Source: an uncultured Bacteroidales bacterium (GTDB taxonomy: Bacteria; Bacteroidota; Bacteroidia; Bacteroidales; Bacteroidaceae). From it: a stretch of DNA of 64,000 bases. The notes below the pieces were generated by a model. It had not been told where the DNA came from and searched no databases. It was given only the letters and a program-made list of their open reading frames with translations. Made by a program: the position numbers and the translations under genes. Location of the stretch: positions 1-64,000 of the forward strand of contig CADCAG010000003.1 of NCBI GenBank assembly GCA_902799355.1, given 5' to 3'. Shown piece after piece: positions 1-64,000 of this stretch (position 1 is its first letter; every line of letters starts with the position of its first letter).

Positions 1-41
1 ACTGCCTCAGCATACGTCGCTGTTATTTGTTTCTGTTCCAT
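1..41 (-). CDS. Start of an unidentified protein, cut by the window edge
   Basis: A minus-strand ATG at 41 opens a frame that reads MEQKQITATYAEA and runs off the left edge without a stop. Too little is visible to name it. It lies downstream of the broken AlbA_2 gene in the same direction. Confidence 0.4.
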   Translation of the reverse strand, partial: MEQKQITATYAEA

Positions 42-111
42 ATTAATCGTTTGCAAAGTTAATGTTTTTATTCCGTATATCGTTATTCTCTCTGCATTTA
101 ATCGCTTTTAG

Positions 112-360
112 TCACTTATAGAAGGTAATCCAATTGGTCCTATACTTGTAACTTGGAGCCAATTTGCTTTCAGGGAAGATTTCTTTCTCCTGCAAGTCTT
201 CATCCGCGCCAAGCAGAATCAGTCCGCCTATGGTATTGGCAAAAGCCGAATACGTCTGCCAAATTGACTTCGGCACCTCAGCCTTCGCTTTCTTGCACTC
301 CAGTGTAACCCGCTCACCTTTCAGCAATGTCTCTTTTATTGTTTTCTCGTCCATATTCAT
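112..360 (-). pseudogene. Truncated AlbA_2 (Schlafen-type) domain protein
   Basis: The 82-residue product begins MNMDEKTIKE and contains the pattern LECKKAKAEVPKSIWQTYSA followed by FANTIGGLILLG, typical of the N-terminal AlbA_2 (divergent AAA-4) domain of putative ATP-binding transcriptional regulators. Such proteins normally run 400-550 residues. Here the frame leaves the family after roughly residue 60 and stops in a low-similarity tail, so this looks like a broken remnant. I preferred the ATG at 360 over an upstream TTG. Function is unlikely to be retained. Confidence 0.6.
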
Positions 361-427
361 ATAACGCAATTCTTCTTTACCCTATTGTTCTGCTCACTAA
401 TCAGAAGAATTGAAAATGTGATTTTGA

Positions 428-1384
428 CTAATTTGTTTCTTTATTTATTCTTAAATTAACTATTTCCTTATTATTTGATAAATCAAGATTTGGCAGCAAG
501 TTATCGTAACACCACAAAACCTTAAGTGCTGTGTTCTTAGATAAATCCAATTCTTTCAGTAAATTGTTATAGCACCACAGTTCTGTTAATGCAGTATTTT
601 TAGACAAATCAATAGAACTTATTTTATTATGATCAAATGCCAGTGATTTTAACTTTCTATTATTTGAGACGTCAAGTGTCGTAATATTGTTTTCCCCACA
701 ATGTAATGTTTCTAAGCTTTTGTTATATAACAATTTTAATGATGCCAGTTGATTCTTATCGCAGTATAAGGCAATAAGCTCTGTATTATTTGAAATATCT
801 AATGTAGTCAGATGATTATCATCACACCATAGTTTCTGCAGTTTATTATTTTTAGACACATCAAGCTGAGATAATTGATTATGATTACATTGAAGCGATT
901 CTAAATTTGGATTAAACGTAACATTAAGTGTTTTTAATTGATTGTAATCACAACTCAGATTTCTCAATTTAATATTTTGAGATATATTCAGATTATTTAT
1001 TTTATTACTACCGCAATCTATTGTTTGCAATTCTATATTGTTAGTAATGTCAAGTAACACGATTTTATTCTCAGAGCAGAAGAGTCTCCATAAATCTGGG
1101 TTATTTGACAAATTTATGGTGGAAAGGTTGTTCCTTTTACAGGACAAAGTACCAAGAGAGGTAAAATATTCAATACCTTTTAGATTCTTAATATTCAAAT
1201 TGTCTACATTCATCTCTGTGATTTCTTTTATCTCAGGACCTGTCAATTTTCCATCTTTCCCATACCACTGATTTAAAATAAAACTCCTAAAATCATAATC
1301 CGGGAAAGTGGACTCATTAATGATAATGACACTATTTGAACAACTAAACAAAGCGAGGGTAAATAGGAAAAGTATTTTCTTCAT
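428..1384 (-). CDS. Leucine-rich-repeat lipoprotein
   Basis: The product (318 residues from the ATG at 1384) starts with a lipoprotein signal, MKKILFLFTLALFSC, with Cys in the lipobox. From about residue 75 to the end it consists of about a dozen repeats of roughly 21 residues with the pattern L-x-x-L-x-C/W-x-x-N-x-L-x-x-L-D-L/I-S-x-N, a leucine-rich-repeat solenoid. It is therefore probably anchored in the cell envelope and binds a protein or glycan partner; the partner cannot be inferred. A frame extension upstream to a TTG at 1432 overlaps the DUF2971 stop, but the signal peptide fixes the ATG as the start. It lies 44 bases downstream of the DUF2971 gene and is clearly AT-rich. Confidence 0.75.
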   Translation of the reverse strand: MKKILFLFTLALFSCSNSVIIINESTFPDYDFRSFILNQWYGKDGKLTGPEIKEITEMNVDNLNIKNLKGIEYFTSLGTLSCKRNNLSTINLSNNPDLWRLFCSENKIVLLDITNNIELQTIDCGSNKINNLNISQNIKLRNLSCDYNQLKTLNVTFNPNLESLQCNHNQLSQLDVSKNNKLQKLWCDDNHLTTLDISNNTELIALYCDKNQLASLKLLYNKSLETLHCGENNITTLDVSNNRKLKSLAFDHNKISSIDLSKNTALTELWCYNNLLKELDLSKNTALKVLWCYDNLLPNLDLSNNKEIVNLRINKETN

Positions 1385-1428
1385 ATTACTATTATATTTA
1401 ACTATTAAACAAATAATTATACAAACCT

Positions 1429-2496
1429 TCAACTTTTAGCACGTGGTCGATATTCCTTCTTGATTAAATCGTAAAGACTTTTAGTCTCGTCTATATACAT
1501 TTCAGAGAATAGAATGTTTGGATATAGCATTTTTGCAATTTGGTATATTGTCGTCTTATGTCTTTCAGTGCATCTAAAACCAAATATAATTTCTTCTATT
1601 ATAGAATCTTTTAGAGGTTCTGTAATCCATTTTTCGTTTATATATGGATTGTAACAAATTAAACGTACTTCATTTTCTATTTCCCATGCTGATTGCTTCC
1701 TACAAATAAGTTCTGTTGAGTCAACTGCTTTAATGCCTTCCAATGAATAACTGGGTTTATAAATCACTGGATGTAAACGAAATACTTTATAAACATCATC
1801 TTCACTGTTGTCAAAAGGTGTTTCTGATTTTATGAAATGCCGAGAAAGTCTGTATTTCACACAAAGTCCTTTGTGGGCATCAGCGTAGTGAGACCACATC
1901 TGGACATTTTTTAAAAGGTCGTTATCTGTTTCAAAGGTACTCTTATTCGCAACAAAACTTCGAATACGATAATAATCGAAGGAGCGAGAATAAATTTCGC
2001 TATCCTTTCTGTTTTTACTTAAAAAATCCAAATTTCCCTTTTCACTCCAAAATGACAGAATATTATCAAATGGGTCATTCATTTCAGTAGGCGGCGATAA
2101 CGTTATTGTTTGATTTATTAAGTCTTCAATAAAAAACTCATTATACGAACGATATGAGTACACAATAGCGCTACTTTTATCTCTCAAACTCTTATATGGC
2201 TTAACTTGCTGCTTCCAGAAATGACATAATTTATATGCTTCTAAAGCTTTACCATACTCTCCGACATTCGTGTAAACATCTCCTACGAGCAAATAGAATT
2301 TGTCAATAGTAATGATACCACTGGGAAAAAAAATCTGCAATATATATTTATCGTTTATATAACCATTAAGGTCCAAGAGATTCAGTTCCCGAACTATACC
2401 ATCCAAAATAGGAAAGGCTTCTTTATCTTTTTGGAGATAATGCAGAGATATTACTTCTTCGATTATTTCCTTTATGTATGTATTTGTAATTTCCAT
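1429..2496 (-). CDS. DUF2971 domain protein with TPR-like N-terminus
   Basis: The product (355 residues from ATG 2496) carries the DUF2971 signature PPTEMNDPFDN and MWSHYADAHKGLCVKY in its C-terminal two thirds. The N-terminal part has a TPR-like helix pair (GDVYTNVGEYGKALEAYKL). DUF2971 proteins occur in accessory regions and have no established biochemical activity that I know of. A TTG at 2538 would add 14 residues, but ATG-Glu-Ile fits better. The gene lies between two lipoprotein genes on the same strand; co-transcription is likely, function unknown. Confidence 0.65.
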   Translation of the reverse strand: MEITNTYIKEIIEEVISLHYLQKDKEAFPILDGIVRELNLLDLNGYINDKYILQIFFPSGIITIDKFYLLVGDVYTNVGEYGKALEAYKLCHFWKQQVKPYKSLRDKSSAIVYSYRSYNEFFIEDLINQTITLSPPTEMNDPFDNILSFWSEKGNLDFLSKNRKDSEIYSRSFDYYRIRSFVANKSTFETDNDLLKNVQMWSHYADAHKGLCVKYRLSRHFIKSETPFDNSEDDVYKVFRLHPVIYKPSYSLEGIKAVDSTELICRKQSAWEIENEVRLICYNPYINEKWITEPLKDSIIEEIIFGFRCTERHKTTIYQIAKMLYPNILFSEMYIDETKSLYDLIKKEYRPRAKS

Positions 2497-2547
2497 TATC
2501 TTTGAAATCAAAACACCAAAATATTTCTTAAAAGGCAAGATGAGTTA

Positions 2548-3114
2548 TTATAATGCATTTGCAGATTGGCTGCTGTCTTTTTGCAAGAAATCTCTTTTCA
2601 AATCTTTATCCGCTTTCATAACATCATCAATAAAATTATTAGCTTCGATATTGTTTATTATATCCCTAAACTGAATGGTAATCGTGTATTTGAAAGGCAA
2701 ATCTTTATCATATACTCTTCCGTCCATTTCTGTTTCTTCCAAATATATTCCGATTGTTTTGTTATATGCCTCCCAATAGGCGAGTCGCCCCATGACGATA
2801 ACTTTTTGACCATTAATTATTCCGCCAAAGTTATTGCATAATTGCAAATCCTTTTCTGTGCATTTCCCGTATTTCTTTTCAAAAAGTTTGATTAAATGGT
2901 TAACCTTCTCAGATATTACATCTCCATTTTCTCCATACTCATAAAAGGAATTCCAACTTATTGAATATAATCTCCCTTTGTAAAACTTAATACAATTGTT
3001 ATATTTAAAATCATCCATATAACTCATGAAAGATTCACATCCGGGAGTATAACCATATGGATAAGACTTAATATAGTTTGTACGCAGATTTTCAATATCA
3101 ACGAAATTGTCCAT
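2548..3114 (-). CDS. C-terminal part of a frameshifted lipoprotein
   Basis: This 188-residue frame has an internal ATG start, but the frame remains open upstream as far as 3145, reading F-D-G-Y-H-F-Q-S before that Met. It continues the lipoprotein encoded at 3024-3419 if one T is added to the run of eight T's (minus strand) at 3136-3143. It contains a mixed alpha/beta pattern (FYKGRLYSISW, GRLAYWEAYNKTIGIYLEE) without a named family that I recognise. It is best read as the second half of one periplasmic or outer-membrane lipoprotein gene of about 290 codons. Confidence 0.5.
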   Translation of the reverse strand: MDNFVDIENLRTNYIKSYPYGYTPGCESFMSYMDDFKYNNCIKFYKGRLYSISWNSFYEYGENGDVISEKVNHLIKLFEKKYGKCTEKDLQLCNNFGGIINGQKVIVMGRLAYWEAYNKTIGIYLEETEMDGRVYDKDLPFKYTITIQFRDIINNIEANNFIDDVMKADKDLKRDFLQKDSSQSANAL

Positions 3115-3419
3115 TGATTGGAAATGATATCCATCAAAAAAAAGCCCAATCCATTCTTGTTTTTTAACAATTTCTCAAACTTACTAATAGCCAAATTTGC
3201 TTGAACTTGACTCATCCCGTAGCGAACTGTACCAAAAATTGTATCACCTAATGCGACAAAAATTCGTTCTCGTTCTATTGAGTCTTGCTGACGAACAAGA
3301 TTAATTTGAGCCAAAGAATCATTGATCTTTTGACTGTCATTATCTACTTTGTACCCACCTTGATTCTTACATGAGAATACTGATGCTAATACTATAATTG
3401 AAAATATGATACGTCTCAT
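3024..3419 (-). CDS. N-terminal part of a frameshifted lipoprotein
   Basis: From ATG 3419 the product begins MRRIIFSIIVLASVFSC, a lipoprotein signal with lipobox Cys17. A short linker follows, then FGTVRYGMSQVQANLAI, a pattern seen in small Bacteroidetes lipoproteins that begin a domain with F/Y-G-M-S. After GLGFF the frame leaves this domain and reads unrelated sequence to its stop. The matching continuation is in the next frame (2548-3114). The switch point is a homopolymer of eight T's; nine T's would restore one open frame. Confidence 0.5.
   Translation of the reverse strand: MRRIIFSIIVLASVFSCKNQGGYKVDNDSQKINDSLAQINLVRQQDSIERERIFVALGDTIFGTVRYGMSQVQANLAISKFEKLLKNKNGLGFFLMDIISNQWTISLILKICVQTILSLIHMVILPDVNLS
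3136..3143 (-). other. Homopolymer frameshift site in the lipoprotein gene
   Basis: Eight T's on the coding (minus) strand. Upstream frame reads Gly-Phe-Phe-Leu; with nine T's it reads Gly-Phe-Phe-Phe-Asp-Gly-Tyr-His-Phe-Gln-Ser and joins the downstream frame. It could be a slippage-prone (phase-variable) tract, a mutation, or a sequencing error. Confidence 0.55.
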
Positions 3420-3448
3420 AAGCCTGTTACAATTCAAAATTATGAATA

Positions 3449-3844
3449 TTATAAACCATGAAGGATGTTAAGAGGATTATTCTTTGCTTTGTATATTTCG
3501 TTTTCATTTTTATCAAAGACTCCTTTTAATTTGCAGTGAGGACATTCGAATTGTCCGTTGGTTGTCCTCATCTGAATTAGTTTTTCCTCATTATCCCAAC
3601 AATGAGTGCAATAAATGGCATCGTTATCTCCTTCTAATGTAAGGTATAACTCTGGATGTCGTTGTATTCTTTCTTTATTTTTTAGTTTCTTTTCTATTCT
3701 TTCGATTTCTTCGTGTAAATGATTAATCGTGTTCTGCTGATCTAAAGCTTGTTCGCTTAGATTAGTTAACTGACGGTATAGTTCTATATTGTCTGATTGT
3801 TGAACAATCTTAGCCACGTCTTTAATGTTTTCAACTAATCCCAT
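3449..3844 (-). CDS. Small coiled-coil zinc-ribbon protein
   Basis: The 131-residue product has a helical, probably coiled-coil N-terminus (about residues 20-58, rich in Glu/Lys, ending EEIERIEKKLKNKERI). A likely zinc ribbon follows, made of C-x-x-C (CTHC, about residue 79) and C-x-x-C (CPHC, about residue 100). No signal peptide is present, so it should be cytoplasmic. The combination suggests a nucleic-acid- or protein-binding adaptor. It sits between the FtsK-like gene and the lipoprotein genes on the same strand; I do not recognise a named family. Confidence 0.6.
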   Translation of the reverse strand: MGLVENIKDVAKIVQQSDNIELYRQLTNLSEQALDQQNTINHLHEEIERIEKKLKNKERIQRHPELYLTLEGDNDAIYCTHCWDNEEKLIQMRTTNGQFECPHCKLKGVFDKNENEIYKAKNNPLNILHGL

Positions 3845-3914
3845 ATACTATTTATACATTAAATATCTTACTTCATTGCTATTATTACCTGCATCAAAAC
3901 ATAAGTTTCAACTT

Positions 3915-4157
3915 TTATAAATGAGATATTAACTGTGATAGCAAATTTTCAAGACTCGTCTCGTCCGTAATCAGTACTTCACGGGGTCTGCTACCATGAG
4001 CAGCACCTACGATGCCAGCCTTTTCTAACTGATCCATTAGTCTGCCTGATCGATTATAACCAATTGCAAACTTTCTTTGGATCAGACTTGTTGAGCCTTC
4101 TTGGCTCTGGACAATTAGACGTGCTGCATCTTCAAACATTGGATCAAGATGTTGCAT
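3915..4157 (-). CDS. FtsK gamma (winged-helix) domain, separated by a frameshift
   Basis: The 80-residue product matches the FtsK gamma domain: DPMFEDAARLIVQSQEGSTS, then RKFAIGYNRSGRLMDQLEKA, then GIVG and GSRPREVLI. In FtsK this winged helix reads DNA orientation sequences. The frame is open upstream through SPFELPDPYFDDTEYG back to about 4248, which identifies it as the missing C-terminus of the ATPase at 4160-5737. Internal initiation at the Met is possible but not needed to explain the arrangement. Confidence 0.65.
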   Translation of the reverse strand: MQHLDPMFEDAARLIVQSQEGSTSLIQRKFAIGYNRSGRLMDQLEKAGIVGAAHGSRPREVLITDETSLENLLSQLISHL

Positions 4158-4159
4158 AT

Positions 4160-5737
4160 CTACGTCATGTGATTCTCCGTATTCAGTATCATCAAAATAT
4201 GGATCAGGTAATTCAAATGGACTAATGTAGCCTTGTTGTTGGAATCAATGCTTTTACCTGCTCTAAACAACATATCACCATTCCCTAACAACTCTTCTGC
4301 TCCATCACAATCAAGAATGACTTGAGAATCTATACGCTCTGGCAGCCTAAAAGCGATACGTGTTGGGAAATTAGTCTTGATTGCTCCTGTGATAATATCA
4401 TTGGTAGGCCGTTTCGTTGAAATGATCATGTGAATACCGACTGCACGAGCATATTGTGCCAATTGAACTATTGGTGTCTCGAAATCTTGTCCTTTCTCTT
4501 CAATAAAGTCTCCGTATTCGTCAATAACAACAACAATATAAGGCATGAATCTATGCCCAATTCCTGGATTTAACTGACGATTTACAAATTTGTTGTTATA
4601 TTCTTGGACATTCCTAACACATGCCATTTTCAACAAATCATAACGAACTTCCATCTCCTTGCATAAACTGTTCAACGTGCTAATGGCTTGACTACCATTA
4701 GATACTATAAAAGGTTCGTTAGGCAATGAAGCAAGGAATTGTTTGGCAATCTGAGCATACGCCCCAAACTCAACTCCATAAGGATCCATGAGTACAAGCT
4801 TTAATTCTGCAGGATGTTTCTTATAGAGCAAGGACATAATCATTGCATTTAGTGCTATTGATTTGCCCTGACCTGTTGAGCCTGCAATAAGGACGTGAGG
4901 TGCTTTGGTTAGGTCGAACATAAAAACTTCATTGGTAATGGTCTTACCTATTGCACAAGGCAACTCCATCGTTGTTTCTTGGAATTGTTTAGTGTTAAGA
5001 ATACTTTCCAACGAAACGATAGAAGATCGTGTGTTTGGCACTTCTATTCCAATGGCTCCTTTTTCTGGTATAGGAATTAGAAAATGAACATCATGAGAAC
5101 TCAGTGCTAAAGCAATATCATCCTCTAATCCTTTCAACTTTGAGGCATTCACGCCAGGAGCAAGCATTATCTCATATAGTGTAACTCTTGGCCCAACACT
5201 CGCTTTAATAGTAGACACAACAACTCCAAAGTTCCACAGAACATCAACAATTCTATTCTTATTAGCTTGTTGTTCTTCGATGTCAATGTGTGATGTATTG
5301 TCATACTTCTTCAGTAAATCAAAGGTTGGATAGTGATAGTTCTCCAAGTCCTTTTTGGGGTCGTATGGAATTGAGAGATCACCATAGACAATGTCATTAT
5401 GATTATCTTCTTGATTAATAGGTGTATGGTGTGTGTACTGCTGAGAACCTACAGGACCTTCATATTGTAGTTCTTCTTTGCTGACAGTAGGAGTAACTTC
5501 TTTTTCTCTATAATTTTGCGTTTCTTGTTGTATTCCTGTTGAACTATGTTTAGAGCTATCGACTTTATCTCTTCTATACAATCCAGTTCCCGGGATACCT
5601 GTATTTACATATGTCCCATTAGGACCTACTGATACATTTGCACCTTTTGGACCAATATTTACCCCTAAACCACTTTTACTAATATTAATGTAAAAGCCGG
5701 GAAATATCTTTATGCGTTTTCTAAATCTCCATCCCAT
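4160..5737 (-). CDS. DUF4236-FtsK fusion ATPase (C-terminus frameshifted)
   Basis: Residues 1-55 are a DUF4236 domain (GWRFRKRIKIFPGFYINISK, then GLGVNIGPKG). Residues 130-500 are an FtsK/SpoIIIE-type DNA translocase motor with Walker A AGSTGQGKS (about 283-291) and Walker B YIVVVIDEYGDF (about 395-406). There are no membrane helices, unlike cell-division FtsK, so this is probably a soluble accessory motor. After FRAGKSIDS the frame departs from the family and stops; the natural continuation is the gamma domain at 3915-4157 in another frame. The XRE regulator gene lies 5 bases upstream and is probably co-transcribed. Confidence 0.7.
   Translation of the reverse strand: MGWRFRKRIKIFPGFYINISKSGLGVNIGPKGANVSVGPNGTYVNTGIPGTGLYRRDKVDSSKHSSTGIQQETQNYREKEVTPTVSKEELQYEGPVGSQQYTHHTPINQEDNHNDIVYGDLSIPYDPKKDLENYHYPTFDLLKKYDNTSHIDIEEQQANKNRIVDVLWNFGVVVSTIKASVGPRVTLYEIMLAPGVNASKLKGLEDDIALALSSHDVHFLIPIPEKGAIGIEVPNTRSSIVSLESILNTKQFQETTMELPCAIGKTITNEVFMFDLTKAPHVLIAGSTGQGKSIALNAMIMSLLYKKHPAELKLVLMDPYGVEFGAYAQIAKQFLASLPNEPFIVSNGSQAISTLNSLCKEMEVRYDLLKMACVRNVQEYNNKFVNRQLNPGIGHRFMPYIVVVIDEYGDFIEEKGQDFETPIVQLAQYARAVGIHMIISTKRPTNDIITGAIKTNFPTRIAFRLPERIDSQVILDCDGAEELLGNGDMLFRAGKSIDSNNKATLVHLNYLIHILMILNTENHMT
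4236..4250 (-). other. Frameshift position in the FtsK-like gene
   Basis: The motor frame reads AGKSIDSNNKATLVHL. One frame over, the same DNA reads QQQGYISPFELPDPYF and leads directly into the gamma domain. The switch must lie near the CAA-CAA repeat at about 4236-4250. Cause (mutation, error, or programmed shift) is undecided. Confidence 0.5.
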
Positions 5738-5742
5738 ATACC

Positions 5743-5964
5743 CTAACTATTATTAACAGATTCCATAAATTTCTTATTGAACAACTCCTCCACGCCAACA
5801 TTCAATAGTTTTGAGATCCTTGCTAAAGTCTCAATGTCAGGCTGTGAAGAGTTGGTACACCATTTGGAAACTGTAGATGGACTCACTCCAAGTTTCTCAG
5901 ATAGCCATTTACTGGTTTTCTTCTGTTCCACTAACACTAATTTCAGGCGATTAACGTCTTGCAT
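5743..5964 (-). CDS. XRE-family helix-turn-helix regulator
   Basis: The 73-residue product from ATG 5964 begins MQDVNRLKLVLVEQ. It has a full XRE/Cro-type HTH (residues 15-60: TSKWLSEKLGVSPSTVSKWCTN, then PDIETLARISKLLNVGVEEL). It probably binds an operator in its own upstream region and controls the FtsK-like operon downstream. Three codons further upstream a TTG would also be in frame; ATG is preferred. Such regulators are common at the head of mobile or defence modules. Confidence 0.8.
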   Translation of the reverse strand: MQDVNRLKLVLVEQKKTSKWLSEKLGVSPSTVSKWCTNSSQPDIETLARISKLLNVGVEELFNKKFMESVNNS

Positions 5965-6280
5965 ACATTTCAAATTTTTAGTTTGGGTGTAAAGTTAGTG
6001 AAAACTATTCATCTTTTGCTTGACATACTGCAAAGAGTTTCCGTTGAAGGGTGTTGCCTAATACGTAGTTTTCTGTGGAGTGCCACACAAAAATGCTTGT
6101 CTGCTTTCTGATGAGCAAGCTCGACAGACATTTTGTCTTCATTCCCTTGAATTGAGCGCAGTACCTGCGAGGTAATCGGCTTGCCTTTTTTACAGGCCGA
6201 ATTCTTGCTTTGGCAAGCGTTTCTTAGAAACGATTAGCGTTAATCTTCCAAAATCGCTTCGCTTTTACAAGCTTTTTTCG
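5965..6280. other. Divergent intergenic region with several hairpins
   Basis: No gene is evident. It separates the minus-strand accessory stretch from pyrH. Visible structure includes a perfect hairpin CGTTTCTTAGAAACG near 6226-6240, a CTTGC-TTTG-GCAAG hairpin near 6208-6222, and a partly complementary pair TTGTCTG/CAGACA around 6100-6136. I see no tRNA or known RNA family. Confidence 0.4.
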
Positions 6281-6288
6281 TAACTTTG
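6281..6288 (+). promoter_or_regulatory. pyrH promoter -7 box
   Basis: TAACTTTG matches the Bacteroidetes -7 consensus TAnnTTTG. The -33 element is not clear at the expected spacing. Transcription would begin at about 6293, so the octamer array that follows would make up nearly all of the 5' leader. Confidence 0.6.
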
Positions 6289-6292
6289 CGGT

Positions 6293-6364
6293 CGAAACCT
6301 CGAAGCATCGAATTGTCGAATTGTCGAAGCTTCGAAACATCGAAATGTCGAAACATCGAAATAA
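6293..6364 (+). repeat. Nine-unit CGAANNNN octamer array in the pyrH leader
   Basis: CGAA recurs every 8 bases nine times without a slip, at 6293, 6301, 6309, 6317, 6325, 6333, 6341, 6349 and 6357. The four variable bases include acat/atgt pairs and a self-complementary gctt followed by CGAA. It ends 9 bases before the pyrH ATG. A five-unit array of the same type precedes purD. Confidence 0.9.
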
Positions 6365-6373
6365 CGTTATATT

Positions 6374-7084
6374 ATGGCAAGATTTAAGAGAATTCTATTG
6401 AAGCTGTCGGGCGAGAGCCTGATGGGTAAGCAGGGTTACGGTATTGACCCTGAGCGCTTGAGCGACTATGCCAAGCAGATTAAGGAAGTGAGTGAGATGG
6501 GCGTACAGATCGGTATCGTCATCGGTGGTGGCAACATCTTCCGCGGACTGTCTGGCTCACAGAAGGGCTTTGACCGTGTGAAGGGCGACCAGATGGGCAT
6601 GTGTGCCACCGTTATAAACTCGCTGGCACTGAGCTCTGCACTGGGTGCTATCGGTGTGAAGAACAAGGTGTTGACAGCTATCCGCATGGAGCCTATCGGT
6701 GAGTTCTATACCAAGTGGAAGGCCATCGAGGCTATGGAGGCAGGCTATGTCTGCATCTTCTCAGCAGGTACAGGTTCGCCTTACTTTACCACGGATACGG
6801 GTTCTAGTCTGCGTGGTGTCGAGATTGAGGCTGACGTCATGTTGAAAGGCACCCGTGTGGATGGCATCTATACTGCAGACCCTGAGAAAGACCCCACAGC
6901 CACCAAGTTCGACGCTATAACATATAAAGAGGTACTCGCGCGAGGTCTGAAGGTAATGGACCTGACGGCTATCTGCATGTGTCAGGACAATAACCTGCCC
7001 ATCTACGTGTTCAATATGGACGTAGTAGGTAATCTGAAGAAAGTAATGGATGGTGAGGAGATTGGAACCTTAGTACATAACTAA
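6374..7084 (+). CDS. pyrH: UMP kinase
   Basis: PyrH phosphorylates UMP to UDP with ATP, the step that commits uridylate to all pyrimidine nucleotides; it is a cytoplasmic hexamer of the amino-acid-kinase fold. The 236-residue product has the family's usual length. It shows LKLSGESL (residues 9-16), GGGNIFRG (51-58), the GTGSPYFTTDT loop (about 136-146) and the C-terminal DLTAICMCQDNNLPI segment. The ATG follows the octamer array. In many Bacteroidetes pyrH is followed by frr, but here the next genes are convergent. Confidence 0.97.
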   Translation: MARFKRILLKLSGESLMGKQGYGIDPERLSDYAKQIKEVSEMGVQIGIVIGGGNIFRGLSGSQKGFDRVKGDQMGMCATVINSLALSSALGAIGVKNKVLTAIRMEPIGEFYTKWKAIEAMEAGYVCIFSAGTGSPYFTTDTGSSLRGVEIEADVMLKGTRVDGIYTADPEKDPTATKFDAITYKEVLARGLKVMDLTAICMCQDNNLPIYVFNMDVVGNLKKVMDGEEIGTLVHN

Positions 7085-7116
7085 GGTTTCAAGTTTCAAG
7101 ATTCAGGTTTCAAGCC
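7085..7116. repeat. TTTCAAG tandem repeat between pyrH and the DUF4834 gene
   Basis: GGTTTCAAG-TTTCAAGATTCAG-GTTTCAAGCC: three copies of TTTCAAG in 32 bases. It lies in the convergent gap and supplies the stop codon (TCA on plus at 7110-7112) of the minus-strand gene. The same motif reappears inside a TonB receptor at 36741. Confidence 0.8.
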
Positions 7117-7481
7117 TCCTCTACGAAGTCTACATATTCGCCATCGGAGTCGTCGAAGATCTTCTTGCTCTCGCGCTCTTGATGGCGATTATCTATGATG
7201 GTCTCGCCAGTGGCCGTCTGTGTTGTGCGAGGCTGCTCGTAAGAACTGGTGTCGTCCATGTCATCGGCCTGACTGGTTGGGCCATACTGCTGGCGCTGGT
7301 TATACTGTTGGCGCTGGCGCCCCGTTTCCTCACGGTGCTGCTGGGCTTGTCTTTCTGCTGCACGCTGAGCGGCAACGCGTATCTTTCTGTAGGTACGATA
7401 GATGTAACTACCCACCAATAACAGGATGAGTACAACGAGGAAGAAGATAAAGGCAAAGAAGCCTAACAGGCCTTTTAACAT
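7110..7481 (-). CDS. DUF4834 family small membrane protein
   Basis: The 123-residue product has one membrane helix (residues 3-28, LKGLLGFFAFIFFLVVLILL) and a long polar, Gln/Arg-rich cytoplasmic tail. It ends in an acidic segment, DSDGEYVDFVEEA. This layout matches the DUF4834 family of Bacteroidetes, whose role is unknown. It lies 12 bases after pssA on the same strand and probably belongs to the psd-pssA operon, suggesting a link to membrane lipid metabolism. Family assignment is from pattern memory. Confidence 0.65.
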   Translation of the reverse strand: MLKGLLGFFAFIFFLVVLILLLVGSYIYRTYRKIRVAAQRAAERQAQQHREETGRQRQQYNQRQQYGPTSQADDMDDTSSYEQPRTTQTATGETIIDNRHQERESKKIFDDSDGEYVDFVEEA

Positions 7482-7493
7482 AGTGATGGATAA

Positions 7494-8180
7494 TTAGTTT
7501 AACATATAGGTGTTTACTGCCGACAGGATGACATACCATGCGATGACGGCTGCCAGTCCGAAGATACCCAGGAAGAGTAGCATCGGTATACATGTCAGCA
7601 GGAAGATGTATTTAATCTCATTACCTTTCCAACCCCACGTCTTGAACTTCAGTGCGAACATCGGTATCTCGCTAATCAGCAGGTAGCTGCTGATAAAGAT
7701 GCCGACAATGATGTACCACTCCATACCCTCGAAGTATATCTGCTTGCCGTGCAGTCCACCAATCAGTGCTCCCCAGAAGAGGGCATTGGCAGGTGTCGGC
7801 AGTCCGATGAATCCCAAAGCCTGACGCTCGTCGAGGTTGAACTTCGCCAGACGAAGGGCGGAGAAGGCGGCGAGGATAAATGCCAGGAATGGCATTAATT
7901 GAGAATGGAGAATGGAGAATTGAGAGAGGTAGCTGAAGATGATGGCAGAGGGCGCAAAGCCGAAGGTGATGTCGTCAGCCAGCGAGTCGAGTTCCTTGCC
8001 GATAGGCGAAGAGACGTGCAACAGGCGAGCCACCATGCCATCGAAGAAATCGAAGACGGCACCGATGACGATAAACAGCAATGCCATGCGGTAGTCACCC
8101 AGGAAAGCCCAGTAGGTGGCTATGCAACCTGAAATGAGATTCAGGCAAGTGATGATATTTGGAATATTGAGTAACTTCAT
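7494..8180 (-). CDS. pssA: CDP-diacylglycerol-serine O-phosphatidyltransferase
   Basis: This integral membrane enzyme condenses CDP-diacylglycerol with L-serine to phosphatidylserine. The 228-residue product has the complete CDP-alcohol phosphotransferase motif D44-x2-D47-G48-x2-A51-R52-x8-G61-x3-D65-x3-D69 and several membrane helices. Its ATG overlaps the psd stop (TAATG), so the two phosphatidylethanolamine-synthesis genes are translationally coupled. Oddity: residues 86-96 (SQFSILHSQLM) are encoded by a low-complexity repeat, an in-frame insertion between the catalytic helix region and the ALRLAKFN helix. Confidence 0.95.
   Translation of the reverse strand: MKLLNIPNIITCLNLISGCIATYWAFLGDYRMALLFIVIGAVFDFFDGMVARLLHVSSPIGKELDSLADDITFGFAPSAIIFSYLSQFSILHSQLMPFLAFILAAFSALRLAKFNLDERQALGFIGLPTPANALFWGALIGGLHGKQIYFEGMEWYIIVGIFISSYLLISEIPMFALKFKTWGWKGNEIKYIFLLTCIPMLLFLGIFGLAAVIAWYVILSAVNTYMLN
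7894..7928. repeat. GAGAATG tandem repeat inside pssA
   Basis: ATTAATTGAGAATG-GAGAATG-GAGAATTGAGAG is a tandem of GAGAAT(G/T) units inside the pssA coding sequence. It keeps the reading frame and encodes SQFSILHSQLM. It resembles the noncoding GAAGAAT repeat at 58311. Confidence 0.75.
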
Positions 8181-8869
8181 TATGCCAATTTTGCTATAAC
8201 TGTCTGGTCACCCGTGGTGGGCTGACCCATCGTCACACAAGCGCGAGCGGTCAGTGGCAGATAGACATCAACGCGCGAACCCAGCTTGATGAAACCCAGG
8301 TGCTCGTCGATATAGCACTCCTCGCCCTCCTTGGCATAGGTCACGATGCGACGTGCCAAAGCACCGGCAATCTGACGACACAGAATGTCTTGTCCGTCAG
8401 GAGTGGTAATCATAATGTCGGCATGCTCGTTCTCCTCGCTGGCCTTAGGCAGCCATGCTTTGTGGTAGTTGCCGTTAAAGTGCTTCACGAACTTTACCTT
8501 GCCATCTATGGGGAACCAGTTGGCATGAACGTTCAGCGGACTCATGAAGATGCTGATCATGAGACGCTTGTCGTGGAAGTAGGTGTGCTCCTCGGCTTCC
8601 TCTACGACCACGATCTTTCCATCAGCAGGGGCAACGACCAACTTGTCGGTGTCACCATTGAAGTAACGGATAGGACAACGATAGAAGTTGAGGGCCATGA
8701 GCCATGCAGCACCAAAGATAACAACGAATATCCAGAAAGGAATGGTAGTGTCGAGGGCGTACCACAAGCCTGTGCCAATCAGGGCTATTGCCAGCATGCT
8801 GAGCGTGAGCTCGTTGGTGCCTTCACGATGTATTCTAATCTTTTTTAGTTTCTTAATTCTTTCTCCCAT
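8180..8869 (-). CDS. psd: Phosphatidylserine decarboxylase proenzyme
   Basis: Psd decarboxylates phosphatidylserine to phosphatidylethanolamine at the membrane. The 229-residue product from ATG 8869 is of the short type. It has membrane helices near residues 28-65 and the self-cleavage site [10 protein letters not shown], in which Gly197-Ser198 would be cut to give the pyruvoyl group. [11 protein letters not shown] and [12 protein letters not shown] are also typical. An upstream TTG frame through the repeat at 8911 was rejected. The stop overlaps the pssA start, giving a psd-pssA-DUF4834 unit. Confidence 0.93.
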
Positions 8870-8897
8870 GAGGTAGTTAATAGTATTCTTTGTTGTG

Positions 8898-8905
8898 CAA
8901 AGGTA
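8898..8905 (-). promoter_or_regulatory. psd operon promoter -7 box
   Basis: On the minus strand this reads TACCTTTG, a match to TAnnTTTG, 28 bases upstream of the psd ATG. The -33 side falls in the AT-rich repeat and has no clear TTTG at the right spacing. Confidence 0.5.
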
Positions 8906-8910
8906 CAAAA

Positions 8911-8940
8911 TAATTCTTAATTCATAATTCATAATTCATA
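8911..8940. repeat. AATTCATA tandem repeat upstream of psd
   Basis: TAATTC-TTAATTCATAATTCATAATTCATA: four AATTC units at 7-9 base spacing in the divergent region between psd and dnaE. It probably overlaps the psd -33 region. Confidence 0.7.
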
Positions 8941-8945
8941 TTTTT

Positions 8946-8977
8946 TTTGGTTATTTCGGTATTTTGCCGTAACTTTG
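8946..8977 (+). promoter_or_regulatory. dnaE promoter
   Basis: TTTG at 8946-8949, a 20-base spacer, then TAACTTTG at 8970-8977. Both elements match the Bacteroidetes sigma-ABfr consensus at the right distance. Transcription should start at about 8983, 25 bases before the dnaE ATG. Confidence 0.75.
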
Positions 8978-9007
8978 AGGCTCGAAAGCGAAAAAGCGAC
9001 GCATTTT

Positions 9008-12000
9008 ATGGAAGATTTCATTCACTTACACGTACATACATATTACTCTATACTTGACGGACAGTCGAGTATCAAACGACTGGTGGATAAGGCTGTTGCC
9101 AATGGTATGAGGGGCATGGCCATTACCGACCATGGCGATATGTTCGGCATCAAGGAATTCCACGACTATGTGGGTGGCATCAACAAAGGACGCAAGAAGG
9201 AAGGGCTGGATCCCTTTATCCCCATCTTCGGTTGCGAGATGTATGTGTCGCGTCATGGCTCGAAGTCGCTACGTCGCGGTAAGGAGGACCAGGGTGGCTA
9301 CCACCTTATTGTATTAGCCAAGAACTACAAAGGCTATAAGAACCTTATTAAGCTGGTCAGCAACTCCTGGGTGGACGGCTACTATATGCGTCCCCGTACG
9401 GACCGCGAAGACCTGGAGCGTTACCACGAGGGCTTGATGGTCTGCTCGGCATGTATTGCCGGTGAGGTGCCTGCCAAGATATTGAAAGGCGACATTGAGG
9501 GAGCCCGCGAAGCTATTGAGTGGTATCATAACCTCTTCGGTGACGACTACTATCTGGAGTTGCAGCGCCATGAGGTGAAAGACCCCAGCATCCGTGCCAA
9601 CCGCGAGACGTACCCGTTGCAGCAGAAAGCCAACAAGGTGCTGATAGATCTGGCCCGTGAGTATGGCATCAAGCTCGTCTGCACCAACGATGCCCACTTT
9701 GTGGACCAGGAGAATGCTGAGGCCCACGACCACCTGTTGTGCCTGTCGACGGGCAAGGAGCTGGACGATCCCACGCGTATGCTCTACTCCAAGCAGGAGT
9801 GGTTCAAGACCCGCGAAGAGATGAACGATGTCTTCTCTGACATTCCTGAGGCGCTGTCTAATACGTTGGAACTGCTGGAGAAGACCGAGATATACAGCAT
9901 TGACCACGACCCCATCATGCCGTTCTTCCCCATTCCTGAGGAGTTCGGTACGGAGGAGCAGTGGCGCCAGAAGTTCACCGAGGATGATCTCTTTAAGGAG
10001 TTTACCTCTGATGAAAACGGAGAGAACCCGTTGCCACAGGAGGAGGGCGAGAAGAAAATCAAGAAGCTCGGTGGTTATGACAAACTCTACCGCATTAAGT
10101 TCGAGGCCGACTACTTGGCGAAGTTGGCCTATGAGGGTGCTGCGAAGCGTTATGGCACGCCGTTGCCCAAGGAGGTCGACGACCGTGTGCGCTTTGAGTT
10201 GCACATCATGAAGACGATGGGTTTCCCTGGCTACTTCCTCATTGTGCAGGACTTCATCAACTCTGCCCGCGACGAGTTGGGCGTGATGGTAGGTCCAGGC
10301 CGTGGCTCTGCAGCCGGTAGCGTAGTGGCTTACTGTCTGGGTATCACGAAGATAGACCCATTGAAGTACGACCTGCTGTTTGAGCGTTTCCTGAATCCTG
10401 ACCGTATCTCACTGCCCGATATCGATACCGATTTCGATGACGATGGTCGTGGTAAGGTGCTGAAGTGGGTGATGGATAAGTACGGCCATGAGAACTGTGC
10501 ACATATCATTACCTACGCCACGATGGCCACGAAGAACTCCATCAAGGATGTGGCACGTGTGGAGAAGGTTCCTATTCCGGTATCGAATGCATTGTGTAAG
10601 GCTATCCCTGATCGTCTTCCTGATGTGGATGGTAAGACACCAAAGATGAATCTTACCAATGCTATTAAGGCTGTTCCTGAGCTTCAGGAAGCGGAGGCAT
10701 CGGCAGACCCTGCTCTGCGCAATACCATCAAATATGCGAAGATGCTGGAAGGCACCGTGCGTGGCACGGGTATCCATGCCTGTGGCTTCATTATCTGTCG
10801 CGACCCGATTAGCGACTGGGTGCCTGTGTCTACTGCCGACGACCCCGACTTCAAGGATGTGAAGACCAACTGTACGCAGTATGATGGTCACGTCATTGAG
10901 TCGACAGGTCTGATTAAGATGGACTTCCTTGGACTGAAGACGCTGTCCGAGATGAAGGAGGCCTGCGCCGTGATTAAACAGACACGCGGCATTGATGTCG
11001 ATCTGGATACCATTCCCATCGACGACCCCAAGACCTTCGAGCTCTATCAACAGGGACGCACCATTGGCACGTTCCAGTTTGAGTCGGCGGGTATGCAGAA
11101 ATATCTGCGTGAACTGAAACCTACCGTCTTTGAGGATCTTATCGCTATGAACGCCCTCTACCGTCCAGGACCTATGGGCTACATTCCGCAGTTCATCCGT
11201 CGTAAGCATGGCGAGGAGCCTATCACCTACGATATCCCCGTCATGGAGAAATACCTGAAGGATACTTACGGCATTACCGTCTATCAGGAGCAGGTGATGT
11301 TGCTCTCGCGTCTGCTGGCCGACTTCACCCGTGGTGAGAGCGATGCCCTTCGTAAGGCCATGGGTAAGAAAAAGAAGGATATCGTTGACGCCATGAAACC
11401 GAAATTCATTGAGGGTGGTAAGAAGAACGGTCACGATCCGAAGGTGCTCGACAAGATATGGAGCGACTGGGAAGCCTTCGCCTCCTATGCCTTCAACAAG
11501 TCGCATGCTGCCTGCTACTCGTGGGTGGCCTATCAGACGGCTTACCTCAAGGCCAACTATCCTGCTGAGTTCATGGCGGCTATCATGAGTCGTCGTCGTG
11601 ACCAGATAACGGAAATCACGAAGTTGATGGATGAGTGCAAGGCCATGGGCATTGCCACGCTGGGTCCGGATGTCAACGAGTCGTACCAGAAGTTCGGTGT
11701 GAACAAGAAGGGCGAGATACGTTTCGGACTGGCAGCCATCAAGGGTATGGGCGACAATGTGGCGCAGGCTATCATTGACGAGCGTGAGAAGAACGGTCCC
11801 TACAAGGATATCTTCGACTTCGTGCAGCGCGTCAATTTCGGACAGGTCAACCGTAAGGCTTTTGAAGCCTTGGCACTGAGTGGTGGTTTCGATAGCTTCG
11901 GTATTCGTCGTGAGGACTTCTTTGCAACGAATAGCAAGGGTGAAACGCTGATAGAAATTGTGATGCGCTACGGACAGCTCTACCAGACGGAGCAGCAACA

Positions 12001-12736
12001 GGCACAGACCTCGCTGTTCGGTGACTTCGGCGCTTTGGAGATACAGACACCTACACTGCCGAAGAGCGATGAGCGATGGAGCGATATCGAGCGTCTGAAC
12101 AAGGAACGCGAGTTGGTGGGTATCTACCTGTCGGCACATCCCTTGGACGAATATAAGATAGTGCTCGACAATCTGTGTAATACCCGTTGCGACGAATTGG
12201 ATGATATCGGCAATCTGGCAGGTCGCGAAGATGTCACCATCGGTGGTATCGTCACTGCCGTACGTACGGGTTTCACCAAGAATGGTAAGCCCTTTGGCAT
12301 AGTGACCCTCGAAGACTTCGTGGGCTCTGGCGAGCTGCCGCTGTTTGGTGAGACATGGGGTGACAAGTCGGGATTCTTCACCATTGGCGCTTCGGTATAT
12401 ATCACGGGTAAGGTCAAGCCGCGCTTCTCGTATAACCCCGATGGTCCCAAAGACCTGGGCATTACGGGTGTGGAGTTCCTGCAGACCATCAAGGAGCGTG
12501 CCATCGACCGCATCACCATCTCGCTGACTACCGACCTCTTGAATGATGAGGTGGTGACAGAGTTGGGTGAACTGATTGCCGCTCATCCTGGCAAGACCAA
12601 CCTCTTCTTCCAACTGCACGACCTGACGGGTAAGAACCATGTACTCCTGAAGAGTACCTCCAAGATGGTGGATGTAAAGAGCGAACTGATACAGTTTATT
12701 GAACAATCGCCAGCATTGGACTACAAGATAAATTAA
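9008..12736 (+). CDS. dnaE: DNA polymerase III alpha subunit
   Basis: DnaE is the catalytic subunit of the replicative polymerase. The 1242-residue product starts at ATG 9008 with the PHP-domain motif HLHVHTYYSILDGQSS. Catalytic palm aspartates are in PDIDTDF (about 469-475), and GPGRGSAAGS lies shortly before. The thumb/fingers part has YRPGPMGYIPQF and FNKSHAACYSWVAYQTAYLK, and the C-terminal third carries the helix-hairpin-helix and OB domains (GGIVTAVRTGFTKNGKPFG). An in-frame TTG 33 bases upstream was rejected. Length and motifs are ordinary. Confidence 0.98.
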   Translation: MEDFIHLHVHTYYSILDGQSSIKRLVDKAVANGMRGMAITDHGDMFGIKEFHDYVGGINKGRKKEGLDPFIPIFGCEMYVSRHGSKSLRRGKEDQGGYHLIVLAKNYKGYKNLIKLVSNSWVDGYYMRPRTDREDLERYHEGLMVCSACIAGEVPAKILKGDIEGAREAIEWYHNLFGDDYYLELQRHEVKDPSIRANRETYPLQQKANKVLIDLAREYGIKLVCTNDAHFVDQENAEAHDHLLCLSTGKELDDPTRMLYSKQEWFKTREEMNDVFSDIPEALSNTLELLEKTEIYSIDHDPIMPFFPIPEEFGTEEQWRQKFTEDDLFKEFTSDENGENPLPQEEGEKKIKKLGGYDKLYRIKFEADYLAKLAYEGAAKRYGTPLPKEVDDRVRFELHIMKTMGFPGYFLIVQDFINSARDELGVMVGPGRGSAAGSVVAYCLGITKIDPLKYDLLFERFLNPDRISLPDIDTDFDDDGRGKVLKWVMDKYGHENCAHIITYATMATKNSIKDVARVEKVPIPVSNALCKAIPDRLPDVDGKTPKMNLTNAIKAVPELQEAEASADPALRNTIKYAKMLEGTVRGTGIHACGFIICRDPISDWVPVSTADDPDFKDVKTNCTQYDGHVIESTGLIKMDFLGLKTLSEMKEACAVIKQTRGIDVDLDTIPIDDPKTFELYQQGRTIGTFQFESAGMQKYLRELKPTVFEDLIAMNALYRPGPMGYIPQFIRRKHGEEPITYDIPVMEKYLKDTYGITVYQEQVMLLSRLLADFTRGESDALRKAMGKKKKDIVDAMKPKFIEGGKKNGHDPKVLDKIWSDWEAFASYAFNKSHAACYSWVAYQTAYLKANYPAEFMAAIMSRRRDQITEITKLMDECKAMGIATLGPDVNESYQKFGVNKKGEIRFGLAAIKGMGDNVAQAIIDEREKNGPYKDIFDFVQRVNFGQVNRKAFEALALSGGFDSFGIRREDFFATNSKGETLIEIVMRYGQLYQTEQQQAQTSLFGDFGALEIQTPTLPKSDERWSDIERLNKERELVGIYLSAHPLDEYKIVLDNLCNTRCDELDDIGNLAGREDVTIGGIVTAVRTGFTKNGKPFGIVTLEDFVGSGELPLFGETWGDKSGFFTIGASVYITGKVKPRFSYNPDGPKDLGITGVEFLQTIKERAIDRITISLTTDLLNDEVVTELGELIAAHPGKTNLFFQLHDLTGKNHVLLKSTSKMVDVKSELIQFIEQSPALDYKIN

Positions 12737-12743
12737 ACCTGAG

Positions 12744-12778
12744 CCCCCTAAGTTAGGGGGCAATAGGGGTCTGAACAA
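12744..12778 (+). repeat. Palindromic element PE-B, copy 1 (CCCCCTAAGTTAGGGGG)
   Basis: A 17-base palindrome, CCCCCTAAGTTAGGGGG, is followed by a spacer and AGGGGTCTGAACAA. It lies just after the dnaE stop. Copy 2 (12838-12870) is the inverse complement and a third copy lies inside cbiP (32902-32939). The palindrome without a T-run is not a standard terminator. Confidence 0.9.
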
Positions 12779-12837
12779 TGGCATAGATTTTGCAAGTAAC
12801 TAATAAACAATATTGTATAACCCTGGGGTGATGACGT

Positions 12838-12870
12838 TTGTTCAGACCCCCAACCCCCTAACTTAGGGGG
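12838..12870 (-). repeat. Palindromic element PE-B, copy 2, inverted
   Basis: TTGTTCAGACCCCC-AA-CCCCCTAACTTAGGGGG is the reverse complement of copy 1. The pair flanks 59 bases, so the whole of 12744-12870 can fold into a long stem. It ends 17 bases before the trxA ATG. Confidence 0.9.
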
Positions 12871-12887
12871 CAAATGATTTTAAGATT

Positions 12888-13202
12888 ATGGAAGTAACAA
12901 TCACAAATGAGAATTTCGAGAGCCTGAAGAATGGCGAGCAGCCATTAGTGGTAGATTTCTGGGCAACATGGTGCGGTCCCTGCCGTATGATTGCTCCTGT
13001 TATTGCTGAGTTGGCCAAGGCCTATGACGGCAAGATTACTGTCGGCAAGTGCGATGTTGAGGAGTGCGAGGAGCTGGCTGCTGAGTTCGGCATCCGTAAC
13101 ATCCCTACCATCCTCTTCTTCAAGGGCGGACAGGTTGTTGACAAGCTGATTGGCGCACAGCCCAAGGCTAATATCGAGGCAAAGATCCAGGCATTGCTGT
13201 AA
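12888..13202 (+). CDS. trxA: Thioredoxin
   Basis: Small cytoplasmic dithiol oxidoreductase that reduces protein disulfides using thioredoxin reductase. The 104-residue product has the WCGPC active site (Cys29, Cys32) after FWAT, the cis-Pro segment NIPTILFF, and a typical C-terminal helix. Its length is standard. The gene follows the inverted PE-B pair and is 8 bases ahead of a HAD phosphatase gene, with which it may be co-transcribed. Confidence 0.95.
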   Translation: MEVTITNENFESLKNGEQPLVVDFWATWCGPCRMIAPVIAELAKAYDGKITVGKCDVEECEELAAEFGIRNIPTILFFKGGQVVDKLIGAQPKANIEAKIQALL

Positions 13203-13210
13203 TCAGCTGC

Positions 13211-13918
13211 ATGAGATATAGAGACCTTTTTGTCGACTTCGACGATACACTGTACGATACTCATGGCAATGCTGTCATTGCGCTGAAGGAGACCTTCGAG
13301 GCGTTCCATCTGGAGCGTTATTTCAGTGACCCGCAAGTGTTCTATGATGCCTATTGGCTTGCGAACATTGACTTGTGGAGTCACTATTCTAAGGGCGACA
13401 TCACGCGCGACTACCTTATCGTGGAACGGTTTCGTCGTCCATTGAGCGTGGGCGACGGTTTATCCGTCACCGAAGCGTTTTGCTTGGAGGTCAGCGACGT
13501 CTTCCTTGACTTCTGCTCCAACAAGCCTGGGGTAGTAGAAGGTGCCCATGAGTTGATGGACTACCTGAAAGGGAAAGGCTATCGCATGCACATGACCAGC
13601 AACGGTTTCCATGAGGTACAGTATAAGAAGTTGGCAGCCTGTGGACTGAAGGACTATTTTGACACCATCATCCTCAGTGAGGATGCGGGTGTCAACAAAC
13701 CTTCGCCACTCTATTTCGACTATGCCCTGAAGATGTCTGGCGCAGACCGTCAGACCACCTTGATGATTGGTGACAACCTGCAGACAGACATTCAGGGAGC
13801 ACTCAATGCCGGCATCGATGCGATGCTCTTCAACCGTTGGGGCGTCGATGTCGATGAGGCTGACAAACGACCGACCTTTGTGGTAGACCGTTTGCTACAA
13901 ATCAAAGAGCTGTTGTAA
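13211..13918 (+). CDS. HAD-superfamily phosphatase, YjjG-like nucleotidase
   Basis: The 235-residue product has HAD motif I D9-F-D11-D-T (VDFDDTLYD), motif II MTSNGF, the motif III Lys in VNKPSPLYFDYAL, and motif IV MIGDNLQTDIQGA. The helical cap and overall length fit the YjjG/noncanonical pyrimidine nucleotidase group, which hydrolyses nucleoside monophosphates such as dUMP or modified pyrimidine nucleotides. Exact substrate cannot be read from sequence. It lies between trxA and cobS with short gaps; a role as an alpha-ribazole-phosphate phosphatase for the cobSUT genes is conceivable but speculative. Confidence 0.8.
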   Translation: MRYRDLFVDFDDTLYDTHGNAVIALKETFEAFHLERYFSDPQVFYDAYWLANIDLWSHYSKGDITRDYLIVERFRRPLSVGDGLSVTEAFCLEVSDVFLDFCSNKPGVVEGAHELMDYLKGKGYRMHMTSNGFHEVQYKKLAACGLKDYFDTIILSEDAGVNKPSPLYFDYALKMSGADRQTTLMIGDNLQTDIQGALNAGIDAMLFNRWGVDVDEADKRPTFVVDRLLQIKELL

Positions 13919-13926
13919 TTACGGAT

Positions 13927-14706
13927 ATGCAGACGAACATAGACCAGACAAGATGGTATGAACGCATCTGGGCAGCCTTTATCTTCTTTACCCGACTGCC
14001 TTTCTGGCGCTGGCACCAGCCGCCACAGGCGTGCTATAAGACGGTGGTGGAACACTGGCCACTGACAGGCTGGCTGACGGGAGGACTGATGGCGGCGACA
14101 TTGTGGGTGGGCAGCCACTATCTGCCGTATCTCGTGGCCGTACTGCTGGCTGTCGTGGTCAGACTGCTGGTCACAGGAGCGCTGCATGAAGACGGCTTGG
14201 CCGACTTCCTAGATGGCTTTGGCGGAGGTGGTCACGACCGTGAGCGCATCCTGACCATCATGAAGGACTCGCACATCGGCACCTATGGTGTCTTGGGACT
14301 GATTGTCTACGAACTGCTCCTGGTGGCAGCGCTCTATTCCCTTCCCCCCACACTGGCTGCACTTACCATCCTTGCTGCCGACCCGTATGCCAAGATGGTG
14401 ACAGCCCAGCTTATTTCGATGATGCCTTATGCCCGTAAGGAAGAGGAGGCCAAGAACAAGACCATCTATCGGAAGATGCAGTGGCCTGCAGGCATTAGCC
14501 TGGCCATCCAGGGCTTGTTGCCAATGGGCTTATATCTGTGGTACACAGGGCTGCCATGGGAGCTTATTATCTTCCTACCCTGTCTGGCAATGTATCTGCT
14601 TTATCTGCTGATATGGAACCGTCTGCGTGGCTATACGGGCGACTGCTGCGGTGCCGTCTGCCTGTTGGTGGAACTTACCGTCTATTTAGTCGTTTGTGCG
14701 CTATGA
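13927..14706 (+). CDS. cobS: Adenosylcobinamide-GDP ribazoletransferase
   Basis: CobS joins adenosylcobinamide-GDP with alpha-ribazole (or its phosphate) at the membrane, the last assembly step of cobalamin. The 259-residue product shows FFTRLPFWRW near the N-terminus, the metal-binding HEDGLADFLDGFGGG (about 87-101), MKDSHIGTYGVLGL (about 114-127) and several membrane helices. The length is usual. Its stop overlaps the cobU ATG by ATGA, so the genes are translationally coupled. Confidence 0.95.
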   Translation: MQTNIDQTRWYERIWAAFIFFTRLPFWRWHQPPQACYKTVVEHWPLTGWLTGGLMAATLWVGSHYLPYLVAVLLAVVVRLLVTGALHEDGLADFLDGFGGGGHDRERILTIMKDSHIGTYGVLGLIVYELLLVAALYSLPPTLAALTILAADPYAKMVTAQLISMMPYARKEEEAKNKTIYRKMQWPAGISLAIQGLLPMGLYLWYTGLPWELIIFLPCLAMYLLYLLIWNRLRGYTGDCCGAVCLLVELTVYLVVCAL

Positions 14707-15212
14707 AGAAGGTAATCCTTATTACTGGTGGTCAGCGCTCTGGCAAGAGCACGAAGGCCGAGACGCTAGCGTTGAGTCTGAGCACGAATCCCGTCTATGT
14801 GGCTACTGCCAAGGTGTGGGATGAGGAGTTCCGTGAACGGGTACGCCGCCATCAGGAACGTCGTGGTCCGGAGTGGACGAATATCGAGGAGGAGCTATAC
14901 CTTAGCCGACACCACCTGACGGGTAGGGTAGTGGTTGTTGACTGTGTGACGCTGTGGCTCACTAACTTCTTTTTCTCTCATGATGAAGATGTCAACCGCT
15001 CTTTGGAAGCTGCCAAGCAGGAGTTCGATGCCTTTACAGCCCCCGATGCCACCTATATCTTTGTGACTAACGAGATTGGTATGGGTGGCGTCAGCGACAA
15101 CGTGATGCAGCGTAAGTTCTCAGACCTGCAAGGTTGGATGAACCAGTATATTGCATCAAAAGCCGACGAAGTCATACTGATGGTCAGCGGAATACCTGTA
15201 AAAATAAAATGA
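14703..15212 (+). CDS. cobU: Adenosylcobinamide kinase / guanylyltransferase
   Basis: Bifunctional enzyme that phosphorylates adenosylcobinamide and transfers GMP to it, giving AdoCbi-GDP for CobS. The 170-residue product has the P-loop GGQRSGKST (9-17) and His50 in RRHQERRGPEW, the position guanylylated in the Salmonella enzyme. VDCVTLWLTNF and TNEIGMGGVSDN are also characteristic. The ATG at 14703 overlaps the cobS stop, and its own TGA overlaps the cobT ATG; longer upstream frames were rejected. Confidence 0.95.
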   Translation: MKKVILITGGQRSGKSTKAETLALSLSTNPVYVATAKVWDEEFRERVRRHQERRGPEWTNIEEELYLSRHHLTGRVVVVDCVTLWLTNFFFSHDEDVNRSLEAAKQEFDAFTAPDATYIFVTNEIGMGGVSDNVMQRKFSDLQGWMNQYIASKADEVILMVSGIPVKIK

Positions 15213-16258
15213 AATCATTCGACATACATCCTGTTAACCGTTCACTAGAGCAGGCAATTCAAGCGAAGATTGACAACCTGAACAAACCCAAGGGTTCGCT
15301 GGGACGCTTGGAGGAACTGGCTATGCAGGTATGCTTGGTTCAGCAGACGGTGGAACCGACGCTGGCTCATCCCTGCCATCTGTTGTTGGGTGGTGACCAC
15401 GGTATTGAACGTGAGGGTGTCAGCGTCTCGCCCCGTGAGGTCACGTGGCAGCAGATGATTAACTTCACCCGTGGTGGTGGAGGCGTCAATATGTTCTGCC
15501 GTCAGCATGGCTTTAAGCTCCGCATAGTCGATGTGGGTGTGGACTACGATTTGTCGGATATTCCTGGTATTCTCAATCGCAAGATAGCCCGTGGCACGAA
15601 GAATTTTCTCTATGAGCCCGCGATGAGCGAAGAAGAATATGACCAAGCCATCGCTGTGGGCGTCGATTTAGTCGATGCCTGCTGTGCTGAGGGCTGTCGT
15701 GTGTTGAGTATCGGCGAGATGGGTATTGCCAATACGTCGCCCTCCAGCATCTGGATGCACCTCTTCGGCAACATCCCTCTTGATGAGTGTATTGGCGCTG
15801 GTGCTGGCCTCAATAACGATGGCATCCGTCATAAATATGAAGTTTTGAAGAAAGCTGTAGATAGGTTTAATGGGCTTAATGGGCAGCCTATTAAACCCAT
15901 TAAACCCATAATGTTCTTCGGTGGCTTCGAGATGGTGGCCGCCATTGGCGCTATGCTGCGTGCTGCCGAGCAACACCTTATTATATTAGTCGATGGCTTC
16001 ATTATGACGGCCTGTGCCATTGCAGCCATCCGTCTCTATCCTGCCTCGCAGGACTACATGATCTTCACCCATTGTGGTGATGAGAGTGGTCACAAGCGCA
16101 TGCTCGACATCGTTGCTGCTAAGCCCCTGTTGCATCTTGGCCTGCGCCTTGGAGAGGGAACTGGAGCCCTCTGCGCCTTCCCCATTGTCGACTCTGCCGT
16201 CCGCATGATGAACGAGATGAACAACTTCGACAACGCGAAGATTACCAAGTACTTCTAA
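15209..16258 (+). CDS. cobT: Nicotinate-nucleotide-dimethylbenzimidazole phosphoribosyltransferase
   Basis: CobT makes alpha-ribazole phosphate from nicotinate mononucleotide and a lower-ligand base, activating the base for CobS. The 349-residue product has LNKPKGSLGRLEELA, GGDHGIEREGVS, GEMGIANTSPSS, and the C-terminal LGLRLGEGTGAL containing the catalytic Glu. Its ATG at 15209 overlaps the cobU stop (ATGA). Oddity: residues about 219-234 (NGLNGQPIKPIKPI) are encoded by an inverted repeat inserted in frame just before FFGGFEMVAAIGAML, where relatives have a short linker. Confidence 0.95.
   Translation: MKSFDIHPVNRSLEQAIQAKIDNLNKPKGSLGRLEELAMQVCLVQQTVEPTLAHPCHLLLGGDHGIEREGVSVSPREVTWQQMINFTRGGGGVNMFCRQHGFKLRIVDVGVDYDLSDIPGILNRKIARGTKNFLYEPAMSEEEYDQAIAVGVDLVDACCAEGCRVLSIGEMGIANTSPSSIWMHLFGNIPLDECIGAGAGLNNDGIRHKYEVLKKAVDRFNGLNGQPIKPIKPIMFFGGFEMVAAIGAMLRAAEQHLIILVDGFIMTACAIAAIRLYPASQDYMIFTHCGDESGHKRMLDIVAAKPLLHLGLRLGEGTGALCAFPIVDSAVRMMNEMNNFDNAKITKYF
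15864..15907. repeat. GGTTTAATGGG inverted repeat inside cobT
   Basis: Left arm GGTTTAATGGGCTTAATGGG, right arm TATTAAACCCATTAAACCC. The 44 bases form an imperfect hairpin whose arms are themselves tandem TTAATGGG units. It is a multiple-of-three insertion in cobT and encodes NGLNGQPIKPIKP. Confidence 0.85.
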
Positions 16259-16305
16259 AACAGATAATAAAAGGTATGTCACTCACCTGGCATAAACAAA
16301 TTCAC

Positions 16306-16719
16306 TCATAGCAATCCTGATACTATATCTCCATGACGTTTTTCGTCGTTCTTTACACTTTCCACCTCTGGGAAATCTGCAATCAGATGCTCATAGCCAA
16401 CAGCAGCAGCGTATTCACCTTTTGCTATCAGCTTATATAGACGCTTCTTTCCCAACAACCGATAAAGGAACGGCATGATGACTGCCATCGTCTTCTTGGG
16501 CTTTAATGCCTCTTTGGTGTAAGCATGGAAAACACTGGCATGTCGGCCTTCCTCCTTTGCAAGTTGGAGGAATGTCTCACGCTCCTTGTCTGTCTTTACA
16601 ACTTTTGCAAGTCTCTGGTACATCAGCACGGCATTCAGTTCGCCCTGCTGACTACGCAATAGTTCTTCGCGATATGAAGCGACCTTTGGGTCGAGCGCTT
16701 TGAATTGTTCCTGTGTCAT
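16306..16719 (-). CDS. Ferritin-like / rubrerythrin-type diiron protein
   Basis: The 137-residue product is helical and carries the ligand pattern of a rubrerythrin-type diiron centre: Glu27, Glu57-x2-His60 (AKEEGRH), Glu110, and Glu126-x2-His129 (DEKRH). There is no C-terminal rubredoxin domain. A hydrophobic segment (MAVIMPFLYRLLG, about 78-90) interrupts the helices, as in membrane-associated ferritin-like proteins. It probably handles peroxide or iron under low oxygen. It is convergent with cobT (47-base gap) and stands alone. Confidence 0.75.
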   Translation of the reverse strand: MTQEQFKALDPKVASYREELLRSQQGELNAVLMYQRLAKVVKTDKERETFLQLAKEEGRHASVFHAYTKEALKPKKTMAVIMPFLYRLLGKKRLYKLIAKGEYAAAVGYEHLIADFPEVESVKNDEKRHGDIVSGLL

Positions 16720-16784
16720 TGTCTGTTTGATTTAGAGCCCAACCATTATCACCATGATATATCATCTGTCTGGTCATGTCACCA

Positions 16785-19700
16785 TCATTCTTCTGCTGCC
16801 ATGAGCATACCAGTATCCTCATAGTTGCTATCAGGACCTATGCTATCTGGAGTGTAATACATCTCCACATACTTATATGCTTTTTCAAAGACCTCGTTGT
16901 CCTTGATTTTGTATTTCAGCCAAAGAATGGTTCTAAGCATCTTGCGCACCTCATTCTGTCCTGTCACAGTCTTAAAGGCATTGCTAAAACGTCGTACAAT
17001 GCTGACCACCTGCTTATCAATGTCGTTTACCACATTTTCTACGACGATAGGTGTCTCAGGAGTCTTGACACTCTCAAAGAGTTCCGTCAAGGCATCCTTA
17101 GCCTTCTTTCGCTTATCCTCTGGCTGTTCCATCTTCTTCTCCGTCTCCAGCGTCTCTTTAGCAAGAGCCAACAGGTCTTTCAGGAATTGGATGCTGTCTA
17201 TCTGTTGCTGACGCATCTTCTCTTGCAACTCCTTCAGTTTCTCACAAAGCTGTTTAAACTCCTTCGAGCCCGCATGCTTCGGATTGCCCAGACGCAGTTT
17301 CAGCATCTTCTCTATTTCGAGAATAGTCCTGTTGCGCCTCTTCTCGTCCTTGATACACTCTTCCAGGAGTCTTGTGTCACTGACCACCAAGTCCTCAATC
17401 GTCTCACCAATATCTATGGATACCACGTTCTCATGTATCAGCTCAATGGTTTTGGGTCCCAGTATCGTCCAAATGAGATTGCCAGTACTATTTGCTGGTC
17501 TGATACTTTCGTAGACCTGACTGAGCCATACATAATCATTCTTATAGGGCAGCAAGTCTTCGTCAGGCGCCACCACCTCCCATGCTTTGTTTAATCGCGT
17601 ATAGTGAGCACCGAACTGCGTTTTCCTGTTCTCATCCTTCAGTCTCTCCTGAGCATTCTGCAAGCCTTGGAAACCGCCTATCGTCCTGTCAACGCCAGGG
17701 AAGAAGTCCAGACAATCCTTCAGGAAATTAGGAATCAAGCTCTTCACCTCCTTAATATTCTTGATAACTGTCTTCACTGTAGCCTCGTCAAATCTCAGCG
17801 AGTTGGCATAGTTGTCGAAGACACCCACATAGTCCACTATCAGTCCACATTTCTTGTGTGCCTCATAGACTCTGTTCGTACGACATACAGCCTGCAACAG
17901 CGTGTGGTCTTTCATGGGTTTATCCAGATACATACATTGCAGGATGGGGGCATCAAAACCTGTCAGCAGTTTCGATGTGACGATGACAAACTTCAGGGGC
18001 GACAATGGATCGCGGAATTTATTCAGCAACTTCTCCTGCTGGTCATTCGTCAGTTTGTATTCCTTAAACTCGTCACCCTTGTCACCACTGGTATGCATCA
18101 CGATAGCCGTCTCGTCGCCACTCTCTGCCAGCATCGCATCCAGTTCTTTCTTGTATGCCACACAGCAGGCACGATTATACACCACCACCTGACACTTCAA
18201 TCCTGTGGGGCGCACATACTGACGGTAGTGCTTTACAATGTGGTCGCAGACTTCATGTATTCTCTTGGGCGAAGTGAAGAAGGCCTCCACCTTGGTACCT
18301 TTCGTCAGCTGGTCTTTCTCCTCCTCTGTCAGTTCGTTCTCACGAGCCATCTCGTCAAAGGCCTCCTGCAGTCTGGCCTCGTCCAGATGCATCTCCACAG
18401 GCACCTCTCTGAAGTTCAGCTCCAGCGTAGCACCATCATCTATAGAGTCTTGGAAGGTATATTTCGACATATAGCCGCCATGATCCTCGTCGGCACCAAA
18501 ACACTTAAACGTGTTCTTATCTCTTTTATTAATAGGAGTACCCGTCAATCCGAAGAAGAAGGCATTGGGCAGAGCCAGTCGCATACACTCGCCCAAATCC
18601 TTTTCCTGTGTTCTGTGTGCCTCGTCCACCAATACGATGATGTTCTCTCTGGCGTTCAAGGCCTGCTGCACCTTGCCAAACAGGAAGATGGTAGTAATCA
18701 GAATCTTTCTTTGGTCTTTCGTGAAAAACTCCTTCAGCTCCTCTCGCGTATAGGCAAAATCCACGTTCTCTATCTCTGAGCGCGTAAAGTCGCCTGTTAT
18801 CTGGTCTCTCAGGTCTATGCGGTCGTCCACAATGGCTACGGTAGGTGCATTCAGCTCCTGCATCTTCATCAGCTTCTGGGCAGCAAACACCATGAGCCAC
18901 GATTTACCAGAACCCTGGAAGTGCCATATCAAACCCTTCTTAGGGCCAATGCCCGTCTTCGTACGCGCCATCACACGGTCTACGATAGCCATGCCTCCGT
19001 AGTATTGCTGATAACGACATACCACCTTGATTTTCTTAGAGCTGTCCTTCGTGGTGGTAAATACGGTAAAGAATCTGTAGATGTCCAACAGGCGCAGAGG
19101 GTCTATCAGGCTTTTCAGGTTACACTGCACGTCAGCCAAAGTGCCGTGCTTTCTATCCTCTTCAGCAAACCATGGGCCCCACTTGGTCAATGGTGCACCA
19201 ATGCTGCCATAGTAGAGTTCCTTTCCCTCAGAGGCAAAGCTCAGGATGTTGGGCACGAACATCTCTGGTATCGACTTCTGATAGTCTATAATATCTTTGG
19301 CACCATCAGCCCACGTAATGCTGGCATTGGTGGCAGTCTTCAGCTCACCTATCACCATAGGGATACCATTAATCAGCAGCACCACATCCAGGCGTTTTCC
19401 TCCTGAATAGCTGCTCTTAGGATATTCCCATTGGTTGGTCACGGCATAGTTGTTGTTCTTTGCTGCCGTTTCTGGGTTCGTATCAAAGAAGTTGATGGTC
19501 TTGTGCTCACCATTCTTACCAAAGGGGAAGCTATTCTCCTTAAAGAACAGATTCCTCAGTTTCTGGTTGGCAGTAATGATGTCACCGTTCATTCCTTCGA
19601 ATATGACATCCTTCACTTTCTGAATCACGATTTGTGCTTCAGCCAGTGTGATATGATTAATCTTGACGAGAGCCTCCTGCAACAGCGTCTCCACAATGAC

Positions 19701-19811
19701 ATCACTCTTAGCCTCGCGCAGTTCGTCAGCACCACAATACTCATAGCCAGCTTGCTTGGCTATCTCGATGCACATCTGCTCAGTCACATTGTCCTCGTTA
19801 AAGTATGCCAT
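16785..19811 (-). CDS. hsdR: Type I restriction enzyme, R (translocase/nuclease) subunit
   Basis: HsdR binds the HsdM-HsdS methylase, pumps DNA past the complex with ATP and cuts unmethylated DNA at a distance. The 1008-residue product has the PD-(D/E)xK-type nuclease segment LDVVLLINGIPMVIGELKT (about 140-158), Walker A FQGSGKSW (about 299-306), the DEAH-type box VLVDEAHRTQ (about 392-401), GLTGTPI, and the helicase C-terminal motif QAVCRTNR. The C-terminal third is the helical region that contacts the methylase. Length is normal. It is the last gene of the operon, after a 137-base gap that contains an inverted repeat. Confidence 0.95.
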   Translation of the reverse strand: MAYFNEDNVTEQMCIEIAKQAGYEYCGADELREAKSDVIVETLLQEALVKINHITLAEAQIVIQKVKDVIFEGMNGDIITANQKLRNLFFKENSFPFGKNGEHKTINFFDTNPETAAKNNNYAVTNQWEYPKSSYSGGKRLDVVLLINGIPMVIGELKTATNASITWADGAKDIIDYQKSIPEMFVPNILSFASEGKELYYGSIGAPLTKWGPWFAEEDRKHGTLADVQCNLKSLIDPLRLLDIYRFFTVFTTTKDSSKKIKVVCRYQQYYGGMAIVDRVMARTKTGIGPKKGLIWHFQGSGKSWLMVFAAQKLMKMQELNAPTVAIVDDRIDLRDQITGDFTRSEIENVDFAYTREELKEFFTKDQRKILITTIFLFGKVQQALNARENIIVLVDEAHRTQEKDLGECMRLALPNAFFFGLTGTPINKRDKNTFKCFGADEDHGGYMSKYTFQDSIDDGATLELNFREVPVEMHLDEARLQEAFDEMARENELTEEEKDQLTKGTKVEAFFTSPKRIHEVCDHIVKHYRQYVRPTGLKCQVVVYNRACCVAYKKELDAMLAESGDETAIVMHTSGDKGDEFKEYKLTNDQQEKLLNKFRDPLSPLKFVIVTSKLLTGFDAPILQCMYLDKPMKDHTLLQAVCRTNRVYEAHKKCGLIVDYVGVFDNYANSLRFDEATVKTVIKNIKEVKSLIPNFLKDCLDFFPGVDRTIGGFQGLQNAQERLKDENRKTQFGAHYTRLNKAWEVVAPDEDLLPYKNDYVWLSQVYESIRPANSTGNLIWTILGPKTIELIHENVVSIDIGETIEDLVVSDTRLLEECIKDEKRRNRTILEIEKMLKLRLGNPKHAGSKEFKQLCEKLKELQEKMRQQQIDSIQFLKDLLALAKETLETEKKMEQPEDKRKKAKDALTELFESVKTPETPIVVENVVNDIDKQVVSIVRRFSNAFKTVTGQNEVRKMLRTILWLKYKIKDNEVFEKAYKYVEMYYTPDSIGPDSNYEDTGMLMAAEE

Positions 19812-19839
19812 ATCTTCTTATTTAAACGTTTAACATTTG

Positions 19840-19950
19840 TTTTGGTTATTTTGCTTTGCATTGATTATTAGGTGTTTATGCTAAATAAATATTCCCGCGT
19901 ACCCTAAAATAACCAAAATGAATAACCAAATTCATATTATTGTGGTTATT
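19840..19950. repeat. TTTTGGTTATTTT inverted and direct repeats before hsdR
   Basis: TTTTGGTTATTTT (19840-19852) and its perfect complement AAAATAACCAAAA (19905-19917) are 52 bases apart. A further GAATAACCAAA (19920-19930) and GTGGTTATT (19942-19950) follow. They lie in the only sizeable gap of the operon, between the DUF1016 gene and hsdR. This could be a regulator site, or a stem in the mRNA limiting hsdR expression. Confidence 0.6.
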
Positions 19951-21157
19951 ACTCATCATCTATTTGTTCTTCCCTTGAAATCAGTCGCTTCATCTCTTCT
20001 TCAGGTGGCAGCAGTTCGCGCAGCCGTTCCTGCATGTTTTTGTAAGTAGCCACACCCATAGGTTTCACATAGTCTTGTAACACATACTCCACGTAAGCTC
20101 TGTCAGCCTTCTTACAAAGGATGATACCCACAGATGGATTTTCGTTAGGAAGTTTTTCGTCATCGTCAAGAATACGGAGATATGCAGCAAGCTGTCCCAG
20201 ATACGATGGTTTGAACTGACCTTTCTTCAACTCCACCACCACAAGGGCTTGCAATTCGCGATTATAAAAAAGCAAATCAATCCAATGATCGTGGCCAAGT
20301 TTATCGTAATGCACCTGATGACCTTTATATGTGAACGACTTGCCAAAAGTCATGATAAAGTTCTTGATGTTCATGACAATTTTGCTTTCTATCACCCTTT
20401 CATCAACATTGATGGGGTCAGATTCATCTATGTCCTCCACATTTATATAATCCAGAAGATAGGAGTCTTTAAACGTTTGGATGGTGCGCAATGCCAGTTG
20501 CCTGTCAGGTATCGTCTTAAAGAAGTTATTGGGCAGAGCGTTACGATGGTCATACACCCGGTTCTTTATAGCCGACTCCAAGTCGTCTGCCTTCATCCTG
20601 TTTTGATAGGCTATCTGGATATAATATTTCCGTTCATCATACTCTTTTGCATATCGGAAGATTGCAACATGGTGAGTGAACGAGATATTCAGAAAAGCCG
20701 TAATAGGGAAACTTTCATCGCTTGTAAGCCGCAATTGACGAATTGATTCTGCCTCTGAATCAGCTTTTTGCAAATCGGTAGTTTCGACTACCGAATTAGC
20801 AGAACGCCCCTGAGTGTTAATATTTGTAATTTCGGTAGTTCCGACTACCGAATCAGTTTCAATGTCTTTCCATGTCTCATAGAAGCGACGCATCAACTTG
20901 ATATTCTCTTCAGAGAAACCCTTCAAGCCAGGAAGTTCTGATTTCAGTTGTTTACTGATTGTTCCTATAGCGCCAGTTCCCCAGTAGCTTTTGCGTGAAT
21001 GCTCAGATACATAGCGACCTATGCCATAATACAGCGACAGCTGCTCTTGGTTAACCATTTGGATAGCACGAGCCTGACTTTGCAGAATAGCAGCTTTAAT
21101 CGTCTTCACTGCACTCCGCAATTCCTGTGTTATCATTTTGTTCTTATCTTGTTCCAT
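19949..21157 (-). CDS. DUF1016 (YhcG-type) PD-(D/E)xK nuclease
   Basis: The 402-residue product has the DUF1016 N-terminal domain (SLYYGIGRYVSEHSRKSYWGT, GFSEENIKLMRRFYETW) and the C-terminal nuclease core with Asp near residue 294 (HWIDLLFYNREL) and ELK at about 305-308 (VVVELKKGQFKPSYLGQL). YhcG-type proteins are frequent companions of type I systems. Residues about 102-128 (two TTE/TTD-containing copies) are encoded by two palindromes inserted in the linker. It lies 5 bases downstream of an hsdS-like 3' remnant. Confidence 0.85.
   Translation of the reverse strand: MEQDKNKMITQELRSAVKTIKAAILQSQARAIQMVNQEQLSLYYGIGRYVSEHSRKSYWGTGAIGTISKQLKSELPGLKGFSEENIKLMRRFYETWKDIETDSVVGTTEITNINTQGRSANSVVETTDLQKADSEAESIRQLRLTSDESFPITAFLNISFTHHVAIFRYAKEYDERKYYIQIAYQNRMKADDLESAIKNRVYDHRNALPNNFFKTIPDRQLALRTIQTFKDSYLLDYINVEDIDESDPINVDERVIESKIVMNIKNFIMTFGKSFTYKGHQVHYDKLGHDHWIDLLFYNRELQALVVVELKKGQFKPSYLGQLAAYLRILDDDEKLPNENPSVGIILCKKADRAYVEYVLQDYVKPMGVATYKNMQERLRELLPPEEEMKRLISREEQIDDE
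20775..20794. repeat. Palindrome inside the DUF1016 gene, copy 1
   Basis: TCGGTAGTTTCGACTACCGA: arms TCGGTAGT and ACTACCGA with a four-base loop. It is followed 36 bases later by a near-identical copy; both stay in frame. Confidence 0.8.
20831..20852. repeat. Palindrome inside the DUF1016 gene, copy 2
   Basis: CGGTAGTTCCGACTACCG within TT...AA flanks; differs from copy 1 by a loop base. Translated (minus), the two copies give SVVGTTE and SVVETTD. Confidence 0.8.
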
Positions 21158-21208
21158 ATATTACAGGTTTTCGTTAATAAGTGACTTAATGATTTTATCT
21201 ATTGCGTC
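21157..21208 (-). repeat. Remnant of an hsdS 3' end before the DUF1016 gene
   Basis: Read on the minus strand this 52-base stretch encodes DAIDKIIKSLINENL-stop, against DAIDKVIKSLINENL-stop at the true HsdS C-terminus (25226-25273). Over the shared 46 bases there are four differences, three of them silent. It is noncoding here (the PLD gene has already stopped) and directly precedes the DUF1016 ATG. Confidence 0.85.
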
Positions 21209-21213
21209 TTTAT

Positions 21214-22986
21214 CTACTTGAATTTAATGGGTGTAACAACTTTGCCATTTTTAAATTTTACCGTAGCAATATCTATGACCTGTTTTTCTATCGGATTATC
21301 GAAATAGAAAACTGCAGGCTCTACATATTTGCCCGCAAAAACTGTGACGGAGAAGGGGATTCTGCTAAGATTGCTTTGTTTGCTATATAGCTTAACCTTA
21401 ACATCATATTCACCATCAGGCAACTTGTTTTCCCATATTATATTCTCTTGAGGATTTAAATCACCATTTGCGGGAATAGCATCATGATCTAAAAAACATC
21501 TGCCTCCCATGTATTCAACTTGCTTGTTGCTATAATAAATATCATCTTTACCACCAATAACTCCATCAGGTAATAAGAGATGCAAGTCCAGGTCATCTTT
21601 TGTATCCCATTTCAAGTTGATTCTAAACAATCCATTTGACCCCAGTAAATCAATATCTTTTATCGAGTTTATGAAATCCTTTTGGTCTAATAATGATTGT
21701 GAATCAGATTTTAGTGAAGCGATATCTTCGTTTTGTTTGTTTATCGCTCTGTTTATTCTATTAAGCTCTTGTTTGTGAGATTTTCTTAATTCAAATAACT
21801 GATTCTCTTTTTGCGATTGAGACAACCGCTTGGCTTTGATAGTTTCAATCTGTGATTTGTACTTTTCTATGACGACAGATTTATTCTCTGTCATTGCAAT
21901 AATGTTTTGGGAAAATGCTTCTATCTTCTGTTCATTATTTGTCAAATTCCTTTGTAACTCTTCAGTTTTCCGTTCAATACTATTTCTAAAGAGTCTTTCA
22001 TCTCTTGTTCGTTCCTCATCGACCTCTTCTTTTACAGAATCAAAATAGTCTGATGGAATCTTATCCGTAGCCAAATTTTCTGGTAAGGCTCTATATACAG
22101 CTTTATATAATTCATGCCTTTTCTTCTTTCCAGCATTTTTAGCCTGAATCAACCATTCTTCACTATTGTAATAGTCTGAATAAGAACAACATTCGTAATC
22201 GGTTTTCTGAGGTACTGTATGTGGCATCTCATCAACCTTTCTATTCTTTATCAGATTCTCAAATGCAGAAATAAATGATTTTATAACCTTACCATTTTCA
22301 ATCACAACAATATTTTCATCATTGTTGGTTTCTGCAAGAACTGTCCAATTATAAGAACCATCTATTACAATCTTGTTGTCAACTATACAGAACTTATTAT
22401 GAATAAGATCAGGAGTTTCAGCGATATAAAGTTTTGCTTCTTCTTCAATCAGTTTGTTAAATGGCAATCCGTTTGATCTGTTATTGATTGCATCGTTATT
22501 TATCAAGAGATGCACATCAACATCTCTTTTACATGCTCTCAACAAAGCATTAAAGATTTGTGGATTAGTAAACCATGCCATTGCGATTTTAAGAGAATAA
22601 GATGCATGAGATATATGGTCTATGATTACATCTTGAATATTCTCAAAATATGCTTTGCAATGTGGCAAATCTCTTTCATAATCTTCTTGTATCAGCCTTG
22701 CAATATCAGCATTTTCTGATTCTATATCTTTTATAAGTCTATCTGCAGGGCAAACACTGACATATCCGTCTAACCACATCCGGTATTGTACATCTTCATT
22801 TGCATTCATATATATGCTACTGAAGAATGATTTAATATCAATCTGCGCTTTTTTGCAATATGAAACCAAAGCGTCATAATCCCGAAGTCTAATAGTCCCT
22901 ATTCGTTCCGAGATTGATGATATGATATCATCCTTTGAAATAACACCTAGTTGGAGTATTGATTTGATGAAGTTATCTACTTTCAT
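21214..22986 (-). CDS. Phospholipase D-like nuclease with C-terminal DLDLH beta domain
   Basis: The product (590 residues from ATG 22986) has a PLD-type active segment IHNKFCIVDNKIVIDGSYNW (about 196-215, the HxK motif His-x-Lys), a central region with long Glu/Lys/Gln coiled coil (about 330-440), and a C-terminal beta domain (about 455-590) beginning LKWDTKDDLDLHLLLPDG, seen in DUF2135-like and other envelope or conflict proteins. Only one HxK motif is visible, so the enzyme would dimerise to form a site. Function is probably nucleic-acid cleavage as a defence accessory. Confidence 0.75.
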   Translation of the reverse strand: MKVDNFIKSILQLGVISKDDIISSISERIGTIRLRDYDALVSYCKKAQIDIKSFFSSIYMNANEDVQYRMWLDGYVSVCPADRLIKDIESENADIARLIQEDYERDLPHCKAYFENIQDVIIDHISHASYSLKIAMAWFTNPQIFNALLRACKRDVDVHLLINNDAINNRSNGLPFNKLIEEEAKLYIAETPDLIHNKFCIVDNKIVIDGSYNWTVLAETNNDENIVVIENGKVIKSFISAFENLIKNRKVDEMPHTVPQKTDYECCSYSDYYNSEEWLIQAKNAGKKKRHELYKAVYRALPENLATDKIPSDYFDSVKEEVDEERTRDERLFRNSIERKTEELQRNLTNNEQKIEAFSQNIIAMTENKSVVIEKYKSQIETIKAKRLSQSQKENQLFELRKSHKQELNRINRAINKQNEDIASLKSDSQSLLDQKDFINSIKDIDLLGSNGLFRINLKWDTKDDLDLHLLLPDGVIGGKDDIYYSNKQVEYMGGRCFLDHDAIPANGDLNPQENIIWENKLPDGEYDVKVKLYSKQSNLSRIPFSVTVFAGKYVEPAVFYFDNPIEKQVIDIATVKFKNGKVVTPIKFK

Positions 22987-23013
22987 AATTCTATAGGTTT
23001 TCGTTATCAATGA
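22984..23013 (-). repeat. Operon junction repeat J3 (AACGAAAACCTATAGAATTATG)
   Basis: On the minus strand, ATAACGAAAACCTATAGAAT is followed by TATGAA, almost identical to the hsdS/helicase junction at 25219-25245. It lies between the small membrane-protein gene and the PLD gene and spans the PLD start codon. Confidence 0.8.
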
Positions 23014-23014
23014 T

Positions 23015-23443
23015 TCAGTCATCAATACTCAATGTTTCAGACCATTTGTGATCCTTGCCAGAATCATCATCCCAGAGAATCCTAAAAGTTACTTCTGCTG
23101 GAGAGTCTGCACATGCCCATAGTTTGATCTCCTTTTGGCGATTTGAAGGAAGGTATTTTATAACATTCTCTTTTGATTCAACACTCCAGTCTTGCCAACC
23201 TTCATATCTAATATTTGAAGCAGGAGCCTCACCATCGTTTTCAATTACGAAATGGTCATCATGAACATAACCATATACGTTTGCTTTCTTTTTATTCTCT
23301 TTCTCAACTTTCAGCTTTTCTATTTCCAAGTTAGTTAGTTCTTGCACTTTTTTCCGCGTATAAAAATCCCTAATGAGTGCTATAACACTCACAATAAGAC
23401 CAAGCCCACTTATGGTAATTACTATAATATCTTTAATCTCCAT
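23015..23443 (-). CDS. Small membrane-anchored protein of the type I operon, unknown function
   Basis: The 142-residue product has one N-terminal membrane helix (residues 5-25, DIIVITISGLGLIVSVIALI), a short Lys/Glu-rich helix (about 33-53), and a compact beta-rich domain ending HKWSETLSIDD that is probably cytoplasmic. I do not recognise a family. Its position between the RelE-like/helicase and PLD genes, with matching junction repeats on both sides, says it was acquired as part of this accessory block and may anchor or regulate its partners. Confidence 0.65.
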   Translation of the reverse strand: MEIKDIIVITISGLGLIVSVIALIRDFYTRKKVQELTNLEIEKLKVEKENKKKANVYGYVHDDHFVIENDGEAPASNIRYEGWQDWSVESKENVIKYLPSNRQKEIKLWACADSPAEVTFRILWDDDSGKDHKWSETLSIDD

Positions 23444-23462
23444 ATATCTTGTTTTCGTTATA
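23441..23462 (-). repeat. Operon junction repeat J2
   Basis: On the minus strand, TATAACGAAAACAAGATATATG, a diverged copy of the junction repeat, spanning the start of the small membrane-protein gene. Confidence 0.6.
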
Positions 23463-23472
23463 AATTTATAAA

Positions 23473-25221
23473 CTAAGATTCGAAAATTGGCGATATAGTT
23501 TCTTTGTATTTCTCTGGATACAAAATCGTAACAAAGTCTCTGAACCTACTCATCGCCACATAGAGCAAGTTGAGATAGAATCGAGCATTCTTCTTAGGAG
23601 ACAAAATTTCTCCATTTAGTTTGTTAAATAAAAGTCTATTGATATTCAATAATTGACAAACGGCGTCATCTAGAACTATTATACCAGCCTTATATTCCTT
23701 TCCCTTTAAAGTAGGTAGATAAGCGTATGATCTTCTTACTGAAATAGGTAGTTCTTCAGTCCTAAAATTGCTATCCTTTTGTAGATTGCAATAGAAGTCG
23801 GAGATGAATTTAGTTACAATCACATCATCTGCATTATAATTGCCTCTATATAAATTGTATTCATCTTCTAGAATGGTATCACAACTGATTTTGTCCTTAT
23901 AGGACAACAATTTAACATCAGACCCATCAATTGCAGCCTCTGTGTGTAATACCATTTGTATTTCTTCTTCAGTAACCTCACTACCTATTGTATTACTATT
24001 AGAAAGAATAGATATTAATTGCATTATTCTCTTCAACTTTATAAGTATACGAGTATTAACTCTATACGAATAATCTAAAACATATTTTTTTACTCCGTCT
24101 TTTTGTAATTCATTAGACGTTCTGTTGATAGCTTTATAAATACTTTGAGAATAATCATAGGAAATAGTAAAAGGTACTATTGCTGCCATTTCAATAATCT
24201 TACCCAATGCACCTTTGGAGAAATCTTGATACTCATCAAATAAGATATGTTTAACTCGATATTTTATATTTTTATTGTAATAATATAATGCATCCCCTTG
24301 CCATTTAAAGAAGCCATCAAGTTTTTCTGTTATTTTATTCTCTTGTATTTGATTAAATAGTGAAACATCGACAATGAACACCTTATTTCTATCATAAGAT
24401 AAAGCACGAAGCATATCGTTTAAATAATCTTGTAAGGTTGACTTAAAAGTGGAGATTATAATGCATTCCCCTTCATTTAATTCTTTTTGCAGGTTCTTTG
24501 CTTTATGGACCAAACATACCGTTTTACCTGTACCTGGTGCCCCTGTTAATAAAACTGATTCATTAATTGAAGTAGCAACAACTTCCTCCTGCTTTGGGTG
24601 AAGGAAGATTCTCCATTTCTCTAACGGGTATAATATAGCCTGTTCAAGAATCTCATCATCATTTACAACCCTTATCTCGAATTTTTGAGATACTCTACAT
24701 GACTTTGCTTTGAGAGAACGCATTGCCAAATCAAAAAGTTTCTCCTGCAATTCTTCAGGTTGCGCTTCAATAAAAGAGAACAATTCTCCATCGCTATTAA
24801 TCTCGCGTATAGTCTCTATTATTTCAGAAGTAATCTCCTCCGTTTTCTGACGTTGCTTAGCATACGGAACAAATGCCTCATAAGCAAGTGGCGTTTCTGT
24901 TGTTAATGTAGAAACAATGCGCATATCACCATTGGGACCACAAAAAACATTTCTTTTCTGTATCCAATTATACGCATCATCATGATGATCAATATATAAG
25001 AATGTAACAGTAGAATCTTTTTGATGGGCAATAATACGAATATCCATATTAACGCTAAAACTAACAATAGCGCCACATGGATGTTCTATTTTATGAGCTC
25101 TTAAGCCTTTCGCATCCGATTCATGCTTAACAGCCATTATCGTTTTGGAGGCTTTCTTTATTTCATTTCCATTAAGCTTGCCTAAAGCTTCCATGAAATC
25201 ATCAGATAGAGCAACATTCAT
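23473..25221 (-). CDS. RelE-like domain fused to an SF1 (UvrD-type) helicase
   Basis: Residues 1-95 resemble the RelE/ParE toxin fold (LSDDFMEALGKLNGNEIKKA, then FSVNMDIRIIAHQKD and FLYIDHHDDAYNWI). Residues 200-580 are a superfamily 1 helicase: Walker A LLTGAPGTGKT (about 222-232), Walker B HILFDEYQDF (about 320-329), YSYRVN, and motif VI LLYVAMSRFRDF (about 549-560). A central charged region links the two. The architecture suggests an enzyme acting on nucleic acid during phage attack, perhaps guided by the type I complex. ATG 25221 lies 4 bases after the hsdS stop. Confidence 0.75.
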   Translation of the reverse strand: MNVALSDDFMEALGKLNGNEIKKASKTIMAVKHESDAKGLRAHKIEHPCGAIVSFSVNMDIRIIAHQKDSTVTFLYIDHHDDAYNWIQKRNVFCGPNGDMRIVSTLTTETPLAYEAFVPYAKQRQKTEEITSEIIETIREINSDGELFSFIEAQPEELQEKLFDLAMRSLKAKSCRVSQKFEIRVVNDDEILEQAILYPLEKWRIFLHPKQEEVVATSINESVLLTGAPGTGKTVCLVHKAKNLQKELNEGECIIISTFKSTLQDYLNDMLRALSYDRNKVFIVDVSLFNQIQENKITEKLDGFFKWQGDALYYYNKNIKYRVKHILFDEYQDFSKGALGKIIEMAAIVPFTISYDYSQSIYKAINRTSNELQKDGVKKYVLDYSYRVNTRILIKLKRIMQLISILSNSNTIGSEVTEEEIQMVLHTEAAIDGSDVKLLSYKDKISCDTILEDEYNLYRGNYNADDVIVTKFISDFYCNLQKDSNFRTEELPISVRRSYAYLPTLKGKEYKAGIIVLDDAVCQLLNINRLLFNKLNGEILSPKKNARFYLNLLYVAMSRFRDFVTILYPEKYKETISPIFES

Positions 25222-25273
25222 AATTCTACAGGTTTTCGTTAATGAGCGACTTGATGACTTTATCTATTGCGTC
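25219..25273 (-). repeat. hsdS 3' end with junction repeat J1
   Basis: The reference copy: the last 15 HsdS codons plus CTGTAGAATTATGAA leading into the helicase start. Copies of part or all of it recur at 21157-21208, 22984-23013 and 23441-23462. Confidence 0.85.
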
Positions 25274-26353
25274 AATGGACTTGCGCAATTCTGAGATTGA
25301 TTTATTTGCTTGAGCCAAAATGTTTACCCACTTTTCTTGTTCCTGAGCAGAAGGGTAAGGGCATGGATAATTATATAGCTCATCCATATCGATGCCTGCT
25401 TGACCTGCCGTACGAGATTGAAATCGCTCTAAATGATGACGTAACTCGTCTCTTTTTAAATAAAAGCGTAAAAATTCTTTGTTAATCCCAATAGGGACCG
25501 CTTTCATTAATGCAACATTATATGCTCCTTTAATTCCACAAAGAATCTGGAAAATTGGAGGACCATATCTACCTATCATTATATCATCTTCTTCACAGAA
25601 CTTTTTTGTTGAAGATATGGGAATATAGGTAATATAATCGTTAGATTTATAGTCCCTTATCTGAATAAAACGAATATATCCTTCTTTATATTCATAAATA
25701 AATTGAGACCGAGGAGGTTGACTTCCACCTATGATTTTACATACATCCTTGATTTTTTTCATCGGAATCCCTAATGGGTTTGTCATAGGATCGCCAAACA
25801 TCTCGACAAATTGCGATTTAACCATTTCTTCAGTGGCATCAATCATTCTTAAATAGGACTGCTTCACTTCGTATGCCGCCCAAAGTTTCTCTACCAAGAC
25901 CTTTTGCTCATCTATTGATGGGAGATCGAACTCATACTCTTGAAGTATAGCTGGTGACAAGCGCTTAGACATAGTGCCATCAGCATTTGTATTTGCATAG
26001 TCCCAAAAGTTGATAGAATTCAAGATAAATGGGAGCAATTGACACATCGTGTCATAATCTGTTTTTTCAGAACAAAGATTTTTCTTGACCCTCAAGATAA
26101 TAGAATCACCTGACGTCAAGCCTGAAAAACGTGCTACAGATGCCCTCTGAAGATAAACATTACGCCTTGCAATTAAGACATCACCAGCTTCAAACTTCTT
26201 TGTCGCAGTAGTCAGCATCTTGGTGCTGCCAAACCTTTTTATAACAGGCTCCGCTATATCATAATGCTCTAATCCTACAAACACATCAATTCCACTGTTT
26301 GAAGGATCTTTCTCTGTTACATTGATAATATCTGCTATATCACTTATCTTCAT
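25226..26353 (-). CDS. hsdS: Type I restriction-modification specificity subunit
   Basis: HsdS recognises a two-part DNA sequence and holds the methylase subunits. The 375-residue product (ATG 26353) has two target-recognition halves: residues 1-150 ending in a helix (LPSIDEQKVLVEKLWAAYEV) and residues about 190-350 ending PSAQEQEKWVNILAQANKSI. Each half closes with the conserved P-S-x-x-E-Q-x-x helix start. The first half has GDVLIARRNVYL. The start overlaps the hsdM2 stop by 14 bases. The 3' end is the source of the junction repeats. Confidence 0.93.
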   Translation of the reverse strand: MKISDIADIINVTEKDPSNSGIDVFVGLEHYDIAEPVIKRFGSTKMLTTATKKFEAGDVLIARRNVYLQRASVARFSGLTSGDSIILRVKKNLCSEKTDYDTMCQLLPFILNSINFWDYANTNADGTMSKRLSPAILQEYEFDLPSIDEQKVLVEKLWAAYEVKQSYLRMIDATEEMVKSQFVEMFGDPMTNPLGIPMKKIKDVCKIIGGSQPPRSQFIYEYKEGYIRFIQIRDYKSNDYITYIPISSTKKFCEEDDIMIGRYGPPIFQILCGIKGAYNVALMKAVPIGINKEFLRFYLKRDELRHHLERFQSRTAGQAGIDMDELYNYPCPYPSAQEQEKWVNILAQANKSISELRKSIDAIDKVIKSLINENL

Positions 26354-27845
26354 GCTCAATCATTTCTAAAAATTCAACAAGAGAACCATTCAAATAGGGC
26401 GTTGATTTAATCCAAGAGTTTATGCATTCTTCTGAATCCAAGTCGTCGTCGGCATTATTACTCTTGACATAAAGAGCAATGCTTAACTTGGCATTGTTAG
26501 CAAGGATGTCATCTTTAGAAGCAACTTTTGCGAAATTATCAATATCAGTGAAAGATTCGTAAGCAGTCTTGATTTTCTCAATATGTTTGGGTTCCAAGTA
26601 GCTTTCTGCATTCTTCCTGGTTACTTCCTCTTTGGCATTTATAAATAGAACCTTATTTCTTTTATTCCCTTTATTCTTTCTACATATGATAATGCAAGCA
26701 TCCATACATGAATTAAAGAACAAGTTTCTGCCAATGCCAATAACACATTCAACCAAATCGGACTCTACAAGATTCTTTCTCAGTTCAGCTTCTTCTTTTC
26801 TAAAGAGAACTCCATGAGGAAAGAGAATAGCGCATCTTCCGTTTTCTTCATCCATACTTGCAAGTATATGCTGGAAGAAAGCATAATCTGCACGTCCTTG
26901 TGGAGGAACACCTAAGAAATTTCTGCCCCACTTATCATGGGCAAACATTTCTCTATTCCACGTCTTAATAGAATATGGCGGATTTGCCAACACCACATTA
27001 AACTGTTGTACGCGCCCACCTTTTGTAAATGCTGGCCTTTCGAGAGTATCGTCATTCACAATAGAAAAGTCATGAATGCCATGCAGATACAGGTTCATGC
27101 GAGCAATGGCTGAGGTGCCAGCATTGATCTCTTGACCAAAGACCTTCACGTCGCGCCACTCCTCGCCTTTGTCCTTGAGGTATGTGAGGCTCTTGATGAG
27201 CATACCACCAGAGCCACAGGTGGGGTCGTAGATGCTTTCATGGGGCTGGAGCTGAAGGATTTCTGCCATCAGTTCAACGACAGTACGATTGGTATAGAAC
27301 TCCTGTGCCGTATGGCCAGCATCGTCGGCAAACTTGCCAATCAGGTATTCGTAGCCAGTACCCATCTCGTCGGCAGGGCAGGCAGCAAGGCTCAGTGTGA
27401 GCTTGTTGAAGCTGTTCAGCAAATTGCGGATAATGTGGTCTGGCATCTTGTTCTTATTGGTCCAGATGGCCTTGTCGCCAAAGATGCCTTCCAGACCACC
27501 CACCATTCGACCATCAATATTCTTGCCTGGATTGGCCAACTCTATCTGGCGGAAAGCATCTACCAGAGCCTGGCCGATATTCTCGGAGGTGTTGAACACC
27601 ACGTTCCAATGAGCCTCCGTTGGAATCTGGATGGGCGAATCCTGAATCATCATCTGGGCATAGTCCTCGCCACCTTCCTCAACATAGCCGTTGTATTCCT
27701 CATCGCGAACATCGCAGATGCGCTTGAAAAATACCAGCGGGAAGATATAGTCCTTATAGGCTGCGGCATCAATCTGACCACGAAGGTCAACGGCTGCCTG
27801 CCAAAGGTAGCGTTCCAGTTCGTCGAGTGTTATCTGCTGCGTCAT
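26340..27845 (-). CDS. hsdM: Type I methyltransferase subunit HsdM, second copy
   Basis: N6-adenine methyltransferase. The 501-residue product has the HsdM N-terminal helical domain (LERYLWQAAVDLRG, FPLVFFKRICDVRDEEY), the SAM-binding motif I DPTCGSGGM (about 204-212) and catalytic motif IV NPPY (about 283-286). It is the second of two complete HsdM proteins; the catalytic motif is NPPY here but NPPF in the first. Its ATG overlaps the hsdM1 stop (ATGA), so the two should be made in equal amounts. Confidence 0.95.
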   Translation of the reverse strand: MTQQITLDELERYLWQAAVDLRGQIDAAAYKDYIFPLVFFKRICDVRDEEYNGYVEEGGEDYAQMMIQDSPIQIPTEAHWNVVFNTSENIGQALVDAFRQIELANPGKNIDGRMVGGLEGIFGDKAIWTNKNKMPDHIIRNLLNSFNKLTLSLAACPADEMGTGYEYLIGKFADDAGHTAQEFYTNRTVVELMAEILQLQPHESIYDPTCGSGGMLIKSLTYLKDKGEEWRDVKVFGQEINAGTSAIARMNLYLHGIHDFSIVNDDTLERPAFTKGGRVQQFNVVLANPPYSIKTWNREMFAHDKWGRNFLGVPPQGRADYAFFQHILASMDEENGRCAILFPHGVLFRKEEAELRKNLVESDLVECVIGIGRNLFFNSCMDACIIICRKNKGNKRNKVLFINAKEEVTRKNAESYLEPKHIEKIKTAYESFTDIDNFAKVASKDDILANNAKLSIALYVKSNNADDDLDSEECINSWIKSTPYLNGSLVEFLEMIEHEDK

Positions 27846-29371
27846 ACGGCTTCACGATTTAGAATGTCACGGAACTTCTTTTCTGCATCTATCATCTGCT
27901 GATAGGCTGCCTTGAACTCTGCCAAGACTGCCGAATAGGGCTTCACCTCTTCCTTGTGATACTTCACATACTTATTGGGAGAGAGGTCGTAGTCTTTCTC
28001 AGCTATCTGACTGATGGTGACGACGGCACTTCTGTCTTCTTCATCATCATACGCCTTATAGAGTCTGTAGAGCTCGTCAACATCGTCGTCGCTCAGTATG
28101 TTCTGAGCACGTTGGGGCGTCAGAATCTTCGAGCCGTCAATCATCAGCACCTTACCTTTATGCTCTGCAAGTTTCTCGTCGCGGATGATAAAAAGACATG
28201 GCGACAGACCTGTGCCATAGAATAGCTTTTCTCCTAAGGATATTATAGCATCAACATAATCATGTTTTACGATTTCTTCTCGGATACGCCTTTCATCATT
28301 ACCTCTAAGTAGTGCTCCTTGTGGTAATACTACAGCCATTCTTCCCGTAATACTATGCATACTGCATATCATATGCTGCAACCAGGCATAATCGCCGTTA
28401 CTGTCAGAGGGCGTTCCCCAAAGATTTCGTCCATAGCGATCAGTCTTCCATGCCTCTGCCCCCCAGTTCTCCAGCGAGAAAGGTGGATTGGCTATCACGC
28501 AGTCGAAGTGTGCCAGATGTTCGTTGGCAAGAATCTTGGGGTCGCGCAGGGTGTCGCCACACATGATGTTAAAGTCGTTGGCACCATGCAGGAAGAGGTT
28601 CATCTTGGCAACAGCGGCATTGGTGACATTCTTCTCCTGTCCGAAGATGGCGCCACAGCACTGCTCGTCATTCTTCATGTGGTGAACAGCCTCGATAAGC
28701 ATACCACCAGAACCACAGGCAGGGTCATAGACCGTCTCGCCTGGCTTGGGGTCAAGAATGCGCACCAAGAGTCTGACCACTGAACGAGGGGTATAGAATT
28801 CTCCTGCTTTGGCTTTCGAGAGGTCAGCAAACTTCTTCAGCAACATCTCGTAGGCATCGCCCATCAAGTCAGCGGCATAGTCAAGATTGCCCAGACGGCG
28901 CTTGCTCATATGCTCTATCAGGTCGCGTAACTTCTCGTCGCTAAACACATTCTTATTGCTCCAGTTGGCAGTAGAGAACACGCTCAACACACCATAAAGC
29001 GTCATGGGGTTGGCAAACTCTATCTGGCGCATGGCTCCGATAATGGCGCTACCAATATCTGTGGTGCGCTCACGGATGTCGTTCCAATGGCAACCAGCAG
29101 GTATCACAAACCTGTGCTGTTCAGGAAGCGAGGCAAACTCCTCGTCACCATCAGAGATAGCCAGTGCGGCCTTCGTCTCTTCATCATACACATCGCTGAT
29201 GCGCTTGAAGTAGAGCAGAGGGGTAATATACTCTTTGAAGGCATCCTGCGACACTGGGCCACGAAGAATATTGCAGGCCTCGTACAAGAAGTTATACAAC
29301 TCCTTGCTGGTGCCTATTTCTTCAGCATCTTTAGCTGCCTTCTTTCTCTTAGAATCTATCTTATATATCAT
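27842..29371 (-). CDS. hsdM: Type I methyltransferase subunit HsdM, first copy
   Basis: N6-adenine methyltransferase. The 509-residue product from ATG 29371 has the N-terminal domain (LYNFLYEACNILRGPVSQD, TPLLYFKRISDVYDEE), motif I DPACGSGGM (about 214-222) and motif IV NPPF (about 292-295). It is full length and heads the operon. An upstream frame extension to 29470 was rejected because it reads through the predicted promoter. Two different intact HsdM subunits with a single two-domain HsdS suggest that each recognises one half-site. Confidence 0.95.
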   Translation of the reverse strand: MIYKIDSKRKKAAKDAEEIGTSKELYNFLYEACNILRGPVSQDAFKEYITPLLYFKRISDVYDEETKAALAISDGDEEFASLPEQHRFVIPAGCHWNDIRERTTDIGSAIIGAMRQIEFANPMTLYGVLSVFSTANWSNKNVFSDEKLRDLIEHMSKRRLGNLDYAADLMGDAYEMLLKKFADLSKAKAGEFYTPRSVVRLLVRILDPKPGETVYDPACGSGGMLIEAVHHMKNDEQCCGAIFGQEKNVTNAAVAKMNLFLHGANDFNIMCGDTLRDPKILANEHLAHFDCVIANPPFSLENWGAEAWKTDRYGRNLWGTPSDSNGDYAWLQHMICSMHSITGRMAVVLPQGALLRGNDERRIREEIVKHDYVDAIISLGEKLFYGTGLSPCLFIIRDEKLAEHKGKVLMIDGSKILTPQRAQNILSDDDVDELYRLYKAYDDEEDRSAVVTISQIAEKDYDLSPNKYVKYHKEEVKPYSAVLAEFKAAYQQMIDAEKKFRDILNREAV

Positions 29372-29397
29372 GAAAATATTCGCATGCTTCTGAAATG

Positions 29398-29405
29398 CAA
29401 AGATA
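29398..29405 (-). promoter_or_regulatory. Type I operon promoter -7 box
   Basis: TATCTTTG on the minus strand, 26 bases upstream of the hsdM1 ATG. The -33 element is not clear at the expected spacing. Confidence 0.5.
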
Positions 29406-29491
29406 GCAAATAAAAATGAAAGTAATACGCTTTTGGATGAAAAACTTTTAAAAACAGGCTGAAAATACAACTAATACAGACGCGGGAACAG

Positions 29492-29511
29492 CTAAGCCAG
29501 CGCTGGCTTAG
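29492..29511. repeat. Perfect 20-base palindrome
   Basis: CTAAGCCAGCGCTGGCTTAG, fully self-complementary, upstream of the type I operon. A degenerate GCTAAG copy lies about 40 bases further. Could be an operator or a bidirectional terminator. Confidence 0.7.
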
Positions 29512-29628
29512 TTGTATTTAGTATGCAGATACAGCTGTCTCGCGCTTGGCTACAGCTAAGTAGCGTCTGGGGATAGCTATTTTTGCGAAAAAGTTGCAAA
29601 AAACAGAGGGGAAACAAGAAAAATGAAA

Positions 29629-29831
29629 CACTTCCCCTAAATCGTCGGAAACACCAGTATACAAAGGGATAGTGCGAGGGTAAGTCTTGCTCAAACACTT
29701 ACCCAACACTTAGTAAACACTTACCCTCGCCATTGACTAAGTGTAGGGGAAGTGTAGGGTAAGTGTTGAACAAACACTTCCCCTCTCTCTATCCCTTTCT
29801 GCATCGGCATTTCAGACGGTTAGGGTAAGTG
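29629..29831. repeat. Cluster of seven CACTT(A/C)CCC motifs in both orientations
   Basis: CACTTACCC at 29696 and 29718; its complement GGGTAAGTG at 29757 and 29823; CACTTCCCC at 29629 and 29775; its complement GGGGAAGTG at 29746. They fill the 487-base gap between hsdM1 and the 3' end of cbiB and can form many alternative stems. No gene is visible in 29471-29858. Confidence 0.75.
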
Positions 29832-29858
29832 TTAAGTCTTTATCTGCGACTGGTATTG

Positions 29859-30797
29859 TCATATCAAAGAGACTGCTGCAACCAGCACAATCATCAATAC
29901 CTCTGCCGTGCGATTCACTCGTACGGCAGTTTTCATGTCGTCTGTGGTCAGCGGGCGGTCGTTGGTGCCGATATAGGGTTTGTCAAACAGTTGGCCGAAG
30001 TAATAGTGGGGACCACCGAAGCGACAGTTAAGAATGCCTGCCAAGGCAGCTTCGGGGTAGCCGCTGTTGGGTGAGGCGTGATTTCGTCCGTTCTGACGGA
30101 CGAAAGCCGTGAGTCGCGGTTTCCCCGCGGCTACCACCATCAGCAGGGCGGTGAGACGGGCGGGGATGTAGTTGGCGATGTCGTCGATATGTGCTGCCCA
30201 ACAGCCGAAGTCGCGGTAGCGGTCGGTCTTGTAGCCTATCATGGAGTCGAGGGTGTTGACCATCTTATACGCCATCATGCCAGGGATTCCCAAGAGCATG
30301 TACCAGAAGAGTGGGGCAATGACGCCGTCGCTGAGGTTCTCGGCAAGCGTCTCCAAGGCGGCCGTGCGAACCTCTTGCGCAGAGAGTGCTGAGGTGTCGC
30401 GCCCTACGATGCGGGCCACCTGTCTGCGCCCTTCTTCCAACGAACGGTCGACAGCCAGGAATACCTGGCGTACCTCACGGATGAGTGTGGTACCTGCCAG
30501 GCAGTAGAAGACAAGGATAGAGTCAAAGACCCACCCCCAGCCCCTCCCTGATATGGAGGGGAGTAAATAGATATAATGGCGAATAAGATAAGTAGCAACA
30601 TATACGAAAATAATGAGACCGATGGCCATGAGGGCACCCTTCAGTTTGCGGTGTGTCCCTTTGTTCAGACGACGCTCGCCAAAGGCAATCATCTTGCCAA
30701 AGCCAACAACGGGATGGGGCAGCCATGCGGGGTCGCCCAAGAACAGGTCGAGGAACCAGCCGAGGAGCAGGGGCAATATGATGAATACGGATTGCAC
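29859..30797 (-). CDS. cbiB: Adenosylcobinamide-phosphate synthase
   Basis: CbiB is a membrane protein that attaches aminopropanol (phosphate) to cobyric acid. The 312-residue product has the N-terminal LDLFLGDPAWLPHPVVGFGK (about 15-34), several membrane helices, LSDGVIAPLFWYMLLGIPG and the C-terminal PNSGYPEAALAGIL. The start appears to be GTG at 30797, 3 bases after the cobD stop, within a CACGGATT repeat. Residues about 78-91 (LLPSISGRGWGWVF) come from a G/C-rich element inserted in frame. Confidence 0.92.
   Translation of the reverse strand: MQSVFIILPLLLGWFLDLFLGDPAWLPHPVVGFGKMIAFGERRLNKGTHRKLKGALMAIGLIIFVYVATYLIRHYIYLLPSISGRGWGWVFDSILVFYCLAGTTLIREVRQVFLAVDRSLEEGRRQVARIVGRDTSALSAQEVRTAALETLAENLSDGVIAPLFWYMLLGIPGMMAYKMVNTLDSMIGYKTDRYRDFGCWAAHIDDIANYIPARLTALLMVVAAGKPRLTAFVRQNGRNHASPNSGYPEAALAGILNCRFGGPHYYFGQLFDKPYIGTNDRPLTTDDMKTAVRVNRTAEVLMIVLVAAVSLI
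30528..30563. repeat. CCCCTCC/GGAGGGG element inside cbiB
   Basis: ACCCACCCCCAGCCCCTCC, then CTGATAT, then GGAGGGG. The core CCCCTCC-CTGATAT-GGAGGGG is a hairpin (30541-30561). It stays in frame within cbiB and encodes a Gly/Trp-rich insert. Confidence 0.75.
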
Positions 30798-30813
30798 GGA
30801 TTACACGGATTTT
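30784..30813. repeat. CACGGATT tandem repeat at the cobD-cbiB junction
   Basis: TACGGATTG-CACGGATTA-CACGGATTT-TACG: three 9-base units. The repeat supplies the last codons and TAA of cobD and the GTG start of cbiB. A diverged copy forms the first codons of btuC at 47316. Confidence 0.8.
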
Positions 30814-31769
30814 ACGAATTCTTGAATAGCAGCCACCAGCACATCGTTCTCTGCTGGTGTCTGGGCGGCAATGCGGAAGTGGCGGGCGGTGAGTCCACGG
30901 AAGTTGGAGGCATCGCGAATGAGCAGATGGTGCTGGCGGGCCAGGTAGTCCTTTAGTTCTGCGGCAGTATGTCCTGACGTAAACTGAGCAAGGATGAAGT
31001 TGGTCTGCGTCTCTTGCGTGAGGATGCCGTCAATCTGTTGCAGCATGTCGCGCAACCGACAGGCCTCGTTCAGGTCGGGCGTACAGCGCAACTCGTCATT
31101 GTGCAGCAGGAACTTGCCAGCCTCGACAGCCAGGGACGACACACTCCAAGGACGCAGAAAGTGGCGCAGATGAGCTGTCAGTGCGGTATGTGCAGTGATG
31201 TAGCCCAGTCGTAAGCCCGGTATTCCGTAGGTCTTGGTGAAGGAGTGAATCTGGATGAGGTTCGGCATGCGTGCTGCCCATCGTGGCTGCATGATGAAAT
31301 GGTGGGTATAGTTCTCGTAGGACTGGTCGACAACCACCAGGTCGTACTGCGCCATCATGCGGTCTATCACCGACTGGTCGTAGACGTCGCCTGTAGGATT
31401 GTTGGGGTTGCAGAGCCACAGCATGCGGTGCTCCTCGTCAGTACGGGGAAACAGTTGGCAGGCGTCTTCATACTCACTGAACGTAGGGCGCGGAATGTCG
31501 GCCTGCAGCGGGAAAGCCTGTGCGATGAGGTAGATGGCCTCGGTAGCCCCGTTGGTGACGATGACTTGTTCAGGGGCGATGTCCTGTTGCTCGGCAATCA
31601 GCTGTTCCAGCGACCATGCCTCAGGTTCCGGGTAGTGGCTGGCAAACTCAGGGTGAGCAGCCAGATAGCCCATCAGTGCCTGATGACTCTTCTGTGCACA
31701 GATGTTCGACGAGAAGTCTGAGACGATGTGCGGGTACTGGTAGGCGTCGTCGCCGTGTCCTTTAATCAT
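30801..31769 (-). CDS. cobD: Threonine-phosphate decarboxylase / aminotransferase-fold protein
   Basis: PLP enzyme expected to make (R)-1-amino-2-propanol phosphate for CbiB. The 322-residue product from ATG 31769 has the aminotransferase fold type I pattern: N-terminal SDFSSNICAQKSH, ILANPNNPTG-type WLCNPNNPTGDV, VVVDQSYENY, and the PLP lysine in HSFTKTYGIPGLRLGY (Lys about 177). It is close to histidinol-phosphate aminotransferases, but its place between cbiP and cbiB assigns the role. Its start overlaps the cbiP stop by 8 bases (ATGATTAA). Confidence 0.9.
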   Translation of the reverse strand: MIKGHGDDAYQYPHIVSDFSSNICAQKSHQALMGYLAAHPEFASHYPEPEAWSLEQLIAEQQDIAPEQVIVTNGATEAIYLIAQAFPLQADIPRPTFSEYEDACQLFPRTDEEHRMLWLCNPNNPTGDVYDQSVIDRMMAQYDLVVVDQSYENYTHHFIMQPRWAARMPNLIQIHSFTKTYGIPGLRLGYITAHTALTAHLRHFLRPWSVSSLAVEAGKFLLHNDELRCTPDLNEACRLRDMLQQIDGILTQETQTNFILAQFTSGHTAAELKDYLARQHHLLIRDASNFRGLTARHFRIAAQTPAENDVLVAAIQEFVKSV

Positions 31770-33267
31770 GGTCCGAGATGATTTGATAGAGTTTGTCCAT
31801 GTCGACATGCTGCCGCACATGCGCTGCCAGCTTGTCGTATTGCTGGTCTTTGAAGGACTCAGGGGAGGACTCATGGGGACAGTCCCCATGTAATCCGCTA
31901 CGCTGCTCACACAGGGGACAGTCCCCCTGATTCCCGTGATTCAGCAGGTGCTCAATGACGGGGGCGTTGTCGAGGAAGCCGTGGATATAGGTGCCGATGC
32001 AGTGGTCGGTCTGCAGGATGGCCTGGTCGGTATCGCTGACACCTTGGTGAATCTCATAGCCTTGACACGTTTGCCCATTGAATGGGAACGTCACCTGACG
32101 CGTAGTCTTCTCTGCCGTCATCGTGGTATGGATGGGTAGCAGACCGAGTCCTGGCAGACTGCTGATGCTGCCTTCAATGCCGTCGGGGTCGTTGACGGTC
32201 TGTCCTAACATCTGATAGCCGCCACAAATGCCAACGACCAGCTTGCCGTTGCGGTGAGCACGCAGAATAGCCTGTGCACAACCGTTACGGCGCAGTTCCA
32301 GCAGGTCGTCGAGTGTCGACTTGGTGCCTGGCAGGATGATGATGTCGGCCTCTTGTAAGTCGCTGGTGTTGTTGGTATAGAAGAGGTTGACGCGCGGGTC
32401 ACGCTCCAGCGTGTCGAAGTCGGTGAAGTTGCTGATATGCCGCAGCAGGATGACGGCAATGTTCACCTTGCCCTCAGCCAGTTGGCGCTGCTTCTTTTCA
32501 AGACTCACCGAGTCCTCTTCGTCGATATAGATATCTTTATAATAAGGTATAACGCCAAGGACAGGAATTCCGCAGAGGTCTTCCAGCATCTTACGACCTT
32601 CGTCGAACAGCCGCATGTCGCCACGGAACTTATTGATGATGATGCCCTTGATGAGTGCCCTGTCCTCTGGCGTCTGTAGCATGATGCTGCCATAGACACT
32701 GGCAAAGACACCACCGCGGTCGATGTCGCCCACCAGGATGACATCCGCCTTGGCATGCTGCGCCATTGACATGTTCACCAAGTCGCGGTCGCGGAGGTTA
32801 ATCTCAGCAATGCTGCCGGCACCTTCCATGACAATGGGGTTGTAGCGTGAGGCCAGGAGGTCGAAGGCGGCATGGACCTCGGAGGGGAAATCAATTCCCT
32901 CGTTCAGACCCCTCCTGACCTCCCCTAACTTAGGGGAGGAATGCCAGTAGTCGTAGGCATCCTTGTTGCCGATGGGCTTGCCGTGCAGCACCACCTGCGA
33001 GGTATGGTCGGAGTTGGGCTTCAGCAGTAGCGGGTTCATGTCCGAATGACAGGGGATGCCCGCCGCTTCCGCCTGTACAGCCTGTGCGCGTCCTATCTCC
33101 AGTCCGTCAGGTGTTACATAGCTGTTCAGGGCCATATTCTGTGCCTTGAAAGGGGCAGGGCTGTAGCCGTCCTGTCGGAAGATACGGCAGAAGGCGGCAG
33201 CCACGATGCTCTTACCGACATCGCTGCCTGTTCCGGCAAACATGATAGGATGTAGACGACGTTTCAT
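31762..33267 (-). CDS. cbiP: Cobyric acid synthase
   Basis: CbiP amidates side chains b, d, e and g of the corrin ring using glutamine. The 501-residue product has the P-loop GTGSDVGKS (12-20), SDMNPLLLKPN, EGAGSIAEINLRDRDLVNM, the amidotransferase Cys in GICGGYQMLG (about 344) and the His in GTYIHGFLDN. Two in-frame element insertions are visible: residues about 110-122 (SSPKLGEVRRGLNEG) and about 446-466 (GDCPLCEQRSGLHGDCP). Both lie on surface linkers rather than in motifs. It overlaps cbiA by 4 bases. Confidence 0.95.
   Translation of the reverse strand: MKRRLHPIMFAGTGSDVGKSIVAAAFCRIFRQDGYSPAPFKAQNMALNSYVTPDGLEIGRAQAVQAEAAGIPCHSDMNPLLLKPNSDHTSQVVLHGKPIGNKDAYDYWHSSPKLGEVRRGLNEGIDFPSEVHAAFDLLASRYNPIVMEGAGSIAEINLRDRDLVNMSMAQHAKADVILVGDIDRGGVFASVYGSIMLQTPEDRALIKGIIINKFRGDMRLFDEGRKMLEDLCGIPVLGVIPYYKDIYIDEEDSVSLEKKQRQLAEGKVNIAVILLRHISNFTDFDTLERDPRVNLFYTNNTSDLQEADIIILPGTKSTLDDLLELRRNGCAQAILRAHRNGKLVVGICGGYQMLGQTVNDPDGIEGSISSLPGLGLLPIHTTMTAEKTTRQVTFPFNGQTCQGYEIHQGVSDTDQAILQTDHCIGTYIHGFLDNAPVIEHLLNHGNQGDCPLCEQRSGLHGDCPHESSPESFKDQQYDKLAAHVRQHVDMDKLYQIISDHD
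31872..31929. repeat. GGGGACAGTCCCC palindrome pair inside cbiP
   Basis: CATGGGGACAGTCCCCATG (31872-31890, arms perfect) and CAGGGGACAGTCCCCCTG (31912-31929) frame 21 bases. The whole stretch stays in frame near the CbiP C-terminus and encodes two GDCP units. Confidence 0.85.
32902..32939 (-). repeat. Palindromic element PE-B, copy 3, inside cbiP
   Basis: GTTCAGACCCC then CTCCTGACCT then CCCCTAACTTAGGGG, the same architecture and core as the two copies between dnaE and trxA. It encodes SSPKLGEVRRGLNEG on the minus strand, an in-frame insertion ahead of EVHAAFDLLASRYN. Confidence 0.88.
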
Positions 33268-33821
33268 ATCTGATAGAGATGGGTATAGCTTGCTAATATG
33301 TTTTTATATCTGAATACGGGTGTTTCGACGGGTTCTCCTTTGGCATTGTAGACTTGTGTGACTGATTCAGGTTTCTCGCCAAGAAATTGCGTATAGTGAA
33401 ACTCATGGCCACGATACTCTCTGCCCTCCAGTTCGAATCGCCTGTAGCCGAGAGATAGCTTACGGTCTGCCTTGCAAGCGGTGATAGAGTAGGGCAGCAC
33501 GCCACACATGGGATAGGCGCCCTCATCTGTTACGATCTGTTGGCAGAGATACATCATCCCACCACACTCAGCGACAATCTTCCCACCCTGCTCGGCAAAG
33601 TCCTTGATAGATTCCCTGCAGGCTTTGTTGGCCACCAATGCGTCAAGGTGCTTTTCTGGATAGCCACCAGGCAGATATAGCATGTCGATGTCCTCAAAGG
33701 ATGGTACGTCACATTCTGGATCAAAATACACGACCTTGCCTAATCGGTCAATGTTTTCCTGATACAGAAACGAGAATGACTCTTTGTTGCGTGCTATTAA
33801 AGTTGTAGTAGTTCCTGCCAT
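33264..33821 (-). CDS. cbiA: Cobyrinate a,c-diamide synthase, glutaminase half
   Basis: The 185-residue product is the class I glutamine amidotransferase half of CbiA: YLPGGYPEKHLDAL, the Cys in VAECGGMMYLCQQI (about 86), and the C-terminal YRGHEFHYTQFL. It starts at ATG 33821, inside the 3' end of the ATPase half, in another frame (25-base overlap). GAGGAA lies about 9 bases before this ATG. Either CbiA is made as two chains, or one base has been gained or lost at 33797-33821. The half itself is intact. Confidence 0.85.
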   Translation of the reverse strand: MAGTTTTLIARNKESFSFLYQENIDRLGKVVYFDPECDVPSFEDIDMLYLPGGYPEKHLDALVANKACRESIKDFAEQGGKIVAECGGMMYLCQQIVTDEGAYPMCGVLPYSITACKADRKLSLGYRRFELEGREYRGHEFHYTQFLGEKPESVTQVYNAKGEPVETPVFRYKNILASYTHLYQI

Positions 33822-34450
33822 CTGACGTGTTCCTCTAATAATTTAACCAGTTGAGACTGTTCGGCTTGTTCAGAAAAGTCCAGTCCTAAATAGCGTGAAG
33901 CTTGTTCGAGCGACGTATCCTTGGGCAGGTAGCCAAAACAAGTGATATGCAAATCATCGCAAACCTCTCTTAACAGCTGATAGTGGCGTTCTGAGCCCAC
34001 CTTGTTAAAAATGACTCCTACGATGCGAACATCTTTACGGAAATGGATGAACCCCTGTAATAACGGAGCTATAGAATAGGCTGCAGACTTGGCGTCAACC
34101 ACCAATACCACAGGAATTTCGAGTGTGGCTGCAATCTCAGCTGAGGAACCTTGATCACGATTATAGCCGTCAAAGAGCCCCATCATACCCTCGATGATAC
34201 AGATGTCAGCATGCTCTCCATATTGGGCAAATAGTTCTTTGACATGCGCTGGCGTAGCCATGAAGGTGTCGAGGTTAATGCTGGGACGTCCGCATACTGC
34301 CTCATGAAACTTCGTATCGATGTAGTCTGGTCCGCACTTGAAGGGCTGTACCCGATAACCCTTGGCCGTCAATAACGCCATCAACCCTCTGGCAATGGTT
34401 GTCTTGCCAGAGCTACTGGTTGGCGCAGCTATGAGAAAACTCGGCTTCAT
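33797..34450 (-). CDS. cbiA: Cobyrinate a,c-diamide synthase, ATPase half
   Basis: CbiA amidates side chains a and c of cobyrinate. The 217-residue product is its N-terminal, dethiobiotin-synthetase-like half: P-loop APTSSSGKTT (9-18), FKCGPDYIDTKFH, IIEGMMGLFDGYN, and LLVVDAKSAAYSIAP-type PVVLVVDAKSAAYS. The frame ends at HVRWQELLQL, where other CbiA proteins go on into the glutaminase domain, found here in the next frame. The ATG is 5 bases downstream of a TATCTTTG box, so the mRNA is nearly leaderless. Confidence 0.88.
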   Translation of the reverse strand: MKPSFLIAAPTSSSGKTTIARGLMALLTAKGYRVQPFKCGPDYIDTKFHEAVCGRPSINLDTFMATPAHVKELFAQYGEHADICIIEGMMGLFDGYNRDQGSSAEIAATLEIPVVLVVDAKSAAYSIAPLLQGFIHFRKDVRIVGVIFNKVGSERHYQLLREVCDDLHITCFGYLPKDTSLEQASRYLGLDFSEQAEQSQLVKLLEEHVRWQELLQL

Positions 34451-34455
34451 GGGTA

Positions 34456-34463
34456 CAAAGATA
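34456..34463 (-). promoter_or_regulatory. cbiA operon promoter -7 box
   Basis: TATCTTTG on the minus strand, ending 5 bases before the cbiA ATG. The usual distance to the transcription start would place it at or very near the start codon. Confidence 0.5.
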
Positions 34464-34537
34464 CATACTTTTTATTTTTTTTAGTGTGTCAGTAGCAATT
34501 TTTTTACTTTTTGCTCTTCACTTTTCACTTTATTTTG

Positions 34538-34545
34538 TACCTTTG
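34538..34545 (+). promoter_or_regulatory. -7 box ahead of the first cobalamin riboswitch
   Basis: TACCTTTG matches TAnnTTTG. A TTTG at 34510 is 24 bases upstream, slightly too far. Transcription would start just before the riboswitch. Confidence 0.5.
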
Positions 34546-34556
34546 CCCACGAATTA

Positions 34557-34713
34557 AGGCAATCTGGTGGCTGATGCCGCCTGATGTAAGGGAATCCGGT
34601 GGAAGTCCGGAACTGTTCCTGCAGCTGTAATCCTCGTTAAGAGGTTTGCCTGTATAACGCCACTGAGCAATCGGGAAGGTAAGGCAGACTGAGGAAAGTC
34701 AGAAGACCTGCTT
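34557..34713 (+). ncRNA. Cobalamin riboswitch 1
   Basis: The B12-box core is present: GGGAATCCGGTGGAAGTCC, GGAACTGTTCCTGCAGCTGTAA, then GCCACTGAGCAATCGGGAAGG and the 3' part AGTCAGAAGACCTGC. These are the diagnostic segments of the class I (adenosylcobalamin) riboswitch. It should repress the TonB receptor-cbiK-TonB operon when cobalamin is plentiful. No clear terminator hairpin follows, so control may be on translation. Confidence 0.92.
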
Positions 34714-34772
34714 TATGAAAATACAATTTATCACCGTACAGGGATATGCGGTTGGAGAAAAAGGAATAGTTA

Positions 34773-36956
34773 ATGGACCTAAAACAGAAATTGGCTTTTG
34801 GCCTTTGGCTGTTTACTGTTGGTGCAAGTGCACAGAGCGACATCTGGCGTACCGATAGTTTGCAGGAAGTAGTTGTGACAGGTACTGGCACCCAGCACCT
34901 GCTGAAAGATGCGCCCGTGCAGACTGAGGTCATTTCGCGCAAGATGCTCGACAGCTATGGCGGCAAGAGTCTGGAGGATATCCTGTCAGGACTGACGGCA
35001 TCGTTTGCCTTCAGCGAGGGCGACATGGGCAGTCAGATGCAGTTGGGCGGTTTGGGTAACTCGTACATCCTTATATTAATAGACGGCAAGCGCATTCATG
35101 GCGATGTGGGTGGTGAGAACGACCTGGGACTCATTGATCCGCAGAACATCGAAAAGATAGAAATCGTGAAGGGTGCGCAGAGTGCGCTGTACGGCTCGGA
35201 CGCGATGGCTGGTGTTATCAACATTATTACCAAGAAGCACAGACAGAAGGGCGTCTATGTGGACAACAGCACGCAGTATGGCACCCATAACGACCTGCGA
35301 CAGCACAATACGTTGGCGTTGAACTATGGTAAGTGGAGCAGTCAGACAAATTTCCAACTGCAGCGTAACGACGGTTGGCAGAATACGGCCGAGGAATATG
35401 CAGAAGCCATGGTGCTAACAGATAGCAAGAACATGACGGTCAATAAGTTCCGCAATTGGCAGATTGCCGAGCACCTGACATTCCAGCCAACGAAGAAGAT
35501 AGAGCTGTATGCCGACGGTACCTACTATAAAAAGGACATCATGCGACCACGCGATGGCAAGCATGCCAGTTGCGATGTCTATACCTACGACCTGCACTAT
35601 AACAATGCCTCGGCGTCCGTGGGCGGAAAATGGAAGTTGGGAGGTAAAGGCTCGCTGCAAGACTACGTCACACTCGACGTAGACTGGAACATGCATGCCT
35701 ACTACTATAAATACACCGCCAGACACTATGACTACGTATTCTTGGAGGGTGAGGAGTTTGGTGACCAGAACGGTGAGTGGTTCTCTGTGCCCATGTATCC
35801 TGGTCAGCAGAAGTTACAGAGCAATCAGCAACGTGTGATGGGTCAGCTGAAAGGCATCTTCCATCTGCCCTACAATAACACCATCAATGCGGGAGCAGAA
35901 TACCGCTATGACCACCTGAAAGCGCCAGAGCGCACGGAAAAGGGAACAGCCAGCGACTGGACGACAGCGGTGTATGTGCAAGACGAGTTCAACAAACTGT
36001 CGTGGCTGAACATCACAGCAGGATTGCGACTGGTTGACAACCAGAACTTTGGCTTCAGGCTGACACCCAAGGTCAGTGCGATGGCCTCATGGGGCGACTG
36101 GCGTTTCAGACTGGGATGGAGTCAGGGTTTCAAGACCCCTACTGTCAAGGAACTCTATTACCGCTATCTGCACGTCATGGGCAGTAGCACGTTCTTCAAT
36201 TTGGGCAACACCAAGCTAGATCCACAGACCAGCAACTACTGGTCGGCAAATGTGGAGTATCGTGGCGACAAACTGACAGCATCGGTAACGGGCTATATCA
36301 ATAAGCTCGACAACATGATAGCATTGGTGAATGTACCCGTTGGTGAGATTCCTGCTGGTATTACAACGGCATACATGGGTGACGGAAGTAATAATGTACA
36401 GGCACGTATGTATAAGAACATGGACGATGCACGCACCTGTGGTGTGGACGTGACGCTGGGATATAAATTCACCAAGGAACTGTCGATGACAGCAGCATAC
36501 AGCTATCTCGACACGGAAGCGAACCTTTATGATGCTGGTACAGACCAAATGAAGACGGTAGTGATTGACGGAATGGCGCACCACAAATGGAACGCCTCCG
36601 TGATGTACAACCATGCGTTCAGCAACATCTATAAGTTGGGCGTAAACCTATCGACACGAGGCAGCAGTAAACGCTACTATGAGAACAACGGTGACGGACG
36701 AGCCTATCAGCTATGGCGCATCAACACTACGCACGACTTTCAGGTTTCAAGTTTCAAGATTGCCAGTTTCAGGCTGGAGGCGGGCATTGACAACATATTC
36801 AACTATGTGGACCGCACCATGCGTCCCTACCATCTAGGCAACAACACGTCAGGAACAACGGTCTATGGCAAGGTTGTCGTCAAGTTGAATTACGGCAAAA
36901 GTGTTAAACAACATATTTTATCAACAAAACAAAAAAATTACTATGAAGAAGATTAA
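34773..36956 (+). CDS. TonB-dependent outer-membrane receptor (BtuB-like), first
   Basis: The 727-residue product has a signal peptide ending near GASAQ, a TonB-box-like LQEVVVTGTGTQ, a plug domain (ISRKMLDSYGGKSLEDILSG, GSDAMAGVINIIT) and a beta-barrel to the C-terminus. The riboswitch upstream makes cobalamin or another corrinoid the likely substrate. Its coding end overlaps cbiK by 14 bases. Residues about 657-668 (FQVSSFKIASFR) come from a TTTCAAG repeat inserted in a barrel strand region near the C-terminus. Confidence 0.9.
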   Translation: MDLKQKLAFGLWLFTVGASAQSDIWRTDSLQEVVVTGTGTQHLLKDAPVQTEVISRKMLDSYGGKSLEDILSGLTASFAFSEGDMGSQMQLGGLGNSYILILIDGKRIHGDVGGENDLGLIDPQNIEKIEIVKGAQSALYGSDAMAGVINIITKKHRQKGVYVDNSTQYGTHNDLRQHNTLALNYGKWSSQTNFQLQRNDGWQNTAEEYAEAMVLTDSKNMTVNKFRNWQIAEHLTFQPTKKIELYADGTYYKKDIMRPRDGKHASCDVYTYDLHYNNASASVGGKWKLGGKGSLQDYVTLDVDWNMHAYYYKYTARHYDYVFLEGEEFGDQNGEWFSVPMYPGQQKLQSNQQRVMGQLKGIFHLPYNNTINAGAEYRYDHLKAPERTEKGTASDWTTAVYVQDEFNKLSWLNITAGLRLVDNQNFGFRLTPKVSAMASWGDWRFRLGWSQGFKTPTVKELYYRYLHVMGSSTFFNLGNTKLDPQTSNYWSANVEYRGDKLTASVTGYINKLDNMIALVNVPVGEIPAGITTAYMGDGSNNVQARMYKNMDDARTCGVDVTLGYKFTKELSMTAAYSYLDTEANLYDAGTDQMKTVVIDGMAHHKWNASVMYNHAFSNIYKLGVNLSTRGSSKRYYENNGDGRAYQLWRINTTHDFQVSSFKIASFRLEAGIDNIFNYVDRTMRPYHLGNNTSGTTVYGKVVVKLNYGKSVKQHILSTKQKNYYEED
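36741..36774. repeat. TTTCAAG repeat inside the first TonB receptor
   Basis: CAGGTTTCAAGTTTCAAGATTGCCAGTTTCAGGC, the same unit order (CAGGTTTCAAG, TTTCAAGATT) as the noncoding repeat at 7085-7116. It stays in frame. Confidence 0.8.
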
Positions 36957-38073
36957 AACATTCATGTTGGCTTTCGTGGCAATGGCTATGACAGCTCCGA
37001 TGTTCACTGCTTGCGGTGACGACGACACAAAGGTGGAAACCGTCGAGAAGGTTATTGAAAACCTTGTCTCTGAGTATTCTGCCAACGATAAGCTGGTTGC
37101 TGATCAGAAGGCACAGTCGGGCAAGGACGAGGCCGTACTGCTCGTGGCCTTCGGTTCTACTTGGAACAATGCCTTCCTGGCCTTCGACAAGACCATTGAG
37201 GCTTACGAGACTGCATTCCCCAAAGCTGACGTTTATTTTTGCTTCTCCAGCGACATCTGCATCAATCGTGCTGCCATTGGTGAAAACGTGGATGACAACG
37301 GTAACATCGTAAAGCGCACCTACTACGAACCCCGCTATCTGCTGCACGCTATAGGTGCTGCTAAGTATAGCACTATTCGTGTACAGTCGTTGCAGGTTAT
37401 CCCTGGTGAGGAGTTTGCTGCTGTCATGGCTGCAGTCAAGAAGTTCATGAATAACGGCTATATCGCCTCTGCCCACTTAGACGATAACTACCTGAAGAAC
37501 GTTAAACTTTACTTTGGCATGCCCCTGCTGACCGATGCAGAGAACGATGTTCCCAATGTAGCAAATGCTCTCCACACTCTTTATGGTTCAGAGACTGGTG
37601 TTGTAGCCTTCATGGGTCACGGCAACCCCGACGACTACGACACGTTCAAGGCTAACGACCGTTACGAATTGCTGCAGAAAGAGTTACAGAAACTCAGCCC
37701 CAACAAGTACTTCGTTGGCACAGTAGATGCTCCAGGCCACTATAAGCAGAACGTTCTGGCTGACATCAAGGATGCCGGTATTACTAGTGGCACCGTTAAC
37801 CTCCACGCACTGATGTCTATTGCCGGTGACCATGCTCACAACGATATGGCAGGTGAAGGCGATGAGTACTGGGACGGAGAGGATCCTGAGAGTGAGGATA
37901 ACAGCTGGTACGAGTACTTCCGTCACAATGGTTTTACTCCTAATGTTCCACTTTCTGGTAAGCACCCCCAGGGACTGCTGGAACTGAAGAGTGTCCGTGA
38001 CATCTGGATTCAGCATACTAAGGATGCTGAGCTCTTCGAGGATGCTTACCACTCAATGTACCCTGAGGAATAA
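36943..38073 (+). CDS. cbiK: Sirohydrochlorin cobaltochelatase, lipoprotein form
   Basis: CbiK inserts Co2+ into sirohydrochlorin at the start of the anaerobic corrin pathway. The 376-residue product shows VLLVAFGSTWNNAF, FMGHGNPDDYD (His about 226), DAPGHY and LHALMSIAGDHAHND (His about 287-299), typical metal-handling positions. Oddity: the N-terminus is a lipoprotein signal (MKKIKTFMLA...MFTAC, Cys24 followed by GDDD), so the protein is exported and envelope-bound instead of cytoplasmic. It sits between two TonB receptors, overlapping the first. Confidence 0.88.
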   Translation: MKKIKTFMLAFVAMAMTAPMFTACGDDDTKVETVEKVIENLVSEYSANDKLVADQKAQSGKDEAVLLVAFGSTWNNAFLAFDKTIEAYETAFPKADVYFCFSSDICINRAAIGENVDDNGNIVKRTYYEPRYLLHAIGAAKYSTIRVQSLQVIPGEEFAAVMAAVKKFMNNGYIASAHLDDNYLKNVKLYFGMPLLTDAENDVPNVANALHTLYGSETGVVAFMGHGNPDDYDTFKANDRYELLQKELQKLSPNKYFVGTVDAPGHYKQNVLADIKDAGITSGTVNLHALMSIAGDHAHNDMAGEGDEYWDGEDPESEDNSWYEYFRHNGFTPNVPLSGKHPQGLLELKSVRDIWIQHTKDAELFEDAYHSMYPEE

Positions 38074-38076
38074 TAC

Positions 38077-40149
38077 ATGACTATGAGACAATTATTATTG
38101 ATAGCAGCGCTCTCATGCGGGAGCGCTGCTTTCTCCCAAATCCACAAGATGGAACGTGGCGACTCGTCAATGACAAGTCGCACCTATAATCTGAACCCTG
38201 TGGTGGTGACGGGTTCTGGTCATCACCAACGACTGAAAAGCACAGCGACCCCAGTAAGGGTCCTCTCCAGTCAGGAGATTCGCGAGCAAGGCATCACGAC
38301 GTTTGACGGTGCTCTGACGCGTATGATGCCTCAGACCTCGATGGCACCCAGTAGTATGGGTACCTTTTTGCGTATGAACGGTCTGGGCAATAAATACATC
38401 CTTATTCTGATTAATGGTCAGAAGCTTTCAGGCGACATCTCTAACAATGTTGACCTGAACCGTATCAATATGAGTCGTGTGAAACGTATCGAGGTGCTCG
38501 ATGGAGCAGCTTCGTCGCTCTATGGCTCAGACGCTATTGCAGGTGTCATTAATATTATTACCGACCAGCCTACGCAAGACTTCATCAACGTGACCAGCGA
38601 TACCCGTGTCTCGGGACACGGCGTGCTGACGGAGTCTGTCAGTCTGGACATCTATAAGAACGGTTTTGGTTCTTACACCTCTTTTTCTCATGATCGTGCC
38701 GATAGCTACCGCAACAACGACTTGGAATACCAGAAAAATTCGGAAACGGAGACGCAATCATCAATAGCACCGCTGTTTACTGGCTATCGCTCGACCATCA
38801 TCGGACAGAAATTTACCTATGCCCCCAATCAGCATCTGGCGCTGAATGCAGGCATGGACTATTCATATAAGATCACCGACCGCCCTGAAACACGTACTGA
38901 CATCGCGGGTGGTACCGACTACGAGATGCGCTACAAAGGTTTTCGCTGGAATGTGGGTGGCATCTATAAGTTTACTGCTAAGAATTCGCTACAGGCCGAT
39001 TTCGTCGTAGACCGTTTCCGCTATGGTAAGGAGTATGATGTGGAGACGAAGACAAATGCCGTGGGCGACTATGTGCAGTCGAAGAAGCAGCGCATGATGG
39101 AAGGACAGTTGAAGGCAATACTGGGTTTGACAAAGAACTCGACGACTATCTTCGGTGCTAATTGGCGTCAGGAAAATCTTTCAGCTACCAGTGGCAATAT
39201 CGACCAGCATGTCTATTCGCTGGCCGCCTATGCTCAGCACGAGATGAAGTTTATGAAGAACTTTACTGCGACTCTGGGGCTACGACTGACCCATCACGAA
39301 ACCTTCAATCAGCACCTAACGCCTAAAGCTACGTTGATGTATGCGCCAGGCAACTTCCGATTCCGTGCTACCTATTCTGCAGGTTTCCGTGCGCCAGGTC
39401 TCGACGAGCTCTACTATCATTATTTCTCCGTGAATCGTGGTAAGGCACAGATTAGTTTTGGCAATAAGGACTTGAAGCCTGAAAAGAGCAACTACTTCTC
39501 GCTGAATGCCGAATATCGCACACAGCAAGTTGCTGTCAGTATTACGGGTTATCTGAATCGTATCAATGATATGGTGGTCAAACAGAATGTTGACGTTGAC
39601 GATGCTGCAAGAAAGATGTTGCTGGCAGAATTCCCTGAGATGACACAGGACCAAGCAGACAAGATGGTGAGCTATGCCCTCTATCAGAACAGCGACAAAG
39701 GCGATGTGAAGGGTATGCAGGTGAATGTCTCAGCCAACATTCTTGAGGGTTTCAACCTCTCTGCAAACTACGCCTATACCTACGCCCGTACAAAAAGCGA
39801 AGACGAATGGACTGTATTAGAGCGTAGCATACGCCATGCTGCAACCATTGCTGCCAACTATCATCATACATGGGGCTGGTATGGGCTGAATGTGAATCTA
39901 AGCGGACGCTTGCAGTCCAAAACCTACTATACTGGCAGCTATGAGGATGCTCCTGGCTTTGGTGTGTGGAATCTTAATACCACTCACTCCTTAAACGTGC
40001 TGAGGTGGGCAAATCTGGAATCCAGCATCGGCGTAGACAACCTCTTCAATAAAGTTGATCGACGCATCGACTCCTCTACACGCAAATATGCACTCTACTC
40101 GCCAGGTCGCATGCTGGTCGTGGGTTTGAAGTTGACGTTTAAGCAATAA
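38077..40149 (+). CDS. TonB-dependent outer-membrane receptor, second
   Basis: The 690-residue product begins MTMRQLLLIAALSCGSAAFS (signal peptide), with TonB-box-like LNPVVVTGSGHH, plug domain (IREQGITTFDGALTRMMPQT, GSDAIAGVINIIT), and a beta-barrel ending MLVVGLKLTFKQ with a terminal aromatic/aliphatic pattern. It follows the cbiK lipoprotein by 3 bases, so both should act on the same substrate: a corrinoid, cobalt complex or tetrapyrrole. ATG 38083 is an alternative start. Confidence 0.88.
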   Translation: MTMRQLLLIAALSCGSAAFSQIHKMERGDSSMTSRTYNLNPVVVTGSGHHQRLKSTATPVRVLSSQEIREQGITTFDGALTRMMPQTSMAPSSMGTFLRMNGLGNKYILILINGQKLSGDISNNVDLNRINMSRVKRIEVLDGAASSLYGSDAIAGVINIITDQPTQDFINVTSDTRVSGHGVLTESVSLDIYKNGFGSYTSFSHDRADSYRNNDLEYQKNSETETQSSIAPLFTGYRSTIIGQKFTYAPNQHLALNAGMDYSYKITDRPETRTDIAGGTDYEMRYKGFRWNVGGIYKFTAKNSLQADFVVDRFRYGKEYDVETKTNAVGDYVQSKKQRMMEGQLKAILGLTKNSTTIFGANWRQENLSATSGNIDQHVYSLAAYAQHEMKFMKNFTATLGLRLTHHETFNQHLTPKATLMYAPGNFRFRATYSAGFRAPGLDELYYHYFSVNRGKAQISFGNKDLKPEKSNYFSLNAEYRTQQVAVSITGYLNRINDMVVKQNVDVDDAARKMLLAEFPEMTQDQADKMVSYALYQNSDKGDVKGMQVNVSANILEGFNLSANYAYTYARTKSEDEWTVLERSIRHAATIAANYHHTWGWYGLNVNLSGRLQSKTYYTGSYEDAPGFGVWNLNTTHSLNVLRWANLESSIGVDNLFNKVDRRIDSSTRKYALYSPGRMLVVGLKLTFKQ

Positions 40150-40151
40150 TA

Positions 40152-40183
40152 TTTGGAATTTTGCCAGAATCTTCCTATCTTTG
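40152..40183 (+). promoter_or_regulatory. Promoter of the corrin-ring operon
   Basis: TTTG at 40152-40155, a 20-base spacer, and TATCTTTG at 40176-40183: a textbook Bacteroidetes promoter. The cbiH-cbiC ATG is only 8 bases further (40192), so the transcript would be leaderless or nearly so. It lies outside riboswitch control except by read-through. Confidence 0.7.
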
Positions 40184-40191
40184 TGGGCAAT

Positions 40192-41589
40192 ATGGGAAAA
40201 ATCATCGTCGCAGGCATCGGTCCTGGCAGCAAGGAAGACATCACCCCCGCTGTACTCGAAGCAGTACGTGAGGCAGATGTTATTGTGGGATATAAGTATT
40301 ATTTCCAGTTCATAGAATCGTATGTCAAGCCTGGATGCGAGTGCATCGACACAGGCATGAAGAAGGAACGTGAACGTGCTGAGCAGGCCTTTCTGCTTGC
40401 TGAGCAAGACAAGACTGTTGTCGTGATTTCCTCTGGCGATGCAGGTATCTATGGCATGGCTCCGTTGATATATGAGATGAAGCGTGACCGACAGTCGGAC
40501 ATTGAAGTGGAAACACTGCCAGGCATCTCTGCTTTCCAGAAGGCTGCCTCTTTGTTGGGTGCACCTCTCGGTCACGACCTCTGTATTATCTCCCTTTCCG
40601 ACCTTATGACGCCTTGGGAAGTTATCGAACGACGCATCAAGTCCGCAGCCATTGGTGATTTCGTCACCGCGATCTATAACCCTAAGTCACATGGACGCTT
40701 TTGGCAACTGTATCGTCTGATAGAGTTGTTCTTGCAGGAACGGTCTGATGAGACCCCTGTCGGATATGTTCGTCAGGCGGGACGTGAGGAGCAGGAGATA
40801 AAGCTTACCACCCTTGGCGCTTTCGACCCAGAGGACGTTGACATGTTTACGGTCATTCTCATTGGTAACTCACAGTCGTATGTTGCTGATGGCAAGTTCA
40901 TCACTCCTCGTGGCTACTATCGTGAGCAGACGAACGAGGGCGAAAAGATAGGCCAAAACATCATGATAGAGTCATTTCGCACCATTGCTAGTGAATTGAA
41001 GAGAGACTATCCTTTAGATCACAAATGGGCGCTGTTGCATGCTATCCATACTACGGCAGATTTCGAAATGGAAGACATTCTCTATACTGATGACAAGGCT
41101 GTGGAGATACTGTATAATAAGGTAAAGAACGGAGAACTAAAGACCATCATCACGGACGTCACCATGGTTACTAGCGGTATCCGCAAAGGAGCCTTGCAAC
41201 GCTTAGGTGTCGAGGCGAAATGCTATTTGGGCGATGCTCGTGTGGCAGAATTTGCCGCTATCAATAACATCACGCGTACTCAGGCGGGCATTCGTTTAGC
41301 CGTCGAAGAACACCCTGATGCACTCTTCGCATTTGGCAATGCTCCAACGGCATTGATGGAACTCTGCGACTTGATTCGCAAAGGAAAGGCCAAGCCGGCC
41401 GGCATCATTGCTGCTCCTGTAGGTTTTGTGCATGTCCGCGAGTCGAAGCACATGGTGAAGCCTTTTAAAGATATCCCCAAGGTTATTGTCGAGGGACGTA
41501 AGGGGGGCAGTAATCTGGCGGCAACCCTCTGTAATGCCATTCTGACCTTCGATGATGCTGAACAACTCAAACCAGGACGTGATTTATGA
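40192..41589 (+). CDS. CbiH-CbiC fusion (precorrin-3B C17-methyltransferase / cobalt-precorrin-8 methylmutase)
   Basis: Residues 1-245 are a SAM-dependent corrin methylase: KIIVAGIGPGSKEDITP at the start, SSGDAGIYGMA, and AIYNPKS. They act in ring contraction (CobJ/CbiH). Residues about 255-465 are CbiC/CobH: FRTIASELKRDYP, TDVTMVTSGI, and APVGFVHVRESK, which moves the C11 methyl group. The start at ATG 40192 is fixed by the promoter and GxGPG motif. The stop overlaps the next ATG (ATGA). Confidence 0.93.
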   Translation: MGKIIVAGIGPGSKEDITPAVLEAVREADVIVGYKYYFQFIESYVKPGCECIDTGMKKERERAEQAFLLAEQDKTVVVISSGDAGIYGMAPLIYEMKRDRQSDIEVETLPGISAFQKAASLLGAPLGHDLCIISLSDLMTPWEVIERRIKSAAIGDFVTAIYNPKSHGRFWQLYRLIELFLQERSDETPVGYVRQAGREEQEIKLTTLGAFDPEDVDMFTVILIGNSQSYVADGKFITPRGYYREQTNEGEKIGQNIMIESFRTIASELKRDYPLDHKWALLHAIHTTADFEMEDILYTDDKAVEILYNKVKNGELKTIITDVTMVTSGIRKGALQRLGVEAKCYLGDARVAEFAAINNITRTQAGIRLAVEEHPDALFAFGNAPTALMELCDLIRKGKAKPAGIIAAPVGFVHVRESKHMVKPFKDIPKVIVEGRKGGSNLAATLCNAILTFDDAEQLKPGRDL

Positions 41590-42776
41590 AGTTTATCGTT
41601 ATTGGTATCACAGACAATCCTGACCCTTGGCTCCCTCCTGAAGTGATGGCGATTATCAGGCAGGGTAGGGTGTTCTCTGGCGGCAAGCGACATCATGAGA
41701 TAGTCGCGCCACTACTGCCTGTTGATGCTCAGTGGATTGATATTACCGTTCCTCTGGATGCCGTCTTTGAACAGTACCACGACGAGGTGATCATTTTTGC
41801 GTCTGGCGACCCTTTGTTCTATGGCTTTGCCAATACCATCAAGCGGAAGATGCCAGAGGCAGAGGTTGTGCTCTATCCTACATTTAACTCCCTACAACTG
41901 TTAGCCCATCGGTTGGTAATGCCTTACCATGATATGCGAGTCGTATCACTTACTGGTCGCCCTTGGCCTAAATTTGACAGAGCACTGATTGAACGGGTAG
42001 AGAAGATAGGTGTGTTGACGGATAAGGAACATAACCCTGCCGCCATTGCCCAACGAATGTTGGAATATGGCTACACCAACTATATGATGTATGTTGGTGA
42101 ACATCTCGGTAACCCATTGTTGGAAAAGGTAATGACGCTATCCCTCGAAGAGGTAACAAAGACGGATTTCTCCATGCCCAACTGCGTAATACTCAATTTA
42201 TGTGGTTCGTCTCATTCATGGTTTGGTATCCCTGATTCCGAGTTCACACTCTTAGACGGTCGAGAGAAGATGATAACCAAGATGCCTATTCGCTTGTTGA
42301 CATTACAGGCACTCGATCTACCTATAAAGAAGGTGTTCTGGGACATCGGTTTCTGTACGGGGAGCATTTCTATTGAGGCTCGCCTGCAGTTCCCTCATCT
42401 ACAAATCGAGGCCTTCGAAGTTCGTCCTGAGTGTGAGTCCATTATCCAAGAGAATACCCGCCGTTTCGGAGCGCCAGGCATTAATATCCACATAGGTGAT
42501 TTTCTTGAAAAGGACCTCTCTACACTTCCTCGCCCTGATGCTGTATTTATCGGTGGGCATGGGGGAAAACTGAAAGAAATATTCCAAAAGGTACTGACAG
42601 TACTGGCGGATGACGGCTGTATCGTGATGAACAGCGTGAAGGCGCCAAAGGTAACTACTGACAGTCATCAGCTATGGGACGAAGCCTGTGCAGAACTTGG
42701 GTTGAAACAAGAGCCGCCCACCAGGATTCTCCTCAATGAAAACCATCCTATTGAATTATTGAAATGCAAAAGATAG
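41586..42776 (+). CDS. cobL: CbiE-CbiT fusion (precorrin-6Y C5,15-methyltransferase, decarboxylating)
   Basis: The 396-residue product joins a CbiE methylase (residues 1-200, FIVIGITDNP at the start, ASGDPLFYG) to a CbiT methylase/decarboxylase (about 220-396, WDIGFCTGSISIEA, FEVRPECESI, DAVFIGGHGG). CbiT normally has G-x-G-T-G; here DIGFCTGS has Phe-Cys in the middle, a mild variation also tolerated in relatives. It adds methyls at C5 and C15 and decarboxylates the C12 acetate. The end overlaps the CbiG-CbiF gene by 13 bases. Confidence 0.93.
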   Translation: MKFIVIGITDNPDPWLPPEVMAIIRQGRVFSGGKRHHEIVAPLLPVDAQWIDITVPLDAVFEQYHDEVIIFASGDPLFYGFANTIKRKMPEAEVVLYPTFNSLQLLAHRLVMPYHDMRVVSLTGRPWPKFDRALIERVEKIGVLTDKEHNPAAIAQRMLEYGYTNYMMYVGEHLGNPLLEKVMTLSLEEVTKTDFSMPNCVILNLCGSSHSWFGIPDSEFTLLDGREKMITKMPIRLLTLQALDLPIKKVFWDIGFCTGSISIEARLQFPHLQIEAFEVRPECESIIQENTRRFGAPGINIHIGDFLEKDLSTLPRPDAVFIGGHGGKLKEIFQKVLTVLADDGCIVMNSVKAPKVTTDSHQLWDEACAELGLKQEPPTRILLNENHPIELLKCKR

Positions 42777-44578
42777 CCATCATACAAATTAGTGAGGCCG
42801 GCAAGAAAATCGCCGATATACTCCAACGTGAACTTGGTGCCCAATCCATTCAGCGTACGGATGTTGGTAAACAATGGAACCAGTTCGATGCCTTTGTCTT
42901 CATTGGCGCTATGGGTATCTGTGTACGCACCATTGCCCCATATGTCAAGGACAAACACGAAGACCCTGCCGTTGTCTGTGTAGATTCTTTTGGCAACCAC
43001 GTAATCTCTGTCCTCTCTGGTCACGTAGGAGGGGCTAATGAGCTGACCAAACAGATTGCTGGCGCTTTGGGTGTTGAGCCAGTCATCACCACCCAGAGCG
43101 ATAATGCTGGACTTTGGGCCCTCGACACGCTTGCCGACCGTTATGGATGGTGGGCGAGAGTGGATTGCTGGGAATGCCATCATGATGACATGACTGCCTT
43201 TGTCACAGCATTTGTCAACAGACAACCAACTGCCCTATTACTGGAAATTCGTGATGAAGGCACTGATTATTTAGAGCGTACCATGCCGGATCATGTGACG
43301 CTTGTTACCTCATATGAGGAAGTTAAGTCGGGAAGATTCAAACTGCTCATCTCTGTATCTCCCTATGATTATTCCCACGACTCCATTGAGGGCGTTGATG
43401 TATTAAACTTTGTTCCATCAGTACTCGATATTGGTATTGGATTGGCTCATCAGGCTGGCCCTGTGAACGATGTGATGTCGCGAATAGAGGAATTAATGGG
43501 TTACGAACTGAATCCTAAGAAGTCATTTTTCTTTACTCCCCGCAGCATTAGTACGATTGACATTAAGGCAGATGAGCCTGTCATGAAGGAATATGAACGA
43601 CAAGGCTATCAAGTGCATTTCTTTACTGCCGATGAATTAGCTCAGGTAGATGTCCCGACGCCCAGCGAAACGGTGGCCAAGCATGTGGGAACGCCCAGTG
43701 TTTGTGAGGCTGCAGCCCTGTTGGCGTCCAATCATGGGAAATTGCTGCTGCCCAAAGTGAAGGGAAAGAATTTCACACTTGCTGTTGCCATTGACCGCAA
43801 GTATCTCCGTGAGGGACATATCGAGATTGTCGGTGCTGGTCCTGGCGATCCTGACTTGGTAAGCGTTCGAGGTCGTAAAATGTTGGAACAGGCTGACCTG
43901 ATTCTCTATGCAGGCTCGCTGGTACCTAAAGCATTGACGGAATGTCATAAACCTAGCGCTGTAGTGCGCTCTTCTGCTGGTATGGCGCTTGAAGAACAAT
44001 GTGCACTTATGAAGGAGCACTATGACAAAGGGCATTTCATCGTTCGCCTACATACTGGTGACCCCTGTATCTTTGGTGCCATTCAGGAGCAGATGGCGTT
44101 CTTCGACCAACAAGGTATGCATTATCATATTACCCCCGGTATTTCATCGTTCCTCGCTGCAGCTGCTGAGTTGCAGAGTCAGTTCACCATTCCTGAGCGC
44201 TGTCAAACTATTATCTTGACACGTGGTGAGGGACGTACCCCTATGCCAGAGAAAGAACAGCTCCACTTGTTGGCCAAGAGCCAAAGCACGATGTGTATCT
44301 TCCTATCGGCATCGATTGTTGATGATGTGCAAAAGGAACTGTTGATGGAATATCCAGAGGATACTCCTGTTGCAGCTTGCTATCATCTTACATGGCCTGA
44401 CCAGAAAATCTATCGTGGTAAACTGAAGGACCTCGCGAAGATTGTCCATGACAATCATCTTACTCTTACAACGATGCTTGTCGTTGGTGAGGCTATCGAT
44501 AACCGTCAGGGACTCTCTGAATTATATTCAAAACATTTCACTCACCTGTTCCGTCAGGGCGACGATACAGCATCATGA
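42764..44578 (+). CDS. CbiG-CbiF fusion (cobalt-precorrin-5A hydrolase / precorrin-4 C11-methyltransferase)
   Basis: Residues 1-345 are CbiG, which opens the delta-lactone: FIGAMGICVRTIAPYV, DSFGNHVISVLSGHVGGAN, and the C-terminal GTPSVCEAAAL. Residues about 350-604 are CbiF/CobM: IVGAGPGDPDLVSVRG, LYAGSLVP, RLHTGDPCIFGA. The order CbiG then CbiF fits their successive pathway steps. The TGA overlaps the next ATG by four bases. Confidence 0.93.
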   Translation: MQKIAIIQISEAGKKIADILQRELGAQSIQRTDVGKQWNQFDAFVFIGAMGICVRTIAPYVKDKHEDPAVVCVDSFGNHVISVLSGHVGGANELTKQIAGALGVEPVITTQSDNAGLWALDTLADRYGWWARVDCWECHHDDMTAFVTAFVNRQPTALLLEIRDEGTDYLERTMPDHVTLVTSYEEVKSGRFKLLISVSPYDYSHDSIEGVDVLNFVPSVLDIGIGLAHQAGPVNDVMSRIEELMGYELNPKKSFFFTPRSISTIDIKADEPVMKEYERQGYQVHFFTADELAQVDVPTPSETVAKHVGTPSVCEAAALLASNHGKLLLPKVKGKNFTLAVAIDRKYLREGHIEIVGAGPGDPDLVSVRGRKMLEQADLILYAGSLVPKALTECHKPSAVVRSSAGMALEEQCALMKEHYDKGHFIVRLHTGDPCIFGAIQEQMAFFDQQGMHYHITPGISSFLAAAAELQSQFTIPERCQTIILTRGEGRTPMPEKEQLHLLAKSQSTMCIFLSASIVDDVQKELLMEYPEDTPVAACYHLTWPDQKIYRGKLKDLAKIVHDNHLTLTTMLVVGEAIDNRQGLSELYSKHFTHLFRQGDDTAS

Positions 44579-46359
44579 TACTAGTATTCGGAGGGACGAC
44601 GGAAGGCCGTAAGGCTGTAGAGGTGTTGGAGGAGGGTGGCTCGCTTTACTATTATTCTACCCGCAGTGACGGGCAGAAGATAGAATTGGTGCATGGCATT
44701 CATCTGACGGGCGGTATGGAAGTACCTGAAATGATTACTTGTTGTCGTGAGCACGATATCCGTCTCATCGTGGATGCGGCTCATCCCTTTGCCGAAGACC
44801 TGCATCGTAATCTGTTGTTTCTTGCCAAGCGCATTCAAGCTCCTATTATTCGGTATGATCGCATATATCCACAACATGACAAAGAACTTATCTGGTGTAA
44901 GGACTATCAGGATGCGATGGACAAACTTGAGCATGAGAGTATAGACCGTCTATTAGCCTTGACTGGAGTGAATAATATTGGTACTTTACGTCCTTATTGG
45001 CAAAAGCACGAGTGCTGGTTTCGAATCCTAAACCGCCAGTTTTCACAGATGTTAGCACATAAGTCGCACTTCCCTGAAGACCATTTGGTATATTATGAGG
45101 AGGACGAAACTCAAAACTTGATAAAAAAGCTGAAACCACAAGCTATTCTTACAAAGGAGAGTGGAATCAGTGGCGGTTTTACTGAAAAGGTTGAAATAGC
45201 GAAACATGCAGGCATCAAAGTTTTCGTGATAGAGCGTCCGAAATATCCACCCGTTACACCTAATCCACAACATGTTCATATAGAACATGTCAATGGACCT
45301 TATGGATTACGACGGGCGGTGGAGAAACTGCTGCCAGAGTTCTATCCCTTACATAGTGGACTGACGACGGGTACTTGTGCTACGGCTGCTGCCACAGCCG
45401 CTACAATACGACTATTGAAAAACGAGATGCCCAAGGAGGTGCCCGTATTATTGCCTGATGGAGAGACGATACAAGTTTCTGTTGGATATGGCGAGGATTA
45501 TGCCTATTGCATCAAGGATGCAGGTGACGACCCTGACGTGACTAATGGAATTGAAGTGAGAGCGAGTGTGAACCCTGCTGATACGTTTGAGATTATAGGG
45601 GGTGAAGGGGTAGGGCGCTTTACGCTGCCAGGCTTTGACTATCCTCCTGGTGAGGCAGCTATCAATAAAGCCCCACGAGAGATGATACGCAAGAATTTAG
45701 ACCGACTGACAACAGTCAACAATCAATTGTCAATTACTATTTCTGTACCAGCAGGCGAGGAGATTGCACGTAGAACATTTAATCCTCGTTTGGGTATTGA
45801 GGGTGGCATCTCAATTATTGGAGTCAGTGGTATTGTAAAACCATTTAGTGAAGAAGCTTTTATCGACAGCATTCGCAAGTGTATGACAGTGGCGAAGGCC
45901 TCAGGCTCTGAACGGGTGGTCATCAATAGTGGTGGCAAGAGTGAGCGTTATATAAAGGCACTTTATCCCAACCTGCCTCAACAAGCCTTTGTGGAATATG
46001 GTAACTTCGTTGGTGAGACGCTGAAGATAGCTCACGAACTCGACATCAAGAACGTCACCCTTGGCGTGATGCTTGGTAAAGCTGTAAAGTTGGCTGCCGG
46101 TCATCTTGATACCCATAGTCGTAAGGCTACGATGGATAAAGAGTTTATTGGGCAGATGCTTAACGAAGCAGAGTGTATGGCAGATTTAGAAGAGATAACG
46201 CTCGCTCGTGAATTATGGCAGGTAATTCCACAGGATAAGATTGAGGACTTCTGTCACGTAGTGTTGAAGCATTGTCTGAAGTATTGCTGTCCGCTGGTGC
46301 CTAACAGCCACCTTACTCTTCTATTGATTGACGACGGCGGAACAATACACTCGCTATAA
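44575..46359 (+). CDS. CbiJ-CbiD fusion (precorrin-6A reductase / cobalt-precorrin-5B C1-methyltransferase)
   Basis: Residues 1-245 are CbiJ/CobK: ILVFGGTTEGRKAVEVL, VDAAHPFAEDLH, TKESGISGGFTEK. Residues about 258-594 are CbiD: SGLTTGTCATAAATAA, INKAPREMI, NPRLGIEGGISIIGVSGIV. They complete ring methylation and reduction. Its last 47 bases overlap the 3' end of the convergent btuC. Residues about 381-387 (NNQLSIT) come from a CAATTGTCAATT repeat. Confidence 0.93.
   Translation: MILVFGGTTEGRKAVEVLEEGGSLYYYSTRSDGQKIELVHGIHLTGGMEVPEMITCCREHDIRLIVDAAHPFAEDLHRNLLFLAKRIQAPIIRYDRIYPQHDKELIWCKDYQDAMDKLEHESIDRLLALTGVNNIGTLRPYWQKHECWFRILNRQFSQMLAHKSHFPEDHLVYYEEDETQNLIKKLKPQAILTKESGISGGFTEKVEIAKHAGIKVFVIERPKYPPVTPNPQHVHIEHVNGPYGLRRAVEKLLPEFYPLHSGLTTGTCATAAATAATIRLLKNEMPKEVPVLLPDGETIQVSVGYGEDYAYCIKDAGDDPDVTNGIEVRASVNPADTFEIIGGEGVGRFTLPGFDYPPGEAAINKAPREMIRKNLDRLTTVNNQLSITISVPAGEEIARRTFNPRLGIEGGISIIGVSGIVKPFSEEAFIDSIRKCMTVAKASGSERVVINSGGKSERYIKALYPNLPQQAFVEYGNFVGETLKIAHELDIKNVTLGVMLGKAVKLAAGHLDTHSRKATMDKEFIGQMLNEAECMADLEEITLARELWQVIPQDKIEDFCHVVLKHCLKYCCPLVPNSHLTLLLIDDGGTIHSL
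45714..45736. repeat. CAATC/CAATTG repeat inside cbiJ-cbiD
   Basis: AGTCAACAATCAATTGTCAATT, 23 bases of short CAA(T) units around the palindrome CAATTG, encoding VNNQLSI in frame. Weak by itself. Confidence 0.4.
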
Positions 46360-47356
46360 CGGGGGCACCAACAAGAGCTGTTACACTATTGACTGGTAGG
46401 GCACCTTCGAAACCTGGCATACGGGCAATGAGGTTACAAATCAGTGCCAAGACGGCACCGCAAAGGGCGGTGGCTGGCATCAACAGACGGTGGTCGCTGG
46501 TGCGGAAGATGGCACGCGCCAGATGCGGTACTGCCAAACCGATGAACATGATAGGTCCGCAATAGGCAGTGACGATAGCTACCAGTACGCCAGACGAGAT
46601 AATTACCAGCATACGAGCCCGTTTTACATTGAGTCCCAGATTGGCTGCATAGCGGTCACCTAATAGCAGAATATTCATAGGTTTTACTAACAGACAGGTC
46701 AAAGGTAGCAGGATACACATCAGTACCACGAAGAGTATCATCTCGTCACCCGACACCCTTGAGAACGAACCAAGTCCCCATACCACAAAGGCTTTTACGT
46801 CCTCTTCTGGACTGAGGAATTTCAGTACACCGATGATGGCATTGGCCAGATAGCCAATCATCACACCTATTATTAATAAGGTGACATTACCTTTTACCTT
46901 CTGTGCAATCCATAATATTAACAGCATAACAGCCAATGCACCAATGATGGCGGCAATACTCATAGCTGCATTCCCTAGATAACCAAGACGGCTCAGCGCT
47001 ACACCGCCGATTTTGCCCGACAGTAGTACCACGAAAGCTACACCCATTGCTGAACCGTTCGAGATACCCAGCACGGAAGGACCCGCCAGCGGATTGCGGA
47101 AAACCGTCTGCATCTGTAGACCACTGACCGCCAAACCAGCACCCGCAACAATTGCCGTCAGTGCCTGTGGCAGTCGTGACTTCCAGATGATGTTTGTCCA
47201 TATCTCATGACTATCATCACCCAGTAGGATACGACAGATGTCCGCCATGGGTATCTTGACCGAGCCTATGAGCAGATTGACAATGGCCATGACGACGATT
47301 GCCAACACCAATAGAAAAATCAGTGAAATCCGTGTAATCTGTGGTCGAAAGGTCAT
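46313..47356 (-). CDS. btuC: Cobalamin-type ABC transporter permease, first
   Basis: FecCD/BtuC-type inner-membrane permease with about nine to ten helices in 347 residues. It shows LPQALTAIVAGAGLAVSGLQMQTVFRNPLAGPSVLG and GPIMFIGLAVPHLARAIFRTSDHR, the segment that docks the ATPase. Its ATG overlaps the btuF stop by ATGA. The first codons (after MTFRP: QITRISLIF) are made of a CACGGATT-type repeat. No ATPase (BtuD) gene follows; the 3' end overlaps the convergent CbiD gene. Confidence 0.92.
   Translation of the reverse strand: MTFRPQITRISLIFLLVLAIVVMAIVNLLIGSVKIPMADICRILLGDDSHEIWTNIIWKSRLPQALTAIVAGAGLAVSGLQMQTVFRNPLAGPSVLGISNGSAMGVAFVVLLSGKIGGVALSRLGYLGNAAMSIAAIIGALAVMLLILWIAQKVKGNVTLLIIGVMIGYLANAIIGVLKFLSPEEDVKAFVVWGLGSFSRVSGDEMILFVVLMCILLPLTCLLVKPMNILLLGDRYAANLGLNVKRARMLVIISSGVLVAIVTAYCGPIMFIGLAVPHLARAIFRTSDHRLLMPATALCGAVLALICNLIARMPGFEGALPVNSVTALVGAPVIASVLFRRRQSIEE
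47316..47345. repeat. CACGGATT-type repeat at the btuC start
   Basis: On the minus strand CACAGATTA-CACGGATTT-CACTGATTTTT: three 9-base units related to those at 30784-30813. They encode residues 5-14 of BtuC. Confidence 0.75.
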
Positions 47357-48495
47357 TTCAGTAGATAATAGAAAGTGGGTTTGTAGTCAGCCTCCACCAA
47401 CTCTGGGTGGAAGATTGCTACGAAGTCCTTTAATAGCACGTCAGGTTGTACAGGCGATATCTCGTAGTACGGCGTCTGCTTCATGTTACAGTAGATGACC
47501 TTTTTCTCTTTGTATGCCTTGAATAACTCGTTGCGAGGTTCCGAGGCTTTCAGTGCTTCATACGAGAAATCACCAGGATAACTGTTCAGAATACGCCAGT
47601 AGGTAGCATTGGCAGCCAGTGAATACATCTTTTCAAATTCCAAATCCTCACCGCCAGTCTCCTCGTCATTGATGACATAGCGTGCCCCAGCATCACGGAA
47701 AATCTGTGCCAGATAATTCTTTCCGCCCACAGCGTGCCAGTTTCCATAATGCATCTCACCACTGAAGACACTCGGTGCTGCCATCTTTGAACTTTGAACT
47801 TTGGACTTTAGGTCGTTGTAGCGATTCTCGATACCCGCGAAGACCTCATTGGCTTCTTTTTCTTTACCGATGAACATGCTCACGAACTTAATCCATTCGG
47901 CCTGCCCTAATGGGTTGAGCTCCTGATATCCTAAGTGGGGTACTAGTGTGATACCAGTTTCTTTGATAGCATCATATCCGCCACGCTTCGAGGGCGATAT
48001 GAAAATGATATCTGGATTGGCAGCCAACACCATTTCCGTATCAAAGTTCCCCTCCATGCCAATCTTTACGATGCGCCCATCATTGACTCTTTCAAGGATA
48101 TCCTGGTTAAACAAATTCTTTGTGCCCGTCAAGCCCTTCACCACATCATGGGCATCCAAGATGGTAAAGTTCGACAGTTGCAGAGCAGTCATGCAGATGG
48201 TACTCTTAACGGGTACATGTACCTTAGTATAGCCATCGGGTACTTCAGCATCGACTGATGAAACTAAGGCAAAGTGATACTTTTCGCCAACATCAACAAG
48301 GCGAATGCCGGCTGTGTCTCGCACACAAAATCCTGTGGCATACTTTACTGTAATATTTGTTGAGGAACCATAACCGGTATCCTTATTATTGTCGGTTGAT
48401 GACTGGTTGCTTTTGAGAGAACAGGCACTTATTATTGTCGACAATACGATAGTAATGACAAGACTTCGGCCAAATTTTATCTTCATAGGTTTCAT
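47353..48495 (-). CDS. btuF: Cobalamin-type ABC transporter substrate-binding lipoprotein, first
   Basis: The 380-residue product begins with a lipoprotein signal (SLVITIVLSTIISACS, lipobox Cys near residue 26). It has the periplasmic-binding fold of the BtuF/FepB type: IKIGMEGNFDTEMVLAANPDIIFISP and WIKFVSMFIGKEKEA. It should hand corrinoid to BtuC. ATG 48486 is an alternative start. A run KSKVQSSKM (about residue 230-238) is encoded by an ACTTTGAACTTTGGACTTT repeat. Confidence 0.88.
   Translation of the reverse strand: MKPMKIKFGRSLVITIVLSTIISACSLKSNQSSTDNNKDTGYGSSTNITVKYATGFCVRDTAGIRLVDVGEKYHFALVSSVDAEVPDGYTKVHVPVKSTICMTALQLSNFTILDAHDVVKGLTGTKNLFNQDILERVNDGRIVKIGMEGNFDTEMVLAANPDIIFISPSKRGGYDAIKETGITLVPHLGYQELNPLGQAEWIKFVSMFIGKEKEANEVFAGIENRYNDLKSKVQSSKMAAPSVFSGEMHYGNWHAVGGKNYLAQIFRDAGARYVINDEETGGEDLEFEKMYSLAANATYWRILNSYPGDFSYEALKASEPRNELFKAYKEKKVIYCNMKQTPYYEISPVQPDVLLKDFVAIFHPELVEADYKPTFYYLLK
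47784..47810. repeat. ACTTTGA tandem repeat inside btuF
   Basis: TCTTTGA-ACTTTGA-ACTTTGG-ACTTTA: four 7-base units, in frame, in a surface helix region of the binding protein. Confidence 0.75.
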
Positions 48496-48516
48496 TTCTT
48501 TATTTTCTTCAGTGTG

Positions 48517-48524
48517 CAAAGATA
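48517..48524 (-). promoter_or_regulatory. btuF-btuC promoter -7 box
   Basis: TATCTTTG on the minus strand, 21 bases upstream of ATG 48495. A TTTG lies upstream at 48540-48543 but with a spacing of only 15. Confidence 0.5.
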
Positions 48525-48580
48525 CAAAATTTTTCCTCTCAAAGTATGGCATTTACTTTTTTTTTTGTAATTTTGCACCC

Positions 48581-48717
48581 GCAATAGGTTAGGGAATGGG
48601 GTGAGAAGCCCCGACTGTCCCGCAGCTGTAAGCAGCCATTCGCGGTGTGAACACGATGTCACTGATATTATTGGGAAGACGTTCGCCACCCGGTTGCAAG
48701 TCAGAATACCTGCCTGT
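48581..48717 (+). ncRNA. Cobalamin riboswitch 2
   Basis: GGGAATGGGGTGAGAAGCCC, then CGACTGTCCCGCAGCTGTAAGC, then GATGTCACTGATATTATTGG-GAAG and the 3' part AAGTCAGAATACCTGCC match the class I cobalamin riboswitch core. It lies upstream of the third TonB receptor and the btuG-like/btuF/btuC genes. Confidence 0.9.
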
Positions 48718-48784
48718 TGTACCAATCGTCTTCTGTACCTCTGGGGTTAGGTCCGTAAGACGAGATACGTGTATTATTATATAA

Positions 48785-48830
48785 GTCTCGGAGAGGCTTA
48801 TGTCGTGAGACAAGGGTCTCTCCACTTTTT
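48785..48830 (+). terminator. Terminator/antiterminator hairpins after riboswitch 2
   Basis: GTCTC (48785) can pair with GAGAC (48807-48811), or the adjoining GGAGAG (48790) can pair with CTCTCC (48818-48823), which is followed by a run of five T's. The second resembles an intrinsic terminator and the first would block it, so this may be the riboswitch expression platform. It lies 18 bases before the receptor ATG. Confidence 0.5.
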
Positions 48831-48847
48831 GTTGGGAAACTATTTTA

Positions 48848-50830
48848 ATGAAGAAGATATTCTGTTTTTTCATCTTGTTCAGCATATCCATAGGGAGTAT
48901 GGCTCAATCGGATACCTTAACTGGCAAGACACACCAATTACGCGAGGTTACCATCAGCAAAGACCGCCATCAACGTGCGATGCAGAGTTCGGCACCGATG
49001 CACGTACTGGACCGGCGTGACATGCTGACGATGGGTGTGACCGATATGGCCGATGCCTTGCATCGTCTGCCAGGCATCACGCTGCGCGACTATGGTGGCG
49101 CGGGTGGTATGAAGACAGTCTCTGTACGTGGTTTCGGTGCCAAGCATACGGGTGTCAGCTACGATGGTGTCATGCTCTCAGAGTGTCAGAGTGGTGAGAT
49201 AGACCTGTCGCGCTACTCACTGGATAATGTCGACCATCTGTCACTCGTTGTGGGCGATAATGATGACATCTTTATTCCTGCTCGTCAGTCTTCCACGCCT
49301 GCAGTGCTCCATATTGAGACGTTGCGCGTACCTTCTGAAGACCTGCAGCCTCATTTGACGACACAGCTGAAAGTAGGCTCCTTTGGCTATGTGAATCCAT
49401 TTATGCGTTATGAGCAGAATGTGAGTAGTCGGTTGGCGCTGTCTGTGGTAGGAGAATACACCTATGCTGACAATGAATATCCGTATACGTTACGCAATGT
49501 GACTATTGTCACTGAGGATACGCGTAAAAACAGCCGTATGAATAGTGGACACGGTGAGGTCAACTTCTTATGGAACATCAACGACAAGAATCGCTTGAGT
49601 GGTAAGTTGTACTATTATGACAACGATCGTCAGTTGCCAGGACAGGTACGCTATTATACCAATGAAAGTAATGAGACATTGCGTGACCGTAATGCTTTCG
49701 GACAGTTGCAGTACCAGACACGAAATGCCAGTGGGTGGGCATTGAAGATAGCAGCCAAATACAATTGGTCGGCATCCATTTATAAAGATGGTGCCTACTT
49801 TGGCAGTACCAGTGAGTCGGACTACTGGCAACGTGAGGCTGTGGGAACCGTTGCCGTGTTGTATGCCCCAAATAACCATTGGGCATTTAACTATGCTGCT
49901 GATTATGCCTATAACTCACTCAATAGCAATACGGGACAGATAGTTCATCCGTGGCGATATTCGCTACTCCAAAGTGCTACTGCTAAATATCACAATGGAC
50001 GACTGACCTTGTTGGGAAGATTGCTGCACTCTCTTTATCTCAATCATGCCGAAAAGGGTGAGAGTGCCCGCGACATGCGACAATTGTCACCATCACTGTC
50101 ATTGTCCTATCGAGTTTTCCCAGAGCAAGACTTATATGTGCGAGCCTCGTACAAGAACATTTTCCGTTCTCCAACGTTCAATGAAAGCTATTATTTCCAC
50201 TATGGCAGTGCTGACCTGCTGCCAGAGAAAACAGACCAGTTGAATGTAGGTATGACCTGGCATGATGACCTTTGGCAATGTCTGTCTTTCCAGATGACGG
50301 CTGACGGATATTACAATCGTGTACACGACATGATAGTCTCTGTGCCGCATAATATGTTTGTATGGACGTGTATCAATGTCGGTAAGGTTGAGGTGTTTGG
50401 ACTGGATGTCACAGGTTCTGCCTCTTTGACGTTAGCTCCTAAGCATGAGTTGAAAGCTTCGGGCAATTATACTTACCAACAAGTAGAGAACCGTACCAAT
50501 CCGGAGTCGCCTAACTACCGAAAGCAGATTGCTTATTATCCGGAACATACGGGTAGCATGTCTGTCAGTTATGAGAATCCTTGGCTAAACATGAGCTTCC
50601 ACGGTACCTTTGTCAGCAATCGGTGGGCAACCAATGACCATTTGGAGGGTACGCTGGTAAAAGGTTATCAAGACTATGGACTGACTGTATGGCACCATTT
50701 GCATTGGAATCGTCACTCGTTGGAGGTTCGTGCCGATATTAAAAACTTGTTCGACCAACAGTATGAGATAGTGAGTCACTATCCTATGCCTCGCAGAAGT
50801 TATCAGTTTTCTATTAAATACCAATTTTAA
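48848..50830 (+). CDS. btuB: TonB-dependent outer-membrane receptor (BtuB-like), third
   Basis: The 660-residue product has a signal peptide (FCFFILFSISIGSMAQ), TonB-box-like LREVTISKDRH, plug domain (LDRRDMLTMGVTDMADALHRL, GGMKTVSVRGFG) and a 22-strand-type barrel ending YQFSIKYQF with terminal Phe. Its length and riboswitch match cobalamin transporters of Bacteroidetes. It heads an operon with a BtuG-like protein, a BtuF and a BtuC, giving a full path across both membranes except the ATPase. Confidence 0.9.
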   Translation: MKKIFCFFILFSISIGSMAQSDTLTGKTHQLREVTISKDRHQRAMQSSAPMHVLDRRDMLTMGVTDMADALHRLPGITLRDYGGAGGMKTVSVRGFGAKHTGVSYDGVMLSECQSGEIDLSRYSLDNVDHLSLVVGDNDDIFIPARQSSTPAVLHIETLRVPSEDLQPHLTTQLKVGSFGYVNPFMRYEQNVSSRLALSVVGEYTYADNEYPYTLRNVTIVTEDTRKNSRMNSGHGEVNFLWNINDKNRLSGKLYYYDNDRQLPGQVRYYTNESNETLRDRNAFGQLQYQTRNASGWALKIAAKYNWSASIYKDGAYFGSTSESDYWQREAVGTVAVLYAPNNHWAFNYAADYAYNSLNSNTGQIVHPWRYSLLQSATAKYHNGRLTLLGRLLHSLYLNHAEKGESARDMRQLSPSLSLSYRVFPEQDLYVRASYKNIFRSPTFNESYYFHYGSADLLPEKTDQLNVGMTWHDDLWQCLSFQMTADGYYNRVHDMIVSVPHNMFVWTCINVGKVEVFGLDVTGSASLTLAPKHELKASGNYTYQQVENRTNPESPNYRKQIAYYPEHTGSMSVSYENPWLNMSFHGTFVSNRWATNDHLEGTLVKGYQDYGLTVWHHLHWNRHSLEVRADIKNLFDQQYEIVSHYPMPRRSYQFSIKYQF

Positions 50831-50842
50831 CAAACAACAAAC

Positions 50843-52003
50843 ATGAAAAAGAATTTATTAAGTTTAGCTATGTTGCTCGTTGGAGCATGGGCTTTAGTTG
50901 CTTGTAGCAACGATGAAGAGACACCCTATGTGCCTAAATCTGTTGATGTCACTAGTGGTGTTTTCGTAGTTTGTTCTGGAAACATGTCTTCTTCTATCAT
51001 TGGAGGCTTGACCTATTATGACTATGAAACGAAAACGGTTACTCCGCAAGCCTTCAAATCTGTCAATGGTCGCGAGTTGGGCCTTACTGCCAACGATGCA
51101 TTGGTATATGAAGACAAGATGTATATCGTTGTTGACAACGAGAACACCATTGAGGTAGTAGACAAGGGTAACCTGAAGTCTATCAAGCAGATTAAACTTA
51201 AGGAACTGATGGCTGACGGACAGGGCGCTCACCCACGTCACATCATTGCACAAGACGGAAAGTTGTATGTATCTAACTATGGTACATCCAGTGCTGACTG
51301 GGCAGCATACACTGTCAATGGTAATGGTTCTGTAGCAGTTATCGATGCTAAGACCTATGAGCTGAAGGCTACCTATGCCGTAGGTGGCTATCCTGAGGGC
51401 CTGGCTATTGTTGGTAACAACCTCTATGTGGTTAACTCAAACTACGGTATGGGCAATGGCACTATCTCTAAGATTAACCTCTCAACAGGTGCTGAGACCA
51501 AGATTTCTAACGAAGATATCATCAATCCTGTAGCTGCTGTCGCTATCAATGGTAGTCTGTACTATCTGGATTCTGGTTCATACGATTACAATCCTCCTTA
51601 TGCCCAGATTAATGCAGGTGTTCGTAAAGTTACAGAAAACGGAGAGGTTACCAAGGTTCTTGATGCTACGGCTATGTGCTCTGACGGCAAGAAAATCTAT
51701 GTGATCAATTCACCCTATGGACTCAACAGTACGTCTTATTCCGTTTATGATGTAGCAACCAGCAGTACGTCTGCCTTTACCCCCAGTGAGGAAGTTGAAT
51801 ATCCTAACACCATCGGTGTTGATCCTATTACCAACAATGTCTTTATTGCTTCTAATTCCAAGGATCCCGACACTGGTAAGGCTAGCTATAAGACTCCTGG
51901 CTATGTCAAGCAATATAAGGCTGACGGTTCCTTCGTCACTAAATTCGACTGTTGGGTAGGCCCGTGCGCTATTATTGCCAAAACGAGCGTAAAGTATGAG
52001 TAA
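50843..52003 (+). CDS. BtuG-like beta-propeller surface lipoprotein
   Basis: The 386-residue product is a lipoprotein (Cys21 in ALVACSNDEE) with a repeating beta-propeller pattern of YncE/DUF5074 type: NGRELGLTANDALVYEDKMYIV, GNGSVAVIDAKTYEL, GGYPEGLAIVGNNLYVV, EYPNTIGVDPITNNVFI. In Bacteroides thetaiotaomicron BtuG, a propeller lipoprotein beside BtuB, captures cobalamin with very high affinity at the cell surface. Gene order and fold support the same role here. Acidic residues directly after the lipobox (NDEE) fit surface export. Confidence 0.8.
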   Translation: MKKNLLSLAMLLVGAWALVACSNDEETPYVPKSVDVTSGVFVVCSGNMSSSIIGGLTYYDYETKTVTPQAFKSVNGRELGLTANDALVYEDKMYIVVDNENTIEVVDKGNLKSIKQIKLKELMADGQGAHPRHIIAQDGKLYVSNYGTSSADWAAYTVNGNGSVAVIDAKTYELKATYAVGGYPEGLAIVGNNLYVVNSNYGMGNGTISKINLSTGAETKISNEDIINPVAAVAINGSLYYLDSGSYDYNPPYAQINAGVRKVTENGEVTKVLDATAMCSDGKKIYVINSPYGLNSTSYSVYDVATSSTSAFTPSEEVEYPNTIGVDPITNNVFIASNSKDPDTGKASYKTPGYVKQYKADGSFVTKFDCWVGPCAIIAKTSVKYE

Positions 52004-53144
52004 GCAACTAACCTTACTATCTATACTATTTTCCGTTGTTGTCGCCTTGGCTTCGTGCCGAGGTGGCAACAACACTTCTTTGTCTGTAGAGGGAGGCGAC
52101 ACCGTTGCACTGAAGTATTCGTCACTGCTCACCATCGTTGAGCACGACGGCTATGTCGTTGCCGACATCAAGAATCCTTGGAAGCCCGGCAAGATGCTGC
52201 ATCGCTACTATCTCGTGCCCCGTACTTCAGACATTAAACCTCAGACCTCAGACCTCACTGACGGCACAGTCATCGAGATACCTATTCAGCGTGCTGCCGT
52301 CTTTACCACCGTTCACTGTGCTTTGCTCACCGAACTGGGGCTGGGCAGCCATATTGTGGGTGTGGCAGACTCCAAGTATATCAAGGTGCCTTATATCCAG
52401 CAGCAGATCAAGGCAGGCCGCATTGTGGACTGCGGCAATGGCTTGAACCCCATCGTCGAGAAGATTATGGACGTGAAGCCCGATGTTATCATGCTGTCGC
52501 CCTTTGAAAACAGTGGCGGCTATGGTAAGACGGAGGAGATAGGCATCCCATTGATAGAGTGTGCCGAGTATATGGAGACGTCGCCACTGGCACGTGCTGA
52601 ATGGATGCGCTTCTATGGCTTGCTGTTTGGTGCCGGCGACGAGGCCGATGCCTTGTTCCACAACGTCGACAGCAGTTATGTTGCCTTGAAACAACAGGCT
52701 GCACAGGCTGGCAAGGGGCGCTCTGTCATTGTTGACAAGGTGGTAGGCTCTGTATGGTATATGCCTGGCGGTCGTAGCACGATAGGTCAGATGTTGCAGG
52801 ATGCTGGTGGACAGTATCCGTGGGCAACAGACGATCAGAGCGGTTCGCTGTCACTGCCTTTCGAGACGGTGCTCGAAAGAGGAGGGGAGTCTGATGTGTG
52901 GATGTTACGCTACTCAAGCGACCACGACTGGGATTACAAGGAGTTGCTGTCAGGTCATCGTGGCTATAGTCAGTTGAAGGCATTCCGCCAGCATGAGGTC
53001 TATGGATGTAATGTGGAACAGTCGCATTTCTATGAAGACACACCATTCCATCCCGACCGTCTGCTCTGCGACTTCCTGCAAATTTTGCATCCCGATATAA
53101 TAGGATTGCCTCCGCTGTGTTATTATAAGAAACTGAAAGAGTAA
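51996..53144 (+). CDS. btuF: Cobalamin-type ABC transporter substrate-binding lipoprotein, second
   Basis: The 382-residue product has a lipoprotein signal (LSILFSVVVALASC, Cys21) and the BtuF-type fold: RAAVFTTVHCALLTELGLG, IVEKIMDVKPDVIMLSPF, ARAEWMRFYGLLFG. It overlaps the BtuG-like gene by 8 bases and is 8 bases ahead of the permease gene. Residues about 76-87 (TSDIKPQTSDL) come from a CAGACCTCA repeat inserted between two strands, where the paralogue at 47353 has a short turn. Confidence 0.88.
   Translation: MSKQLTLLSILFSVVVALASCRGGNNTSLSVEGGDTVALKYSSLLTIVEHDGYVVADIKNPWKPGKMLHRYYLVPRTSDIKPQTSDLTDGTVIEIPIQRAAVFTTVHCALLTELGLGSHIVGVADSKYIKVPYIQQQIKAGRIVDCGNGLNPIVEKIMDVKPDVIMLSPFENSGGYGKTEEIGIPLIECAEYMETSPLARAEWMRFYGLLFGAGDEADALFHNVDSSYVALKQQAAQAGKGRSVIVDKVVGSVWYMPGGRSTIGQMLQDAGGQYPWATDDQSGSLSLPFETVLERGGESDVWMLRYSSDHDWDYKELLSGHRGYSQLKAFRQHEVYGCNVEQSHFYEDTPFHPDRLLCDFLQILHPDIIGLPPLCYYKKLKE
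52225..52259. repeat. CAGACCTCA repeat inside the second btuF
   Basis: CTTCAGACATTAAACC, TCAGACCTCAGACCTCACT: three CAGAC units, two of them in a perfect 8-base tandem, in frame. Confidence 0.7.
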
Positions 53145-53152
53145 CGGTTATT

Positions 53153-54163
53153 GTGAAGCGAGGTGTTGTTCTCTGTTGCCTGTTGGCACTGTTGATGGTT
53201 GTATTGTTGGCTGTCAACCTGGCCGTGGGGTCGGTATCCATACCGCTCCGCGATGTTGTCAGCATCATCATGGGACATGAGGCTGCACGTCCTTCATGGC
53301 AGTTTATCATTATGGAGAGCCGACTGCCGCAGGCTATCACCGCCATGCTTTGCGGTGGTTCGCTGGCAGTCAGCGGTCTGATGCTGCAGACGGCATTCAA
53401 GAATCCGTTGGCAGGCCCCAGCATCTTTGGCGTCAATAGTGGAGCCGGTGTGGGGGTGGCACTCGTCATGCTCGGCATGGGGGGCTCGCTGTCTGTTGGC
53501 TCTGTCAGCATCACCGGTTTTATGGCTGTCCTCGCCGCCGCCTTCGTTGGTGCCATGGCCGTCATGGGACTGATCTTCCTGTTTAGCACCATGGTACACA
53601 ATAATGTCATGCTGCTCATTGTGGGCATCATGATAGGTTATATTGCCAATAGTGTGGTGGCATTGCTCAACTTCTTTGCCACGGACGAGGGCGTCAAGTC
53701 TTATATGGTATGGGGCATGGGCTCTTTTGGCGGCGTGCCGATGAGTCAGATCCCTTTGTTCGCCTCATTGTGCGTATTGGGAATGGTGGGGGCTCTGCTG
53801 TTAGTGAAACCCCTCAATGCCCTGCTCTTAGGCGAACGCTATGCTGAGAATCTGGGTGTGAATACCCACAGGGTGCGCAACTGGCTAATCATCGTTACGG
53901 GTCTGTTGACCGCTATTACCACTGCCTATTGTGGTCCTATCATGTTTATAGGTTTGGCGGTGCCTCATATTGCTCACCTCTTATTCCGTCAGGCCGACCA
54001 TCGTATTCTGATGCCGGGCACCATCCTTTGTGGTGCGGTCATTGCCCTTGTCTGCAATGCCATCTGTTTCCTTCCTGGCGAGTCGGGCGTCATTCCGTTG
54101 AATGCCGTCACGCCAGTGATGGGTGCACCCGTCATCATTTACATCATAGCACGCCGCAACTAA
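53153..54163 (+). CDS. btuC: Cobalamin-type ABC transporter permease, second
   Basis: FecCD/BtuC-type permease of 336 residues with the family signatures LPQAITAMLCGGSLAVSGLMLQTAFKNPLAGPSIFG and GPIMFIGLAVPHIAHLLFRQADHR. It appears to start at GTG 53153. It is a paralogue of the permease at 46313. No ATPase gene follows: the next gene is on the other strand. Confidence 0.92.
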   Translation: MKRGVVLCCLLALLMVVLLAVNLAVGSVSIPLRDVVSIIMGHEAARPSWQFIIMESRLPQAITAMLCGGSLAVSGLMLQTAFKNPLAGPSIFGVNSGAGVGVALVMLGMGGSLSVGSVSITGFMAVLAAAFVGAMAVMGLIFLFSTMVHNNVMLLIVGIMIGYIANSVVALLNFFATDEGVKSYMVWGMGSFGGVPMSQIPLFASLCVLGMVGALLLVKPLNALLLGERYAENLGVNTHRVRNWLIIVTGLLTAITTAYCGPIMFIGLAVPHIAHLLFRQADHRILMPGTILCGAVIALVCNAICFLPGESGVIPLNAVTPVMGAPVIIYIIARRN

Positions 54164-54190
54164 GCACATCACGCAGCCATGGCTTTACCA

Positions 54191-54222
54191 CCCGCTGTTC
54201 AAAGGAACTGGCGGATTTTTTT
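54191..54222 (+). terminator. Probable intrinsic terminator after btuC
   Basis: CCCGCTGTTC-AAAG-GAACTGGCGG: an imperfect stem with a two-base mismatch, followed by seven T's (one A between). It lies 28 bases after the permease stop. Confidence 0.55.
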
Positions 54223-54241
54223 AAAGAAGCGTTCCGTTTTT

Positions 54242-54853
54242 TTACTCAAATATCTTGAAGGCATACCCTTCGGCCAACAGCCACTCGATAGCAGCAGGCA
54301 AGGCAATGCGTAGCTTCTCAATGCTCTTCAAGGAGTCATGGAAAGTGATGATGCTACCATTACGTGCATAACGCTTCACATTGTTAAGAACATCGGTGGC
54401 CGTCATCCATTTGGAATAGTCGCGCGTAACGAGGTCCCACATGACAATCTTGAATTTGCGCGAGAGCCAGGCATACTGATCGTGACGCATCCATCCATGA
54501 GGCGGACGTACCAGATTGGTATGCAGGTAGGCGTTGGCCTTTTCTACATTGTAACTGTATTCGTGGACGGAATGGCGCAAGCCACCCATGTGGTTGTGTG
54601 TATGGTTGCCAACGCGGTGGCCTTCATCGACTACCCGCTGGTGCAACTCAGGATATTTTCTGACATTGTCGCCCACCATGAAGAACGTAGCTTTGATGCC
54701 ATAGTGCTTCAGCGTGTCAAGAATGAACGGCGTAGCCTCTGGAATGGGGCCGTCGTCGAAAGTGAGGTAGACGGCCTTTTCCTCAGGATTCATGCGCCAG
54801 AGTGCCTTGGGGTACATCCAGCGCAGCCACTTGGATGGTTGCTCAATAAACAT
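54242..54853 (-). CDS. Polysaccharide deacetylase (NodB-type)
   Basis: The 203-residue product has the NodB motifs YLTFDDGP (Asp33, Asp34), GHRVGNHTHNH (His84, His88), RPPHGWMRHDQ and TFHDS. It is a metal-dependent N- or O-deacetylase acting on peptidoglycan or another polysaccharide. There is no clear signal peptide, though MYPKALW suggests peripheral membrane association. Its ATG overlaps the stop of the DUF2723 gene (TAATG), so both are probably part of one envelope-glycan unit. Confidence 0.88.
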   Translation of the reverse strand: MFIEQPSKWLRWMYPKALWRMNPEEKAVYLTFDDGPIPEATPFILDTLKHYGIKATFFMVGDNVRKYPELHQRVVDEGHRVGNHTHNHMGGLRHSVHEYSYNVEKANAYLHTNLVRPPHGWMRHDQYAWLSRKFKIVMWDLVTRDYSKWMTATDVLNNVKRYARNGSIITFHDSLKSIEKLRIALPAAIEWLLAEGYAFKIFE

Positions 54854-57800
54854 TAGTCTTCGTATAACTTTCCACCACGCTGCTCGAAGATGTTGCTGAG
54901 GAGGGTGAGTTCTTTCATCTGTCGCTCGTAAGTCTTCTCGTCAACAATCTCAGTGAGCGATGCCAGTTGTTCCAAGATGTAGAAGTTGACTAGGCAGTCG
55001 TGCTTGGCAGATTCGAAACGGTATTGTTCCAGTGAGCAGAACCACTTCATATACTGCACGGAATTTTTCCACATCTGGTTGATGATGTTCAACGCTTCCT
55101 TTTTCTTTCCCAGCGAAGCCCATGTGCGAGCCATGTCGAGTGAGCCAGAGCTGTAGTTGTGGGCTACATTGAACGATGGAATCATCTTTTCTGTATATCG
55201 CAGCACCTCTTCGGCCTTCTTTTCCTTGCCTTCGTACATCAGTTCCAATGCCAGTTTGGCCATGGTACGACGGTGGGTGTAGCACATGCGCATTACCGTC
55301 TCGTCGAGGTAGATTCCTGGCTTGTCGATGCCACCGAACTTGAAGCGGTGCATCACGTTGTCATAGGTCTTCTCTGTATCGAAGTTCTTGACACCAGGGA
55401 TGGGCCTGCCATCGCGAGTGGTTGTAAACGGTGTGATACGGTAGGCCAGACCTTCAGTGATTACATTATCGCCTAAGTTGATGTAATTGTCGTCGCCAAC
55501 AGAGACAGCCACGTAAATCGGACGCTCCCAGTTACACTGAGCCAGCATTTCCAGAATCATGAGGTCGCCCTTGTACAGCGCACGTTTGCCTTTCAGTGAG
55601 ATGACCATCTTGTCAGGGATTGAGTCGGTAGCCATCAGCATACCACTGCGACGTACGGCATCCTTGTCGATAGTCATATAGAGCGTGTCGGTAGGTATCA
55701 TGTGCACATCGGCATTCTTGGAACGTACCCAGTATTTCAGGATGTTCTTCAACTCAAAGGGCTCGTCGCCAAACTGTTGGCGGGCCTGTTCAGGATGCTG
55801 CTGGTAGAGGTTGAGCACAGCTTCCTTCATCTCTGGTTCGATAGATACGTATTCATTGGTACCTGCGCAGTACTCGATACGCTCCCACGAGATGGGCACG
55901 CTGGGCGAGTCGTAGGCAGGACGGCGCATCTGGTCGATGTACCAATCTGTCTGTAGGTACGACAGGTTACAAACGCGAGCATCGGTACGCACACCCTCTA
56001 CATCCTGGTTATACCACAAGGGGAAGGTGTCGTTATCACCATTGGTGAAGATGATGGGATTGTTGCCCTGCTGGCAGGTGTTCAGATAGTTCTGGCCGAA
56101 GTCGCGACAGGTGTAGCGATTAGAGCGGTCGTGGTCATCCCATGTCTGTGAAGCCATTTGAATGGGGACAAACAGACAGGCCAGTGAGATAATAGAGGCA
56201 AGTGCCACCAAGTTAACTTTCTTGAGTTTCTGCTTCAGCAACTCGATAATGCCTGCTACACCGATACCACACCAGATAGCATAAGCATAGAACGAACCAG
56301 CATAAGCATAGTCACGCTCACGAGGTTGCGAGGGCGTCTGATTCAGGTAGATGACGATGGCCAGACCTGTCATGAAGAACAGGAAGAAGACTACCCAGAA
56401 CTGACGGATGCCCGTCTGGTCTTTGAGACTTCCGTGGTGTTTGCCCAGTGACTGCCAGAAGAGTCCTATGAGACCCAGCAGTAGTGGCAGACAGTAGAAG
56501 ACGTTATGTCCCTTGTTCTCCTTCAGTTCATCTGGCAACTTGCTCTGGTCGCCCAGACGCCAGTTGTCGAACCAGTCGAAGCCGGTAATCCAGTTGCCAT
56601 GTTCTAACTCGCCATTACCCTGCAAGTCGTTCTGGCGACCGGCAAAGTTCCACATGAAGTAGCGCCAGTACATCCAGTTGCACTGGTAAGAGATGAAGAA
56701 ACGCAGGTTCTCAAACTGTGAGGGCACCTTGACGCTCACCATTTCGCCACAACGATCGTACATCTCTTCACGTCCACTGATCTCGCCCATCCAACTCTCG
56801 TAGTTGCCACGATGAGCGGAGCTGTACATGCGGGGGAAGAACATATTCTGTGCATACTGGTATTCATCCTTAGTGCGTACTACGAAGTACTCGTCCTTCT
56901 CATCGGGAGAGGCTTTCTCCTTACGTTGCCAGACAGGGTCGCCCTTTTTCATGACAGGCTTGCAGTATTCACCGTCTCTTTCCAAAGCGACCTGTGAACT
57001 ATAGGCGGGACCATAGAACAATGGACGCTGACCGTACTGCTCACGACCCAGGTACTCACCAAGCGTGAAGATGTCCTCTGGAGAGTTCTGGTCCATCGGT
57101 GGGTTAGCTGATGAACGAATCACGATGAGTGCGTAGCTAGAGTATCCAATCATTAGCATCAGCATGCAGAGCAACGAGGTGTTCTTGATGCGGGCGCTGA
57201 CCAAAGCTTTGGGCTTTTGACCATTAGCCTTAACCTGATAGCCGAGAATGAACCACAAAACGACCAGTACCACGATGCCGATGATGGCTGCTGAGTAGCC
57301 GTGGCCGTAGAAAGGAATACCCAACATGGCAACAGCCAGCAGGAACGCAGCGTTCTGACGCTTGGGAGCCTTATCGTTGTAGGTCTCGTAGATAGCCCAG
57401 ATGATGACGGCTACGAGCAGGAAGATATAGATAATCTCACCCGTATTGAACGGACAGCCCAGCACGTTGACAAAGAACAGTTCGAACCAGCCGCCCACCT
57501 GTACGATGCCTGGTACAACACCATAGAGCACGGCAGCCAAGATAACCACTGAGATGAACAGTGCTAAGAGTGAACCCTTCAAGTCGCGTTTGGGATCGTC
57601 GATGGGGAACTTGCGATAGTAGTAGACCAGCACGATGGCAGGCAGGCACAATAGGTTCAGCAGGTGAACACCGATGGACAGACCTGTCATGTACATGATG
57701 AGTACCAGCCAGCGGTCGGCATGTGGCTGGTCTGCCTGGTCTTCCCATTTCAGAATAAGCCAGAAGACAACAGCTGTAAAAGCGCTGGAGTAAGCATATA

Positions 57801-58260
57801 CCTCGCCCTCAACGGCCGAGAACCAGAAGGTGTCGCTGAAGGTGTAGATGAGGGCACCCACCAAGGCCGATGCCTCGATGGCTATCCACTTGTACATGGG
57901 AATGTCCTTCAGTGTTACGGCATTGCGGAAATCTTCCTGTTTGATAAGCAGACGACGTACCAAGTGCGATATCGTCCAAAACAGGAACAGTATCGTTGCT
58001 GCCGATAACAATGCACTCATCATGTTCACCATAAGAGCTACCTGTGAGGGGTCGCTGGCAAACTGTGAGAACAGATTGGCAGTCAGCATGAAGAACGGTG
58101 CACCGGGTGGGTGGCCGATTTCCAGTTTATAGCCTGTAGAGATAAATTCCGGACAATCCCAGAAGGATGCTGTCGGTTCGACGGTGGAGCAGTACACAAA
58201 GGCTGCGATGGCAAAAGTCAGCCAGCCCAAGATGTTGTCCACGATTCTGAATTGTTTCAT
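54853..58260 (-). CDS. DUF2723 multi-spanning glycosyltransferase-like protein
   Basis: The 1135-residue product has an N-terminal membrane region of about a dozen helices with the DUF2723 signature SFWDCPEFISTGYKLEIGHP and PPGAPFF, a large periplasmic part with a WYRYFMWNFAGRQND-like segment, and TPR-like helices at the C-terminus (KKEALNIINQMWKN). DUF2723 is a Bacteroidetes family of GT-C-like enzymes thought to act in protein O-glycosylation; the donor and acceptor are not visible here. The start at ATG 58260 is followed by MKQFRIVDN. Confidence 0.85.
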   Translation of the reverse strand: MKQFRIVDNILGWLTFAIAAFVYCSTVEPTASFWDCPEFISTGYKLEIGHPPGAPFFMLTANLFSQFASDPSQVALMVNMMSALLSAATILFLFWTISHLVRRLLIKQEDFRNAVTLKDIPMYKWIAIEASALVGALIYTFSDTFWFSAVEGEVYAYSSAFTAVVFWLILKWEDQADQPHADRWLVLIMYMTGLSIGVHLLNLLCLPAIVLVYYYRKFPIDDPKRDLKGSLLALFISVVILAAVLYGVVPGIVQVGGWFELFFVNVLGCPFNTGEIIYIFLLVAVIIWAIYETYNDKAPKRQNAAFLLAVAMLGIPFYGHGYSAAIIGIVVLVVLWFILGYQVKANGQKPKALVSARIKNTSLLCMLMLMIGYSSYALIVIRSSANPPMDQNSPEDIFTLGEYLGREQYGQRPLFYGPAYSSQVALERDGEYCKPVMKKGDPVWQRKEKASPDEKDEYFVVRTKDEYQYAQNMFFPRMYSSAHRGNYESWMGEISGREEMYDRCGEMVSVKVPSQFENLRFFISYQCNWMYWRYFMWNFAGRQNDLQGNGELEHGNWITGFDWFDNWRLGDQSKLPDELKENKGHNVFYCLPLLLGLIGLFWQSLGKHHGSLKDQTGIRQFWVVFFLFFMTGLAIVIYLNQTPSQPRERDYAYAGSFYAYAIWCGIGVAGIIELLKQKLKKVNLVALASIISLACLFVPIQMASQTWDDHDRSNRYTCRDFGQNYLNTCQQGNNPIIFTNGDNDTFPLWYNQDVEGVRTDARVCNLSYLQTDWYIDQMRRPAYDSPSVPISWERIEYCAGTNEYVSIEPEMKEAVLNLYQQHPEQARQQFGDEPFELKNILKYWVRSKNADVHMIPTDTLYMTIDKDAVRRSGMLMATDSIPDKMVISLKGKRALYKGDLMILEMLAQCNWERPIYVAVSVGDDNYINLGDNVITEGLAYRITPFTTTRDGRPIPGVKNFDTEKTYDNVMHRFKFGGIDKPGIYLDETVMRMCYTHRRTMAKLALELMYEGKEKKAEEVLRYTEKMIPSFNVAHNYSSGSLDMARTWASLGKKKEALNIINQMWKNSVQYMKWFCSLEQYRFESAKHDCLVNFYILEQLASLTEIVDEKTYERQMKELTLLSNIFEQRGGKLYED

Positions 58261-58294
58261 TATCTGATTGTTGATTGATTTTCGTTCCAACCTG

Positions 58295-58302
58295 CAAAGG
58301 TA
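58295..58302 (-). promoter_or_regulatory. Promoter -7 box of the DUF2723 gene
   Basis: TACCTTTG on the minus strand, 34 bases upstream of ATG 58260. Confidence 0.5.
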
Positions 58303-58310
58303 ATATATAT

Positions 58311-58342
58311 AATGAAGAATGAAGAATGAAGAATGAAGAATT
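58311..58342. repeat. ATGAAGA tandem repeat
   Basis: AATGAAGA-ATGAAGA-ATGAAGA-ATGAAGAATT: four perfect 7-base units in the gap between the YqaA-like and DUF2723 genes. Confidence 0.85.
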
Positions 58343-58376
58343 TGCTTTAGCCTTGTTTTTTTTAACGTTTAAACAG

Positions 58377-58829
58377 CTATATAAACAGTTGTGCACCATA
58401 TATCAAAACCACGTAGCGTAGGAATTTACCCAATGCGATGCTGGTCAGTGAGATGGGAATGTTGGCGCGCATCAGTCCTAAGACGATGGTGATGGCTGAC
58501 CCTAGCAAGGGTACAAAGGCAAAGAACCCCATCCAGGCGCCATGACCTCCCATGAAGCGGGTGGCCTTGTCAAGATCCTGCTGTTTGACATGCAGGTATT
58601 TCTCTATCCACTCCAGCTTACCCATGCGCCCTACGAAATAGTTGAACATTCCACCAGCCACATTGCCGATGGTTCCATAGATGATAAGTCCCCAAGGGTC
58701 CAGTCCTGCAGCCAACAGTCCAGTCATTACCGCCTCGCTAGAGAACGGGAAGAAGGAGCCGGCAATGAAGGCTGTGATTAACATGCCCCAATAACCGTAA
58801 CTAATCAGGAGAGAGATGAGAACATCCAT
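58377..58829 (-). CDS. YqaA-like (DedA/SNARE-associated) membrane protein
   Basis: The 150-residue product has four to five membrane helices and the pattern FFPFSSEAVMTGLLAAG, GNVAGGMFNYFVGRMG, FFAFVPLLGSAITIVLGLMR, typical of YqaA/DedA relatives. The family is implicated in membrane homeostasis and lipid handling. Its start overlaps the 3' end of the next membrane protein gene by 25 bases. Confidence 0.85.
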   Translation of the reverse strand: MDVLISLLISYGYWGMLITAFIAGSFFPFSSEAVMTGLLAAGLDPWGLIIYGTIGNVAGGMFNYFVGRMGKLEWIEKYLHVKQQDLDKATRFMGGHGAWMGFFAFVPLLGSAITIVLGLMRANIPISLTSIALGKFLRYVVLIYGAQLFI

Positions 58830-59743
58830 ATATTATAGATCGTAAGTAACAGTGTAGCAATGCAGAGTGTCATAAAGGTGATGTTCGTCAGTTTGGTAGA
58901 TGACAGTGCCGCAAAATGGGCTATCAGCGGTGAGGTGTTGAGTATCATGATAAGCAACATGGCATTGAAATGCTGTGGCTGCAGCAGCAGGAACAGCAGG
59001 GCTGCCATATCCATAAAGATAAAGAAACCATAGAACATACGGATGCGTATCTTGTCCAGATAACTTTTTCGGATATAGTGTACCGTACCTATAATGGACA
59101 GTAGGATGACCAAACCTAGCGTAGCCTTTTGACTGTCAGTGATGCCATAGAAGTTAAAGGGCTCGTCAAAGGCTGTCAGTGCCATGAAATGATCAATGAT
59201 TGCTGAATAGTCTTTCTGGTAGAACAACCATGCGCAGTAGAACCAATAGGGTGTCACTAGTCCTAACAACGATGCTATCCAGGTGCGCCAGGATAGTGAC
59301 ATCGTGTTGGTAATCATCAGAAGCCAGATTAGTGGCAGGAAGAAGAGCACATGAATATATGAGATTGACGCCACGCCGAGAAAGAGAAAGGCGTAGTAGG
59401 TGAGTCCTGCCGCCTCTTTATTCTGGTACGTGAGAAATAGCAATAGAATGCTTACTACCAGGCACATCAGCATGGAGACCTCGCGGAGGGCAGGGAAGAG
59501 GAAACATGCACAGCAAGTCAACGTCAGGAATGTACTACTCACCATGCGTGAGAAGATGCGTATCAGGGCATTGATGTTGTTGAGTTCTACCATCAGGTAG
59601 GTGGTGAAGCCAAAGCATATCAGCTGCCACCACCAGTGATTGGTCACAACACCACAAGATAACCATACTGCCATGGCATATACCGTGGTGACAGGCATGG
59701 TCATCTTGCTTTCCGCAATCCTATTCTGTAGTAGTTTCCTCAC
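58805..59743 (-). CDS. Multi-spanning membrane protein of unknown function
   Basis: The 312-residue product contains about nine hydrophobic helices (for example FLTLTCCACFLFPALREVSM, VLFFLPLIWLLMITNTMSLS) and few conserved charged motifs. It resembles Bacteroidetes inner-membrane proteins with DUF6427-like layout, but the assignment is uncertain. It lies between purD and the yqaA-like gene, 36 bases from purD, probably co-transcribed. Confidence 0.65.
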   Translation of the reverse strand: MRKLLQNRIAESKMTMPVTTVYAMAVWLSCGVVTNHWWWQLICFGFTTYLMVELNNINALIRIFSRMVSSTFLTLTCCACFLFPALREVSMLMCLVVSILLLFLTYQNKEAAGLTYYAFLFLGVASISYIHVLFFLPLIWLLMITNTMSLSWRTWIASLLGLVTPYWFYCAWLFYQKDYSAIIDHFMALTAFDEPFNFYGITDSQKATLGLVILLSIIGTVHYIRKSYLDKIRIRMFYGFFIFMDMAALLFLLLQPQHFNAMLLIMILNTSPLIAHFAALSSTKLTNITFMTLCIATLLLTIYNIWMFSSLS

Positions 59744-59770
59744 TATTCGTTATTCACTATTCATTAGCGA
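59744..59770. repeat. ATTCACTATTC short repeat
   Basis: CACTATTCGTTATTCACTATTCATTAG in the purD-membrane protein gap: three ATTC units at 8-base spacing. Another member of the same type of low-complexity tract. Confidence 0.6.
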
Positions 59771-59778
59771 AGCGCCTT

Positions 59779-61065
59779 CTATAGGTCTGCTCCAATGTCA
59801 CGACGGAAATATCTGTCGGTGAACTGGATCTTCTTGGCTTCTTCGAAAGACTTCTGCAATGCCTCGCTCTTGTCTTTACCATATGACGATACGGCAATGA
59901 CGCGTCCACCATTGGTAACAAGTTTTCCGTCCTTGAGTGCAGTGCCAGCATGGAAAACAATACTACCATCGACCTTGTCAATACCACTCATCTCATAACC
60001 TTTTTTGTATGCTTGTGGATAGCCTCCGCTGACCAACATGACACAGACGGCGGCACGCTTGTCGAACTCGATGGCGTGTTGGTCAAGATTGCCAGCAGCA
60101 ACACCTTCAAAGAGGTCTACGATATCGCTCTTCAGGCGCAGCATGACGCTTTCCGTCTCTGGGTCGCCCATACGGCAGTTGTATTCGATAACGTAGGGCT
60201 CGGGCTCGCCAGTGGGGGTGTTAGTGCGGTTGATAAGACCAAAGAAGATAAAGCCTTTATAGTCGATGCCATCGGCTTTCAGACCCTCTACGGTAGGACG
60301 GATGATGCGGTCTTCCACCTTCTGCATCCACTCTTTGGTTGCAAAGGGTACTGGGCTGACAGAACCCATACCGCCCGTATTCAGGCCAGTATCTCCCTCT
60401 CCGATACGTTTGTAGTCCTTGGCTTCAGGCAGTATCTGATAGTGGTCGCCATCAGTGAGTACGAAGACGCTGCACTCGATACCGCTCATAAACTCCTCGA
60501 TGACGACACGACTGCTGGCATTGCCGAACATGCCGCCCAGCATCTCCTGCAGCTCCTTCTTGGCCTCGTCGAGGGTGGGGAGAATGAGAACGCCCTTGCC
60601 GGCACAGAGACCGTCAGCCTTCAGTACGTAGGGTGCCTGGAGGGTTTCCAAGAAGGCTAAACCTTCTTGCACATGTTCTCCGTCGAACGTCTCATAGCGG
60701 GCTGTGGGGATGTTATGACGTGTCATGAATGCTTTGGCAAAGTCCTTTGACCCTTCCAATACGGCACCAGCCTTTGATGGGCCGATGACAGGGATGTTCT
60801 TGGTACGCTCATCTACCTTCATGTCGTCGTAGATACCTTTTACCAGTGGGTCTTCCGGTCCGACAACAACCATATCGATGGCTTTGTCGACACAGAACTG
60901 TTTGATGGCTTCGAAGTCGTCAGCCTTCATAGCTACGTTCTCTCCGCAATTGCCAGTACCACCATTGCCTGGTGCAATATACAGTTTCTCACATTTCTCA
61001 CTCTGAGCAATTTTCCAGGCCAGCGCATGCTCACGTCCGCCACTGCCTAAAAGTAGTATCTTCAT
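59779..61065 (-). CDS. purD: Phosphoribosylamine-glycine ligase
   Basis: PurD joins glycine to phosphoribosylamine with ATP, the second step of purine synthesis. The 428-residue product from ATG 61065 shows [17 protein letters not shown] at the N-terminus, [25 protein letters not shown], the ATP-grasp segment [16 protein letters not shown], and [12 protein letters not shown]. Upstream frame was rejected because it reads through the octamer array and into serB. Length is normal. Confidence 0.96.
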
Positions 61066-61082
61066 TGTTTTTATTGTTTTTT

Positions 61083-61122
61083 TCGATATTTCGAGGTTTC
61101 GATATTCCGATATTTCGTTATA
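61083..61122 (-). repeat. Five-unit CGAANNNN-type octamer array before purD
   Basis: On the coding (minus) strand the units read CGAAATAT, CGGAATAT, CGAAACCT, CGAAATAT, CGAAAAAA, each exactly 8 bases. CGAAACCT is identical to the first unit of the pyrH array. It begins at the serB stop and ends 12-17 bases before the purD ATG. Confidence 0.88.
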
Positions 61123-62350
61123 GTTTACCTTGTTCTCCCAGATAGCTGTCTTTAAAGCCGAGGAAGTAGAGCACGCCATCCAGTCCGATGGTGTTGATAC
61201 TCTGCTTGGCATTCGCTACCACACGGGGCTTGGCATGGAAGGCAATGCCGAGACCAGCCTCACTAATCATTGGCAGGTCGTTGGCACCGTCGCCAACGGC
61301 GATGGTTTGTGCCAGATTCACCTTTTCCACCTGTGCGATGAGCTTGAGAAGCTCGGCCTTACGGTGACCATCTACAATCTCACCGACGTAACGACCTGTC
61401 AGCTTGCCGTCCTCGCCTACCTCCAACTCGTTGGCATAGACATAGTCGATACCATAGCGGCGCTGTAGGTATTCGCCAAAGAAGGTGAATCCACCAGAGA
61501 GGATGGCTATCTTGTAACCGCAGGTCTTCAGCACCGACATCAAGCGGTCTGCACCTTCTGTGATGGGCAGGTGTTCGGCAATGTCCTGCATAACGCTGAC
61601 ATCCAAGCCTTTCAGTAGAGCCACACGACGGGTGAAACTCTCCTTGAAGTCTATCTCGCCACGCATGGCACTTTCGGTGATGGCACGTACCTGGTCGCCC
61701 ACACCATTGCGCTCAGCCAGTTCGTCGATACACTCTGTCTGGATGAGGGTAGAGTCCATATCAAAGCAGATGAGACGGCGCATGCGTCGGAACATGTCAT
61801 CCTTCTGGAACGAGAAATCAATCTCCATCTCGCTCGACAGCTTCATCAGCTTACGTTGCATCTCCTGACGATTGATGGGCTCGCCACGTAGTGAGAACTG
61901 GATGCAGGCACGGGTGTGCTTGTCGAGTTGCTTAATACTCTTTCGACCAGTCAGACGCAGGATGCTATCGATATTCAGCCCCTGATCGGCAAGGATGCGC
62001 GTGGCAGCCTCTATCTGGCGTGCCTCCAACTGGCGACCCAACACCATGAGGATGTAACGGTTCTTTCCCTGGTGACCTACCCAGTCTTCATATTCATCAT
62101 CGCTGATAGGTGCAAAACCGATGTTGACACCCAACTCAGTGGCCTTGAACAGTAACTCTTTCATGGCCAATCCTGACTTCATCTCGTCAATACGCATCAA
62201 AATGCCCAGTGACAACGTGCTATGGATGTCTGCCTGACCGATGTCTAGAATCTGAGCATCGTACTTGGCAAGGATGCCCATTACTGCGGCAGTCAGTCCA
62301 GGACGGTCTTGTCCTGTGATGCGAATTAGAATCTGCTCCTCTTTCATCAT
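61118..62350 (-). CDS. serB: Phosphoserine phosphatase with tandem ACT domains
   Basis: SerB dephosphorylates phosphoserine, the last step of serine synthesis. The 410-residue product has N-terminal ACT-type regulatory domains ([20 protein letters not shown] at residues 8-27; a second from about 90) and a HAD catalytic domain with [18 protein letters not shown] (about 196), ILSGGFTFF, and [12 protein letters not shown]. Its length fits ACT-SerB proteins. ATG 62347 is an alternative start. The gap to purD is the octamer array. Confidence 0.95.
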
Positions 62351-62356
62351 TATTCC

Positions 62357-64000
62357 TTATTTTAAGTAGTCTTCAAAATACTGCGTGATACGTTCATGCA
62401 GATGGACACTGGCATGGCCTCGCATGTTGTGCTCTTCACCGGGATAGGCGAAGAAGTCTGGCTGTGTGCCGGCCTTGATGCAGGCATCAAGGAACGACAG
62501 ACAGTGCTGAGGGACAACGGTGTTATCGTTGTAGCCAGTGATAATCTGCAACTTACCCTTCAGGTTCTTTGCTTTGTCGATAAGACTGCTCTTGGCATAT
62601 CCTTCAGGGTTGTTCTGTGGGGTACCCATATAGCGCTCACCATACATAATCTCATACCATTTCCAATCGATGACAGGACCACCAGCAACACCCACTTTGA
62701 AGACGTCGGGGTAGTTGAGCATCAATGAGATGGTCATGAAACCACCGAAGCTCCATCCGTGGATACCCATTCTGTTGGCATCCACATACGGCAAACTCTT
62801 CAGATACTCTACACCCTTCATCTGGTCTTGCATCTCTATCTGTCCTAACTGATGGAAGGTAGCCTGTTCAAACTCCAGACCGCGATTCTCTGAACCACGA
62901 TTGTCAAGGATGAACAGCACATAACCCTTTTGTGCCATGTATGTCTCCCATGTGCGACTATACCAATGCCACGCAGCCTCTACGTTGTGGGCATGAGGAC
63001 CTCCATAGACATAAACCACTGTGGGATACTTCTTGGTAGCATCAAAGTCGTGAGGCTTTACCATACGATAGTATAGGTCCGTCTTACCGTCGGCAGCCTT
63101 GATGGTACCACTCTCGAAGATGGGCTGTTGATAGCCCTCCCAAGGGTCTGCTGCTGTAAAGAGACGAGTGGCTTTTGCTGTATGAGTAGAAACAACATCG
63201 ATATTGCGAGGTACGTCTGGTTCTGTATAACGGTCAATGATATACAGACCGCTTTCTGACAACTCGCCATGGTGAGAACCACGGCCGTTGTCAAGCAGCG
63301 TGCGCTTGCCCGTCTTGACGTCAACGCTGTAGATGTTACGTTGTATGGCGTTCTTCTCGTTCGAGACGATGATGATGCTCTTGTCTTTCTTGTTAAAGCC
63401 CAGCACCTCTTCCACGACCCATGGACCTTTCGTCAACTGCTTCAGCAACTCTCCCTTATTATTAAATAGGTACAGATGGTTATATCCGTCGCGCTGACTC
63501 TGCATCATGAACTTCGTATCATCCCATGGTAGGAACACGATGGGATGCATCGGTTCTACGTATTTATCGCTGGTCTCACGATACAGCTCACCCAAGGGCA
63601 TACCTGTTTCAGCATCATAGCTGACGAGTCGGCAGTCGTTCTGAGCGCGGTTCAGCTCAAACATGTAAATCTTCTTGGAGTCGGGACTCCATGCGATGTT
63701 GGTGAAATAGCGGTCTGTGGGATCTCCTGCTTGCAGATAGATGGTCTTGTTGGTATTGAGGTCATAGACACCCACCGTTACCTTGTGCGAGGTCATGCCA
63801 GCCATAGGGTATTTGTCAGGCTCATAGGAGGCCTCGCGAGGGAAGATGTCTACCTGAGGGTAGTCGGACACCATGCTCTGGTCCATGCGATAGAACGCCA
63901 GACGTTGGCCGTCAGGGCTCCAGAAGGTTCCCTTCTTGATTCCAAACTCGTTTCTGTGTACAGCAGAACCATACACAATCTCGCGACTGCCATCGGTGGA
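62357..64000 (-). CDS. Dipeptidyl-peptidase IV-type S9 peptidase, N-terminus outside the window
   Basis: The visible 547 residues include the C-terminal part of an eight-bladed propeller and the alpha/beta-hydrolase domain. Catalytic residues are Ser in GWSFGGF (about 140 residues before the end), Asp in GYNDNTVV and His in EEHNMRGH. It removes N-terminal dipeptides, typically X-Pro; in Bacteroidetes such enzymes are periplasmic. The frame continues off the right edge (STDGSREIVYGSAVHRNEFG). It lies 7 bases upstream of serB. Confidence 0.93.
   Translation of the reverse strand, partial: STDGSREIVYGSAVHRNEFGIKKGTFWSPDGQRLAFYRMDQSMVSDYPQVDIFPREASYEPDKYPMAGMTSHKVTVGVYDLNTNKTIYLQAGDPTDRYFTNIAWSPDSKKIYMFELNRAQNDCRLVSYDAETGMPLGELYRETSDKYVEPMHPIVFLPWDDTKFMMQSQRDGYNHLYLFNNKGELLKQLTKGPWVVEEVLGFNKKDKSIIIVSNEKNAIQRNIYSVDVKTGKRTLLDNGRGSHHGELSESGLYIIDRYTEPDVPRNIDVVSTHTAKATRLFTAADPWEGYQQPIFESGTIKAADGKTDLYYRMVKPHDFDATKKYPTVVYVYGGPHAHNVEAAWHWYSRTWETYMAQKGYVLFILDNRGSENRGLEFEQATFHQLGQIEMQDQMKGVEYLKSLPYVDANRMGIHGWSFGGFMTISLMLNYPDVFKVGVAGGPVIDWKWYEIMYGERYMGTPQNNPEGYAKSSLIDKAKNLKGKLQIITGYNDNTVVPQHCLSFLDACIKAGTQPDFFAYPGEEHNMRGHASVHLHERITQYFEDYLK

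Follow-up and report, generated by a model that had tools for sequence, protein, structure and literature searches.

Sequence comparisons across the genus indicate that, in Prevotella of the rumen type, short repeats recur in the same tolerant stretches of conserved proteins and keep the reading frame there. Two classes of repeat are present in the window (the whole stretch of 64,000 nucleotides that was analysed) and in the genome to which it belongs, these being tandem arrays of period 7 and palindromic REP-like elements. The initial annotation had described short in-frame repeats in at least nine genes, with others between genes, and had likened them to the palindromic elements of Rickettsia. 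Its observation is partly confirmed, being borne out at most of the sites it named, and its interpretation is partly supported.

Repeats in the window and its genome

The intergenic repeats that had been listed (dnaE-trxA, after pyrH, cobD-cbiB, and upstream of purD, psd, and DUF2723) are present at their coordinates (Table 1), and in-frame repeats are found in pssA, cobT, cbiB, cbiP (two sites), the first TonB receptor gene, btuF1, and btuF2. The cases made for DUF1016 and cbiJ-cbiD are weak and stay unconfirmed, the searches made having turned up no dispersed copies of either: the DUF1016 palindrome has only its two local copies in the window genome (at most 2 mismatches), and the sole match of the cbiJ-cbiD stretch in the genome sample is itself, a count of one that 1 of 5 shuffles likewise gives. 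Most of the elements do have the relatives elsewhere in the genome that the idea of spreading repeats had called for. Two further repeats are weak or unconfirmed in this respect: the btuF1 array has one such relative at no more than 2 mismatches, the reversed CTTTGAA pattern giving 10 matches against 3 for the pattern itself, and the cobT element matches nothing beyond its two own halves in the 464-kb genome sample.

Table 1. Positions of repeats in the window, with gene context and relatives at other loci.
Position	Strand	Repeat	Context and relatives
6292..6362		8-bp tandem array, TCGAAACA-like	upstream of pyrH; relatives L029:7440, L037:13205
7086..7114		heptamer array GTTTCAA	after pyrH
7897..7925	-	heptamer array AATTGAG/AATGGAG	in frame in pssA; stretch SYLSQFSILHSQLMPF
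8910..8940		heptamer array ATAATTC	upstream of psd
12743..12872		inverted pair of REP-like palindromes (REPIN-like)	dnaE-trxA interval
15864..15909	+	quasi-palindrome made of 9-mers	in frame in cobT
20775..20856	-	palindrome TCGGTAGTTNCGACTACCGA, two copies	DUF1016 gene
29694..29766		11-mer arrays, inverted orientation	intergenic; relative L040:19682
30530..30565	-	REP-like palindrome LLPSISGRGWGWVFDS	in frame in cbiB
30787..30811		9-mer repeat	cobD-cbiB junction; inverted-orientation relative 47315-47343
31872..31927	-	GGGGACAGTCCCC palindrome pair, 39 bp apart	in frame near cbiP C-terminus
32888..32943	-	single REP-like element HSSPKLGEVRRGLNEGIDF	in frame in cbiP
36738..36761	+	heptamer array GTTTCAA	in frame in first TonB receptor gene
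47785..47809	-	heptamer array CTTTGAA	in frame in btuF1
52227..52257	+	heptamer array TCAGACC	in frame in btuF2
58311..58341		heptamer array AATGAAG	upstream of DUF2723/TMEM260-like gene
59740..59766	-	heptamer array, period 14 in TRF	spans start of ORF 58805-59743; relative L036:8301
61081..61121		8-bp array TTTCGATA	upstream of purD

Arrays were counted in a 464-kb sample, 16% of the genome, composed of the 64-kb window and 20 stretches of 20 kb. Thirty-seven period-7 arrays score at least 11 in this sample and none does so in an order-3 Markov control, placing 7-bp tandem units beyond chance; the corresponding counts are 14 against 0 for period 9, 5 against 0 for period 8, and 0 in both for period 10. 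Twelve of the 37 arrays are internal to ORFs, and 27 distinct units are represented among the 37. A single unit can also occupy many loci of the window genome, given that AATTGAG-like arrays are seen at 33 places with up to 3 mismatches. This figure is a hand count from 66 matches and has no clean chance value, as GAGTTAA also serves as an array unit and the reversed pattern therefore yields 96 matches.

Among the palindromes, CCCCTAACTTAGGGG has 22 exact sites in the window genome, 20 of which lie in inverted pairs. All 10 exact pairs show a uniform inverted order with starts 54-110 bp apart, which is the pairing expected of REPINs; the REP-like copy in cbiP is unpaired. In addition, C32 carries the GGGGACAGTCCCC pair at equal spacing, with 1 mismatch in one member. 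No GTAG/CGTC tag is seen at the hairpin foot in the subset of REP-like copies that was read, and the RAYT/Y1 transposase family PF01797, which is matched in 72 of 120 genomes of the genus, has no match in the window genome (G000, an assembly 83% complete). There is one partial match to a reverse transcriptase, on C61.

Period-7 arrays are not peculiar to this genome, as another 107 were found when 40 further genomes of the genus were sampled over 1.19 Mb, in stretches drawn from pssA-bearing contigs and not at random; 13 of the 41 genomes have no such array in the stretch examined. Identical units make up 3.4% of within-genome array pairs and 1.0% of between-genome pairs (0/2000 permutations; 194 arrays from 40 genomes, named loci included and pairs less than 2 kb apart excluded), and these values become 7.3% and 1.15% when the window genome is excluded. 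Moreover, the order of variant units is common to unlinked loci, over 36 bp in C1 and C6, over 29 bp and 23 bp in C1 and C9, and over 20 bp in the arrays at 7084 and 36742 of the window, the latter in the TonB receptor gene. The sharing of both units and variant order within a genome suggests that arrays may be copied between loci; a genome-wide mutational bias could be another source of shared units.

Repeated occupation of the same protein stretches

Alignment of orthologues shows that pssA, cbiP (at two sites), cobT, cbiB, btuF1, and the first TonB receptor gene carry unrelated repeats in different species within one and the same stretch, the kinds of repeat being assigned by eye, and that these stretches are free of repeats in many other species. 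Rows with less than 50% identity were removed from the cobT, cbiB, btuF1, and TonB receptor alignments, and btuF2 has no orthologue of at least 50% identity in the set. Rows outside the close relatives do not have the residues, as the annotation's insertion hypothesis anticipated, which shows that the repeats at the aligned sites are not shared ancestral residues.

For pssA, the tree comprises 30 loci, taken from 114 genomes with a match together with the window genome itself. Arrays are present in 5 of the 30 rows and require 5 changes on the tree; of the 25 rows without an array, 17 show the FHIH form and the other 8 a different linker, with L147, which may hold a degraded array, scored among those without. 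The array-bearing stretch is about as long as the array-free one, implying that residues were replaced or eroded. At cbiP site 1 a repeat is seen in 7 of 31 readable rows, requiring at least 4 changes on the tree, or 6 when the kinds are distinguished (L048, with an unclassified insert, being scored as none), and just 2 changes are required at site 2; the cbiP tree excludes L084, L086, and L090. Support for the branches that join the window with its neighbours is only moderate in both trees. In L053, from the isolate Prevotella ruminicola KHT3, cbiP site 1 holds a palindromic insert, and the palindromes of L047, L053, and L063 were counted at their site alone, not as dispersed elements. From the alignments we infer that the occupied sites are surface linkers in which the protein would tolerate such sequence.

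A 75-bp hairpin element within a heptamer array

The close pair L047 and L090 provides the insertion-free allele that the initial annotation had proposed as a check. These loci differ in cbiB by an in-frame insertion of 75 bp within an array of TCTTCAC heptamers, are 97.5% identical over the 2,357 bp leading to the site and 90.5% identical over the 953 bp beyond it, and have equal numbers of heptamer units with and without the element. The element has 21 matches in its genome (G120), itself included. When it is removed in silico, with ends that were fixed after inspecting the flanks, the heptamer phase continues (6 or 7 of 7) in 11 of 19 copies, two of which (L205 and L206) are near-duplicate loci; the remaining 8 copies show no clean phase. 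Six other offsets were tried, and each gave 0 of 19. The right flank starts with TT in 18 of 19 copies. Within an array, insertion with a 7-bp duplication is indistinguishable from insertion with none. Copies outside arrays have no 7-bp direct repeat, with matches of 4/7 (L161), 3/7 (L196, L199), or 2/7 (L213, L221), and a 7-bp target duplication was rejected as a rule.

In 18 of 20 copies the first hairpin is fully paired, two of these 18 having one G-T pair, across five different 5' arms (a raw script count in which stems of 4 and 5 were both tried and the better one kept). The element of G120 has the structure-conserved hairpin near its end that characterizes the IS200/IS605 type. An array lies within 50 bp of 12 of 20 copies at a low threshold and 8 of 20 at a strict one, compared with backgrounds of 24% and 21% for random intergenic sites and 3.4% and 3.0% for all sites. 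Copies L208 and L211 overlap at one place, and excluding them gives approximately 11/18 and 7/18. This closeness arises partly because elements and arrays are both intergenic.

A Y1 transposase was considered as the mover and rejected, there being no match in the window genome (83% complete) and two in G120 without the 75-bp element in the surroundings retrieved, so that no ends shared with an autonomous Y1 element were seen there. A phage source was also discarded on finding 0 matches among 50,697 phage records. Rfam returned nothing at the gathering threshold in five loci bearing the element, and searches with three query copies gave no stretch of the window genome among the matches listed. 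Inspection by eye of 110 bp on each side of the 37 arrays of the window genome revealed no such hairpin element.

Discussion

Heptameric repeats of this kind are called STRRs. The small dispersed repeats of Nostoc, reportedly very small mobile elements sitting in heptamer repeats, resemble the 75-bp element by description in being very small mobile elements. Known heptameric SSRs include the heptanucleotides of Calothrix, GGGAATC of Xanthomonas, GGGGA(C/T)T of Nostoc, and TAACTGA in Beggiatoaceae, Cyanobacteria, and five Bacteroidetes, and are likewise 7-bp tandem units scattered over the genome, mostly between genes (PMC4692102, PMC4679880). Here, in contrast, one genome has 27 units among 37 arrays, 12 of these 37 are in ORFs, and the same protein places are occupied in different species. 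REPs and REPINs share with our palindromes a short length, many copies, and inverted pairing, but differ in the tag absent from the copies read and in the Y1 match absent from the window genome; in-frame genic copies are known for some REPs too (PMC3733652). The tandem repeats of Borgs, as far as the source describes them, are similar in being independent, recent, and a source of unstructured protein stretches (PMC9879509), whereas they lie on archaeal extrachromosomal elements and those described here are chromosomal, of unit 7, and common to loci of one genome. Compared by description, the MITE of Porphyromonas gingivalis similarly combines a tandem repeat (minisatellite) and a small mobile element in a Bacteroidetes genome, but has the repeat inside the element and not the element inside the repeat (PMC4596501).

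We consider it fairly probable that heptamer arrays slip and are copied within a genome, that REP/HUH-like hairpin elements are added to them, and that the outcome is filtered for frame. Arrays would lengthen and shorten by slipped-strand synthesis and would also be copied from one locus of a genome to another, as the units and variant-unit order common to loci suggest. Template switching or gene conversion may be the route, and such copying would give each genome its own set of units. Small hairpin elements of the REP/REPIN or IS200/IS605-derivative type would insert precisely, through a presumed enzyme and with no evident target duplication, often landing between two heptamer units. Selection would then retain intergenic repeats and those in-frame ones for which the protein tolerates the length and sequence, so that the stretches in pssA, cbiP, cobT, and cbiB may have been colonised repeatedly with unrelated sequence.

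That each array instead originated where it now lies, the polymerase having slipped on a local seed and no copying between loci having occurred, seems doubtful to us. Heptamers are the most frequent class of 5-11 nt repeat in most repeat-rich genomes, and Mrazek and colleagues have proposed that period 7 reflects the stretch that polymerase holds (PMC4679880, PMC4692102); by eye, moreover, purines are abundant both in the heptamer arrays of cbiP site 1 and in the repeat-free sequence there. Slippage on local seeds is nevertheless at odds with the excess of shared units within genomes, with the variant order shared by unlinked loci, and with the AATTGTC arrays of pssA, which are unlike the array-free sequence at that place. 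We regard as unlikely the bolder proposal that arrays are landing pads or footprints of a transposition cycle and not products of slippage, period 7 then measuring one step of the cycle. Hairpins would insert exactly between units and an element-borne or host enzyme would copy or leave heptamers, and, if this were true, new linkers would continually be written into conserved proteins across the genus. It is improbable that heptamers are the footprints of hairpin elements that make a 7-bp duplication and excise to leave both copies, with cycles building arrays: the in-phase joins are compatible with this mechanism, and units are few to the left of the element in L195 and L197 (by eye), yet copies outside arrays have no 7-bp direct repeat, the unit counts of L047 and L090 are equal, and the arrays of the window genome have no such element beside them.

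That the repeats are all of one coding-competent kind, which spreads in units that encode a peptide in the manner of the Rickettsia palindromic elements, is very improbable. Like those elements, the repeats described here include in-frame palindromic inserts of several families in unrelated, metabolic genes, and to this extent the initial annotation holds. The elements of Rickettsia, however, are about 150 bp long and encode a conserved peptide (PMC10969869), whereas our inserts are of 20-80 bp, are mostly tandem heptamers, and have no common peptide in the window proteins read. The multiplicity of families, which had been offered as a contrast, does not distinguish the two, since ten families are known in Rickettsia (PMC10969869). 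An artefact of metagenome assembly or binning can hardly be credited; the window genome is a draft of 78 contigs, but arrays occur in genomes of 1 to 4 contigs (G117, G045, G061, and G075), and the cbiP insert of KHT3 comes from an isolate. G024, G016, and G084, which also have few contigs, have no arrays in the stretch read.

These comparisons present short repeats as a source from which conserved and biosynthetic proteins repeatedly gain new stretches. The comparative evidence is clean, in that one site carries differing repeats and related species have none, and these genomes would offer a natural system in which to ask why bacterial tandem repeats prefer period 7 and whether hairpin elements target heptamer arrays.

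Unrelated repeats at the same places in several proteins

The initial annotation had described short repeats inserted in frame within essential and pathway genes, a claim that survives alignment with orthologues in part: unrelated repeats do occur at the same sites and many relatives lack them, but the pssA array is a substitution of residues. A heptamer array (a tandem run of 7-bp units) occupies the variable stretch of pssA in 5 of 30 loci (the window, L128, L133, L136 and L148; L-numbers denote loci fetched from relatives' genomes or the window genome), and the 25 array-free loci read CTFHIHxPxxPF in 17 cases and another form in 8. On a protein tree built without this stretch, the five array loci require five changes. 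Because the aligned stretch has nearly the same length with and without an array, the array replaces other residues and is not added to them. The stretch of cbiP following DYW carries a repeat in 7 of 31 readable rows. The window has a REP-like element (a short palindrome, often in inverted pairs) there, L047, L053 and L063 have palindromes, L044 and L046 have heptamers, and L054 has a palindrome flanked by heptamers; the Bacteroides and Phocaeicola rows are uninterrupted. On the tree, no fewer than four changes explain presence alone, and six are required when the kinds are told apart. A further cbiP site lies close to the C-terminus, and only two changes explain presence there; the window carries palindromes, L044, L046, L047 (its near twin L090 included) and L056 carry heptamers, and L045 carries a mixed stretch. 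Moreover, in cobT the window carries inverted 9-mers, L044 heptamers and L047 heptamers of unit TCTCAAC, and in cbiB the window has a REP-like element where L047, L090, L048 and L060 have heptamers. The differing repeats at equal positions of pssA, cbiP, cobT and cbiB imply that unrelated sequence reuses the same places, which the alignments predict to be surface linkers. Arrays are also seen in the window and L044 for btuF1 and for the first TonB receptor, with none in three and eight other alignment rows, respectively.

Pfam matches in the window support cobS, cobT, cbiK, cbiH-C, cbiG-F, cbiJ-D, one btuC, two TonB receptors, purD, the DUF1016 gene, the TMEM260-like (DUF2723) gene and, as a class I/II aminotransferase, cobD; the labels pssA, psd, pyrH, dnaE, trxA, cbiB, cbiP and btuF are carried over from the first sequence reading. 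The window (bases 1-64000 of contig 3) belongs to a 2.87-Mb draft of 78 contigs that is 83% complete. Its source is probably a rumen Prevotella, since the named sequences most similar to its cbiP are assigned to Prevotella, Prevotellaceae and Bacteroidales, many of them titled as coming from gut or rumen metagenomes.

Tandem arrays and the sharing of units within a genome

A lag-based scan of 464 kb of this genome (the window and 20 further stretches) gave 37 period-7, 14 period-9 and 5 period-8 arrays and no period-10 array; an order-3 Markov control at equal threshold gave none at any of these periods. The corresponding numbers in 1.19 Mb from 40 further genomes in this genus are 107, 41, 13 and 2, and 28 of 41 genomes, counting that of the window, have at least one period-7 array within the stretch examined for each. 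Only 12 of the 37 period-7 arrays lie inside ORFs, though a simple ORF caller assigns 91% of the 464 kb to these; such arrays are depleted within ORFs, yet not excluded.

Coordinates of arrays and other features (window unless another sequence is named)
Feature	Start	End	Basis or setting
Period-7 array	7086		Tandem Repeats Finder
Period-7 array	7897		Tandem Repeats Finder
Period-7 array	8910		Tandem Repeats Finder
Period-7 array	47785		Tandem Repeats Finder
Period-7 array	52227		Tandem Repeats Finder
Period-7 array	58311		Tandem Repeats Finder
Period-14 array	59740		Tandem Repeats Finder
Period-8 array	6292		Tandem Repeats Finder
Period-8 array	61081		Tandem Repeats Finder
Fold-back array	15864	15909	By eye
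Fold-back array	29694	29766	By eye
Direct repeat (28-47 bp)	21162	21208	Gene end, type I restriction-modification region
Direct repeat (28-47 bp)	22979	23006	Gene end, same region
Direct repeat (28-47 bp)	25214	25273	Gene end, same region
Presumed cobalamin riboswitch-like leader	34550	34730	Upstream of TonB receptor gene; by eye
Presumed cobalamin riboswitch-like leader	48590	48770	Upstream of TonB receptor gene; by eye
Reverse transcriptase match, single, partial	6077	6385	Contig C61 of window genome (L214)
AATTTTC array between CCGTACG-type palindromes	~2766	~2830	L090, 3' cbiB

The restriction-modification region holds one hsdS-like and two hsdM-like genes, and its direct repeats are possibly recombination sites.

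Identical array-unit pairs number 11 in the window genome versus 2.4 +/- 1.4 for letter-shuffled units. Among 194 arrays from 40 genomes, a set that takes in arrays at the named loci, identical units are found in 3.4% of array pairs more than 2 kb apart within a genome and in 1.0% between genomes; with the window genome left out these values are 7.3% and 1.15%, and 0 of 2000 permutations reached the observed value in either case. In descriptive comparisons made with no null, contigs C1 and C6 have a common 36-bp order of alternating GATGTCT/GATGTAA units, C1 and C9 have 29 bp and 23 bp of common variant-unit order, and window positions 7084 (intergenic) and 36742 (in a TonB receptor gene) have 20 bp with the same variant-unit order. 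In addition, the mixture of AATTGAG and AATGGAG in pssA recurs on C19, and on C39 with one more variant. Common order or mixture at unlinked loci is predicted by copying between loci and not by slippage in place, and while a genome-wide mutational bias could explain part of the unit sharing, it could hardly explain the shared order.

Opposite sides of the fold-back arrays, another of which was seen by eye in cobT of L044, carry reverse-complement units, as if synthesis had switched strand. Across the whole genome, matches to the mirror (non-complement) patterns GAGTTAA and GTTTCAA outnumber those to the units AATTGAG and CTTTGAA themselves.

Palindromic elements and a filled and empty site in cbiB

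The CCCCTAACTTAGGGG palindrome has 22 exact sites across the draft genome, 20 of which form 10 inverted pairs whose two starts are separated by 54-110 bp; the copy in cbiP is unpaired. Two of the five exact GGGGACAGTCCCC sites lie within cbiP, spaced by 39 bp, and contig C32 has an exact site at the same 39-bp distance from a copy with one mismatch. The repeats noted at first in the DUF1016 gene and the cbiJ-cbiD stretch are not retained as dispersed elements, the former showing no dispersal in the draft genome and the latter none in the sampled sequence.

L047 and L090, a close pair of loci spanning cbiP, cobD and cbiB, share 97.5% identity over 2,357 bp (most of cbiP, cobD and the start of cbiB) and 90.5% identity over the next 953 bp, a stretch in which the AATTTTC array of L090 is absent from L047. 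The cbiB gene of L047 has an extra 75 bp, in frame, within a TCTTCAC array that in L090 has equal unit counts and no such element, an unpolarised difference in which either state may be the older. This element has 21 matches in its own genome, counting itself and partial matches, and relatives in L048, L161, L221 and L056; of 20 copies, 18 have a fully paired first hairpin, among which five different 5' arms occur. Removal of TTGA...GCAGCC, ends chosen after the flanks had been viewed, leaves the heptamer phase continuous where the flanks meet in 11 of 19 copies (the near-duplicates L205 and L206 being among the 11) and in none at six other offsets, and TT directly follows the element in 18 of 19. 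The relative in L048 likewise lies in phase, within a CATTCGT array. Of the 20 copies, 12 have an array no more than 50 bp away when the threshold is low and 8 when it is strict; for intergenic sites drawn at random the shares are 24% and 21%. Taken together, the filled and empty pair, the dispersed copies, the in-phase joins and the nearness of arrays indicate that the element is very probably mobile, and it frequently sits between heptamer units. It was not found beside the Y1 transposase genes of its genome; a RAYT-like Y1 gene there (L215) is adjoined by GGGACGGG-type palindromes, seen by eye, that are unlike the 75-bp element.

Relation to known repeats and proposed mechanism

The component parts are of known kinds. 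Heptameric repeats are an abundant bacterial class present in a few Bacteroidetes (PMC4692102, PMC4679880), REPINs are established elements (PMC3116915), REPs occur within genes (PMC3733652) and Rickettsia proteins are known to carry palindromic inserts (PMC10969869). Among the titles and abstract openings listed for openly licensed papers on heptameric or constant-size repeats, Prevotella or Bacteroidetes repeats, palindromic elements in proteins, and Prevotella REPIN/RAYT systems, none describes their combination. What seems to be new is the recurrence of repeats at the same protein places, the presence in each genome of many units that are common to loci within it, and the nesting of hairpin elements in phase within heptamer arrays. 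The best account is one of two repeat populations under one filter, in which heptamer arrays would slip and be copied inside a genome, hairpin elements would insert precisely, and selection would purge those repeats that break the reading frame or the fold.
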